DNA from: Zygnema cylindricum
Taxonomy: Eukaryota > Streptophyta > Zygnematophyceae > Zygnematales > Zygnemataceae
Assembly (NCBI GenBank): GCA_037447655.1
Contig: JBBHKE010001671.1
Coordinates: 124,001 to 188,000 of the forward strand
Length of the DNA: 64,000 bases
Reading direction: 5' to 3'
Under the pieces are notes generated by a model that was not told where the DNA came from, did no database searches, and saw only the letters and a list, made by a program, of their open reading frames with translations. The position numbers and the translations under genes were made by a program. How positions within the stretch are numbered: the first letter of the stretch is position 1; the number at the start of each line of letters is the position of its first letter. Shown piece by piece: positions 1 to 64,000 of the stretch.

Positions 1-344
1 TGAGCAAGTACGGCAGCAGTGTACTGAAAGCCTCGACAATGTGTACGGACATTACGAAGTCACAAAAACTGTACTGCGTGCGGTTGAAACGTCTCAAATT
101 GAAGCTGAGTGGAAGTTTCGCAACAAACGTCTCAAATTGAAGCCGAGTGGAAGTTTCGCAACATTTTGTGTACAACTTCATCTGTGAAATGTTTCGTACA
201 CGTCTACGTAAGTCACTTTTTAAAGTAACAAGTTAGTTGCGTTTACATCGGAATGCTCGAAAAGTATTACGTAAAATCTTAGCTAAAAAACAAATTAACA
301 AGATTAAGTTTCGGTTACATGGGAAAGTGCCCTTCATGATAACA

Positions 345-506
345 TTTTTTTCGCCACTTAAAACATCGTTCTTCCGTAAATAATTGTCGGATTGTGGATC
401 TGACGATTGCGATTGAAAGGTAAGGTTCTCAGCTTCCGATTGACGGTTTAAAATGTAAAATCGGAAAAGTGTGTACGGAAAAATGATGTTTTAAGTGGCG
501 AAAAAA
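345..506. repeat. Foldback repeat with 33-34-bp arms
   Basis: The arm 345-378 (ttttttt-cgccacttaaaacatc) is the reverse complement of 474-506 with about two mismatches, separated by about 95 bp. A transcript would form a long hairpin. Probably a small non-autonomous element; no target duplication was identified. Confidence 0.7.
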
Positions 507-598
507 CGGTGAACTACGAAATTATACGGTACCCAAATGACTATTTTAAGTTAGAATTGGTCGGTGTGAGCAATCTTTGATGATTTTCAATGTATTAC

Positions 599-809
599 GT
601 GGTACACCGTGAATCGTTACTAGACTATAGAAATTATTTGAGTAAAGAAAAAATTAGCGTCATTCACTCTAAATTAGTACCAGGAAACGTGGCAGACTAT
701 TGTCCACGTCCTGAAATAGTGTAGCCTATTCTATTTAAGATATCAATGTCAAAATTTTGGGGTGCCGATATAGAGTACATAAGGCTAATAACGATTCACG
801 GTGTACCAC
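599..809. repeat. MITE-like element, perfect 21-bp terminal inverted repeats
   Basis: 599-619 (gtggtacaccgtgaatcgtta) and 789-809 are exact inverted copies. The ends resemble the foldback elements at 29657-30707, and a related tract starts near 60962, so this is a dispersed family. It has no coding capacity, and no clear target-site duplication is seen. Confidence 0.7.
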
Positions 810-1304
810 TCAATTTATAACACATGGTTTACAGGCTTTAAGCGATGGAACATCGTTCAAAATATAGCTGCCCCATATGTTGGCCGTACAAATATATAAT
901 TTCCTGGTAAACTTCACCCTTATTTAAGCACATGGGTACACACCCTTCGAAATAATTTGAAAATAGAAGCTGTCGCTGGATGCTTGTTCCGAAGCCGAAG
1001 CCATTTTGAAATTTGAATTGAACGCTCGGTAAAACGGTTGGTACTTTCATACGAAATGAGCTGTCAAACCCAAAAAAAAGTTTGATTGGTGCATGTAAAT
1101 CCTACTTTGTTGTCAACAATTATTGCTCGCTTCGCACTGGTTCCGTACAGTGAATCATGTTTAAGAGTCTAAAGTATCCCTTACAAAAATGATCAGTGGA
1201 GAAGTTTGCAGTCTGACAGCTAACCGTCTCTCCGTTGGCTCCGTACGCCCTTGCTGGCATTGCTGGCGCGTTGTGCGCTTGTCTTGTTCAGCCACGACAG
1301 CGCC

Positions 1305-1368
1305 ATGGCAGATGATTGGTTGCTTATGCTGTTACTCATGGCGTTTGTTTCCCATACTTCCGGACAAC
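1305..1368 (+). CDS. Exon 1: signal peptide
   Basis: The ATG at 1305 lies in a favourable context (gccATGG). It opens a 21-residue segment starting MADDW, followed by a Leu/Met-rich core (LLMLLLMAFV) and a polar end (SHTSGQ), typical of a secretory signal peptide. The donor GTGAGT at 1369 leaves phase 1, which the next exon requires. The reading frame extends upstream to a TTG at 1251 without another ATG, so 1305 is the preferred start. Confidence 0.72.
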
Positions 1369-4300
1369 GTGAGTCCAAAGTGGTCCCGAAAACTAAGGAA
1401 ACCTCATCTAATGTCGGACATTTTGGGAAAAAAGGCACTCCAATTTTAAGGATCCAAATATGGGATAAGATCTAGTATTTGGGAAAAAAGGCACTCCAAT
1501 TTTTAGGCGAAAGTTTGGATAAGATCTAGAATTTCATTATTTTAAATTGCACTTAATTCATATTATAACCTTACCACTTCGCAAAGACAAAATTCTACTT
1601 GTTTCTAATCAAACTTCCCATGTCCAAACGAAAAAAAATGTTTGCCTTTTTTTGCATGTGATTTTGACAATCTGGACATGATTTGGCTCAAATGAACGTA
1701 AATGTCAATGCTTGTAAAAATTCTCACATTTTTTTGTTTTTTCTAGGTTTTTTTTCTACATAGTTTGTTGTTTTATTTATTTGTTGTAATACCCCATTCA
1801 GGATTGAAGCTTACTTTTGTTCTTTCTTTTGGGGGAATCCTACAGTGGGCGCACTTTACACTCCAATTGTTATCTCTTCGATTCCGTACTATTATGAGGG
1901 AGATTCCACGGGTTTCTCAAATGTCCACAATGGTGATTCCGGCCCTATCCTGGATTATTACGAGGGATCAGGTCCTGACGTCTTCTTCCAATACACAACA
2001 CAAGCGGAGCAGGTAAATCTAAACCCTAACGGTTCAAACTAGCTTTCCATTGGCTTACTAATGCACGGTTGGCTCCGCCAAAGACTTTGGATTTACCAAC
2101 ATTGCGTAGCATAAGCCAGAAGGCGCGAAGCAATGTGAAACTCAATTGAATGCGATGCTACTCATACTCTCTTACGTAAATGATAACCCCTCTTCTCGTG
2201 ATTCCTATTCCAAAGATTCTTAAACCCATCGTCACAACTTGTCCAAAAAAGAGAGGTAAGAAGGCTCACACTAAAAAATATCAGCAATTATAATTTCTAG
2301 GCAATGTGCTATAGTGTAATAGAAAGGGTTAAGATGGCAAGCCACCAAAAGGTCATTTGCCCAACAAAGAATAACAAGGGTGGGCCTTTTTGGAACAGCA
2401 GAAATAATACGCGCTGCTTTTACTTGAAGTTTACCTTCTTTTGGACAAGTTTTGACGAAGGTTCAAAGAAAGAAGGACGAAGGTGCAATATGAAAAAGTA
2501 GCGAAAAAATAAGCGCTGAATTTTTTTGATCTTCAAATGCTTGAGCGTGATGGTATTCCGTGCTCTTTGCTTGCACTCAAATCACACAAGCGCTGCAAGC
2601 CTGAAGCCTATACTGAGCGCGTCCATCTGATTGGCATCTAGTTGACACCTAATATTGCTAGCAATTATTCTTTTTCCACTGAAATTTACGCACCACCCTA
2701 ATTTTTGTCTTTTGACTAGTCATGAATGATGGGATTGCGTACACATCCGAGTGTGCCACACATAAATACGCACAGGGTACCAAGCGGAAGCGTTAGAAAT
2801 TCACAATGCAAATACACTCACAAAACAACACCATAGAAGTTCTCGGTAAATTACGCATAAACCAGTTGAAGCTTTTCCCACTCTTTCACACTAACTTTTT
2901 GTTCTCTCACACCTAAGCATGGAATATAGGTCACGGATACTGACCGTGAAACCATACCTAACTTAATCTCGAACAAAAATGAAGGGAAAGCCATCGAAAC
3001 CAAACTAAGAGACAAACACAACTCAACTAACCAAGGCATACATAACCAAAACAAGAATGAGCGTAGAACTACCATACCAAACTGAATCTCTGTTAGATTT
3101 CCACGAAATCCGCGATTCGGCATGTTCCACACAGGAAAATTGAGGTGTCCAAGGCTCCAACCTGGAACCTTTCGCTTAAGATGTGAACAAGCTAACCGCT
3201 ACCAGCTCGATGTTGAGCCTGGCGGGTCCATACCCATTTATTTCGTACGACTTCGAGTGTAAACGTACCACATTACACCCCGTATTGAACTAGCATCTAC
3301 GTGCCAATCCAACAATCATAATGCTCACAGAGAAACTAAGCCAATTCACACAATGACAAAGCTAACATTCCCCCTCTCATTGGGCAAATCCACACTACTA
3401 ATCATAACAAGCCTAACTTAGGACTCCGCCTAACGAACATAAAAACACAAGACTAGCCTCTAACTATTTATCTCTTGCCAAATTTCACACAAAATGCAAT
3501 TGAACCCTTCTAAGACCACAACCCGTAAACCGCTGTATCCCACTAATAGTGCACCTTATTTCATTGTAACTAACATGTCTTTGTAAATATATATGATAGA
3601 TCTAAGAATCCTCAATTCTATCACGACTAGTCTAATCTGTGCAGTGTTGTGGGTAGACGGCAAATACCAAACCGTTGTCCTCATACAGGAGGGGTGGGCC
3701 AAACCGAACTGGACACTACTTACGACAGTAGTGTTAGCTTTTGACATTTAACATTATCAGTTTTTGCGAGTTAAGGTACCTTCATATATGTAGCTTCAAC
3801 AAAGCAATCAACGTTCTGCCTAAAGTGTGACTCCTAACACCGAGATAAAGGCTATAGCAAAGAGAATCAAGGGGATAGGAAGTCACAAAAATCATCAGCT
3901 CACGTGCAATGTACCTCACCATGAATGGGTTACTCCTTAGCTATTCACCCTCCTCTAAATCAACATTTAACCTTTATCTTCAAACAACAAAGGCACGAGA
4001 ATGCCAATTATGATGCAATAGTGAGTCGGAGGATCCACAAAACAAGTCAGATGGCGATGCAGATTGAAACGATTCATATCTATTTATTACAAAGTCCCCT
4101 GTCTTACAAAAGAGATCTAACTCAAAATCCGACACAACAAGCTCTCCCAAGTTGTAACGTTATGCTAAGCTAACCAACAGGATGTCTTACTCAATATTAA
4201 ATTGTCACTACTCTCTCTCCCCCACCCTCTCTCTATCCCACTCTCTCTCTGTTTGTACCAACGTGTTGTGCTTGGGTAAAAGTCATGTCCACCTATCGAA

Positions 4301-7300
4301 ACAATCTTAGACCTGATACCAAAATTTTGGCGCAGGCCGAAGCGTCAACCAAATAGGCACATAAAATCCTGAGTTCGCGAGAAAAGTCCATCCATGGGAA
4401 CATTCCAACAGGCCGTGGTGACTGTTTATGACATTCCGGTGATACTTAATGATATGGTGAAGAGGATGTGGGCTGGTTCAGGTGGTTACAATATCAACTT
4501 GTGATGTACGAAATTTCGACACTGTGCTCTCCCTGTATAAGAATGTCGAGGGAAGTTGGGAGAACGTAATCAATGACGACAATGGATGCGAAAACAGCGG
4601 ATCAATTCTGCAATACCAACGCCTCCTTTATTCAACGACATACATGATAGTATGTCCCTTTTCTTAGCTAAGAATTGCATTCTGTTAGATGCCTTAGATG
4701 GGAAATATACTATGTTCTCTTGAAGAGTTGGCACCAACTGAAATTTCTGTGGATATGCAGTAATTTGAGTATCTGTGGACCAGTTTGTGCATTTGAAAGT
4801 ATGCTGCACGTGGAGGTGATCACGAATGGCGTTTTCCATTTGGCCCCTCTATTTTATTTAATTTTGCTTTGGAATTTCCAGGTAGTCGACGGTCGCTATT
4901 CTTCCAGCTTCGGAACTTTTTCCTTGAGATTTCAACTTCACGGTAAGAAGATCATTGACTATTGCCCACGCGGTGACGTAACTTTAAATCGCCAACATTT
5001 CCTACAACAACCGCCGTCAAATTATTGAAGCCTAGCTTTCCCTTGCACGGTCAAATTCCTGAAGCCTAGCTTTCCCTTGCATCGAGCTGAGTCCTTACAT
5101 CCTTAAATAAAGTGTTTCATTTAACTATCCATTTTCGTTTGTCAATTTACATGAATGGGGCGTTTCAAACCTTTATCTTAACACTCATGAACCATCGTCC
5201 TTATTATCTGGTCTGATCATCATCTACTAACCTGATCTTGTTTTTTTTTCTATTTTAAATGTCCCCCATTGTAAAATGACTACTATTTTTGTGCTCTTTT
5301 TTTGGGAGAATCCGACAGGATTAATTGAAACTCCCATTGTTATCTCTTCGGTTCCATATTATTACGAAGGAGATTCCACGAGTTTCCCGAATGTGCACAA
5401 CGGTGACTCAGGCCCTATTCAAGAAATTTACGATGGGTCAGGGCCTGACGTTTTCTTTCAGTACATTGCACAATTTGAGCAGGTAAATTCAAACCTTAAA
5501 CGTGAAGTTTTAAGGTTACCAATGCACTTTTCAAACCATTCACATGGGTTTTGAAACTCGAACATGGTTTTCCAAACTTCTCTTGCACACGGAAGTTTTC
5601 TCTAGAGATTATGAGTTTGAACAGCTAAACTTCAATTCTTAGGCTCAAATTATTCATTTATCCATATGCTTAGTTGACCCTTTTTCAACAAACGTATCAC
5701 CTATGAACCTACAACCGATTATTGGAATGATTAAGTGTTTCGTTTACACATATGGTTTTCAGCATGATGATATTTATTTTGTCATGTTTTTCCGTTCATT
5801 TATTTGGTTTTAACTATACACCGGATGTTGTCGAAAAGAATCGAAATTCTTGTTTTTACAAATTTTTAAAAGGGAACCTACACGAATTTGACTCTCCAAT
5901 AATTGAAGAGTTCCTGAGGAGCTAGAGCTATCAAAAACCACAGTACAAAAAATAACATTTTTGAAAATCTAATCGTCAATCGACAACTCCCGGAAAATTG
6001 TCCCTTTTACGAGAGCATAAATCAATGAACAATAAGCCCACAAAGGGTACTGTCAATTGCAAGCGAAAAGTTGATTTTGCCCAGATTTTCTCGTGGCCTC
6101 GCAAATTGTGCAATTTATGAGCCTCCTGCAAAAAAAATGGATTCGAAGGAAAATATCAAGTTAATAATCTGGAACCCAACCGGCAACATATTTTTGTAGT
6201 TTAGTTGGATTTGGATTTTTTTTCTAAAACTTTGCGTGAAGTTTACCATAATTTCAATAAGTATGTGTGCCGAATTTCCATTATAGAATCAAGTCTAAGT
6301 TAACATGGTTCAATTTTGAATGTTGTAATTTTTCCCTCGCAGTTTTAAACTTTTTTGTATTCCTTTCACAATTACGTTTTCAAAACTTACTAGTTAGGTC
6401 CTTACGACTTACCGTGGAAATTAGACAATAATAGTTTTTCAACGAGTTTTTTTTTTGGAATTATGATTTCCAGGTGGGGTGGATTAAAGAGGGCAGTGTT
6501 TGCTCCTACAATGGTGCTAGAGCGTCCTAAGGGCATACGGGCTATCCAGCGTTGAATGTATCCACGTTATCCTAATTTGCTTTCCTACGGTTGATCGCTC
6601 CGATCCTAGTTTTTTGAGCATGCGTTTACGACCTTGGAATTGAAAATCTGATTTTGTAAATTGATAATTTTGTTCCGTTAATAACACAGGTGGTCTCAAA
6701 CAACATAGACAATGGTAAGATCCTACGGTTCTTGTTATTTTGCATAGATAATTTTGCTAGCGACAAAGACTTTTCAAGTTGCCGAGTGGACACATAAGGT
6801 AGGAGCCGGTCACGAGGGATATTCTACGATATTCGATTGGAAACATTCTGAACTTCTCTCCGATCTTATGACAGAAGTGACCATCTTTCGTTGATTTGTG
6901 TACATATCGATGTGTTAAACCACATGATTTCGAAGACTTCGTGTAGCTCAAATTTTCCGCATCTCAAAAGAAATTGACAAATTTTAGTCTCCGCATATTT
7001 AAAAATATTTGACGCAATGTGCACGAGTTCGACTTAATGTGTACGAGCCGCTAGAAGTTGTAAAAGCACATGCCTGTAGATAACTGCTATTTTAACGCCG
7101 ACATGCCGGTGAGTCTTGGCGATATGATGAAGAGGATGCGGGCTGGTTCAGGTGGTTACAATATCAACTTGTGATGTACGAAATTTCGACACTGTGCTCT
7201 CCCTGTATAAGAATGTCGGGGGAAGTTGGGAGAACGTAATCAATGACGACAATGGATGCGATAACAGCGGATCGATTCTGCAATACCAACGCCTCCTTTC

Positions 7301-10300
7301 TTCAACGACATACATGATAGTATGTCCCTTTTCTTAGCTAAGAATTGCATTCTGTTAGATGCCTTAGATGGGAAATATACTATGTTCTCTTGAAGAGCTG
7401 GCACCAACTGAAATTTCTGTGGATATGCAGTAATTTTAGTATCTGTGGACCAGTTTGTGCATTTGAAAGTATGGTGCACGTGGAGGTGATCACGAATGGC
7501 GTTTTCCATTTGGCCCCTCTATTTTATTAAATTTTGCTTTGGAATTTCCAGGTAGTCGACGGTCGCTATTCTTCCAGCTTCGGAACTTTTTCCTTGAGAT
7601 TTCAACTTCACGGTAAGAAGATCATTGACTATTGCCCACGCGGTGACGTAACTTTAAATCGCCAACATTTCCTACAACAACCGCCGTCAAATTACTGAAG
7701 CCTCGCTTTCCCTTGCACCGTCAAATTCTTGAAGCCTAGCTTTCCCTTGCATCGAGTGTTCCCTTGCATTGTGCTGAGTCTTTACATCCTTAAATAAAGT
7801 TTTTCGTTTAACTATGCATTTTTGTTTGTCAATTTACATGGATGGCCCATTTTAAATTTGTATCTTAACACTCATGAACCATTTTCCTTATTTTGTGGTC
7901 TGATCATCTACCAACCTGATCTTGGTTTTTTTTCTATTTTAAACGTCCCCCATTGTGAAATGACTACTATTTTTGTGCTATTTATTTGGGAGAATCCGAC
8001 AGGATCAATTGAAACTCCCATTGTTATCTCTTCGGTTCCATATTATTATGAAGGCGATTCCACGGGTTTCCCGAATGTGCACAACGGTGACTCAGGCCCT
8101 ATTCAAGAAATTTACGATGGGTCAGGGCCTGACGTTTTCTTCCAGTACACAGCACAATTTGAACAGGTAAATCTAAACCTCGAATGTTTTGTTTTTAGGC
8201 TACTTGTATTCTTCTTCAAACTTTTTACATGGATTTGGAAACTCGAACATGGTATTTTAAACTTCTCTTTGTACATTTCTTTCTGGAAAAGGGTTTCTAC
8301 CCTTGTGATTATAAATTTGAATAGTTAAACTTTTACTTCCTAGAATTTAAATATTTAACTTTTATTTTTACACATACTTAGCACTGCATACCTCGGGTGT
8401 CGCACCAACTTTGAAGCATAGTTGACCCTTTTTCAACAAACGTTTCACGTATGAACCTTTAACAGATTTATTAAAATGATTAGTTGCTTTCGTTTATACA
8501 TATGGTTTTCTTGTTCATTACTAGTTTATTTGTCACGTTTTTCCATATTTTATGTTTGTTTTTACTGTCACCGGATATTGTCGTTTTTTTTTGAAATTAT
8601 TCAAAGCTACTTTCCTTTAAGAATTGGACACTCCAAAAAGGTAAGATTACCTAAGTGTAACAAAAACACAGTAAAGAATATCTATCTATTTGAAAATCTA
8701 CTTTATCAGTTGACGGCTTGCTGAAAATCGTTCTCTTTACGGTATCATAAATCAACGGAGAAAGAACACAATTGGTATTGTCAACTGCTAACGCAAACTT
8801 GAGTTCGCCAATTTTCCTTATGTCCCTATAAGTCGCCCAATTCATGAGCCTCTTGCTGCAATACAATTTTCGAGTTGGAGAGATCATCATGTCAATAATA
8901 CAAAACCCTAACCGGCAGCATATTTTGTTAGTTTTGTTTGATTCAAGCTCTTTCATAGAACGTGCGTGAATTTTACTATAAATTTAATATACATGTTTGC
9001 CGAAAGTCCAATTTAAAAGCTATTGCATCAAAAGAGATGGGAACGGAAGGAAAAACAATTTTTTTGATTGATATAAAATTGATGATTTCCTAGAAGGATA
9101 AGCTAGAAAAATTATTTAACGAGAATGTCATGACTGTTAATTCTAGCGATCCAAAGAGATCTTTCGCTGATCTAGAATGGTCTCTTGGCTCTTTAATCGA
9201 GAGGGTAAGTGATCTTTCCTTGTCTGTGACAAGAGAATCAAATCTGTAATCTAAATGCTAGAGCCTATTAGCTAGAAATAGACAAAAGATCAACCGCAAA
9301 GTAGCATAGCTAAAATTTTTATAATACTACGATTTTACTGACTGCTAGTTTACATCATTGAGGCTTCTCATCAAGGACAAGGCTTCTAATTAAGACTAAG
9401 CTAAACACCCTTCCTCTTGTTTAGAATCGAAGTCTTGTGGAGTCACGATGAAGCTCTAATTGAGGTTTGAGAGGAGCTTTGGTCAAAAAAATTCCATCTG
9501 GATAGAATTTTGGTAGTAGGTGAATGTAACGGTGCTAGAGGCAATATTTTCTCGGGTAAAATGAAACTGAATGTCGATGTGATTCGTACGTCGAATATGC
9601 ACTGGGCTACTTTTGAAGACGACGGCGCCTTGGGAGACAAAAAAATGTGGTGGCAGATGCGTGCAGAAGCAACAAATTGAAGAGGAGGGACTGGAGCATC
9701 CTTGGTGGATTGAGTGGCGACCATTTATTATTTTTCAGTAGAGAATAAAGCAATGTGGGGCTACTTCTTAGAGGACCAAGAGATAATGGCGCCATCAAGA
9801 GAAAAACATACGCTACAGTAGTGGTCGAGCAGCGAGAGTCTTAGTCACCCCCCAGTCCGCATCACGGATGTTGACAAAGTAGGGAGAGAAGATGCCAGAG
9901 AAGGTGAGTCAAAAGGACTTAGTACCTTGTAGGTAATTTAATATCCATTTGGCTGTGAGAAGCTGGTCGGCTACAAACTGACTTAATTGGCCCGTCGCAA
10001 CAGCACAGCGACACCACGATTGTAGCAGTATCAGGATAGGTGCAGGTCATGGCATACATAAGAATGGACCGAAACTGGTCATGTGTCCCTCCACAAGCCC
10101 CCAGAGTTTTTAAAAAGCCCAACATTGGCATCTAAGGGAGCTGAGAAAGGAATGCATTTAGACACATAGAATACGTTTAAAATCCCAGTGTTGTACTTTT
10201 TCGATGACAAGTACAAAGTTCTTGTGGAGCGGTCACGAGAAAATACTCGACTTCCCTTAATTATGTTGTTGTAAAATGAGTATTGAGCATTTTTTTGACA

Positions 10301-13300
10301 TGATGGATTATGGGAAATGAAGGACAAGAGTACAACGAAGATCATCACATAGATAACTAGAATTACCGAGGTGTCAGTACTACCTCGGACAAAAAGGCCA
10401 AGGCATCAAGTTTGAGGAAGCCCTCGTGTAGAAGGTTTGCTTCGAGGTTTTTGTTGCGTGGAGTTTGTTTGGCCCCGTAGAGGAGTTTCAAAAAGCGGTA
10501 GAAGAGGTGTTCCCTGCCGGGGAAATGTAACCTTCGGGTTGAAAAATGCAGATCTCTTCACTGAGGGTGCCATGAAGAAAAGCGGTTTGGACTTCCATTC
10601 GGTGGACATGCTCATTGTGGGTGACCGTGAGGATAGGATGCCAATTTGGCCACTGGTGCATAGGTTTCATTGAAGCCCACGCCTTATTTTTGCAAGAAAA
10701 TCCCAGCAACAAACCGGGCTTCGTAGCGGTCGAAGCTTGCCATTTTGTTGTATCAGTGTCAGTGACAGTTTCCAAAGCGGTACCATCACGTTTATCCGTT
10801 GCAGCATAGAAGGACAAAGGAACATCCATTGTGGCAATGGTGGCGGTGCCATGAGTTTGTCGCAGTTGCTGTCCCTGGATTCTTTTGCTATTGCGAGCCG
10901 TAAGAGTAGCGGCCATAGGAAGGCTAGGTGGAATGATGAAGGCGGGGTCGTTAGGCTTAATTTAAGAGAGAATTCGAGGTAGTCCGAGTGAGGACCACTG
11001 GCGGAGATTGCAAGAAAAAGACCTGGGTGGACTAGGTGAGGGTCGGAAAATGACAAGGTTATGCGAGGGTGAGAGTTAAAGGATGGTGTAGCTGGAGATG
11101 TGAGAATGGAGGGTGAAATGATTGAGCGAAGGTTAGACGATGGAGGCTCGGATTGAGGGGGGGAAAAAGGGAAGAGAAGATGGAGAAGAAGGAGATAGGT
11201 GTTGTGGATTTCTGCGTGACTTTTTGATTGGCAAACTTCTTTGGCAGACCATTCCAAAGCACATGTAACTTCTAATTCTCTAGTAAGATTTTGCCAACAC
11301 TGCCTAACTATTGTACCAGAATATTAAACCATTTCACCCCGTCATCAATCAAATCATTGCTTTTAAATATAAATGTAACTAAATTTCTGAATACATAATT
11401 ATTATTTCTCCTCACTTGCCGAAACCATACTAGGAGACAAACACGATACAAAAATACCGATACAAACAAAACCGAAACAAGACGTGCACATAACTTTGTG
11501 TACAGTTCATTAGACACGCATACAAAAATACTAAACAAAACATGTCGAACTAGGAAAAAACATTTACACAAATACTTGGCCTATTTGCACAATGCTAACC
11601 CTAACATTTAAAAAATTTCGAAGTCATTTTCTCGGCTGTAAAATTATCTTCCAGAGGATGCGTGCTATTTTAACGCCTACAGTCCGTTGAGTCTCGATGA
11701 TATGATGATGTGGATGTGGGCTGGTTCAGGTGGTTACCATATCAACCTGTCATGTACGGAATTTCGACACTGTGCTCTCCTTATATAAGAATGTCGAGGG
11801 AAGTTGGGAGAATGTAATCAATGATGACAATGGATGTGATTTTTGGGGATCGATTCTGCAATACCAGCGACTCCTTTCTTCGACGACATACATTATTGCA
11901 AGTCCTTTTCTTTACCTGGGAATTATAGTGTGTTCTTTTAAAGATCGAAATATGTTGGCATCAACTGAAATATTGGTGGCTTTGCAGCCAATTGAGTATG
12001 TGGACCAGTATGTGCAATGGAAAGTATAGTGCATGTGGGGGTGGTCATAAACAGAGTTTTCCATTTGTCACATCTAATTTATTTAGGTTTCTGTGGAGTT
12101 TCAGGTAGTCGATGGTCGCGATTCTTCCAGCTTTGGACCTTTCTCCCTGGGGGTGCAGCTTTATGGTAAGAAAATCTTTCTCTATTGCCTACACAATGAC
12201 ATATTTTGAAATCGCTATCAATTTCTACGATAACCCCTATCAACTTTTTGAAGCCTAGATTTTGCTTGCATCGATCTAATATTTTTCTTTCTTTAAAGTA
12301 GCAGTTCATTTAAATTCCCATGGTCGTCTGTCAATTTTCATGGCTGGTTCATTTTAGCCTGTATGTTACAAAATCGCCCATATTTTCTGGTCTTATTATC
12401 TTGTCTCTCGTTTTGTTTTTTTTTCCGTTGTAAACATCCTATTGTGAATCGGTTACAGGTTTTGTGCTCTTTTTTGGGAAACCTACAGGAACCTTTGAAA
12501 CTCCCATTGTTATTTCTTCAGTTCCGTATTTCTACAGTGGAGATTCCACGGGTTTCCCCAACGTCCACAATGGTGAATCTGGCCCTATTCAGGATGTTTA
12601 TGAAGGATCAGGACCTGACGTTTTCTTCCAATACACAGCCGGAGTTGAACAGGTAAACCCAAACAATAAACTCAGTTCTTAAAATTACCAATCCTTTACT
12701 TGAAGCTATTTACATGGATTTGGATATTTGATTTTTTAAATATGTTTTCCTTAACTCGTATTTTTTCAGTTTAATGTCCAAACGGAATTTTTCACTATAA
12801 ATTTTATTTTTTTTAACTTAAACTCCATGCTTTAATTTTTGACATATTTTCTGTGAAATTAACAAGTGCTTGATTTTATACACTGTATTCCTTTAACTTC
12901 GCATTGTTGATTTTTCTGCAAATTACTTTCTAATCATAAGTTATTAAAAATTGAATAGAGTATTTGAATTCTTTGATCTCTAACTTTTTGCTAAGTTTAT
13001 TAGCTGGGTATTCTTTAAGATTATAGACAATAATATGATCCTATAGTACTTGATATTTTGCATAACCAATTTTGTTGTCAACAAAGATTTTTCAAGATGT
13101 TGGGTTGACACAAAAACTATCCACAGGTAATATGGGATACTTTTAGGTGTTTGAGTGGAAAAACCTTGAGCTTTCTCCAATCTCACGGTAAAAATGAGCA
13201 CTTTTTTAAGAATCGTATATTCAATTGATCTTTTGAGCCACAGGTTTGTGATCACTTGGTGAAGCTCGATTTCCGCATCCCAAGAGACAATGACAAATTT

Positions 13301-16300
13301 CAGCCTGAGCAGCATTTAAAAATGTTCAGCGTGTTTCCATGAACTGCGAAAGTTGTAAAACGGAATCTTGTAAAATTACATCTGTGAATACGCAATATTT
13401 CAGCCCCTACATTCCGTTAGTTGGTGATGGTATGATGACTTGGATGTGGGCTGGTTCAGGTGGTTACTATATCAACTTGTGATGTACAATATTTTGACAC
13501 AGTACTCTCCTTGTACAAGAATGTCGAGGGAAGCTGGGAGAATGTAGTCAACGATGACAATGGATGCGATTCCGGGGGATCAATTTTGCAATACCAGCGC
13601 CTCCTTCCTTATTCTACTTACATTGTTGTAAGTTATTTTCCTTAGCTGGGTGTTACAGTTTGTTTTCTTGAAGATCGACACATGTTGGCATCGACAGAAC
13701 GTTCTGTGTATCCTGTTAAAATTCAAGGACCGATGTTTGCATTGGAAAGAAGAGTACATGTGAAGGTGATTATAAAAATGATTTTCGATTTGTCGTGACT
13801 AAGTTATTCATATTACTCTGGAATTCGCAGGTAGTAGATGGTCGTGATTCTTCTAGCTTTGGGACTTTTTCCTTGAGAATTCAAGCATATGGTAAGAGGA
13901 AATTGTCTTATTGACCACACAGCGAAATGATTTTCATTTGCCATCGTGTCTTACAGTAAACACACAACCGTCTTTAACAAAGCCTCGGCGTTTAGAAGAC
14001 CTGCTTCTGTTTTGACCCTAGAGACGTAGTCAACATTGGCGTTGTAGCAGTTCAATTGAGATTATAATTAAAATTTTCATCAAAAAAAATGTAAAAATCA
14101 AGGTGGATAAAAAAATTCTAATACCGATACAAAAGAAAAAGTAAGGTCAAAACCTTTTCTTTTTCCCCGTCCAACTTGAGTTTCAGAGATCAATCATTTT
14201 TAAGGCTTTAAACATCTAAGGATTCATGCCAAAATGGGGCTAAAAAACAACCTACGTATGGTGTGCAGATTGAACATACAGCATCTGACAGAAAAAAAAT
14301 AATAATAAATTGGAATGTTTTAAGCTGTTTGGCAATGAATAGATCCTTCCATAGAGGCGAAAGGTGATTGTGAAAAAGAAAATGCTTGGCAAAACAGAAG
14401 TCTACAATTCCCATAATACTATAAGCAAGAGTGAAAATAGCTCGGTTTCTAAATAAAAGTAGTAAAAAATAAAAAATACGTTTCATTCACCAATTTTTTG
14501 GCCAAGTGTATGTTGAGTTAGTATTCGTAAAACCTCTAAAGCTCAAATTTTGTTTAAAATTTGATTCTTGTAGATATGAAAATTTTGAATATCATATATT
14601 TCTCAATTAGTAGCATGTCCAAAATTTCAGTATCTAGCTTATCTTTTTTCTTGTTCTTTATCCGTCTTAAGCTTCCCTGTTGTCCTCAAGGATCTCAAGT
14701 ACAAATGGTGACCCGTTTAAGATTTGCCCATGAACCTTGATCTTAGCTTAGCTTTTAAGAGAAGGGCCAGATGACCTTTGTGGTAACAAAAGCACTTTAG
14801 AATCTCGACTCTCGAGATATTTCCTTTTCTGCTTTAATTGTCTCTTGTTTCATAAAAGATATTGCAATCCAAGGACTTCATTACTTTTATTCTCCTGTCA
14901 ATCATTGACTTTTACTCTATTTCTTGTTATCATGACTTCCAACTTATTAAGTTACGGGCCTTACAAGGCTAATACTGTTTCCAAATTCAACAGCATGGAC
15001 TTTTATGGACGAAAAAACCAAAGGGAACACCTTTTGTGTCGTGAAATTTTCTGGTCAATGATTGGTGGCAATGAATCCAAACCCGTGGATGTTGCTGATA
15101 GGTCCGCTTGGCTCACTTGAAATGAGGAAACTCACTCCCGCCTTGTCTTTGCCTTTGAGTCCGCTAATGATATTATTCGCAATGCCACATTTGCTCATGA
15201 AGTGAGATAATTTTTGAACGTAATGTTCAATCAATCGTGGTCACACGAAATCTTTCTCAATGGAAAGCTTAATTCTTATAGGAAGTTCTGTCGTGATTTT
15301 GTTCAATTCTACATCTAGCATCTGAAGCATCAAGCTAGCCATCTAAAGAGCATCAATGCTCCAATTTTTGTTGACAGTAATTTTTTTGTGATTTTTGGTG
15401 GCTTGCGGACTCCTAGTCGTCCATCATTTTCTTGATTGACAACTCTCGGACACCTTTGAAACTCCCAAATTTAACTCCTTTGAAACTGCCAAATTTAACT
15501 GATCCCTTGGAATGAAGGGATAAAAACAACTCTTTACACTAAGACCATTGTCGCTTTGGCCACTTCTCCATCTAATCCCAAGCCACCAAAAACTCCCTCC
15601 ATAGTAACTACGTCATCGAAGTTTGTCTTGCCCTGAAATGCAAAAATGATCTTCAAGGTTTACCAAGCCGTACGGGTGGGGGTGGCCAATATGGAGGTCA
15701 CAATTTGTATCAAGGTGAAGCCTCTTTAGCCAAAAACACTTTTTTAGCTTCACTTCATGCTTTACTTGATCACATGGATGTCGCGGGTGGATCATTGGAT
15801 GAATCGGATGCAATACTCAATGTCTTCATATACTCAAAGTGTTCATTTTTAAAGAACTGGGTATTGCTCGAATCCAGATGAAGAAAGGTTCACAAATTTG
15901 AAAACCACATAGGGACATATTTGTTTAAGATAATGTACAAAGTCAAATAACTCCTAGGAGTTTTATAAAAGTGGAGGAAGTACGGCACAACATTGTAATA
16001 GCTTAAAAAAGTTGATTGTTGAGAATGCTTGCTCAGATGGGACATTTCCAAATGATCACCAAGCTTTATTAATTATGAGAGGGTTTTTTGAGACTTATAA
16101 AGGAGCCTCTCGAAAACTTAAGCATATTTCAAAAAGGGATGGGAACTTGGCCAGAGCAATTCAACCAGTTCTAAAAGAAGAGGATAGTAAAATGGCTCTA
16201 AAAACTTAGCCATGACAGTTCAGCTAGTTCTAGAAAAAGAGGATAGTCAAATGGCTCGGGCAAACTTTGCTAGAGTAATTTAGCTAGTTCTAGATTAAGA

Positions 16301-19300
16301 GGATAGTTAGAACACAAAAACACAAAAACACAAAAACACAAAAACACAAAAACACAAAAACACAAAAACAAAACAAACATATTCAGTATTTAGTACACAG
16401 GTTCATGAAAAGGATCATTTTCAGCCTAATTCATTTCAAAGTCAAAATATTTTTATTAATGTGATGAAAATAGACATTCCTATTCAAATTGCTCCGATTA
16501 TGAAAAGGCATGTAAAACAGGAACATTCAGACTAGGATGGAATAACCGAGGGAACAATTTCCGATCACCAGCAAAATCAGCATCCTTCCTTCTCAACTAC
16601 AACAGACTTCTCAACCACAACAGAAAAGAGAGAGGAGGATGTCACCGTTTTCTGGAAGCAATGCGATTTCAATTACGGATAGATTATAGAAACTAGTGCC
16701 TCCCACACATGTGCCGGAACTGGCGTACTTCGACAACCTTAGTCTATTGAACCAATGAACATCTACTATGCTGATGGCAAAAGTGTTACATCTAATGCCA
16801 AAGGGCAAGTAACACTCATAATAGACATTGAAAGATAACCAACAGAAAGGACACTCCGTGATGTCCTCTATGTCCCTAGCATCAAACTGAACTAGTTTTC
16901 CACATCTCTAGCTGCGAGCAAAGGTTTTGAAGTATTGCTCAATAATGGAAAATAAGTGGTTAACAAACATGGTAGAACAGCTACTACAAGAACTAGAAGT
17001 AAAAATCTGACGTACATGCGTGATTTTGCCAAAATGAATAAAAAGCATGTTCTCTATTTGGCTGTGGTATTTGAAATTGATTTGTGGCACAAAGGGTAGA
17101 GCATGTACAATTTCATAATCTTGAAAAAATGGCAAAAGCCAAAACAGTAGGTCTAAAAATAAATAAAATTGAAAGCAGACTATGTGGTGGATGTGCTCAC
17201 GGAAAAAATCACAAGATGCCTTTTCCTTCTAAGAGCAGTCACAAGTCCTCAAAGTTTTGGAGTAATCCACTTTGATGTGTGGGGGCTAGCTAGATTTCCT
17301 TCAGCAAGAGGCCTCAAATATATGGTAACATTCACGGATGACTTATCCAAATTCACAAAGAGTGTACTTTATGACAGAGAAGCTTGCAGTGAAAAACTAC
17401 ACGGTTTTTCAATTTTGACTCTCCGATTGGATAACGTTGGGGAGCACGTGTTAAACGAATTTATCAAATATCTAGTGGAAAATGCTATAAGTCAACAACT
17501 CTGAGTTCCATATTTGTTTGAGCAGAATGAAGTTGTAAATTGGAATTCGACTGAGAGTGCCAGATCCATGTTAGGTGACAAAAGGATAGATCTTAAATTG
17601 GCTTGTAGCTAGGCTTGGCTGAGGCCATGATTCTAGAGCTATTAAAGGTGAAACCACTGATCTAAACCGGTTGTAAGTTATTTTAGAGTTATTTGTATTT
17701 AAGTATTTATTCTAGACAATGGACAAAAATAGAAAATGGAACCAAAAGAATTACTAGGTTTAACAATAGAAGTTGAGGACAGGCCTGTTAGCTCGCCCGT
17801 AAAAGAGCTTCTATGGGGAAAGTCACTTCTTTAGGAGCTAGGCTTTATGCAACCTGACACTCAAATATTGTGGTGTGACAACCAGGCAGCAATTGCCATT
17901 GCTTCCAATCCCAACCACCATTTGAAAAGTAAGCACGTAGATGTCAGGCTACATTTTTTCAAGGAAAAGGTATTTGCTATAATTGTTAAATTGAGTTACT
18001 TACATGATGAAAAATGGTCCAGCTCCCAACTTATAGTTCTACTTGGATAGCATGCCGACAAAATGACTAATAGAGCTCCAAGCTTTAAGAGTTTTGTTTT
18101 TAAACTTTGGTGATGTGTGTCTCCAAGCCGGCGCCGGACCGGCACCAGCGCCGGCTGACGTTTGAGTTACAAGTGGTGTTTGACATAATTGACGACTTAG
18201 GGTACTTTCGCATGTGCTAAAGTTACAATTATTTTTTGTCGTTTTACTCCATAACTTAAAAATAAGCAAGAAAATCTGCACCCGTACCAAAAAAATTGAA
18301 ATCACCACTGTACAAGTTGCGTTACCTTAAAACTTAATATGTATTGGAGTTTGTCGTCTAGCGCGATATAGTTTGTCGTCTAGCACGTTTCGACCCACTT
18401 TTGCGTTCTTCCAGCACATCTTCAAACTTTATATAAAATCACCTCGCAAGGTGATTTTTAATAAAGTTCCATGAGGTGAGCAAATAGGCAGACCCTGTCG
18501 CAAGAATCGGAAGTTTTTGACAATTTTTGTGCAAGTACAAAAAAAAAAACCCATTGCACATTTCCAGCTTGTGCGTGACTTTTTCCCGTGCGCTTTTTTC
18601 CGTACAGGGGTCGTGGAAGGGGTCTCGACCAACAAACGCCATTTCGCAAAAGCGAAGTCCGTGAAAGCGGCTCTCTCTCTCTCCCTCCTACTATTGCGTC
18701 TATCTCACAATTCTTGTAATGAAAAACGTCAATAATGGTATCAAATGAAAGATCTCTAAAAACATTTTCTTTTTACTACCTCTGGCCGTATTTTGATGGC
18801 AAGTAGAGTGAGAAAAGACTAAAATCCAAAATTGGGAAGCCATGGCAAAAAGCTTTAGAATTTGTGACGTTGACGTTGTCATAAATTGAGGGTGACGTCA
18901 AAATGTCACAAACCCTAAACATCTACAATGTCACAGGTAGCTAGACGTCTGTAACCGTCGCTATTTTGTAAACGTCATCAATTGTCGCGAGATTTGTAGT
19001 CGTCTACAACCGTCATAAATTACACCCACGTCTACATCTGTCACAATCTAAAGTAACGATTTCATTTCTTTACATACAAATACTCTGAAAGTAGTACGGA
19101 GAATCTTCGCTGAAAACAAAGTTACAAGACTAAAGTTCGGTTACATGCGAAAGTACTCTTAGAGTAATTTCCAGGTCTAATATGTACTATAATTAGTGTA
19201 ATAGCGAAATTACACTTAAAATAAAAGAAATGTATACGCGTCAGTTAATAGTACATTAACGTACAAACTAATAGGATGTTAAAAATACCTATATAAAACG

Positions 19301-22300
19301 CGCGCTAAAGATCCACATCATTAACAAAATGATCGAACGAGCATCAAACATACCCGAAAAACTGAAATGGCCACGTACGTACATTAAATTACCCACCACT
19401 CGATCAGGGTAATCGGAAGTAATTCAGCTGCCACTAAAATATTTGCTAGGACCATGCTGATAACATTATGAAGTGACATGTAGAATTTGATCAAAAATAA
19501 ATATTTGAAACAACAGGATGAAGATCTTATTTGTACGTGTATTGTTCTTTTATGGTTTATTTTGCATAATGAAATTAGGTATTTGTCCGTAGGTGAGGTA
19601 GAGTAGACGTACTGTTAAAGTGTTTGGACGTAAGCATGTACAATAGTTTTAGTTCAAGAGATTACATCAAGTTTGGACGTAAGCATGTACAATAGTTTTA
19701 GTTCAAGAGATTACATCAAATTTGGACAGACGTGCAAAAAATCATTCTATTAGTACAAATTTTAGGACTTAGGAATTTTTGAGATACACTTGTTAGAATT
19801 ATAATTCAAAGGATATACTCTTTGGAAACTTTTACATATAATACGTTTGTTTACTATGGAGCATTTTGCATGAGATATTGAAGGATTTCTGCACATGCTG
19901 GATTTTGCATTTTGATCTAATGTGAGACTGTTTCAGTCTATACACATGGATTCTGCATTTTGATGCAGGATGAGACTGTTTGAATCTAGTCATCGTATAA
20001 TTCAATGTTTGAAAGTTAGCTCTTTGGTAGGCGTTTCTTGGAAGTTTATGCTTTGTGCTTGAAAGTTAGCTCTTTGGTAAATGTTTCTTCGGAGTTTATG
20101 CTTTGTGTTCTATCACGGCTACCACTTGCTTTGTGACCTATCGTGGCTGCCACTTTAGGCAGGTGTTGCACCGGTTGTGATAGAAAAACATGCCCCCCTT
20201 TCGAATCACCAATACTCTATCCACGACTCTCTGTATTATCCCCAATCCTCTTCCCTCCATTACGCCTACCTCAAACTCCCCTCTCTTTTTTTCATCTCCA
20301 TTTGTCTCCACAAAAGCCACCTTTTCCCCTCTTCCTCGTCTTTTAAAAGGACCACTTTTAATCCTACTCGCTTTCTCTTACAGCTTCGTCGACCCTCCCT
20401 ACATTTTTCCCGCTAATATGGTGGCTACGCCCTTCTAACCGTCCGCCATCCGAATAGTCGATCGCATCCTAGCTCAGGGAGCTCACGCCATCCACGGCGT
20501 TGTCCATATTGCCACTGCAGATTACGGGCTTGAAAGTCGCCATTGATGCCCTTCAATGGAATGTTATTTGGGAACTCACCTCCCTACCTCGTGGCCAAAA
20601 AGTCATCCGCCCCAAATGGGATTTATAGTTGAAAACCAAAGACCATGTTATCCAAAATCGTTTTAAAGCCTGATTTGTCACCAACAACTGCCCTAAAATG
20701 AAGACCTATATTTAATGGAGAATTATTCACTTTGGACCAATTTTGCGTCCATCGAGTTACTCTTTTACCCTACAGAATCCTAAAACTAACATACTTATAG
20801 ATGTTCAGACCGCATTCCCCTATGGCACTTTCGAGGAGGCAAAAAGAGAGAAAAGTATAAAAAGAGCGTGGAGACAAGAGATCAAGTGAACGATGGAGCA
20901 AAGCGGTGAAGAACCAAAAGAGAGAGGGAGTGATAAAGAGAAAGAGGTGAAGTGAAAGAGAGAGAGAGGAAAAAATATCGAAAGAAGGCGATATTTTTCC
21001 CCCAACCTGAGGGATAATTTCATTGGCCACAGAGCATCTCGTCTACTACCTGGTCAAGTTACTCAACGGGATGAAACTAGCTCTATGTGTCTGAAAAACA
21101 CCTTTAATTCGTCTTTCTCAGTCAACACCTTGAAGTCGTCTTTCTCAGTTAGGGCTTTCTCAACCTTCTAGCAAATTTTGGCCACTTCATCGAATATAAT
21201 ATGAAAAATTTGATGATATCTGTTGTTTATTTAGTGATCTTCTTGTAGCCTCGAATCACCACATTTAGCAATTCAAAATTATGTTAAACAATTGTTTCAA
21301 TCGTGTGACAGACTTCGTGGAATTAGGGGATCGCCTTGTTAGCCATGACACATCTTCTACAAGCCTCTATCTTTCTCAAGAATAAACAATTTAGAGGTGC
21401 TAAATAGGTTCTCTATATCTCAATGCACCTATTGTTTTACCCCATCGAATGCGAATGTCAACTAATAAGGAAAAATTGATGGACTTCTCCGCCGAGATGT
21501 ACACTACCCGTTTTGGTCTAAAGTCAACAACTGTTAACAACCTCATGTATGGTATGACTGAAACCGGCCGTGACATTCCTGTTGTTGCGAAGTGGGTCAT
21601 TTGCTATCTTAAAGGCACCAACTCTCGTCGACTCACCTTTTTTGACTCCTCTCGTAAACTTGTTGACTTTATTGATGGACATTGGTGGGTGAATGGACAC
21701 GCGTTGGTCTACTTTTGGATTTTGCTTCTCCTTTAGTGTTTCTCTTGTCTCCTAGGCATCCGAAAAGTACCGACCTTTGCCTTATCCTCTCTAGTGGCTG
21801 AATACATGGTAGCCACTAATGCCGCCAAGTAATCCATATGGCTTCGCATCCTCCTCTCCAACCTTCAATTGCCTCACAATACTACCAAAAAAATCTACTA
21901 TGATTACCAGAATGTCGTTGCCCTCGTGAACAACCTTGTACATTATCGATGCACCAAGCATATTGACATCATTTTACCTCAAAAGCCATTATAGATGGCA
22001 CCCTCACCTTCCGCTATCGCCAAATTTCCCTTGAAATGGTGGACTTTCTCACTAAAGCATTCCAACGGCCTTAGTCTGAACTTCATTGTATGTCAATCGG
22101 GCTTCTAACAAAGAGGGAGAGGTGTCACAGCTTGTTACTCACATAAGATTTTAGTTTAGATTTGTGAATATCTAGATATCGAAATTGAAAACATCATCAA
22201 TTATTTAATTGCATTATCTAGGAAATCAATATCAACTTATATTTTTTTAGCCATCCTAGGCATTTGTGCAATACTCTACGATCTAGAGTACGAATTTTTG

Positions 22301-25300
22301 ATCCAGTCAAGATTGACTAGCGTATGAATCTTAATCTTAGCTTATCATTTGAGCAAAGATCCAATGACCTTGGAGATCAAAAAATATTTTTTAATTCCAC
22401 AAACGTCTCCTCGTAACATTTTATATTTTTGAAAAACCATGTTTTTTTTAATTTAAGGAATTCCGTAATTTCATTTTTATGTCTATCTTTGAATTCTACT
22501 ATGTCTCCTACTATCAAACTTCGAATCTATCAGTGTGTTAACCATACTTTAACATACTTTTTTTGTTCTGTCGTGTGTCGTATATTGTGTCGCGTGCACT
22601 ACACTATTGAATTTTGGATTTCGCTAAAGTTTACAATTATGACCAAGTAGAAGCTCATGTTCACGTGTAAATCGTGTTCACTTGTAAACATGCTAACCGA
22701 CAAATATTTTTCGCAAAAAATTGTTCCCCTAAAAATTAGAAAAGCCTCTCATAATTGAGCAAAAAAAAATATGAGCAGATGAAAATAATCAATTGAAATG
22801 TAAGATCAATTAAACATCTCATATTTTGTCCAATATGTTTGATGTTGAACATGTTTGACATACGCGTTATTTTTTCGTGTATGTGCATGTAACAACATAT
22901 ATTACGTCTTTATCGACCTCCAACTCAATATTTCAAAACTTAAGAACGCTTTCCTCTTTACCCACCCCCACGCCATCCACCAAGCCCTCCTCCAAAACCC
23001 CCACCAAGTCCTCCAAGTCCACCTCCAAGGCCTCCTCTTACCCCTCCTCCTCTTAGCCCTCCTCCACGTCCTCTTAGACCACCTAAGGCACCTATCTCTC
23101 CTCCAAGTTCACCTCCTAGGCCTCCTCTAACCCCTCCTCTTCTTAGCTCCCCTCCAAGTCCTCTCAATCCTCCTCCTAAGCCACCTATCTCTCCTCCAAG
23201 TCCACAACCTAGACCACCTTATACCCCTCCTCTTAGACCCCCTCTCAATCTTCATCCTAAGCCCCCTCCTAACTCTCCTCCCATTCCACCTCCTAGGCCT
23301 CCTTTTACCCCACCTCTTAGTCCGCGTCTAGGCCCTCTCCATCCTCCTCCTAAACTCCCTCCTATCTCTCATCCAAGTCCAACTCCTATACCTCTACTTA
23401 CCCCTCTTCTTATACCCCCTCCAAGTCCTACTTCAAGTCCTACTTCAAGTCCTCCTCCTAAGCCACCTATCTCTCCTCCAAGTCCACCTCCTAATCCTCC
23501 TCTTTCCCCTCATCCTTCGTTTAGCCCCCCTCCAAGTCCTCCTCTTATTCCCCCTCCTAAGCCCCCTCTTGTCTCTCGTCCAATTCCATTTCCTAGGCCT
23601 CCTCTTACCCCTCCTCCTCTTAGCCCCACCTTAAGTCCTTTCAGTCCTCGTTCTAAGCCCCCCCTTATCTCTCCTCCTAGTCCACCTCCAAAGCCACCTG
23701 TTGTTCCTCTTTCGCCTCTAAGCCCCCCTCCAAGTCTGCTCAATCCTACTCCTAAGCCCCCTCCAATCTCTCCCCCAAGTCCACCTCTTAGACCTCCACG
23801 TACCGCTGCTCCTCTTAACCCCCCACTAGGTCCTAAAAACCTTCCTCCTACGCCATCTATCTCCCCTCCAAGTCCACCTCCTAGAACATTTTATACCACT
23901 CCTCTAAGCCTCCCTCCAGGTCCTCTCAATCCTCCTCCTAAGCCTTCTCCTAGCTCTCCTCCTACTCCTCCTCCTAGACCTCATTTTACTCCTCTTCAAC
24001 CTCCTCCAAGTCGTCCTCTCAATCAATCTCCCAAGACCCCTCCAATCTCTCTTCTAAGTCCACCACCTAAGCCTCCTCTTACCCCTCCTCCTCTTAGCCC
24101 CCCTCTAGGTCCTCTCAGTCCTCGCTCTAACCCCCCTCTTATCTCTCCTCCTAGTCTACCTCAAAAGCCTCCTATTATTCCACTTTCTCCTCTTAGCCCC
24201 CCTCCTGATCCTTTACCCAGTCCTCCTAAACTCGCTCCTATCTCTCCTCCAAGTCCACCTCTTAGGCCTCCAATTTCCCCACTTCTTAGCCCCTCTCCAG
24301 GTCCTTTGCCTAGTCCTCCTAAACCCGCTCCTATCTCTCCTCCAAGTCCACCTCCTCGGCCACCTCTTACCACTCCTCCTCTTAGCCCCTATCCAAGTCC
24401 TCCTAATCCTCCTTTTAAGCCACCTATCTCTCTTCGAAGTCCACCTCCTAAGCCTCCTCTTACCCCTCTACCTCCTCTTAGACCCCCTACAAGTCCTATC
24501 CTCAATGCACCTCCTAAGCCCTCGCTTATCCCTCCTCCAAGTCCACCTCTTAGGCCTCCAATTACCCCTCCTCCTCTTAGCCCCTCTCCAAGTCCTTTAC
24601 CCAGTCCTCCTAAACCCGCTCCTATCTCTCCTCGAAGTCCACCTCCTCGGCCACCTCTTACCACTCCTCCTCTTAGCTCCTATCCAGGTCCTAATCCTCC
24701 TCTTAAGCCACCAGTCTCTCTTCGAAGTCCACCTCCTAAGCCTCCTCTTACCCCTCTACCTCCTCTTAGACCCCCTACAAGTCCTATCCTCAATGCACCT
24801 CCTAAGCCCTCGCTTATCTCTCCTCCAAGTCCACCTCTTAGGCCTCCAATTACCCCTCCTCCTCTTAGCCCATCTCCAAGTCCTTTACCCAGTCCTCCTC
24901 CTAAACCCGCTCCTATCTCTCCTCGAAGTCCACCTCCTCGGCCACCTCTTGCCACTCCTCCTCTTAGCCCCTATCCAGGTCCTAATCCTCCTCTTAAGCC
25001 ACCAGTCTCTCTTCGAAGTCCACCTCCTAAGCCTCCTCTTACCCCTCTACCTCCTCTTAGACCCCCTACAAGTCCTATCCTCAATGCACCTCCTAAGCCC
25101 TCGCTTATCTCTCCTCCAAGTACACCTCTTAGGCCTCCAATTACCCCTCCTCCTCTTAGCCCCTCTCCAAGTCCTTTACCCAGTCCTCCTAAACCCGCTC
25201 CTATCTCTCCTCGAAGTCCACCTCCTCGGCCACCTCTTACCACTCCTCCTCTTAGCCCCTATCCAGGTCCTAATCCTCCTCTTAAGCCACCAGTCTCTCT

Positions 25301-28300
25301 TCGAAGTCCACCTCCTAAGCCTCCTCTTACCCCTCTACCTCCTCTTAGACCCCCTACAAGTCCTATCCTCAATGCACCTCCTAAGCCCTCGCTTATCTCT
25401 CCTCCAAGTACACCTCTTAGGCCTCCAATTACCCCTCCTCCTCTTAGCCCCTCTCCAAGTCCTTTACCCAGTCCTCCTCCTAAACCCGCACCTATCTCTC
25501 CTGGAAGTCCACCTCCTCGGCCACCTCTTACCACTCCTCTTAGCCCCTATCCAGGTCCTAATCCTCCTCTTAAGCCACCAGTCTCTCTTCGAAGTCCACC
25601 TCCTAAGCCTCCTCTTACCCCTCTACCTCCTCTTAGACCCCCTACAAGTCCTATCCTCAATGCACCTCCTAAGCCCTCGCTTATCTCTCCTCCAAGTACA
25701 CCTCTTAGGCCTCCAATTACCCCTCCTCCTCTTAGCCCCTCTCCAAGTCCTTTACCCAGTCCTCCTCCAAAACCCGCACCTATCTCTCCTCGAAGTCCAC
25801 CTCCTCGGCCACCTCTTACCACTCCTCTTAGCCCCTATCCAGGTCCTAATCCTCCTCTTAAGCCACCAGTCTCTCTTCGAAGTCCACCTCCTAAGCCTCC
25901 TCTTACCCCTCTACCTCCTCTTAGACCCCCTACAAGTCCTATCCTCAATGCACCTCCTAAGCCCTCGCTTATCTCTCCTCCAAGTACACCTCTTAGGCCT
26001 CCAATTACCCCTCCTCCTCTTAGCCCCTCTCCAAGTCCTTTACCCACTCCTCCTCCTAAACCCGCACCTATCTCTCCTGGAAGTCCACCTCCTCGGCCAC
26101 CTCTTACCACTCCTCCTCTTAGCCCCTATCCAGGTCCTAATCCTCCTCTTAAGCCACCAGTCTCTCTTCGAAGTCCACCTCCTAAGCCTCCTCTTACCCC
26201 TCTACCTCCTCTTAGACCCCCTACAAGTCCTATCCTCAATGCACCTCCTAAGCCCTCGCTTATCTCTCCTCCAAGTACACCTCTTAGGCCTCCAATTACC
26301 CCTCCTCCTCTTAGCCCCTCTCCAAGTCCTTTACCCAGTCCTCCTAAACCCGCTCCTATCTCTCCTCGAAGTCCACCTCCTCGGCCACCTCTTACCACTC
26401 CTCCTCTTAGCCCCTATCCAGGTCCTAATCCTCCTCTTAAGCCACCAGTCTCTCTTCGAAGTCCACCTCCTAAGCCTCCTCTTACCCCTCTACCTCCTCT
26501 TAGACCCCCTACAAGTCCTATCCTCAATGCACCTCCTAAGCCCTCGCTTATCTCTCCTCCAAGTACACCTCTTAGGCCTCCAATTACCCCTCCTCCTCTT
26601 AGCCCCTCTCCAAGTTCTTTACCCAGTCCTCCTAAACCCGCTCCTATCTCTCCTCGAAGTCCACCTCCTCGGCCACCTCTTACCACTCCTCCTCTTAGCC
26701 CCTATCCAGGTCCTAATCCTCCTCTTAAGCCACCAGTCTCTCTTCGAAGTCCACCTCCTAAGCCTCCTCTTACCCCTCTACCTCCTCTTAGACCCCCTAC
26801 AAGTCCTATCCTCAATGCACCTCCTAAGCCCTCGCTTATCTCTCCTCCAAGTACACCTCTTAGGCCTCCAATTACCCCTCCTCCTCTTAGCCCCTCTCCA
26901 AGTCCTTTACCCAGTCCTCCTAAACCCGCTCCTATCTCTCCTCGAAGTCCACCTCCTCGGCCACCTCTTACCACTCCTCCTCTTAGCCCCTATCCAGGTC
27001 CTAATCCTCCTCTTAAGCCACCAGTCTCTCTTCGAAGTCCACCTCCTAAGCCTCCTCTTACCCCTCTACCTCCTCTTAGACCCCCTACAAGTCCTATCCT
27101 CAATGCACCTCCTAAGCCCTCGCTTATCTCTCCTCCAAGTACACCTCTTAGGCCTCCAATTACCCCTCCTCCTCTTAGCCCCTCTCCAGGTCCTTTACCC
27201 AGTCCTCCTCCTAAACCCGCTCCTATATCTCCTCCAAGTCCACCTCCTCGGCCACCTCTTACCACTCCTCCTCTTAGCCCCTATCCAGGTCCACCTAATC
27301 CTCCTCTTAAGCCACCTACTCTTCGTAGTGCACCTCCTAAGCCTCCTCTTTCCCCTCCTCTTGTTAGACCCCCTCTAAGTAATCTTCTTGGTCCTCCTAA
27401 GCTAGCTCCTATCACTTCTCCAATTCCACCTCCCAGGCTCCCTCTTACCCCTCCTCTTAGCCCCCCTCCAAGGTTTCCTCTTAGTCCTCCCAAGCTTGCA
27501 CCTTTCTCTCCTCCAAGTCCACCTCCTAGGCCTCCTCTTACCCCTCCTCCTATTAGCCCCCCTACAAGATTTCCTCTTACTCCTCCCAAGCCGTTTTCCA
27601 ACTCTCATCCAAGCCCCCCTCCAAGCCCTACTCCAAGACCCTCACCAAGTCTTCCTACTAATCCACCACCTACGACCCCTCCTTACCCTCCTCCTATTCC
27701 TCCTCTTAAACCTTCTCCTAGGCTCCCTCTTGGTCCTCCTTCCAACCCACCTCCAAGGCCCCCTCAGACCCCTCCTCCTAGTCCTAGGCCTCATACCTAT
27801 CCTCTCATTCCTCCTTCTAAGACTCCTTTTAGCTCTCCTTCTAGTCCACCTCCTAGCCCATCTCCCATTCCTCCTCCAATTCGTCCTTCCAAGTCCCCTT
27901 CGAGCTCTCCAATTACCCCGCCTCCTAGCTCCTCTGCTAAATCTCCTCCTATGCTTTCTAGCCCCACTTCCACTCCTCCTCTCAGTCCTCCTCCCAAGCC
28001 CCCCCCTACCGCTACTCCTATTCCTCCTCGTAGTCCTCCTATCCCTCCTAGCCCGACTCTTAGTCCTCTTCTCAGTCCTCCTCCGAAGCCCCCTCCTAGA
28101 TCTCTTCCTAGTCCTCCTGTTCCTCCCTTAAGCTCTTCTCAAAGCCCTCCTTTAAGCCCTTTTTTAAATATTCCTCCTCTCCTTCCCCCAAGCTCTCCTA
28201 TCCCTCCTAATCCTCCTCCCCGACGACCTCCTAGCCCTCCTCGCCTCCCTCTAAGCTTACCTTCCAGCCCTTCTCCGAGCCCTCCTCCGTGGCCTCCAAC

Positions 28301-31300
28301 TAGCCCTCCAAGTTCTCCTCCTATTCCTCCTACAAAACCTCCTCCAAGGCCTCTTCCAAGCTCTCCTATTAACTCTCCTCCCAGTCCTCCAAGAAATCTT
28401 CTTTTTCCTCTTCCGAGCTCTCTTAGCCCACCTCCTAACCCTTCCCCCGGAACCCCTCCTAGCCCTCCTTCCCTCCCTCCTTTAAGCTCACCTCCCAGGC
28501 CTTCCATCCCTCCGCGGAGGACTCCACCTAACCCTTCCCCAAGCTCTCCTCCTATTCCTCCTCGAAGTCCTCGAGCTCCTCCCAACATACTTCCTAACCC
28601 TCCTCCAAACCCTCTTCCAATTCCCCTTATGAGGAGACCTCCACCAAGATATTCAGGTATGTTTTTCATTTTGATGTTTTCTTTGAATTTTTTTGGTTTA
28701 AACAGTAGATTAATTCATGATTGTTAACCCTGTGTTACATTGAATCACATCACCACAAACTATTCATGTCACATTTTGGCTCGCGACCTTTTAATATAAT
28801 TCAATATGTTTTTCTATAAGAGTTCATTGTTTAGAAGAACACTTTAGATTATTTGTAGTTCTGTGGCATTTCCAAAATAATATACCACGAAGGTCAGCAT
28901 TCACATTTTCACTACTTTACTATGGAGACTATGAAATTACGGCCAGGTGACTACAAGCAATAAAATAAAAAAACTCGTGCTTTCATTCCCTATTTCCTAT
29001 TTATCTCATTTTGGGAGTCGCACCATTGGAACATTTGACGCACGAGTCTTGGTCTTATTGTAGAAATCGACATATCAGATCACACTACGGCGAGAAAACT
29101 ACATTTTCCGAATTTTCAATTGCAGTAAAAATATTACTTAGAGTGAGACAAAGTCTCGCCTTTGTAGGTTTACAAGAATCAACACTACCCACTCTACGCT
29201 AAAGTACAAAAAGACTGCCACCTAAAATGTTAATAAAAAGCTAGCCAATGATCATTGAAACTACCACTAATAATCTAAACTATTTGCGTGAAAAGGCAGG
29301 TTGACAGTTTGAAAGATCGACCGTACAAAGTAAAAAACGACACTATTCCCTGTGTACCGTTTTCTCGTATCTGCTCGCCTGGTGCGCACAATCTTTTGTA
29401 TGATCGCTATCGCTACAAAATCATTATACGTTCTCCACTACTAATAAGATACATCCAAACACCACACAAACTACGGGACAAACACGCTTATGTCTACCGA
29501 GATAAATTTCACCGAAACATAACGTGCGCTGGACCGAGGGCACGATAATAGGTGATACGCACGAAATAAATTACATGTTACCGTTACATGCTGCGTTTTA
29601 AGTAAAACAAATTGAGCAGACAAACATCAACGAACAAACAATGCGAACCAAACATACTACACCGCGAATCGTAACTACACCGCCAATCGCTATTAGCGTG
29701 TAGGTTTCATTAGCGTATACAAATAATTACCGTGGTGTACGCTATTTAAGAATTTGAAAATTTTGGAAAAAATCATACATTCTAATTGTTTGATTATGGT
29801 AATTTGGATCTTTGAAAAAAAAAATGTCGGTCGCAAACATGCTTACACTAATATAAGTTTCCGTACAAAATCTGACAACTCGTACACAAATCGTACATTC
29901 ACACGGTCGAAACGCGGCTGTCGGACGAATATGTGCGAGCGGGATTTTTTACGACCTGGTTTTTTTTACTTTTTAGAACGCACATTCTCATGCGTCCGCG
30001 GTTACTAAAACTAATTTATTGTAATTTTTAACTTAAAAAGGTACATTTATGTACGGTCTGACACTTACCGTACACCACTCTATTTAAGAGACAACGTACT
30101 GAATATAACCCTAAATAGAATAAAGAAAAAAATAGAATAAACTACGCTATTTGAGAATAAAACAAAAAAAAAGCGGGACGGGATTAGCGTACACAACGCT
30201 AATAGCGATTGGCGGTGTAGTGTAAAGAAATGAAAAAAATATTTAGCGTTATTAACTCTAATTTGGGTAATCGACTGTTTTCAAAAAAAAAAAATTACTC
30301 TAATTTATCAATAACTCTAATTTGGATTTCTTCCAGTAATAATTATCCGCGCTGCATATCTCTTACTGTAAATCAGGTACACGTACAGAATCTGGCAAAA
30401 CGTACATTTTCACGTCATTATGACGTTTGCACTAGGCGGTTTGTGAAACGCAGTTAAATGATAACGGCTTGTATTAAATCATTTTTTTTACTTTTCTAGT
30501 TAATAAAGTAAATTGCACAGTCAGACACCGACCGTAAGCCACAATATTTAAAACGGCACTGTATTAGAGTTGTTAACGCTGATTCAAAAAGTTTTTTAAA
30601 TAATGTAAAGAATAATCTAGAATTATGTACACTATTTAGGGTGATAGAGTCAAAATTTGGGGCGACGGAATTACCGTACATAACGCTAATTACTATTCGC
30701 GGTGTAACTCGAACCCGACCCATACGCCGATTCCCAACATTTAATTCATCCTAAAACTTTTACCCCCACATAAAAATTTTGATATTGGGAATGGATGCAG
30801 TGATAAGTCAAGGGAGATATAACGATTTAGTAGCATACCAAATTGAATGCCTTTTTGTTGCAGTCAACACGGTATTGTACTGATTAGTGTTGTAATATTG
30901 TATTTCAGTGCGTATGATAAGTGGGTCATTTCAGCATGTTGACAGTGTTTTCGGTGCTTACCTTTTATTGTCGCGTTGACTTTCCAACGTTTTATGCAGA
31001 CGTGTTTTTTTAGTGCGTTTTGTTGGCCATATTAATGACAGTTAATAACAATTGGGTGTCATTTTTTTTTCCATCTTTTTCCCTCAGGATTACCGCCACC
31101 ACCTCGATTTGGAGAATGGTCACCAGGTAAAACATCATAATTCTGTTGTCAAGAAAATATGATGTAAACGTACTTTGTGTATCATTGTGAAGAATGAATT
31201 GACGTCTTAAAATTATGCACACTGAAAAGGCGGTTTCCTGAATTAGTCTTATGATAGTTGTGTTTGGAGAGAAATGTTTGACAACAGAAGTAAACTTTTG

Positions 31301-34300
31301 AAGCTTAATAATTACTAGTAAATTTCTTAGCTCAACAAGAAAGCATTCACTCTTGGCATTCCAGATAGTTAAAAAATGGGGGAGCATAATTGCCTTTTTT
31401 CCAAACCATTTTTTGCCCTGTGTTTTTAGTACGATTTAGTAAAATTCCTAAATGGTATGGAAAAGTGTAATTACTGCCAAAGTTGTTTGAAGAACAAATC
31501 GAATTTTCGAAGAAAAGAAAAGCCAAAAACTATCAAAATGCACTCTTATGCAAATCTATAAACTTTCGTCCGGAAAAGTGGAAAACAAATCCAGCCGTTA
31601 TCGACACATAGTGTCCCGCAGCCATTCGGAAGCTCTGTCAGTCCTAATATTACTGAAGATTGAGACTTCTATCAAGAGTCGACCAAAATTACTTTTGAAA
31701 GCGGATTTTTTCTCTGTGCTCTCTCTCTCTCTCTCTCTCTCACACTCTATGTATATATGTACATATGTGTATATACATACATACATATAAATATACATAT
31801 ATAAATATATATGTTTACACATATATGTAATACAGTTACATACATATATATCTTGAAAACCAATGAAAAATTTCAGCTGATGTGGACTTACGTTTTTCAA
31901 TTCGCGGCCACTCGAAAGTTGACAGCTTCGAGAATAATAATCCAAACAACTTTTAATCTTAACACTAGATAGCCCGGGGATTTCAGTAAATTTGGAGCAT
32001 ATTTGACCCTTTTCGAAAAGTAACTTTTACCTATGAATCTCAATCATAGTTAAGTATCTTGTTCTGGCCTTTTTTTTTTCAAAATTTTCCATTCGGCATC
32101 TCTAAAAAGATTATATACCAGATATTGGCAAAAATAGACGAAATTCTCGTTTTTCAAAATTTTGTAGAGGGAAAAGCTACAATAATGTTTTACTCCGTTA
32201 TTTTTTTTTCTTACAAGAAATTAAAAACAACAGGAAAAAAATATGAATTTGGATAACTACTCACCAATCCACAGCTCCCGGATGATCATCAACTCTACAG
32301 GAGCATAAATCAATGAAAATGAGCACACTAAAGGAAAAAATGATCTGAAGTATAATAATTCAAATACTCGAAAAGAGAGCAATTCTTGTTTGTCTTATTT
32401 ATGGAAAATTTGTGTGTATTTTATTACGATACAAATAAGCATGCATATTTTAAGATTTTTACAGTCATGAACTTGTTTAATATGAATTTATTAGTGTATT
32501 TCGTATTTTTTTATCACAGTTCTAAAATTTTGTGTATCCCTTTCGCAATCGCGTTTCCAAAACTTGTTTTCTTAGTTTCATTGGCTTACCAAGGTAATCA
32601 TGCACTAAAAGGATTTGAATGAGCTCGTATGTGCATTCTTTGGATGAGGATTATGGTTTTTAGGTAGGCCGGATAAAGGTGACTATTTGTGCTCCTAAAC
32701 TGGTGTTAGATCCCCCTAGGGTCCCACGAGCTATCTCGTGTTAAAACCTTAATGACATCCAAAGAAAGCTATTTTCACCATAAATATTTTTCACTATAAG
32801 TTTTTATAATGATATGGAAATGTATCCCATAGTTTTTCCGTTTGTGAATTTGTTTTCTATACGCTCGAGGCATTTTTTCCGTTCTTGCTCATTTCTTTCC
32901 ATGTCATAAAATAAGAAATAAAAGATAGAGCCCATGTCGTAACCAAAATGCAGATTACATTCTCGTGTTATCATTTTCAACATTTCTCAATTCATCGAGC
33001 ATCAGTTTTCCAATCATGACATTATTACGTGTTGAATCTTGGCATTTGGAGCCAAACCGTATGAAACTAATTAACTCGTAAAAAACATTTCATTATGCAT
33101 GATTACTTAAATATAAACAGAGATCCGGAAATCATGATGAATTAAACTGAATGTTCAGAAAAATTATGAAGGCATAAACAACCTTTAAATGTCAGGTTGC
33201 CAGGGATATCAGTCCTTTCATCTCACTTAATTTCTACTAGGCCCGACCTCCAGTTTCCAATTCGTCCGCTAAAATCCTACACAATAAGCTTCCAAAACAT
33301 CAATTGTTTTGGTTCCTTGACATCCAGTGACGCACCCATGATTATTAGCAGGATATAAAGACTCGAATTTCGAAACTGATATTCTATTGTACTTTTTGAT
33401 ATGATTTCAGGAGGCATCTTGCTTAAGTTCAAATCTGGATTGATTGACAAAAAAGATGCCCTTTCAACATGGGGAGTGTTATCCGATGTCTGCCTCTGGA
33501 AGCAAGTGGTGTGCGAAAACAAGGTCGTAATCAAATTGTATGTATTCATGCCTAAATATTACGTGACAATTCCTCACTGTAAGGTAAGTACAAGTATTCA
33601 GATGCTTAGGTGGATACGCTATTATTAATTTTTGGAAGTTCGTTCTATGGACAACTGGTTTTGAATACAAACATGTGTATATGTAGATACATATTAAGAT
33701 TAATTATATAAAATGCATAAAGATCTATACATTTGTTATGTATTCATATGTCAATATGTACATCATATGGTAGTTATAAAGGGTTATCACTACATTAAAT
33801 GACCTAAAAAACTTTGAAAATCCTAAAGAATTATTAACGCGACAACTCTCAACAACCATTAGAGTTAGCAAACATTGAAAACGCTATACATGCTTTGAAT
33901 ACCCTGGGTGTAGTGATTCCACACGTGAGAACACTAGGTAGCCCGAGGTATTTTACTGTGCAAAAGCGTAGTTACAATAACTACACTATTGATCATGCGG
34001 AACAATTTTTTTCCTGTCGATCAATTTTTTTTTCGAGAATATGAGATCATTTGGGAAAACCCCTAATGCTTTTTTTTTTTTTTGGTTCGGATTATCCATT
34101 TCACGTGTTTGGACCTAGCTAAGTCAATAATTCTTCGATTGAAGCGTTTAGGTCTTAAGTATTTTTGTGTTCCACGTGTAGATTTTCAGATGACGCATCT
34201 GAAGAAAGCATCATTTTCAATTTCGGAGCACATATGAAGGCATGGCACCGGTTGAACCAAAAAAAACTTAGGGTATTTGTTTATATACTACTCATTTTGC

Positions 34301-37300
34301 AAATGTTTGTCGTTTCCTCCAAAGTCTTGGTTCGCCAAGTTTGGGGATGTCAATGTAAGTTTTTCGAAAGACGTCATTTATTTTGTTAATGTTGTAGACG
34401 TTTTGATAGTGTTTACTTTTCTTGGCGACGATCCATAATTTTGATAGTGACTAAAAGGGCTTTTCTGGAGCGTTCACATGGTATTTTTCTGTCATTTTTG
34501 TTTCAATGGAATCCTAACTCGATTAGCTTCGATAGTTCTTCCGGCTTTTTTGCACAAAACCACCAGAAATGGATGGTTTTTCACCAATTCTCAGGACGAA
34601 CATTTCAAATTTTACAAATTCAAAGTTAGGTTGGCGTCCATTGGGTCAATTTGCGCGTCAAAAACGCTCGTTTTTGAACAATGGCCCGATTGGAACCATT
34701 GCATGAAGCGAATCAAAATCTTGGCCGTTAATTATTTGCTACGTCGGAATTAATAACTAAAAGAAAATAAACTTTGAGATAACAGAACTGTTTGTAAACG
34801 ATTTTTCCGCTTGCTTTGCTCGACTAATATTTTGAAAGGGATCATGTCCGGAATCTGGGCAAATCAGTTTTCTGTCTGGAGACAAAAGAGTTTCACAAAA
34901 ATTTTAAGGGTAAATATCAACTTTGAAGAAATTCACCTTATATGCATCCACGAGAAGCTCACAGTTGATACTTCATGATGTAGGTTATTGGCAAGTATTG
35001 TGCGAGGGGGAAACATTTCAGAAGCCATAACCCGTTTGGATACTCTTCGAGAACTGTAAGTAAAACAAATTAGCGCTTTTATGCATAGTGGAAAAGAGTA
35101 CATGTGTTATAAAGATAGGATACTTGACTTAGATCGTTGTTTTAGTAAATTGCAACAATATATTATTGTTCGTGGTGGTAAAGATGCAAAACTACATGGC
35201 TTAAAAGGGAGGGGAAATCTCCGTTTTTGAATAACTTTGCCTCACGTGATTAAATTTGTCTTTTCAACAGAGATTTATCTTTCAATGCATTAAATGGGCC
35301 CATTCCTGTTTCCATTGGAGAAATGCGGAGCCTTGTTTCATTGTAAGTTGGGAATATTAGTGATTGCCAATGACAAAAAGTGAAAATTTCAATTGATGAA
35401 ATCACAAACTTTAACATATAATTTAGTCTATGAGTATCTAGAATCTCGTCGGTCAAAGACCTGTCGAGTTTATATCTGATCGTTTATGTCCGTTTTTATC
35501 ATCTATATTTCAGAGATGCATTTCAAAAATCTAATTTTCAGTTCTCTATTCTCCAGATCTCTAATCCGAACAGTAAAAGTAGCCGACGACTTGTTTGTGA
35601 CTTTTTATGGTGACCTTTCAGGCCTCTCTATTTACTTGCTTCTTTCAAAAGATTCAAGTGAATGTCCAAGGTTTTTTTTTAATATCTGTTCCGGTTGATA
35701 GACTTAGTGGCCTAAGACTTCTTTGTGACCTTTCGTCGTGACCTTTCAAGCCTCTCAATTTCCTTGCCCCTGTTCTTTAAACGATTCCATTGACTTTCCA
35801 AGATATCTTTTTAGAGCTCTTCCACTGCTCTGTTTTCAGGGTCACTTGAAATAGGGTTCCTTTGTATATTTAACTAAGTGTTATTTTTCATGTAATATGT
35901 TTTTTTATATAAAGAACGCAACTTCTATCCTCACTCTCTTATTTGTCTCCTCTCACAAGTCGGGACATGATGCCTTCCACTTTGATAAGTTACAAGCCTT
36001 TTAACCAACAGCAATTCTAGCAACATCTTTAAGTTCAACGGCCAATATTTTTACAGTTGGAAGTATCAACTTGAGAATGTGAGTAGCATTTGGTCTATCT
36101 TGGATGGTAGTGAATCTGAGCCTACGGATGCAACTGCTAATGCTATTGATTTTCTGGTGCGATTCTAGGCGATTATCCCATTCGGTGATTTGTTTATTTC
36201 AACTAGTACCACGAAGTGAACCGATACATATGGCATCGTGTGCGATTCCACGGAACATTAGGATTCAGTTAGAAACTTAGAACGTTTGTGAACGCTGTGC
36301 TCATTGATGTTTCTTGTGGGGAAGACATTTTACAGGTGGCATTTTGTAATTTGGTCGTCACTTAGTATGTGTATGTTGTCTAGGGTATTTATAGTGCAGG
36401 CATAAGAAACATAGAATTATCATTCACAGAATTGTGCAAAGAAGCAAAAATCAAAGTTGGCTTTCTTCTTTGGGAGAATCGTCCAATGTTTACATACTCA
36501 AATCTTTATAATGGAATTATTTGATCGAAACCTATCTATCAAATTTACACATGTGACTGCCATTTGCCGCTACCCACTCTAGATACAAAAATTTACTTCG
36601 TGAGTAATTCTTAATCGCCTCTGAAATTTTGTGGTCTCCATTGACCCACAGAATGAGCAGCCTATGTAAAGCCTTAGGATAATATTTGCCCCTTCCACTT
36701 TCCCACTTAATAAGTGCCGCCCAGCACACAAATATTCTGACCACCCTCACCCTTGTGAAGACAAGACTCCTTTGAGTCAAACGCAAAAAAAATCATTGAA
36801 TTTGCTCCCGTGAGCAGTCTGTTGTTTATTAGCTGTTGCGTTAATGTTTATATATCTTTGAAACCCATCACGTGTATCGTTTCGATAACGCCTTATTGGT
36901 TAAGACGTACAACTACATAGAGGTCCACAGACCCAGGTTCAAATCTGGACCTAGGCAACATTTTAGTAAAATATCCTCTACTTCAAAATCTGCCACTTTC
37001 TAAATATGGCGGCAGCCATGGCGTGCCTTTGATCCTCACTCTCTTTCTTTAAAGTAAAACTAAAATAGAGAAGTGAACTATTAATTACCTCTTTTCCTCA
37101 CTCCCCTTATTCCAAGTCACTTTTTAATTTTAATCCACAGTTTTCTCTGCAATAAATCAACTTAGGGGAAGGCACAGGTTTTGTCATCAGGTCTGCAATC
37201 ATCAGGTCTGCAATCAATTCTCTATCAGTTTTATGAACCAGTTTAATAATTTTATTTTCAACCTTCTCTCTAAAAAAGCTTATTTTAATATCCATATGGT

Positions 37301-40300
37301 TAGCTTTGAAGTGATGTTTCGGATTAGCTGCAATAGAGATAGCAGCTTGATTATCACAAAAAACATTTTGAGTTCAAGACTTCATGAACCTAAGTTATTC
37401 AAAAAGAGATTTAACCCACATTAATTCTTTGGTGGCAGCACAGGAAGCCATGTATTAAGCCTCCATAGTGGACTGAGCAACTACTTTTTGTTGCTTGCTA
37501 CTCCAACAACATGCACCGGATCCAATTTGCAACACATATCCAGTCGTACACCGCCTTAAAGGCACATCTCCATAACTGGCATCACTCCAGGTGGTGATGT
37601 CAGTGTGCTCCCCTCCCAAATGCAACCATAATTCCCTTGTCCCCACCAGATACCTCATCACCCTTTTGGCAGCCTCCTTGTCTCTCTTTCTTGGTTCATT
37701 TAGACTTCTACTAAGGACACCTACAGCTGCAGCTATATCCAGACGGATACAGTTCATAAAATAAATTAATCTGCCTACAATTTGCCGATAAGGAATATTT
37801 TCCATAAATTTTCTTTCTATCTTATCCATCTCATAATTAATGATCAATATTCTTTTCTCTTCACTCCCCTCAGACACTTTCTTCAAATCCGTAAGAGTAG
37901 TACATCCGTTTGCCTTTTCCATCTGAAATTTTTCTAGTATATTACCGATTGCTTATTTTTGAGTGAGTCTTATAATTCTATTCCCTCTATCTCTCTCCAT
38001 GTGAATTCCCATAATATACTTTGCTTCGCCGAGATCTTTCATTCAAAACTGCTTCTAAGATCCCGTTTTAGTTTGTTAATTTTATCTAAGGACTTGCTTA
38101 AGACCAACAAATCATCCTCATATATAGCAATAAATATCACTCCATTCTCATCCCCAAACAAATATATAGAGTGATCTGAACTAATTTTGATATACCCCAA
38201 ACCAGTCACAAATTCGTCTAGCTTTATATTCGATTGTCGCGGGGCTTGCTTAAGCCCATAGAGTGATTTTATCAGTTTACAAACCTTGCTTTCTTCCCCA
38301 CTTTCCACGAATCCTTCTAGTTGCCTCATGTAAATTTATTCTTCTAACTATCCCTGCAATAAGGCCGTTTTAATATCCATCTGGTGTATTTCCATATCCT
38401 TTGCTACGGCTATACTTAAAAGGATTCTAACAGAAGGAAATCTGACTACAGGTGCAAAGGTTTCTTCGTAGTCTATCCCCTCTTTCTGAGTTTAACTTTT
38501 TGCAACTTACCTAGCTTTGTACCTTTCAATGGTATAATCGGGGTTTAATTTAAGTTTAAAAACCCACTTATATCCGATCGGTTTTCGGTCCGGTGGATAA
38601 TCTACTAACTCCCATGTATTGGCTTCCATTATAGAGGCCATTTCTTCATTTATAGCTGTGATCCACCGGCTACTTTCTGGGGTGTTTATGGCCTCTAAGT
38701 ATGTCTAAGGTTCATTTGGGTGAGACATCTTTGTGAGTTAGTTATTTACTTGTCTTTCTTGAAGTCGTTTACTACTTCTTCTTCCCCCTTCAAAATCGGA
38801 AGCCGGTATGGAAGGCATATTTGGGTTTCGTTTAGGAAGATTTTCAGCTCCCCTATCTTTAAATTCCGGTGTCTCATCAAAATCCTCATCGGTTTCCACT
38901 TCGTATTGTGGCGTTGCCTCGGATGTTGTCCTTTCCTCCTCTTTTGGTAGATCTGCAGATTTTCCTTTTTCTCCATCTTCCTTCTCTTCATTTTCAAAGT
39001 CAAATTCAGAAAACTGATCTGTTTCAAATCTGATTTTGACTTCTTTATTATATTTGAATGGATCAATGGACTTCACTTCATTCATCACCACTATGTGTTT
39101 TACCAAAATTATATCTCTTTTTCAAGTCATACACCCGGTATCCTTTTGTGCTCTCATCATATCCTACAAGATATCATGGTTTCCCTCTTCCCTCTAACTT
39201 CCATTTAGTCTTATCCGAATCCAAACTATAAACTTGACCTCCGAATAATCTCAAACTAGACAAATCAGGCTTTCTTCCTGTCCACCTCTCATACGAAGTT
39301 TCCTACTTATTTGCTGAAGTTAGGACTCTATTTTTGATGAAATTAAAATAGTTCATAGGCTCAGCCCAAAACTGCAGCCCTATCCTCTTGTCACTTAACA
39401 TACTTCTGGACATATCTCTTAAAGTTCTATTCACTCTTTCTGCTACTCCATTTTGTTCCGGATTATAGGGAACAGTTTTCTCATGATGAATTCCTTCTTC
39501 TTTAAGATATTCTTCAAAATCCCTTGAGGTGTATTCTTTCCCATTATCACTTCTTATCTCTTTTATTGAGGTTTCATGTAGCTTTTCACTCCATACTTTA
39601 TACTTTTTGAAACATCTTAATACCTCTGACTTATGTCTGAGAAAGTATACCTTTGTGTATCTAGACCAATCATCTGTGATAGTTAACATCCATCTCTTCC
39701 CCCCATGTGAAGCATACCTAGCACGTCCTCAAACATCAGTGTGAACTAGATCTAATACTTTCTCTCTCCTAAATGTGGTAACCTTTGGAAATGGAAGTTT
39801 ATGAATCTTCCCTTGGGCACATCCACTACAATCATCAAAGGTGTCATCATCTTCAAAAGTAATACCCTCCACTATTCTTTTTTTCTTCATTTTCTTTAAT
39901 CTATCTAGATGCACATGCCCCAACCTTTTATACCAAAGCATCATCTCACTTGCACACGAGTAGAGAACAAACTTTTCATTTCAAAGAACAATTCTGAACA
40001 TTCCTTGACTGCCCTTCTTTGCTATGAAATAAACCTCATTATTAAAGCTTGTTGTGAAGATTCCTTTCCTAGTTCCTGTTTCAAACTCCTTTTCATCTAG
40101 GACAGCTGTTGAGACTAGGTTCTTGTTAAGCTGTGGAATGTAAAGAACGTCTGAGAGTGTTAAAATTGAGGCCTTTCCATCAACTAGAACTTTCAAGTCA
40201 AGAGTTCCAACAAGACTTGTGGTTTCTACTCTACCATCTCCGTACTCTATCTCAACTGTTGGGATCTTTCTCAGTTTAGTGAACCACGGCTTATCTTTGC

Positions 40301-43300
40301 ACATATGCATTGAGGCCCCTGAGTCTATGATCTACCCATCCTCGGGTGGATCCCTCTTTCCTCCGAAAGCACACTTTTGTCTCCGTGGAATGTCGACATG
40401 TTTTCAGTGTTTTTCGGATTAATAAGAAGCTCCTCAAGCTCCTCTTCTGGTTCAATTTTTTCTTTCACTTCCTCATCAAGAACTTCAGTCAGGAAAGCAT
40501 TTTTCTTTCCTCCGTCCTTGTAGGTTCCTTGACCATCTTTCAGTCGAAGATCTGCAAGTCTGACACAATCTGCCATATAGTGCCCCGGTGTCTTGCAGAG
40601 GTGACATAATCCTCCTCGAGAAGTTCCTCTCCCCTGTCTATCAAATCTGCCACCTCCTTGTCCACTTCCACCAAAGTTTTGATAAGGATCTTTCCCTCTC
40701 TCCTCATCACGATTCCGCCAATCAGCTCTTTCAGACAATGCTTTAACTTTTAGACTCCCTCTCCTAAGCTCTATGGTGCTTTCTTTCACTAAAATCATTC
40801 CCACTGTGTCATCCCATTTCCAATTGCTATCTCCTATGTCCTGCAATCGGTTAATGATATTTTCATACTCTTCAAGTAGTTTCATCATTAATGTGTTCAC
40901 TCTTTGTCTTTTAGAGCATGAGTTACCTGCACTCTCTAACTCTCCAAATAATGCTTCTAAATCATTGCAATAATTATTCATACTTCCTCCTTTATAAATA
41001 TTAGCTGCAATCTTATTTTCCGCCAACTGTTGTTGCTGCAATGATCCACTCTTATATTTGTTAACTTGTGATATCCAAATCTGAGGTGAAGATTTGACAT
41101 GCATAAGGGGAATGGCAATGCCCTTTGCTATACTTTTAAGAATTAAGAGCTTAGCAACCTTGTCTTTGTAGTTCCACTTTTCATACTCTGATCTTTCGGT
41201 CTCAACCCTTGTCGCTGTTGTTGGTGGTGCTGCTGTCGATATCCCCTTCGGCAATGGTGTCACTTGAGTTGCAACTCCTCCCTTTTCTCCTTCTATGACA
41301 ATCTCCTCTCCTTCCTCATCTTCATCCTCGGTGATGGTGGCAGCTGTTCTACCAACTGTAGAGGCGGAGGTGCCAAAAAAACGTGTCTCACCAAACCCAA
41401 GTGGAGGTGGGCATCGAATTTGTCCAGACACAATGCCCCATAGATGCTTCTCAAATAGTTCTCCCTCCATCATCATTTCCCGATACAAAAAGTCTAATCC
41501 ATCAAATATGGGCACCCTAGAGGGTGGGCCCATAACCTGAAATTTTGTGGTCTTCATTGACCCACAAAATGAGCAGCCTATATAATGCCTCTAGGATAAT
41601 ATTTGGCGTTTCCACTTTCCCACTTAATAAGTGCCGCCCAAGCACACAAATATTTTGACCACCCTCACCTCTGTGAGGACCAGACTCGAGTCAAACGCAA
41701 AAAGAATCACGGAATTTGCTCCACTGAGCAGTCTGCTGTTAAGTAGCTGTTGCGTTAATGTTTATATATCTTTGAAACCCGTCACGTGTATCGTTTTGAT
41801 AACGCCTTATTGGTTAAGACGTACGACTACATAGAGGTCCACATACCCAGGTTCAAATCTGGACCTAGGCAACATTTTAGTAAAATATCCTCTAGTTCAA
41901 AATGTGCCACTTTCTAAATATTGTGGCAGCCATGGCGTGCCTTTGATCCTTACTCTTTTTCTTTAGAGTAAATCTAAAATAGAGAAGTGAACTATTAACT
42001 ACCTTTTTTCAACATATGTTGGATTGGCACGTGAAGCCGGTCCAATACGGGGTAGAATATGGAAATATCCATACTCGAGCCGCCTATAATAAATGGGTAC
42101 GGACTCGCCAGTCTCTACATCGAGCTGGTGGCATAGTGGTAGTGCGTTCGCAGCTGAAGTGAAAGGTCCCAGGTTCAAACCCTGGCCGGCTCAATTTTCC
42201 TAAGTGTGGGACATGCCGAATTCCGGATTTATAGGAAATCTAACATGGTATTAGAGCCAGCGGGATTGCGGATGGTTTGACCGGCTTTCGCGTGAGGGGG
42301 GGTGTTGGATTGGCACGTGAAGCCGGTCCAATACAGGGTAGAATATGGAAATATCCATACTCGAGCCGCCCGTAATAAATGGGAACAGACCTGCCAGTAC
42401 ATCGAGACGATGGTGGCACACTGGTAGTGCGTTCGCAGCTGAAGTGAAAGATCCCAGGTTTGAACCCTGGCCGGCTCAATTTTCCTAAGTGTGGGACATG
42501 GCGAATCCCGAATTTCTAGGAAATCTAACATTTTGTGAAATCTCCTCCTAAATCGGACGTGCATGGCTTTGCAAATTCTTCAAATCCCTCGGAACGACCG
42601 CCTCAGCGTATCAGGATATGGGCCCATAGGGCGCCTTAAATATGTTCAAAGGATCACACTACTGGCTATGTAGGTGCAAGGTCGAGGCGGCTCTCAAGGA
42701 GAGGAAGTGCTTGGCAATCATTGCCCTGACAAAGTTGTGTTTTATTCTTGCGGATGAAAACCAGCTAATAGATGAGGAGAGAAATAAACTCAAGATTGGG
42801 ACATGAGAGAGATCTATGCAAAAAACATACTAATACCAAGTCTTGTTGACAACCAGCTCAGAAAACTTGACTCGATTTAAGACGTCCTCACAAATCTTCA
42901 AGCAACTTAAGGCCGTAGGAATGATAGCACAAATCAAGCTCGGAAAAACGTTAATGATGACGCTCTATCAGGACAACATTTTTATGAAGGCTTTCACCTA
43001 CCAATACGCAAACCTTTTGGTCAAAGCTGATGCGTGGGCTTCACTCTCCCTACGTACATAAAAATCACTCTCCATATGCTTTGAGTACAAACCGATACAA
43101 ACCTAGCTTGATCAGAAAGACGTCGCTTTAAAGTCGAATGAAGACGTCGAAACACCTCTCAAAGACAAATTCAACACCATAATTATGACGAATCGCAAAT
43201 CCCACGCTAAAAGCACTGCATTTGCATCTATAAAGAAAGGAAGGAGAGACAAGCGAGATCAGATTAGATACAAGACAGCAAATAAGAATGGAATGAGAGA

Positions 43301-46300
43301 CATGCGAGATCAGATTAGATAGAAGACAGCAAATAAAAAAGGTTTTTACTAGAATTAATCGAGAAATTTCATCTCACCTATGACACAACATGAGAAAATA
43401 AAGGAAACGCGAAGGAAAGGGAAATTGTAAAATCAAAAGCCATGATGGCGTAATCAATCACGATCAGCGACAACGATTGGCTACTCGATACTGGGGCATC
43501 CGAACATATGTTCTTTCGGTGTGAATGCTCTATCACGAATTTACATGGGGACAATCATACCGCGCTTGCAACATAGACAAGAGACGTCGAGATAGAAGTT
43601 TTAGTGCATGAAAAACTTCAATCGCTCAGAAACAAAAACATCTCTACGTGTCGAGCATCGAACTCAACCCCAAGTCTATTCCTCAAGTTGAAGATAGTGG
43701 GATAATCCCAATAAGGCAAAGCGGAAAAAGAGTCAAACTCATGCAAGAAGGCCTTACCGTTGGGGAGAGAGAGCGAATGGCAAATGAAACGTATCGGTTG
43801 TGTGCTGCCCCAATTTAAGTTCAATAGCCTTTGCAATGAGCATCGTTTTCCCCACCTAAGAAAGCTACCAGCACCTGTGGCCAAATATCAAGAAGTTAGA
43901 TTGGCGGCTCCACCAGTTCTTATCAAAGTCAACAACAACAAGGCAGATCAGCATTCCTACATTCAACAGCTATGGCATCAAAGGCTAGAACATCATCACA
44001 CCGACGATATGAGAACGGTAATTAAGACAACATTCTCAATGAATTGGAGCTTATCAATGTGAAAGATTCATGGGAACCGTGTCACGGATATGAGATGAGG
44101 AAGTCCCATCGTCTTCTTTTTCCCCCAAAGGAGGGAGAATAGGCACTCGACCGTTAGAACGGCTACATCCTGACGTGTGGGTACCAACAAGGGTCCCCTC
44201 ATGCAGAGGAAAGAGGTAAATAGTCACCTTCATCAATGCCTACACGAGAATGACACTCATCTACCTACTTCGTTAGAAGAGCGAAGTATTTGGGCATTTC
44301 AAGGAGTTCAAGGAAACAACCACAAAGAAGTTAAGAAGTCCAAATTGTATGTGTAAAAAACGATAGCGGAGGAGAAAAAATTACCTTCCAAATTGAGAAA
44401 CTACCTTCCAAATTGAGAAAACTTCTCAGTCCCGTCCCAAATCTGCTTCATATATTTGTAATCATGCTCCAATTTTCAACCGAAATAGAATAACCTAAAC
44501 GTACTAACTGGGTACCAAAACTACGTTTAACGACTTCAGCATAACTCCCTATATCAATTTATTCAACGATGTCGTTGATCGCCATAATTGTCCAAGAGGT
44601 TATACAATCAGCTATTTTTTACCATTCCCGCCTTCACTGTAACTCTCAAACAACACAACTTTGCAAGACTCCAACCTCCTTTTCAATTTATTTTTCAAGT
44701 GTGGCACATTTGATGGTATCACAAACATAATTTTTTTTTAAATTCGAAAGTTTGGCAATTTAAGCCGCCTGTCCAAATATGAGCGTCTACAACTCCAAAA
44801 TAGCTTGTTGTGCATGGAATCGGTCTCGACGGCTTTTCCAATATCACCTCCATCTTACGCTAATCTTTGTATTGATCCGTCGCCTTGAGAAAAGATGTTG
44901 CAAGCGGTTCATTAAATTTTTGGTTTGGAAAGAATATTCACTAAAACGTTAGGAATATAAAGTACGTTTGTAAGTTTCACTTCATTTAAGAGTTATTTAC
45001 CATTGGGTCCAAATGTAGGTAAATCCAACCACACAGTATCAACCGTACCCACTTGAAGTACATGGCCACTTACTAAGGTTATGCGCTTTGGAATCGTTAA
45101 CTCATGCATATGGCTCTAGTATGACAAAAACAATCGCACCCCTCTCTAGTTCACAGGCTATCTGGATCAATATCTCTTCAAAATCATGTTGATGAATTAA
45201 ATTTCGTCTCTTTCATCGACAACGCAACCATAATTTTCTACATTTACCTCATCCGACGCAATCCGAACACATTTAAAGCTGCCTCCAAAAACCATTTCAA
45301 TTGTCGCATTGAAGTTTACTTACAAATAATGGTGGATGAGTTCCCCAAATGAATTCCCTATTTTTCCTGTGGAAAATGGCATTTTTCATGAATCGACAAA
45401 TGCCTACACTATCCAACAATGTGGATTCAAAAAACTCTTCAACCTTACAATTGTCCATATCGGTTGGTCTGTGCTCCTTGATGCCTCCCTCCCCACAATT
45501 TTTTGGGCTGAAGGTATCACTATCGTTGATTACTCATTTTATTTGACTGTGTTCTATTTCTTGTAATTGATAAGCAACCGCTGTCCTCGCTCTTCGATTT
45601 TCTTCTCTCATTTTTCAGGTTGTGCTACTTTCCTTCAATATTAGACTGGAGATATAGGGCTTAACTACAAAGATCTAAAGGTTTTCAACTATCTTGGTTA
45701 TTTTTTTTAATATTTGCCAGGAAAAAGTGTTCAAGGCTACTTTGCAGAATTTTTATGCTTTAAAATGTATAATGCTTACAAATTATGCATATCCACGTTT
45801 TGGAAATCGACATAATTATGTTCATACGAAACTGTTTCCTGATAAAGTCTACGTCCAAAATCGATATGTTAGATCTTTTTAACATAAGATGAATGCATGA
45901 GCTTTTGCCTCTCGAAGTTGAGTCTGGTAGGCCAAATTTTTTTTGCTATTTGTATTCGAAGCTCCTCCTTTTCTCAATATTTTCCACCTGGAAATTCTCC
46001 TCCCTTACGTGCATTCGCATAATATTTACTTCTTGCGGAATAATGCAATATGTTGTGGTACATACCAAAAGTTTGAGAACGTCAAAGAAACAGAAACAAT
46101 ATTTGTAGTTATTATGATCCCTGCCAAGTTAGATATGAAATAATAATGGAAGACGTATTTTGACATTTTATGAAGATTAAACATACAAGTGTCTGAATCC
46201 CTGTGTATGATTTTTCTATTTGTGATTTTTCTGTTATGACAGAAATCTTGGAAACAATCAATTAACAGGTGGAATTCCAACATCCATTCAGAACTTGACA

Positions 46301-49300
46301 AGTCTAAAACAATTGTAAGTTGGTACTTAATTCCCCTATGGAGAAAAATTATAGTAGTGTTTACTTACTGATAGTTTACTGAGCGACGTGCTTGTGACAA
46401 TAGCCATCTGGAGCTTGTTAGTGGATACATATTTCGGGATGTCAACGTCATGAACGGTACGATGTGTACGGCTGATCGCATCATATGTTAAATTTCCATT
46501 ATTAGACATTAATTTTTTTTGAAGGTAAGGCATTAATAATGAACAAAACTTTATAAATCTTATTAGGAATGGCTTAGCTACCGCTTGTGGAAGTGACGTT
46601 GACAGAAAAACCGATTCCACTTCATATAGATTTTAACCGTACCCTACTTGCTTGATTTACCTTTTTTCTCGACAGACGCCTCTCCAGTAACAGCCTGACA
46701 GGTTCCATTCCGTCTGTAATGATGAGTTTACCAAGGCTCCAAAACTTGTAAGTTTTCCTTGTGTCCTTGTTTTTTATTTATTTTCTTTCCTTGATGTTAC
46801 TGCTGCCAAAAAATACTGATTACATTCACAAAGTCATCTAACATCATGCAAAAGTTTTGATGATCACATTTAAGCCAGAAATTAATCCATTCAATGACTT
46901 GATTTGACTTTTACAAATGGATGTTTCAGGTATTTAGACGATAACAACTTCAGTGGGACCCTACCTCCAAATATTGGCAGCCTAAACAGGCTCCGAGTGA
47001 TGTGAGTTTCGTATGCTTTTTCAGTAAATTAAAAAAATAAGTGAGGCTGCAAATGATTAATTAGTACGAAGCAACAATGCAATGTCGTTTCAGTTTCTGA
47101 AGTTAAAACACTGAAAACTACTGAAGACAACTTTTGCTTTGCTTTACGTTAAATGTTGATTCTTACACTCTCATGCACTCAATGTTCCTTTGTTGTTTCA
47201 GAGATTTATCCTTTAACAATTTTGTGGGCACCATACCTAAAAGTTTTGGCAGCCTGAAAAAACTCGAGGACATGTGAGTCGTGATCTTCGCAAAATTATT
47301 TATCTATTTAATTTTTTGACAAAAGGCATTTTTTTCGATTAAATAAACATTAACAGGTATCCAGTTATAGATGTGTTTAAAGTTTCACCCATGAAAGTTC
47401 ATAAGAGATTATCTGTTAGCACTAGGGTTGGACGTGAATGAACTTAAATTTTTGGTTCACTGAGCAAATTGGGCCGTTGTGCGCCTTTAACATCTCTGTC
47501 GGTATTCAAAGGAAAAATTCAAATTTTTGTGACATGACAGCAAGCAACAAGAGTACTTGTGACAAAAAAATCGAGTTTTTCACAAGAATCGGCAAAGTTA
47601 TGGCTTTTCAGAGTGACCATCACAAGTGGACCTTTTGTAATGTGGAACAATTAGACTACGGGAAATTCTGAATTTTAGCAGGCATGAACTAGGTGAAAAA
47701 TAGCCCAACGCTAAGAACAAAACAACAAATATCAAGAGAAAGTTATAGGGTTTTAACGTTCGGTGCAGCATAAACAAAATCATTTTTGCGGATTAGTTTG
47801 TGCCGTTTTTGTTGTTTGGCGGACAGCTAAAGTACGGTCCACGTCACCATAACCCAAAATTGATTGACAGTGAACCTCCGCCTAAGGCAAAAAGTGGAGT
47901 AGTTTTTTGGATTTTTTACGTTTTCGGACTATTTTTTTTACTTATACTTGGATATTTTCAGGATTCCCCAAGAGTCGAGGGGTAAAAATTGACAGTTCTA
48001 TTTTTTTTTCAGCATCCGTGCGTGCTCCATCTAGTAGATGACCACCGTCCTCAAGGACGGTAACCACCTACACGCCGTGTACAATTGTTACACCTAGATA
48101 ATAATGATATGTGCCACGACGGAAGATTGACCCTAGTGGTTTGCCGTGCTAAACATTTAGTTCAATGAGATAATACACTAGTAAAAAGCTTACTACAAAA
48201 TTATTGGCAACTCCTCATGGAGGTTGAACCTAATCCGCATTCTTGGGCAGACTACCATTTTATCTAGAACCGATTGGCGAACCAATGAAAACTCGTTGTT
48301 TCGCCAACATCATTGTGTACAAATTTGCACTTGTGAGGACTATTACCTTGGCCATCCATGATACGCAAAATTGGACGGTCAGACTATTTGGACCCCATGT
48401 TACGACTCTTGGCGTAGCTAACAATCCAGTTATGACAAAAATCTGATTTTTGCGGCTTCAAACATGAAGTTATCAAAAAAGCGCTATCGGCAAAAATTGT
48501 GGGAGTATGAACTGTCTTGATTAATATTTACCTTTATTTTATTTAAGATCTCTAGCAAACTTTAAAAAGTGTTCTTTCATTTTCATTTTTTGTCCTCTTT
48601 AATCTTTTGTGAGCGAAGTTGCAAGTCTCTTATTCCTTCAGAGACTAACCTATATCTTTGGATATTCCTTTAAGCTCGTCCTAAAGCATAAAGATGTTGT
48701 TCCCTCCACCTGAAATCCACAATTTGAAGTAGATATAGTCATTTGTCTTAAAGTAATCTCTCTAACTTTAAGACCGGTTATGGTAAACGTATGACATGCG
48801 TCACTAACATAGCAAAAATCTTTGTTTTGGTTTCAGGAATTTGCGAAACAATCTTCTCACTGGAAATTTTGTCCTTGAACTTCAAATTCTGGTTGACGTT
48901 AAGGTTGATGTCAGCAACAACTTTTTATCTGGAACAAATGTTTCTGTAAATGGAAATCCATCTTGTGCCTTCGTTAAGAACAACTGCTTTGACGTCGATA
49001 TCTCATGGACAACAGTTTGTGAAGGCTCGGCAATAGACAGAAGACCTGTATCAGAATGCGCGAGATTTTGCAATGCAACAAAACCCATGGGTGTATGCGG
49101 AGGACATGGTTACTGTACGGCTTTGGATGTTCCATGTACATGTGATGTGGGATATTCAACACGTGTGGATGATTCCACTTGTATCTTTGGTAAGTAGCAC
49201 TACATGACATGCCGCTTCCCTATACGCCTGCTATCAGTATATAGGAATTGTTAGTGATGAAGCAAAATTACATTACTTCAGTCAAACATAAAATGGACAA

Positions 49301-52300
49301 TTGAAGTACATGCTTTTTAGAAATGTCCATTCCTTATAAATTTTGATAAGTAGTATTCTACAGTTTTAATTTAGAAAAAAACCTCGACCAAGAATTGTTA
49401 TTGACACTAACAACGTTGAGGATTGTGTGTGATGTATAATTTTGGTATAATACGCTTTTTAAAACTTCCTCTCTTTTTAGCAACAAATCCCTTAAAAACG
49501 AGCATGGAACAACATTGGATCCGTAATGAGTAAATTATTTCTTATACTTCCAAATATTTACGAAGTTAATGCTTACAATTCAATCATCTGAAGTATTTTC
49601 AAACACTTGCTGACAGGCTAATGGTTAGAGGGACATCGTATCATACGTAATGAAAGGGTGAATCCCAGTGAATTTAATTCTGGATCATGTCGAGAAAGAA
49701 AGAGAATGTTAACAATGCATGTAATCTCCATCATGTGATAGAGATCCGGAAGCGTATTCTCTCACTATCTTTGTGACACTACCAATTAACAAAAACTTCA
49801 ACACTTGCAGAGGAGCGTGGTCTTGGACTTACAAGCCTCGATGGAGTCAATTATAAAAAAATGAACAGGTATTTCCGCTACGCAAGCTCGGGTTACTTAA
49901 CTCCAGATGAAGACAATAAGGCATCTTGGCTCGCAGCAACAAACTGGAATTGGGAGAAACGACGAGCCGTAACAGCCATCAAGGATCAACAAAATTGCAG
50001 TACGTAAAAAGACCAATAGAGTAAAAAATTGATATTCAAAGTAATTGAGGCATGTATTCATTGTGAATGACAGAAGAGGTTGTCATTGTTCGCACTTATG
50101 GGTAGATTGGCATTAGACTCTAAATTGTCATCAAAGAACTGGATTTATCTAAAGGAGATAAGGTAGCAGACATGGATTTCAGAAGTAAACGTTGAGATCC
50201 AGTGCTACTTGTTTTCTCCTTTGCATTTATGACATGTAAGATTTTCAAATAGTCTAAATTTCTTCGTGGACGTCATTCGATTTTCATTATTCATCATTAA
50301 ATTTTTTGACACGCATCTAAAATTATTTGGTTGCATCATAATAACATTCCATTGCATTTTGACATTTTTTTTTTCTAATTCCGTATTATGGCACTCTCAG
50401 GTATCTGTTGGATCTTTGCATCCATTTCAGCGATTGAGAGTGCTTATTACATTGCGAATGCGGGAATTCTGGACGTTCCCATCATATCAGAAGACCAGAT
50501 GTTTAAGTGTTCTAGTTTGATTCGTAACTGCACCGTCGGCGGTTGGCCGACAGAGGCTTTCGAATATGCCTCTAATAATCCCCTCATGTTGACCTCCAAA
50601 TATATCTCAGGCACTTGTCCAGGAGGGCAGGTAATTTATATGTCCCACACATTGGTTGAGCAAGGAAAGTATCACAACAAAAACAGGGACATTTTTTTCT
50701 TTTGTTCTTTTTTTAATGTTCTAACCTCTGAAAAAGAGCATTCAAATAACCACCCTTGACAACGTTTAGCTTTTCATTTTAAAACACCAGAAGATATTGC
50801 ATTTGTTTCATCCTTGTGATAATTGATTCCCTTCTGGTAAATAACTACAAATGGTGGGTGTGTGTGCAGGTCAGCAATTTAATGATATCATCTTTTGAGA
50901 GAGTTCAACGGGATGGATGGTTGGGATTGCTTTTGGCTCTCCAACAACAAACAGCGGTTGTCGGCATAGAAGCAAGTGGAAGCAGTTTTCTCAACTATGA
51001 TCCCAAAATGGTGATATTTTAACAAACTTGTACCTGCTTGCTGTTTGCACATGCAAGTGTGATCAAACACACTCCAGAATGTATTTTTGAGGTCTGATAT
51101 AAAGGTTCAAAAGTAACAGTTATTAGGGGGCTTGTGAGGTGTTCCAAACGACTAAAAGCTTTTTTTTCATGTAGGTGATAAGCTCAAAAGCGTAGACCAA
51201 TGTCAACAGGTAGAAAAAAGTACATTTCTTTCACATGGTACCTTGTAATATACAGACAACTTTCACCTTTATGTATTTACCTATGTTTAGTGATTCATAT
51301 CACAAAGGGTCGCCTCATGGAGCCAAAACCGCACCAATGGAGGCAAGCCCTTAGGATACTCCAACACAAATAGTAGTAACAAAAGGCCAAAACCTAATGT
51401 TCTGCCGTTTGTGTCCTTTTGGGTTTTCTGCAGGGGGTGTTTTCTGACGAAGACTGCTTTTCCGATGGAGTGGATCATGCGGTCGTTGTTGTTGGCTACG
51501 ATTTAACCTACAATCCGCCCTATTGGCTCATTCGGAACTCTTGGGGTCCGAATTGGGGCGACAAAGGATATATGCGCCTAAAAATTGCTGGAGGGCCCGG
51601 AATATGTGGGATAAATACCTTGCCAGCGCTTGTACCTATTGTGAAGTTACCAAGTAAGAAATAAACACCTTGCCAGCAGTTTTACCGATTGTGAATTCAA
51701 CAAGTAAGAAATAAATACCTCCCCGGCATTTTTACGATTGTGAATTTAACAAGGAAGAAATAAATACCTTGCCGGCATATTCGCCAATTGTGAATTGAAC
51801 AAGTGAACCTTCGCAGCGCTTTCAAACAATTGTGAATTACTGAATTTAACAAGTGAGAAAAATTATCTGCATGATCGCTGACATGTCATTTTTGGATCAT
51901 ATCTGTTTGAAACTTTACTTATTTGTTTTTATTTATATTCTTACCTTTATTCCGTTTTCTGTTTTTGTTCTTTTTTCAGCTAAATTACGGTTTTTTAAGG
52001 TTTTTCAGGGCTTTAAGAGCTTTAAGCTTTTTTAGGCTATTTTAGGTATTTTGAAGGGTTTTAAAGTTTTTTTGGAGTTCATTATTTTCTTTTGGGGGAT
52101 ATTAATTTATGGTCTTACCGTTTTTCGGGTTTTAGGGTTTTTATATAACTGTAAGTGACAAATGTCTGCCTTCAATTCATGAATACGTGTGTTTGCGGCC
52201 TTGTTCTCTCTTAGAATACAGAAAGATTGAATTTTCAGTGCTACTACATGGTTCAGGATTGTTGACGATAAACCTGTGGTGCAAGGGAAGGAACTCGTTT

Positions 52301-55300
52301 TCAGGGGATTGCCTGATAATGAAGAAAACTTTCCCAAAATGGACATGACATTGGTGGACATTGACTGAGACGGATGGACAGGAGTTACTGTGGACTAATG
52401 CTGATTAATGTCTAGTTGACATTGCACAAAAAATGATTTATGAATATCGCTGGTATTGTATCAAATATCCGCAATTTCCGCCAGTTAACATAGCTCGTTG
52501 TTTTTCATCTGTAATGATAATGAATACAATCTAATAATGTTAAAACAAGATGACATCACTTCTTTCATTTGATGAACATCGCGCAGCATTCATTATATTC
52601 GACCGATCAAAACCTCTGGTATTCTTTCATTTCTAAATAGAGATGGGCAGCATCTCTGTTTATGTAAAAGAGGACAAGAGGATTTTGTAGCTTATGTCCA
52701 GTAAAAGGAATCATCGTGAAACGGTGTATCAAAATAAGTATTTGGTAATATCTACAAAAGCTGGCTGTTCTGCATTCAATCGTCTTAACCGTTTTATAAT
52801 CCATGCTATTTTTCTGTCTTTGCAGTGGATCCCTGCAACCTCAACAACTTTGCCAGCAATACGCTCAATGTTGAATACGGTCCGGGTGTCATGAATCCAT
52901 GCGGCAACGGAGATTGTATTCCGTCAGGCACAACTAACTTATGCAGATGCGGCGATAACTTTGTTGCCGTTACCAACACGGATGGCAGCCAAACATGTGC
53001 TCCAGGTTTATCCGAAACATATAATTTCACTGATCGCTTCGCACAACTAGAAGAATGAATCACAAGTTACCATTGTGTACTGTGTGGTTTTGTAGTCACT
53101 GTACTTCAGAAAATTAATAGGCGTGTAAAGAATATGGTATCACGGGTATAGTTGACTTAATAATACATCCGTAAGTCTGTATTGCGGAAGAATCTTAACA
53201 CGAACAGTCGAACTCTTTATCTAATCCGGGTTACCTGTGGGTGTGGCCTTGCAGCGAATCCGTGTACCTTTGCCTCCAAAAATCCATGTGGCGTAGGTAG
53301 TTGCGTGAATTCTGTACTTTATCCGGGCACTTACCTTTGTATTTGTCCAATCGGCTATTCCCCTAGCGACACTGACATCCTGCTTACTTGTGTGCCTGGT
53401 GAGAAATAAAGTTGCAAACATATAACTCACCAGGATGTTCCACAAGGATAGAAAAAATAAACGCATCCGTCATCTGATTGCTAAACACAACACAGTGTGC
53501 TGAAGCCTTCAAACCATTTTCAGATGCTGTTAATGTGAATAGTTGTTTTCCAGGAATTTTCTTATCCGGATGCCCTATTCTTCGCACACTGTTTTGCAGC
53601 TGTCATCGTCGGGGAGCGCCTGAGTTTCTACACTGTGCCAGAGAGTGGAAATGTGACTTGTAATCTCATTCGTAATGCGTACGGAATCTCCAAAGAGGAA
53701 TTTGTAAAGCAGAACCAGGTAAAAGTACTTTCGTGATGTGTAACTTCTACTATTATGTTGACAAATCTTTTCGAAACCCATTAATCAAGAATTCGATCTC
53801 ATACTATTTATTCAATTAAAACTAGCTAGCCGAAAATACATAAACCAATAAAAATTGGTTTATCGAAACTGAATTCTTTTGATATCCTTACAAAATAACA
53901 ATATGACATTTTTCCTAAAAAACTCATGTTTTGGACTTTTTTTTCCGTTTTTGAGAAAACGAGTTGGCCAATTTATGCTCCAGTTCCAGTCAGAATTCTT
54001 TACAACCGCAATTCAAAAAAAATGTATATGTCCAGTTCGTCTCATTGCCCTTCCATTGGGATTGAACTGATATGGGCGACCTTTAAAAAAACTAGTTACA
54101 AAATCCCCTTTTATCGTTTCTCCGAAATATTTTAATGATTAAAAGACAAGATTTTGTATATAATTTCTAAAAAATCAGGAACTTGATAACTTCCCCAAAT
54201 TAAAACACAACTTATGCTCTTGCGCCTGTCATTTAAAAAATGAATAATATGACATAGGCTAAGTAATGGTGCGACATAGAGTCAAATATGCTCCCCCACG
54301 GGTGAGATACCCGGGCTGTTTAATGCTTGATGATGCATTGCCAAATGCTTAAGGCTAAAATTTTGGACGGGACAGCTGATTACACTGTAAATACCGAAAC
54401 AAACACCGAGCCACAAGCCACAAGCCTTATGTTGTCTTGCACTGATAAAATAGCGCTTATTTTCCTTTTTTGGCAGAACCTTAATTGCACCGCACCATTG
54501 GTGCCAGGGACAACTGTCAATGTGACTGCATATCGCAACTGCTCACTTCCCTATACTGTGGCGGAGGTTAGTTGTCACATTATATTGGGGTATATGAGAT
54601 GTGAAAAATTATCTGAAACTGTTTTTACTCGTATATGACTATTGCCCAATTCTGTTACTCTATTATGGTTGACCAGTGCTGCATGTCATTTGTGTCGAAT
54701 GAAGTCTAAGTTATAGACAGTAAGAAATTCCTAAATCATTTTTTTTTTTTGAATCGGCTTCATAATTTTTAGCAAATCAATTGATAGCAAAATTATTTTT
54801 TGGACTACATTGTCTTGTGCAGGATGACACTTGTGATTCAATCCAAACGTTGTTTAACCTAACAGCTCTTTCTGGACTCGATTCACCGAATCCAGACCTT
54901 GACTGCTCCAAGCTTCAGCCTTTTCAGCAGGTTTGACAAAATTTCTGCTGAAAATTAGACGAAGGATACCCAGTAGCTGAATGGATTCCAATCTCGATCA
55001 ATAATCATTATTTTTTTCCTCATTCAACGCCCTTTTTCTGTTTCAGGTATGCATCAAACGAGGGGATCTTCCGTACCCCTTGCCATGTGTAAAATCCTAC
55101 GAAGTCAAACCAGAAGATACATGTAGTTCAATTATTGCGAATCTTATGGATCCCGATGTTGAGCGGTTGGCGAATGTCATAAAGTTCTACACCCTCAATG
55201 TGGGAATATTCTGTTCTCGCATCGATAGTTCTATCACCACTGTGACAGGCTACAATGACGAGGTATGTATTTTTTCAAAACGTATGTAATTAGTCGTATT

Positions 55301-55693
55301 ATTGGAGAAAAAATTGCCTTCTAGAATTGACATGAACCTGATTATTTTCTTTCCTAAATTCCTAAACCTATCAGCACAAGCAATGCATTTTGTACATAAA
55401 TAATGGGAGTTTTTTTTGTTTTTTGGCATGTTTGTGATCAGGTTTGCCTCAAAGAAGGAGATTTGGGAAAAATTGTGGTGGGCTGCACTGGGCGAAAGCG
55501 GAAGGCCATCAGATTGACGCAAAAGGACAGCTGCAAGAGTCTTCAAAATTGCTTCATAAAGCCTGATAAAGTGTCAAGGAAAGACACATTTAAATCCTTA
55601 AACAATATACCATGCACAAAATTGTTATTGGTAACTATCTTGAAAAAATCTAATCCCGTCATCTGCGTTAGCAAAGATAGCCGATGTAAGTGA
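1305..55693 (+). CDS. Giant secreted modular protease: PPC x4 - Pro-rich stalk - LRR - EGF - C1A peptidase - EGF x2 - LysM x4 (34 exons)
   Basis: Exons: 1305-1368, 1846-2012, 4482-4649, 4882-4942, 5319-5482, 7152-7319, 7552-7612, 8003-8166, 11730-11897, 12105-12165, 12489-12652, 13460-13627, 13831-13891, 22945-28656, 31088-31126, 33411-33537, 34984-35055, 35271-35342, 46243-46314, 46676-46747, 46930-47001, 47202-47273, 48837-49189, 49811-49999, 50401-50630, 50870-51010, 51434-51653, 52826-53005, 53255-53398, 53600-53718, 54477-54566, 54823-54930, 55047-55262, 55442-55693. All join in phase; the total of 10,191 nt gives 3,396 residues and a TGA stop. Introns are GT-AG except one GC-AG. There is no transmembrane or kinase segment after the LRRs, so the product is probably secreted. 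LysM modules bind GlcNAc-type glycans in known families, and SPPP stalks are wall glycoproteins; a wall-bound protease is inferred. The weakest joins are 13891 to 22945 (poor acceptor) and the donors at 51011 and 53006. Splitting into two genes cannot be excluded without transcripts. Confidence 0.75.
1369..1845 (+). other. Intron 1
   Basis: A 477-bp GT-AG intron, phase 1. It contains a direct repeat of about 50 bp (about 1420-1475 and 1478-1530, sharing gggaaaaaaggcactccaat and ggataagatctag). Nothing else is recognised. Confidence 0.6.
1846..4942 (+). CDS. PPC-like domain 1 (exons 2-4)
   Basis: Exons 1846-2012, 4482-4649 and 4882-4942 (residues about 22-154). The module reads TPIVISSIPYYY, then a GSGPDVFFQY strand, then STCDVRNFDTVLSLYKN, NDDNGC, and VVDGR..SSFGTFSLRF. 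That layout (Asp-rich FDTVLSLY, NDDNGC, a Tyr-Ile-Val-Val-Asp-Gly strand and a closing GTFSL strand) matches the bacterial pre-peptidase C-terminal (PPC) beta-sandwich. The two conserved cysteines (STC, NGC) could pair. Inner introns are phase 0 and outer ones phase 1, so the cassette can duplicate without breaking the frame. The intron between its first two exons is 2.5 kb and contains a solo LTR. Confidence 0.75.
2013..4481 (+). other. Intron 2 (2.5 kb)
   Basis: Contains a minus-strand solo LTR (3091-3314). The rest has no coding signal beyond short random frames. A CT-rich patch lies at about 4210-4250. Confidence 0.6.
3091..3314 (-). mobile_element. Solo LTR of the TRIM family found at 42017-42530
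   Basis: In reverse complement it begins TGTTGGATTGGCACGT and ends GGAAATCTAACA, like the LTRs at 42017-42245 and 42303-42530. It keeps the order aatacggggt, aaatgggta, acatcgagctgg and an AGGTTCCAGGTTgGAGCC tract. The tRNA-like part is more diverged than in the 42-kb copy. 224 bp against 228-229 bp; no intact target duplication. Confidence 0.72.
5319..7612 (+). CDS. PPC-like domain 2 (exons 5-7)
   Basis: Exons 5319-5482, 7152-7319 and 7552-7612 (164, 168 and 61 nt; residues about 154-284). Acceptor cag|GA and donors GTAAAT, GTATGT and GTAAGA match those of unit 1. The second and third exons, and the 232-nt intron between them, are almost identical to unit 1 at a constant offset of 2,670 bp, so the duplication is recent. 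The family call is as for unit 1; a CUB-like or other beta-sandwich fold is the main alternative. Confidence 0.75.
5483..7151 (+). other. Intron between PPC2 exons 5 and 6
   Basis: 1.7 kb, AT-rich, no coding signal. Segments (about 5670-6350 and 6470-6560) are alignable with the intron at 8167-9010 and with 31960-32760, so they descend from the same cassette intron or a shared repeat. Confidence 0.5.
8003..12165 (+). CDS. PPC-like domain 3 (exons 8-10), with a GC-AG intron
   Basis: Exons 8003-8166, 11730-11897 and 12105-12165 (residues about 285-415). Same 164/168/61-nt cassette. The middle exon has STCHVRNFD instead of STCDV and NDDNGCDFWGS, and it ends at 11897 before GCAAGT. The other three units have GTATGT or GTAAGT at this exact place, so this is a GC-AG intron, with acceptor tttcag at 12104. 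The 3.6-kb intron before the middle exon holds a copia relic in antisense. Confidence 0.72.
8167..11729 (+). other. Intron between PPC3 exons 8 and 9 (3.6 kb)
   Basis: The first 0.85 kb is homologous to the intron of PPC unit 2. Then comes an antisense copia relic (about 9440-11260). The last 0.47 kb has no recognised content until the conserved pre-exon tract ending ggctggttcag. Confidence 0.55.
9440..11260 (-). pseudogene. Degenerate Ty1/copia pol relic, antisense inside the intron
   Basis: Minus-strand fragments in shifting frames read as copia reverse transcriptase: APVAKLAS, MEVQTAFLHGTLSEEI, FQPEGY and LLYGAKQTPR in order from about 10800 to about 10400, with an RNase H-like AVATGQLSQ..TAKWILNYLQGTKS tract near 9930-10030. 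Multiple stops and frameshifts; no LTRs recognised. Upstream, 10920-11260 encodes a Pro/Ser-rich stretch like the integrase-RT linker. Confidence 0.65.
12489..13891 (+). CDS. PPC-like domain 4 (exons 11-13)
   Basis: Exons 12489-12652, 13460-13627 and 13831-13891 (residues about 416-547). It has the same cassette lengths and phases. Sequence is more diverged than between units 1 and 2: VPYFYSGDSTGFPN, STCDVQYFDTVLSLYKN and VVDGRDSSSFGTFSLRIQ. The last donor GTAAGA at 13892 opens a 9-kb intron in phase 1, the phase at which the proline-rich exon is entered. Confidence 0.72.
12653..13459 (+). other. Intron between PPC4 exons 11 and 12
   Basis: 807 bp, AT-rich, no coding signal. Its last 60 bp share the pre-exon tract (gatgtgggctggttcag) with the other three units. 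Confidence 0.5.
15840..18090 (+). pseudogene. Copia relic Y (protease, integrase, RNase H fragments), nested in X
   Basis: Protease-like IIETSASHTC and YYADGKSV near 16660-16790. Pre-integrase zinc motif LCGGCAHGKNHKMPFPS near 17185-17235. Integrase VTFTDDLSKFTK near 17325-17365 with LDNVGEHV at the second Asp position. RNase H end ILWCDNQAAIAIASNP near 17860-17915. The stretch between integrase and RNase H is missing, so most of RT is deleted. Stops occur throughout. 16149-16310 carries about three imperfect 55-60-bp repeats. Confidence 0.7.
16310..16375. repeat. Microsatellite (CACAAAAA)n
   Basis: About seven uninterrupted 8-bp copies of cacaaaaa within the copia relic. Confidence 0.9.
18199..19159. 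mobile_element. Non-autonomous DNA-transposon-like element, 17-bp TIRs
   Basis: agggtactttcgcatgt at 18199-18215 is inverted at 19143-19159 with one mismatch. The inner right half contains repeated cgtcta/acgtc tracts. A second copy of the right end occupies 1-330, so the family is dispersed. No transposase frame. Confidence 0.6.
22945..28656 (+). CDS. Exon 14: giant proline-rich (SPPP, HRGP-like) stalk with about ten 96-residue repeats
   Basis: A single 5,712-nt exon encodes about 1,904 residues, rich in Pro, Ser, Leu, Thr, Lys and Arg and dominated by SPPP, PPKPP, PPRPPL and SPSPSP motifs. The frame opens directly after an in-frame TAA at 22941 and has no stop to 28656, where donor GTATGT follows in phase 1. 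From about 24300 to 27290 it consists of about ten near-identical 288- or 291-nt units (96 or 97 residues) containing PNPPLKPPVSLRSPPPKPPL and ILNAPPKPSLISPPS. Flanking proline sequence is irregular. Such sequences in plants and algae are prolyl-hydroxylated, glycosylated wall glycoproteins. The acceptor aacttaag at 22944 is weak but gives the right phase. Confidence 0.75.
29657..30707. mobile_element. Outer foldback element carrying a nested related element
   Basis: Outer ends ctacaccgcgaatcgtaa (29657-29674) and ttactattcgcggtgtaa (about 30690-30707) are inverted copies with two mismatches. Directly inside the left end sits a second element with its own perfect arms. Side-by-side insertion is an alternative to nesting. 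Non-coding, AT-rich. Confidence 0.55.
29675..30220. mobile_element. Inner MITE-like element, perfect 25-bp inverted arms
   Basis: 29675-29699 starts ctacaccgccaatcgctatt; 30196-30220 is its exact reverse complement. Element length is 546 bp. Same family as the element at 599-809. Confidence 0.75.
31088..31126 (+). CDS. Exon 15: proline micro-exon
   Basis: A 39-nt exon, phase 1 in and out, between ctcag (31087) and GTAAAA (31127). It encodes LPPPPRFGEWSPG and links the stalk to the LRR cap. Inclusion rests on splice sites, phase and proline content only. Confidence 0.55.
31127..33410 (+). other. Intron 15
   Basis: Contains a (CT)n then TA/CA-rich microsatellite at 31719-31850. A 0.8-kb segment (about 31960-32760) is similar to the PPC-cassette intron at 5670-6560. 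No coding region. Confidence 0.5.
31719..31850. repeat. (CT)n followed by TA/CA-rich microsatellite
   Basis: About eleven CT dinucleotides, then alternating tatatgtacatatgtgtatatacatac-type sequence. Confidence 0.9.
33411..33537 (+). CDS. Exon 16: LRR N-terminal cap
   Basis: Encodes GGILLKFKSGLIDKKDALSTW, then DVCLWKQVVC and VVIKL. This is the plant LRRNT_2 pattern LLxFKxGLxDxxxALSxW followed by CxWxxVxC. Acceptor atttcag, donor GTATGT. It ends in phase 2 inside a leucine codon, the standard junction of plant LRR exons. Confidence 0.85.
33538..34983 (+). other. Intron 16
   Basis: 1.4 kb between the LRR cap and LRR 1. Short open frames at 34165-34750 have no LRR pattern. Nothing else recognised. 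Confidence 0.45.
34984..35055 (+). CDS. Exon 17: LRR 1 (degenerate)
   Basis: A 72-nt, phase-2 exon between gatgtag and GTAAGT. It encodes LLASIVRGGNISEAITRLDTLREL: the second half (I..AITRLDTLREL) fits the LRR consensus, while the first half lacks the usual LxLxxN. It is accepted because length, phase and splice sites all match the following LRR exons. Confidence 0.62.
35271..35342 (+). CDS. Exon 18: LRR 2
   Basis: A 72-nt, phase-2 exon between caacag and GTAAGT, encoding DLSFNALNGPIPVSIGEM and RSLVSL. This is a textbook plant LRR (LxLSxNxLxGxIPxxI). The next intron, 10.9 kb, is filled with LTR elements. Confidence 0.9.
35480..36330 (+). pseudogene. Copia LTR/gag relic
   Basis: Gag N-terminal homology at about 36010-36170: FKFNGQYFYSWKYQLENV then SIWSILDGSESEPTDATANA, the copia Gag pattern (NG.NY..W..QM), broken by stops. 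It is preceded by an LTR-like tract with TATATAAAG near 35915. The gag resembles that of element X at 14930. Confidence 0.6.
36622..37100 (-). repeat. 3' LTR of the full-length copia
   Basis: Starts tgaaattttgtgg and ends cctcttttcctca on the + strand. It carries a box-B-like ggttcaaatctggacc with no complete tRNA fold around it. Confidence 0.8.
37107..37922 (-). pseudogene. copia RNase H / C-terminal RT part
   Basis: YRQIVGRLIYFMNC, RLDIAAAVGVLSR and TTWSDASYGD (RNase H Asp), TTGYVLQIGSGACCWSSKQQ, then after a stop VFCDNQAAISIAANPKHHF and DLMTKPVPSPK. The order is the copia RNase H. Interrupted at about 37455 and elsewhere. Confidence 0.85.
38039..38710 (-). pseudogene. copia reverse transcriptase
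   Basis: Starts near 38700 with the EAINTPESSRW linker end, then YKWVFKLKLNPD, VAKDMEIHQMDIKTAL, LIKSLYGLKQAPRQSN and the palm motif FIAIYEDDLLVLSKS (YEDD where most copia have YVDD). Stops occur near 38335, 38490 and 38505. Confidence 0.85.
38738..39106 (-). pseudogene. copia integrase-RT linker
   Basis: An acidic, low-complexity stretch (FDFENEEKEDGE, SEATPQYEVETDED, GGRRSSKRLQER) at the place where copia polyproteins have a variable Ser/Glu-rich linker. Confidence 0.7.
39303..39944 (-). pseudogene. copia integrase
   Basis: Pre-integrase zinc motif WYKRLGHVHLDRL and CSGCAQGKIHKLPFP, then core Asp in MLTITDDWSRYTKVYF, second Asp in EIRSDNGKEYTS, and Glu in QNGVAERVNRTL. The D-D-E set is present. 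Frame break near 39730. Confidence 0.9.
39981..40350 (-). pseudogene. copia aspartic protease
   Basis: IIDSGASMHMC at about 40335-40305 followed by VEIEYGDGRVETTSLVGTL and SDVLYIPQLNKNLVS. It sits in another frame from gag: the gag frame runs into a TAG within the same bases, so an indel separates the two. Confidence 0.85.
40325..41533 (-). CDS. copia Gag
   Basis: Open from the ATG at 41533-41531 (MGPPSRVPIFDGLDF) to 40325, about 402 residues. UBN2/Gag-like body: KLLILKSIAKG, SSPQIWISQV, TLMMKLLEEYENIINRL. Gly/Arg-rich stretch, then CCHC knuckle CHLCKTPGHYMADC. The start codon lies inside the primer-binding site. An upstream in-frame ATG at 41557 would fall in the LTR. Confidence 0.8.
   Translation of the reverse strand: MGPPSRVPIFDGLDFLYREMMMEGELFEKHLWGIVSGQIRCPPPLGFGETRFFGTSASTVGRTAATITEDEDEEGEEIVIEGEKGGVATQVTPLPKGISTAAPPTTATRVETERSEYEKWNYKDKVAKLLILKSIAKGIAIPLMHVKSSPQIWISQVNKYKSGSLQQQQLAENKIAANIYKGGSMNNYCNDLEALFGELESAGNSCSKRQRVNTLMMKLLEEYENIINRLQDIGDSNWKWDDTVGMILVKESTIELRRGSLKVKALSERADWRNRDEERGKDPYQNFGGSGQGGGRFDRQGRGTSRGGLCHLCKTPGHYMADCVRLADLRLKDGQGTYKDGGKKNAFLTEVLDEEVKEKIEPEEELEELLINPKNTENMSTFHGDKSVLSEERGIHPRMGRS
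41523..41537 (-). other. Primer-binding site, half-tRNA initiator-Met type
   Basis: On the + strand ggtgggcccataacc, the same 15 bases as the anticodon arm of plant initiator tRNA-Met. On the element strand the complement directly follows the LTR end (...tttca). Drosophila copia uses a cleaved 5' half of tRNA-iMet the same way. Confidence 0.8.
41538..42014 (-). repeat. 5' LTR of the full-length copia
   Basis: Starts tgaaattttgtgg and ends cttttttcaaca on the + strand. Matches 36622-37100 over its full length. Confidence 0.85.
42017..42530 (+). mobile_element. TRIM (miniature LTR retrotransposon)
   Basis: Two 228/229-bp LTRs (42017-42245 and 42303-42530), TGTTGGATTGG..GGAAATCTAACA, flank only 57 bp. 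Those 57 bp contain a primer site directly after LTR 1 (tggtattagagcc, matching the usual plant iMet site tggtatcagagc but for one base) and a purine tract gtgagggggg directly before LTR 2. There is no coding capacity, which defines a TRIM. It begins 2 bp from the end of the copia LTR; no target duplication is evident. Confidence 0.88.
42122..42193 (+). other. tRNA-like cloverleaf inside the TRIM LTR
   Basis: Folds by eye into all four arms: acceptor gagctgg/ccggctc (7 bp with one G-T), D arm gcat/gtgc with loop agtggta, anticodon arm ttcgc/gtgaa with loop agctgaa, variable aggtc, T arm ccagg/cctgg with loop ttcaaac, then A. Box A and box B are both present. Position 33 is G instead of T, so decoding function (CTG anticodon) is doubtful. 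The second LTR copy has lost the acceptor pairing. Confidence 0.7.
42540..45570 (+). pseudogene. Degenerate copia relic, sense strand
   Basis: Gag-like fragments at 42585-43080. Protease WLLDTGASEHM at 43475-43510. Pre-integrase-like LWHQRLEHHHTDDMR near 43970-44010. Integrase-like HPDVWVPT and VTFINAYTRMTLIYL near 44160-44275. Integrase end NGIFHESTNAYTIQQCG, LLDASLPTIFWAEGI near 45375-45520. Numerous stops; no LTRs found. Confidence 0.65.
43241..43345. repeat. Tandem duplication of about 58 bp
   Basis: Two copies of a purine-rich unit sharing gcgagatcagattagata and agacagcaaataa, within the copia relic. Confidence 0.75.
46243..46314 (+). CDS. Exon 19: LRR 3
   Basis: A 72-nt, phase-2 exon between tgacag and GTAAGT, encoding NLGNNQLTGGIPTSIQNL and TSLKQL. 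It continues the LRR after the transposon-filled intron. Confidence 0.9.
46676..46747 (+). CDS. Exon 20: LRR 4
   Basis: A 72-nt, phase-2 exon between cgacag and GTAAGT, encoding RLSSNSLTGSIPSVMMSL and PRLQNL. Confidence 0.9.
46930..47001 (+). CDS. Exon 21: LRR 5
   Basis: A 72-nt, phase-2 exon between tttcag and GTGAGT, encoding YLDDNNFSGTLPPNIGSL and NRLRV. Confidence 0.9.
47202..47273 (+). CDS. Exon 22: LRR 6
   Basis: A 72-nt, phase-2 exon between tttcag and GTGAGT, encoding DLSFNNFVGTIPKSFGSL and KKLED. Confidence 0.9.
47274..48836 (+). other. Intron 22
   Basis: 1.6 kb between LRR 6 and the final LRR exon. No LRR-like exon or known repeat was found in it. Confidence 0.5.
48837..49189 (+). 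CDS. Exon 23: last LRR, C-terminal cap and EGF-like module 1
   Basis: A 353-nt exon, phase 2 in and phase 1 out (residues about 2650-2768). It starts with NLRNNLLTGNFV and VDVSNNFLSG, continues to the cap motif NGNPSCAF, and then has a Cys-rich stretch ending VCGGHGYC, PCTCDVGYS and STC, an EGF-like spacing. Plant LRR receptor kinases would have a membrane segment here; none is present. Donor GTAAGT at 49190. Confidence 0.85.
49811..51653 (+). CDS. Papain-type (C1A) cysteine peptidase domain (exons 24-27)
   Basis: Exons 49811-49999, 50401-50630, 50870-51010 and 51434-51653. Family landmarks are in order: NWNWEKRRAVTAIKDQQNC (oxyanion Gln about 2827), SICWIFAS (nucleophile Cys about 2833), CTVGGWPTEAFEY (the GCxGG region), VDHAVVVVGY (His about 2969) and WLIRNSWGPNWGDKGY (Asn about 2989). 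Cys-His spacing of 136 is close to papain's 134. The usual GSCW is SICW. No I29 inhibitor prodomain (ERFNIN) is visible: the about 45 residues before the domain are unlike it, so latency, if any, comes from another part. The donor at 51011 (GTGATA) is unusual but is the only GT that keeps frame and homology. The catalytic set is complete, so activity is likely. Confidence 0.9.
51605..51860. repeat. 50-bp tandem repeat spanning an exon end and its splice donor
   Basis: About four diverging copies of ataaataccttgccagc...attgtgaa...caagtaagaa. The first lies in exon 27 and ends with its donor; copies 2-4 lie in the intron and include further gtaaga-like sites. Confidence 0.8.
51654..52825 (+). 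other. Intron 27, with possible alternative stop
   Basis: If the GTAAGA donor at 51654 is not used, translation ends at TAA 51662-51664 after Ser-Lys-Lys, giving a form without EGF 2-3 and LysM. The remainder is AT-rich with no recognised feature. Confidence 0.5.
52826..53005 (+). CDS. Exon 28: EGF-like module 2
   Basis: A 180-nt exon, phase 1 on both sides, after tttgcag. It encodes DPCNLNNFASN, then NPCGNGDCIPSG, LCRCGDNFVAV and QTCAPG. Six cysteines in CxC-type EGF spacing follow the peptidase. The donor G|GTTTAT is weak. The symmetric phase allows skipping or duplication of the module. Confidence 0.72.
53255..53398 (+). CDS. Exon 29: EGF-like module 3
   Basis: A 144-nt exon, phase 1 on both sides, after cttgcag and before GTGAGA. 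It encodes NPCTFASKNPCGVGSC, YLCICPIGYSPS and LTCVPG, six cysteines in EGF-like order. It resembles exon 28 and probably arose by exon duplication. Confidence 0.8.
53600..55693 (+). CDS. C-terminal LysM-like modules 1-4 (exons 30-34) and stop codon
   Basis: Exons 53600-53718, 54477-54566, 54823-54930, 55047-55262 and 55442-55693 (residues about 3136-3396), all joined in phase 0 after the first. Module 1 has FYTVPESGNVTCNLI..YGISKEEFVKQN then LNCTAPLVPGTTVNV. Module 2 has YTVAEDDTCDSIQTLF and LDC. Module 3 has SYEVKPEDTCSSI. Module 4 has LTQKDSCKSL, LNNIPCT and VICVSKD. Each repeats the eukaryotic LysM pattern Y(T)V..DTC.SI plus CxxxxxG-type cysteines and a V(C)I/V strand, though degenerate. 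LysM binds chitin-type glycans in known families. The protein ends at TGA 55691-55693. Fusions of papain-type peptidases with LysM occur in volvocine green algae. Confidence 0.78.
53719..54476 (+). other. Intron 30
   Basis: 758 bp. Around 54270-54320 a minus-strand tract (agcccgggtatctcaccc..gagcatatttgac) matches 31967-32005 and, loosely, 8390-8427: a dispersed repeat. Confidence 0.5.
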
Positions 55694-58600
55694 AGATGCG
55701 GAAAGTTTAGGAGCGTTACTATCTTGCTATGAATCAGTTCAGATTTAAAAAAAAAAAAAAAACAGTCAAACTGCTAAAATTTACAGAATTGACATCAATA
55801 GTGCTAAAAAAATATATCCTTTTGGTGCTATTGGAAATTTGTATGATTCCTATTTTCAGACTTGATATAACTTCACATGGAAAATGGCTACAATCTAGAC
55901 CAATGTACATTATATTTTCATTTATGTATGTTTTGATATTCAGGTTAGGAATATAAATCGGATCAGTTTGGTGCAATCTATCGTAATGAACGATAAAGCA
56001 TTACCTACTTCAAGCGATGTATTAATGGAAACATGGCTGGGAACATAAAAGCCCATCCTGGTTAGATACAGAACTGAAGAGAGAGAGGGAGAGTGGGATG
56101 CATGGATTGGTTAAAGATATACAGAATGGAACATACTAAAATGGTTCAAGTTGCCTTATAAGTCTGAAAATTTAGCAAGCATTCCTGCTTGTTGAGAAAT
56201 TGGTGTTACTGTGTTTAGCTTTTCATGTGCCTTTTAATCTCTGTTTAGAAAAAAGGGAGAGGAAGGGGGAGGAAGGGGGAGGAGGAGAGGTAAAGGAAGG
56301 AAGAAAATGATATCGAGGGGAGAGGGAAAAGAAGAGAGAGGGGGTGTAGGAAACGGTAAGGGAGAAGGAGAGGGAGACGGAATAAAAAAGAGTGATAGAG
56401 GGAGAGGAAGAGAAAGGGAGAGAGAGGGCCAAGATAATGGAGAGGGAGAAGGAAGACGACTAGGAGACGGAGAGGGTAAGACAGAGGGGCCGGGAAAGTG
56501 AGAGGCTGATGGAGAGGTAGAGGGAGAGGGGGAGATAGAGGAGATAAGGGAAAAGGAGAGGGAGAAGGAGAGGGAGAAGGAGAGGGAGAAGGAGAGGGAG
56601 AAGGAGAGGGAGAGGAAAAGGGGGAGATGTAAGACAAGGATGAGGAGGAGGGAGAGGGGAAAAGAAATTGAGCGGAAGAGGAAGAGAGAGAGGAAGAGGA
56701 AGAGAGAGGGAGAGGAAGAGAGAGAGGGAAATGAAGAGAGAGAGGGAGAAGAGACAAAAATGGATTGGGCAAGAGAGGGAGAGAGGGAGCCTAGGAGGGG
56801 TCAAAAGAGAGCGTTGGAGGGTGGGAGGAACGGGGTGTTATAGGTAATTAGCGTCGGGCTCCTCTGTTCCTTTCACGTGAATCCTCACGTCTGTCATTTC
56901 ACCTTTTGTCATTTTCATGCTTGTTTGTGTTACATTACTTTCTCGGACGTCAAACATTTACTATGATATCTTTATCCCAAAGTCCAAATATTTGTTTCTT
57001 TAAATGACTATCTTTTATTTCATTGTTACTTTTTGATCCGGTCTCACTCACTTTTGTATTACACCCCTTTGTGCCCATTGGAATTTGTTAAGATCCTTCC
57101 AAAATAGTACCCTTAAATTGCACGTTACTCTCAACAATAATTAGTACTGTGTGACTTTGTATAAAGGAACTCTTCTCATTAAGACACTCATCCCAAATTA
57201 ATACATTTCATCAAATGCATCGGGAGATTTTTTTTCTTGTCTACTCTCATGGCTTCAAGGGCTCCACATCCAACAGAAGGAGAGGAATGTTTTTATTTTT
57301 TCCATTTTTCCATTTTTTACTTAATCTTTTTCATATATAAAATTTCCATTTTTTTGAATTCAATTCATTTGTATATTTTCAAGTAAGGTGGGACAAACAT
57401 TCTTACCACCATTGCCAGCAAATTTGAAAATTTCAATTACAATCTAAAAAATCCCGCAATAGATTTCACATACTCAAGATTTGACACCTAGCACTCCTCA
57501 CTAAAAAAGAGAGGGTAGTTGGAAGGGAGGGAAAAGGGAAGGGAGAGAACGGAAATTTGGGGGAGAGAGGGATGGAGGGTGGGCCGGTGGGCGTGCGGGC
57601 GGGCGGGCTGACGCGGGTGAGAGGAGAAAAATGGAGGGAAGTGAAGGAGAGAAGGCTTAAATTTTTGTATCAGTACTGTACCTCTTTTCATTTTGGTGTG
57701 CATAGACCGTCCAAATGTCATAGAGATTTCTGTCGCCTATCTTCATTGGCTGCTTTTTTGATAAGTGTTTTTTTGCTTGGTCGTATTTCAAAAGTATAGC
57801 GTGTTTCGGTGAAGATAAAAAAAGTACAAAATAGTTTATTCTATTTCGAAGTGTATAAAACCTAATTTAAGTGTCGCTTACAATTTATTGTTAATTCACT
57901 GTTAATTGCTGGTATTTTTTTAGTGGGAGATCACATTTTCCTTTATATTTGACGGTAATTTAAGTGTCAAATGTTCAAAAACGATATTTTTTAAGCATTG
58001 TACATGTTCACGCGTCACTTCATTACCAAATACAAGTTAACGTTATTGTTGGCGCCTAACAACTATTTAAAATTAACTTTACAAAATGAAGTGTCATGTG
58101 GACGTCATGTACGAATGTATGTGTTACATATGTCAACTTCTACAAACATTATGAATAGTGGCTAACAAACATTACGAGGTTTACTAATTAACGTAAATTT
58201 TTCTTCCATGTCGATAACACTAATTTATGGTTTTGGGCCAGAACTAGCAACAACAAAAATTGATGTCACCAATGGTATAATGATGGGATGTACGCCTCCC
58301 CTACATTCATTATTTTGGTTGGTATCACGAATGCCTATATTAAGATGTTGAAAATAGCATAGAGGTTTCATTCTTAGTATGCGCACGATTGAAACGCATA
58401 AAAAAGAATGCATATGCGCATTTTTCAATATTTTAGATTTTTTTAAATGCGTTGACCGACTATGACTTAATTATAAAAAAATATATACGAAAAACTCGAA
58501 AACATTTAATCAAAATGAAATATAATACGACAACTTAAACTATTAATCGAAAGTTCGAAACTCCAAAGATTACCAACGACCTCGGTGCCTCATCACCGAA

Positions 58601-58880
58601 ATAGTGAACCAGCAACCAGCGACTAGACTCCCTCGACACTTAAACAGGGAATTACCAGTCAGCGACCAGGTTGCCTCGTTGCTGGTTCAACATTACAGCA
58701 TGGCTCCATTACAGCATGTTCACATTTAATAATTTAAAATCGACAATTGGAGCAACAAATGGCCATGTTACAAGATTTTAACTTTGAAAAAAGAAAAAAT
58801 TATAATTGAAGCAAAAATAACCGATTTTGTATTCATATGAGGGAAATGGTATAGTTTACACATAAAAATTTGGTCAACTC
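55694..58880. other. 3' flank without recognised genes
   Basis: Includes the polypurine tract at 56248-56835 and a G-rich patch at 57500-57650. No conserved coding sequence; a polyadenylation site for the large gene should lie in the first few hundred bases but none can be named. Confidence 0.5.
56248..56835 (+). repeat. Polypurine tract (GGGAGA/GAGGGA-rich)
   Basis: Nearly 590 bp in which the + strand is almost only G and A, including five tandem copies of ggagagggagaa near 56550-56610. Open frames on either strand here are composition artefacts. Confidence 0.9.
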
Positions 58881-58881
58881 A

Positions 58882-59945
58882 TTAACGGCCGTGAATGGAG
58901 CTACAACATTTACCACTAAACTCTAAATCTAAGTCATCCATGTTTTTTTCCGACTCCTCTTCCACTACATTCCCTTCCACTTCCACTACATTCCCTTCCA
59001 CTTCCACTACCACCCCTTCCTCTTGCACTATCCCCCCTTCCTCTTCCTCCCATGTTATTATAGCCTCTTCATACCTAACATCCGTGGTTTGATGTGCTAA
59101 CTTGAGACTGCTAAAGACCCAAACCAGGTCATTGGCCCTCTTAGCCGTCAGCCTGTTCCGTTTTTTAGAGTGAATATGGTCATAGGTTGACCAATTCCTG
59201 TCACATGAGCTCGTAACGGAGCATTGGGCAAGGACCCTAGTTGTTACCTTTTGCAAGATAGGGGTGAGAGCCCCAAACTCTAGCCACCACTTCCACCTTG
59301 GCATCATCTTTGCACAAAATTTTGTTACCTCCCCTATGAAATACAGCCTTAAAAACACCTAAACTTAGTTTACTCAATATAAGTCGCGGTTTGGTCTTCC
59401 ACACGCAGTAACATCCTCTGAAGGATAATGTGGAAGCCTTTCATGACTTTCACATTGGTTTGTTGCCATATTCAAAACTTTAGTACTTGGGATCACGTAC
59501 ACAGTCAATTGTATGTATGGGGCTATATGCCATCCCCCATCTAGCCAACCAAGATGTCTTTAACTCCTCCAAAGGGTGCTCTCCTTCGTAACATCCTTCT
59601 CCCCATTGGTTGATATATTATTGAAGTCTTGACCAATCATATGAAAACCATAATAAACCTTCCCCACATTTGGGGCCCCTTTGTCGCACTCCCTCATCAA
59701 TCGTTCCACAAGCTTTGAAACTATTATAGCTTCCTTCACTCTCATCCAAAATCTCGAGCACAAAATGTGGCCCTTGATCTTGGTCCCTTTGGAATTATAT
59801 TCAGGCTTGCCCATCCACTACTTGTAGTTATCATCAAACATTAAGCGCTTGAGGCTATCTTTCACCTCAAAAATCCTTTGGAGCATGATAAAATTTGTTG
59901 CAAACCGAGTCTCTCCATGTTTCAAAAGTCAAAGTATTAAGATTT
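58882..59945 (-). pseudogene. hAT transposase relic
   Basis: Reading from 59945 down: KHGETRFATNFIMLQRIFE, DSLKRLMFDDNY, then GHILCSRFWMRVKEAI, LRECDKGAPNVGKVYY; after stops, WKWWLEFGALTPILQKVTTR and the hAT dimerisation signature SSCDRNWSTYDHIHSKKRN, RANDLVWVFSSL. It ends in an acidic tail with a repeated VEVEGNVV unit. The N-terminal BED finger and catalytic start are absent, and stops separate the parts. Confidence 0.8.
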
Positions 59946-60314
59946 TTTGAAGATGGCTACACTCATATTGTGGTTTGTGATGAGATGGACTACCACATGA
60001 ATATTCACATATCGGAAAGGCCACGTGCCTTTGGAGAAGTTGGATGTGAATCCAACAAAATGAAAGAAATACCAAAGGGATGGTATGCAGGGAAAGCACA
60101 CAAAAGAGACACAATCGGCCAAAAAGATATATTTAAAACAAAAATGGCAAAAGCCTTTTTACAAGGCTTTTTCTCCTTCTCTCACTCTTCCCTCTTTCAG
60201 TCTATTAATCCCGAAATAATTTTAAATGGATTGATTCAAAGCTAATTCCAGGATAGATTGTGCAACTAGAATGCTGCACTTGAATAACAGTCTAAACGTG
60301 TCGTGCACGATATC

Positions 60315-60830
60315 TTATAATAAAACACTGAGTGCAAATGCAAGCGGAAGCATAAAAGAATAAAACACACTCACGAGAAAGATAACCCAAAGGAAGCCAA
60401 TATATTCCAAAGAGAACTTTTCTTACACCTCGAATTTACACTTTCCGAATTTACCTCAGCCAAAAGGACGAGTAAGAAGGGCCGCCTCATATTGAGCCCC
60501 TCTACACTTGAATGACGACAAATCCTCCTTCCTCCCTTCCATCTATCCATTATCCTAACACTCATGGAGCACTACATCCTGCTCCGATACCACTTGATGG
60601 ATCCTATAACAACATCTGACTGCAAATGCCAGTGGAAGCATACACGATAAAACACACTTAAGAGAAAGATAATCCCAAGGACGCCAATAAACTATAAAGA
60701 TTATCAATACTAGCTCAATTGATTGATTGATTGATGAAAACCTTTCTCACAACACCTCAAAATACTCCTTCAAATGTCATGTAACAACTACAAACCAACC
60801 GTACATTTAATACCATAGATGTCTCATTCG
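60315..60830 (-). mobile_element. Second TRIM-like element
   Basis: On the minus strand the order is LTR (about 60830-60594, ending ..ggatccatca), primer site tggtatcggagc two bases later (about 60579-60590), about 35 bp, a purine tract (complement of cctccttcctcccttcc, about 60525-60541), then a second LTR (about 60521-60315). The LTRs share tgcaaatgc.agtggaagcat and gagaaagataa..ccaa. No coding capacity. Edges approximate. Confidence 0.6.
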
Positions 60831-60959
60831 TACGGATTTTGACATTTTTACAAAATTTCGTTTATTTTTTATAGATTTTGAACTTTTTGTAAAATACGTA
60901 TACATTTTGTAAAGATTACATGAATATATTGTACGAAAATATTAAAATAAAGGGTTGAA

Positions 60960-61400
60960 CGTACACGGTGAATCGCTATTAGAGTTAAACTCTATTTTAG
61001 TTTTAATGGCCTAACGCCATCAAAAAGTCAAAAACTAACACTAATTTATATACCTAACACTAATTTGGATGTAGCGGCGATATTTTTTGTTCACACGTTC
61101 GATGATTGAACATGTGAGAACGGGTTCTCGCAACTCTCCTTCGTTTTTATGAATGGGAATAAAATCTGAGTACGCTTTTCCGTGGCGACGCACTCAATTT
61201 CCTCTGTCAACGCCATTACACTTATTTTGACACTTATTTTATACGTCTGTACAAAATAATGAGTAGTTTTAGTATGAATTGATACAATTTGTACATTGCA
61301 CTTTTTAAAAGTAGTTGAAATTAGAATAGCTAACTCTAATTAAAAAGTACGCATGTTAAAATAAATTAAAAATAAGTTTGATTGAAGCGAATGCCTGGCG
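60960..61400. other. AT-rich tract with foldback-family end
   Basis: Begins gtacacggtgaatcgctattag, similar to the ends of the elements at 599 and 29657; a matching inverted end was not located. No gene. Confidence 0.45.
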
Positions 61401-61522
61401 AATTAATATCCAACAATCATTGTTTCTGTTGTTCTACGACCACCGGTGCAGGTGGAGGAGCAATTAATATCCAACAATCATTGTTTCTGTTGTTCTACGA
61501 CCACCGGTGCAGGTGGAGGAGC
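61401..61522. repeat. Perfect 61-bp tandem duplication
   Basis: 61401-61461 and 61462-61522 are identical (aattaatatccaacaatcat ... ggtggaggagc). Confidence 0.92.
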
Positions 61523-61864
61523 AACGGTAGTAGTAGAAGAAGACACGATGCACTCTCAGAAGCTATCAAGAATCCTTCCAAATAGTTGATTTCAAGTGCT
61601 CACCAATTCTTACACAAGCATCCAAACATGACAAAACTCTATCACAATATAGAAAAAGATAAACACTAACAACTCCCAAAGTTTCAACACAATTAACTTG
61701 ACAACACTCAAGATATAATACTCAGAAGTTTCCCAAAAACTGTTTGCAGTTTTACTACTTGGAAATTTGGATAAAAGACGTATTTTGAGTTCTAAGTCTT
61801 ATACTTGTGTTGTACGGGCAATAACATTGTACGTAAGAGGTACGTCAATCTACTAGGCTAATAC

Positions 61865-61965
61865 TAATCTGTCAAGCTACCACTGAGCTACCACTAAGCT
61901 AACACTAAGCTACCAGTGAGCTACCATTGAGCTACCACCATGCTACCACTGAGCTACCCACTAAG
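61865..61965. repeat. Minisatellite, about 11-bp units (gagctaccact)
   Basis: About nine variants of [g/a]agctaccact in a row. Confidence 0.85.
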
Positions 61966-61979
61966 TTGAGGTCTGTTGA

Positions 61980-62235
61980 CCTGATTCATATCAAACGCAG
62001 CTGCGATGTCTTGTACCGAATCATATCTAAGATAGGAGCAGCTGCGTTGTCTGTACGGATCATATCCAAAGTAACCGCAGCTGCGTTTGTACTGTCTGTG
62101 TCGCAACGTCGCTGTTGCGCTGCTATGTTTGCATAGGAGCTGCGTTGCTCTATCTGTAAAGCAGCTGCGCTGCTCTGTCTGCACAGCAGCTACGTTGCTG
62201 TGCTTTTATGTATGCATAGCAATTGCGTTGTTCTC
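61980..62235. repeat. GCAGCTGCG-cored minisatellite
   Basis: The palindromic core gcagctgcg or a close variant recurs about seven times at 25-45-bp spacing, with tgtctgta-like linkers. Probably in the 3' LTR region of the copia element to its right. Confidence 0.75.
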
Positions 62236-62492
62236 AAGTGATGACGCATATCCTTATGAAACTTACGCTACAAATTACTACCTTTTTGTCGTCCTACTAA
62301 TTTGATGAGACTGAAAGCTTTCCAAAAGCAACACTCCCCTAAAGCTTTAGACTTAGTATACAGACGGAGCTGCGATGAGAAACTAGCGGAGCATCGCAGC
62401 ATACCAATATAGCAATTAGCAAGTCCCCAGTCCCAATATATCACAATGGTGGGCTTATCGCAGCGTGGCATTATAGCACTGCAGCAATTGAA

Positions 62493-63611
62493 CTATTCAC
62501 TTAATCCCACTGCGTTGCTACAACACCTCTGCTTAGGAGCTGGGAGAGCTTTAGTGAGCATATCAGCAATCATTTTTGTATCTAGCAAATAACATAATTT
62601 TATCACTTTAGAGAACACTTTTTCTCTTACATAGTGTAAACCTTCATCCATGTGCTTGCTTTTGAAGTGATGACTCGGGTTAGAAGCAATGGCAATGGCA
62701 GCCTTGTTATCACACCAGATCACCTGTAGACCATCGTGCATGTATCCTAGTTCTTGTAACATGGATTTTACCCATAAGAGTTCTTTGAGGGCCGAGCTTG
62801 CTACCATATATTTTGACTCCATTGCCGACTATGCTGTCACCTTTTGAAGTTTGCTGCTCCAGCAGCAAGTACTGTTCCCAATTTGTAGAACGAATCCCGT
62901 GGTGGATTTCCGGCTTGGCATGTCGCCATAGCTTCCATCACTCCACGTTTGCAGTTTTACTTCTCCTCCCCCTAGTGTGAGTTTGAGGTCTTTGGTTTTG
63001 GCCAAATATCTTAAGACTCTCCTTGCTGCATCAAAGTCAGATTTTCTCGGATTCTCTAGACTCCTGCTCAATAACTGGACTGCTGCAGCAATGTCTAGAC
63101 GGTTACAATTCATGAAATATATTAAGCTTCCCACTATCTGTTTGTAAGGTTTTTGTGTCATAAAATCATTCTCCCCTGATTCTAAATACTCGGTAACAAT
63201 GACACCAGGTTTTGTCTCTTCTCCCTCTAACTTCTGCCGAAACTCCATTGAAGTTAGACTTCCTTTTGCCCACCTTAGTCCGTACTCATCTAACATGTTT
63301 CCAATAGCCTCCTTTTGAGTCAGTTTCATTTCTTTCTTATTTCTGTCCCTCTTTACCTGGATACCCAAAATATATTTTGCCTCTTTGAGGTCTTTCATCT
63401 TGAACCGTGAGTTTAGAGCAGTTTTGATTTTGTTAATTTCAGCCATTGATTTGCTTATTAATAGTAAATCATCTATACACACCGCTATATACACTATCCC
63501 ATTTTCACCCTTAAGAATGTAGACAAAGTGATCAGAACTTATCCTTTGAAATCTTAGGCTAGTTAGGAATTCATCTAGCTTCAGATTCCACTGTTTTCTT
63601 TGTATCCACAT
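62493..63611 (-). pseudogene. copia RT (C-terminal) and RNase H, right-edge element
   Basis: From 63611: WNLKLDEFLTSLRFQRISSD, VYIAVCIDDLLLISKS (palm), YILGIQVKRD, YKQIVGSLIYFMNCNRLDI, LQTWSDGSYGD, TGFVLQIGNSTCCWSSK; then a stop (TAG, likely from CAG) near 62830, followed by ESKYMVASSALKELLWVKS, WCDNKAAIAIASNP and DMLTKALPAP. N-terminal RT is missing. Confidence 0.88.
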
Positions 63612-64000
63612 TTTTATCTGCGAGCATCGACTTAGAGCTCTCCGTGAGAGTTTTATATAGTCTTTCTGACACCCAATTTTGTTCCGGTAAATATGGAACA
63701 GTCAATAGATGACTAATACCTTCCTCGAGTAAAAAGGTTTCAAATTCTTTCGATGTATATTCACCACCATTGTCCGATCTGAGCTGCAAAATAGGCAAAT
63801 TATGAAGTTTTTCAACCCATGCTTTATAGTGTTTGAAGTGACCAAACACTTCACACTTTTCCTTCATGAAGTAAACTTTGGTAAACCTGGAGAAATCATC
63901 TATGAAGGTGACCATATATTTCATTCCCTCCGGCAGATGGAACCTTCGCAGGACCACAAACATCCGAGTGAATTTGTTGTAAAAGTATCGATGACCAATG
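63571..64000 (-). pseudogene. copia integrase fragment, runs off the window
   Basis: MKYMVTFIDDFSRFTKVYF, LRSDNGGEYTSKEF and NWVSERLYKTL (Glu region; NGVSER would be usual). At about 63930 the frame shifts: QIHSDVCGPAKVPSAGG lies in another frame. Near 63600 the integrase is joined directly to the RT C-terminal half. Confidence 0.85.

Follow-up and report, generated by a model that had tools for sequence, protein, structure and literature searches.

A putative LRR-papain-LysM protein of Zygnema cylindricum, probably extended in front by PPC-like units and a proline-rich stalk

The window, a stretch of 64,000 nucleotides of Zygnema cylindricum DNA, carries a chain of 34 exons that joins in one frame to a predicted protein of 3,396 residues (1305..55693, plus strand; Table 1). 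This chain had been proposed in a first-pass annotation, and rebuilding it from the raw sequence returned the identical count, with the terminal codon as the sole stop. The start codon lies in the context GCCATGG. The splice sites follow the GT-AG rule throughout, apart from one GC donor after position 11897 (11897/11898), and the longest introns reach up to 10.9 kb. Outside the LRR part, wherever one module type gives way to another, from the signal exon as far as the first LysM exon, the joint is in phase 1. The LRR joints are in phase 2, and phase 0 joints occur within the PPC-like units, in part of the peptidase and in the LysM block. Modules bounded in phase 1 are the usual signature of exon shuffling. 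Given its signal-like start, the product is probably secreted. A crude scan for membrane spans found no 19-residue window that was hydrophobic enough, and the signal-like start itself also stayed below that limit.

Table 1. Positions of the predicted exons and modules in the window
Feature	Position	Strand	Exons and remarks
Exon 1, start codon and signal peptide-like sequence	1305..1368	+	phase 1 donor; donor 7/8; hydrophobic score 3.16
PPC-like unit 1	1846..4942	+	1846-2012, 4482-4649, 4882-4942; phase 1-1 module
PPC-like unit 2	5319..7612	+	5319-5482, 7152-7319, 7552-7612
PPC-like unit 3	8003..12165	+	8003-8166, 11730-11897 (GC donor), 12105-12165
PPC-like unit 4	12489..13891	+	12489-12652, 13460-13627, 13831-13891
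Proline-rich stalk, single exon	22945..28656	+	1,904 aa; 9 complete repeats of 96-97 aa
39-nt Pro-rich exon	31088..31126	+	phase 1-1; stalk-to-LRRNT link in the one-gene model
LRR N-terminal cap (LRRNT_2)	33411..33537	+	phase 1 start; Pfam
Six LRR exons, 72 nt each, phase 2	34984..47273	+	34984-35055, 35271-35342, 46243-46314, 46676-46747, 46930-47001, 47202-47273
Last LRR, C-terminal cap, EGF-like 1	48837..49189	+	cysteine pattern beside P0002
Papain-type peptidase	49811..51653	+	49811-49999, 50401-50630, 50870-51010, 51434-51653; Gln, Cys, His, Asn
EGF-like 2 and EGF-like 3	52826..53398	+	52826-53005 (EGF-like 2), 53255-53398 (EGF-like 3); both phase 1-1
LysM-like units	53600..55693	+	53600-53718, 54477-54566, 54823-54930, 55047-55262, 55442-55693 with stop

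The N-terminal part consists of four units of about 131 residues, each encoded by three exons, which had been annotated as four PPC domains. Profile search of the spliced protein gave no match of the Pfam PPC model (PF04151) to any of the four. A protein search with all four units (7,989 candidates scored) returned eight proteins of 440-1,400 aa, and the precomputed Pfam column lists PF23759 and/or PF04151 for six of them. The relative P0028 contains four PF04151 stretches, and hhalign of a profile of the four window units against the four units cut from P0028 gave a probability of 97.4%. The assignment thus holds in kind but not by a direct Pfam match; as only the profile similarity to P0028 was found, we name the units PPC-like and do not file them as PPC. 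Ka/Ks between pairs of the four units, over 390 nt, ranges from 0.12 to 0.27, which indicates coding sequence under purifying selection. The remaining matches of the PPC-like unit were discarded as chance-like, namely three further Pfam rows far below the cut-off (best E 0.0016) and six PDB rows, all T-cell receptor chains or a ubiquitin variant, with E of 0.08 to 0.8. The best relative of this N-terminal part is P0027 (1307 aa, jgi), in which the window profile finds seven PPC-like units that all escape Pfam; a Cys-rich stretch separates the first six from the seventh. Within the locus, a 1.2-kb block that comprises exons of units 1/2 and 2/3 together with introns is repeated with 91.9% identity (4430-5584 and 7100-8269), corresponding to a fairly recent tandem duplication.

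The stalk is composed of 47% Pro and 14% Ser with 17 Tyr, and contains 44 SPPP and 54 SPP motifs. SPPPP, YVY and VYK are all absent from its 1,904 aa, and the stalk is not a classical extensin. The nine complete repeats differ in length by whole codons. Their differences at codon positions 3, 1 and 2 number 148, 138 and 101, a bias so weak that the repeats give no proof of constraint beyond the frame-keeping lengths. The acceptor at 22945 is weak and has no pyrimidine tract, so the exact start of the stalk is uncertain. Downstream, the 39-nt exon encodes LPPPPRFGEWSP between good splice sites. It is the sole Pro-rich candidate, and one of two phase 1-1 candidates, in its gap; none of 17 background phase 1-1 candidates, a set that includes the rest of this gap, reaches 40% Pro. 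The only candidate for an extra phase 1-1 exon in the gap at 13.9-22.9 kb has less than 20% Pro and was rejected.

The LRR exons of the C-terminal part are of the land-plant type. Scanning both strands for 72-nt phase-2 LRR exons recovered five of the six, along with two weaker candidates on the minus strand, and the sixth (34984) was placed by eye. Pfam matched LRR_8 (64.4 bits, E 8.1e-18), LRR_1 (61.2 bits), LRRNT_2 (26.9 bits, E 5.7e-6), Peptidase_C1 (PF00112; 132.7 bits against a cut-off of 20.7, E 2.7e-38) and LysM (PF01476; 43.6 bits against a cut-off of 20.9, E 2.8e-11), with two LysM stretches passing singly at the E 1 limit. Among the profile searches proposed in advance, those for Peptidase_C1, LRR_8 and LysM were therefore positive and that for PPC was negative. 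The Pfam EGF model marked one stretch, EGF-like 3, at 19.2 bits, below the curated cut-off of 21.5; EGF-like 1 and 2 were identified by their cysteine pattern.

This C-terminal part has relatives in other algae. Querying with the C-terminal 946 aa, of which residues 200-900 supplied the words and the scoring, returned 26 proteins out of 7,994 candidates scored, and a longer query with a shortened stalk (1,371-4,361 aa; 3,674 candidates) added five. The protein searches covered candidates whose length was 0.55-1.75 times that of the query; in two of them, the 7,994 and 7,989 candidates that share most words were scored. The relatives, at least 31, comprise 28 Closterium proteins, one labelled jgi/Mesen1 (presumably Mesotaenium endlicherianum), one eukprot transcript and one lgn protein; among the matches named, the family members (Closterium, Mesotaenium) all belong to the Zygnematophyceae, in line with a streptophyte alga as the source, as is the land-plant type of the LRR exons. 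The precomputed Pfam columns assign LRR to 15 of the 31, LysM to 16 and legume lectin (PF00139) to 20. LRR, C1 and LysM occur together in nine (P0002, P0003, P0005, P0006, P0013, P0018, P0019, P0035 and P0036), so the first-pass statement that no described family was known with the full set of modules is wrong as regards these three domains. A search for the same domain order, also proposed at the outset, succeeded for the core: LRRNT-LRR-EGF-C1-EGF-EGF-LysM was read in P0002 and P0035. P0002 matches residues 88-883 of the 946-aa part in one alignment with 36% identity; for the second copy in P0035, the match covers residues 32-897 with 29% identity. P0035 and P0036, each with two C1 matches, appear to be predictions that each fuse two tandem copies. 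Since the relatives align across LRR, C1 and LysM, the core represents a protein family, not open frames strung together by chance.

The N-terminal half gave a different picture. The window-unit profile found PPC in none of the 31 relatives. A Pro-rich 40-residue window occurs in three of them (P0001, P0015 and P0024), in no case demonstrably before an LRR. Numerous records among the 31 carry a partial label, so these N-terminal absences are weak evidence. The architecture, which the first-pass annotation had called unrecognised, is present, as far as the LRR-C1-LysM core is concerned, in Closterium and in one or more further algae, while the combination of PPC, stalk, LRR, C1 and LysM had no second case among the protein candidates scored.

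Among the relatives, P0002 has an AlphaFold model (13 rows; mean pLDDT 52.4, pTM 0.36). Its LRR is confident, with values of 65-91 over residues 91 to 210, and its papain part is poor; given this low confidence, we make no claim on domain packing. At the C-terminus the model forms four beta-alpha-alpha-beta units, the first two at 71-87 and the last two at 28-74, as expected for LysM. By analogy with this model, the LysM block of the window protein is read as four LysM-like units. NCBIfam matches of three relatives, to bacterial proteins and mostly in the LRR part, were far below cut-off and were disregarded.

Alignment of the window peptidase to ervatamin B and ficin placed Gln, Cys, His and Asn all in register, which we take to be the active-site residues of the papain family. 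Pfam reported no I29 propeptide in the window protein. Across 30 aligned family C1 copies, the catalytic Cys position is occupied by Cys in 14, Ser in 15 and Val in one. Ser replaces Cys in P0001, P0004, P0005, P0007, P0010, P0011, P0014, P0015, P0017, P0019, P0020, P0022, P0038 and P0039, and such domains occur in members with and without a lectin domain. The Val copy (copy 2 of P0035) appears to stem from a frame error in the predicted sequence. The catalytic position lies outside the alignment coverage in P0009, P0023, P0026 and P0037; read by eye, the site is GASWAF in P0009 and SDCWAY in P0037. These counts are non-independent events, because P0004 and P0038 are identical across the catalytic region. 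In a C1-EGF tree, the window protein groups with P0035/P0036 and P0009 at an open fork (85/81), and its branch is long (1.46), for which the tool flags a risk of long branches meeting. The tree neighbours P0035 (copy 1) and P0036 (both copies) also retain Gln, Cys, His and Asn. The signal-like start, the catalytic residues and the existing family with this core support the original proposal of a papain-type protease with LRR and LysM in one predicted protein.

We consider it fairly probable from the sequence that the PPC-stalk half and the LRR-C1-LysM half constitute one gene. Across the joint, the stalk exon with its phase 1 end meets the 39-nt exon, which is phase 1-1, and this exon in turn meets the phase 1 start of LRRNT; these compatible phases, together with the Pro-rich nature of the short exon, favour a single gene. 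A rather unlikely alternative is that two or even three genes adjoin here: a PPC-stalk wall glycoprotein that would span 1305 to roughly 31126 and might in turn fall into two genes at the 9-kb gap between 13891 and 22945, and a separate LRR-C1-LysM peptidase that, like its relatives, would have a first exon for a signal peptide of its own, located within 31127-33411. This arrangement is consistent with the lack of PPC in the 31 relatives, with the poor acceptor at 22945 and with the 9-kb gap, and the phase 1 start of the LRRNT exon would also suit a signal-peptide exon. It also agrees with the N-termini of the LRR relatives that begin with Met (n=7), five of which (P0002, P0005, P0018, P0019 and P0038) have a hydrophobic start with the LRR following at once; in P0039 the LRR N-cap is immediately preceded by a hydrophobic stretch, and the N-terminus of P0016 is not assignable to either pattern. 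Candidate first exons were found ahead of the LRR at 32467/32482-32593 (donor 6/8) and, under a relaxed filter, at 30847-30907 (donor 5/8), and ahead of the stalk at 19518-19578 (donor 6/8). However, we rejected them since they arise at the chance rate: the strict filter (hydrophobic score >=1.8, donor >=6/8; relaxed, donor >=5/8) yields one candidate on each strand of the 4.7-kb gap, compared with rates between 0 and 0.83 per kb across six other window stretches. The window thus has a signal-like exon at 1305 and none above chance level directly ahead of the LRR. Moreover, the 39-nt exon lies only 2.3 kb ahead of LRRNT and, in separate genes, would require a further terminal exon, of which none was seen; for a promoter and the ends of two genes, 2.3 kb would probably be tight, as against introns of up to 10.9 kb. 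Long gaps are normal in this window, because mobile elements sit in introns within modules that must be one gene.

Two further readings concern the state of the protein itself. The C1 fold could serve for binding instead of cutting, yielding a pseudopeptidase or receptor-like decoy, as may hold for many Closterium paralogues. The 16 aligned C1 copies with Ser or Val at the catalytic position, the GASWAF of the tree neighbour P0009 and the unreported I29 propeptide agree with such a role, which nevertheless appears improbable for the window copy, given that its Gln, Cys, His and Asn are all present, as they are in copy 1 of P0035 and both copies of P0036. It is more improbable still, to the point of being barely credible, that the locus is a decaying gene or an artefact of joining unrelated open stretches. 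The one GC donor, the one weak acceptor, the mobile elements in several introns and the weak codon-position bias of the stalk repeats would fit decay, but 3,396 codons without an internal stop, low Ka/Ks among the PPC-like units, an intact catalytic site and relatives that align across LRR, C1 and LysM all argue against it.

Taken together, the best overall explanation, to which we assign about an even chance, is a nuclear gene for a secreted, wall-held and glycan-targeted cysteine protease of the algal LRR-EGF-papain-EGF-EGF-LysM family that has been extended in front. Phase-1 exon shuffling would have added the four PPC-like modules and the giant stalk, which would be rich in hydroxyproline. 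The secreted protein would be held in the extracellular matrix by its stalk and LysM units, the LRR might pick a partner, either a protein or a peptide, and targets near the bound glycan might be cut by the papain domain. From sequence features we infer a common transcript of the two halves, a secreted product with hydroxylated prolines, its activity as a protease, its binding of glycans and its biological role; the domain types suggest that the stalk tethers the protein to the wall and that glycans are sensed. The role may be in wall remodelling, mating or defence, among which the sequence does not discriminate. The most complete version, in which a single gene encodes a wall-anchored 3,396-residue protein that carries an LRR ectodomain, an active papain protease and LysM units on a long Hyp-rich rod with four PPC-like caps, is more tentative and falls somewhat short of even.

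In land plants, LRR and LysM ectodomains are among the main sensors of peptides and glycans in immunity and symbiosis, and they are normally carried on kinases. If the proposed explanation is true, one chain unites sensing ectodomains (LRR and LysM, with legume lectin in Closterium) that land plants place on separate receptor kinases. The Cys-to-Ser split within the family offers a direct route to testing protease versus pseudoprotease function. If the PPC-stalk half is indeed joined, an LRX-like wall anchor would have been gained through exon shuffling.

What was known of this protein appears to be its LRR-C1-LysM core, as unnamed predicted algal proteins, and the PPC-like and stalk extension appears to be new here. 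The Closterium and other algal predicted proteins share with the window the combination of LRRs, a papain-type domain and LysM in one protein, but they have no PPC (0/31), and no long N-terminal stalk was seen in them. Conversely, the legume-lectin domain of 20 of the 31 relatives, located between EGF and C1 where read, is absent from the window protein. C1A peptidases occur with LysM in green algae and early plants, and C1A-lectin combinations were not kept in vascular plants, according to the accessible part of PMC6362431; the C1A peptidase-LysM proteins share these two domains with the window protein, and that part mentions no LRR, PPC or stalk for them. The nearest anchored LRR design appears to be that of the land-plant leucine-rich repeat extensins (LRX), which likewise combine an extracellular LRR with a Hyp-rich anchoring domain. 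As described in the excerpt of PMC4477543, LRX have the LRR first and the extensin last, with no peptidase or LysM described, whereas the window protein has the reverse order and lacks SPPPP, YVY and VYK; we thus rejected its assignment to LRX by the reversed order and the missing SPPPP. The nearest algal HRGP designs seem to be the chimeric algal extensins (PMC10762512) and the Chlamydomonas mastigoneme HRGPs MST1 and MST3 (PMC11015965), secreted proteins with tandem beta-rich domains and a Pro-rich segment. In the portions of these two papers at hand, the beta domains are Ig-like, their order differs from that in the window and neither LRR nor peptidase is mentioned. An LRR-C1-LysM protein is not named in the available parts of PMC11289646, PMC11096116 and PMC10834447, nor is the architecture described in the titles or opening abstract lines of the open-licence literature matches listed.

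The window also contains several mobile elements. A Copia element on the minus strand (36621-42010), with LTRs of 474-476 nt that are 91.6% identical and a gag_2 domain, is placed inside the LRR2-LRR3 intron. RVT_2 pieces of Copia lie on the minus strand at 62832-63701 and, below the curated cut-off, at 10491-10961 inside PPC-like unit 3. In the 13.9-22.9 kb gap, remnants of Copia integrase and RNase H were read by eye at 17163-18047 (+); two of these stretches had no Pfam match. A 515-nt element (42017-42531) is bounded by two LTR-like repeats of 229-230 nt that are 90% identical, with no target-site duplication seen. The first repeat is followed by TGGTATTAGAGCC, which we take to be PBS-like, and a G-run stands ahead of the second. 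ARAGORN predicted a tRNA-Gln in the first repeat and none in the second, diverged copy. The 515-nt element resembles the Helenus type of TRIM, which among plants has been characterised only from Selaginella, as stated in the available part of PMC10886601. A third LTR-like copy (3091-3314, minus strand, 77%) sits in the intron that separates exons 1846-2012 and 4482-4649 of PPC-like unit 1.
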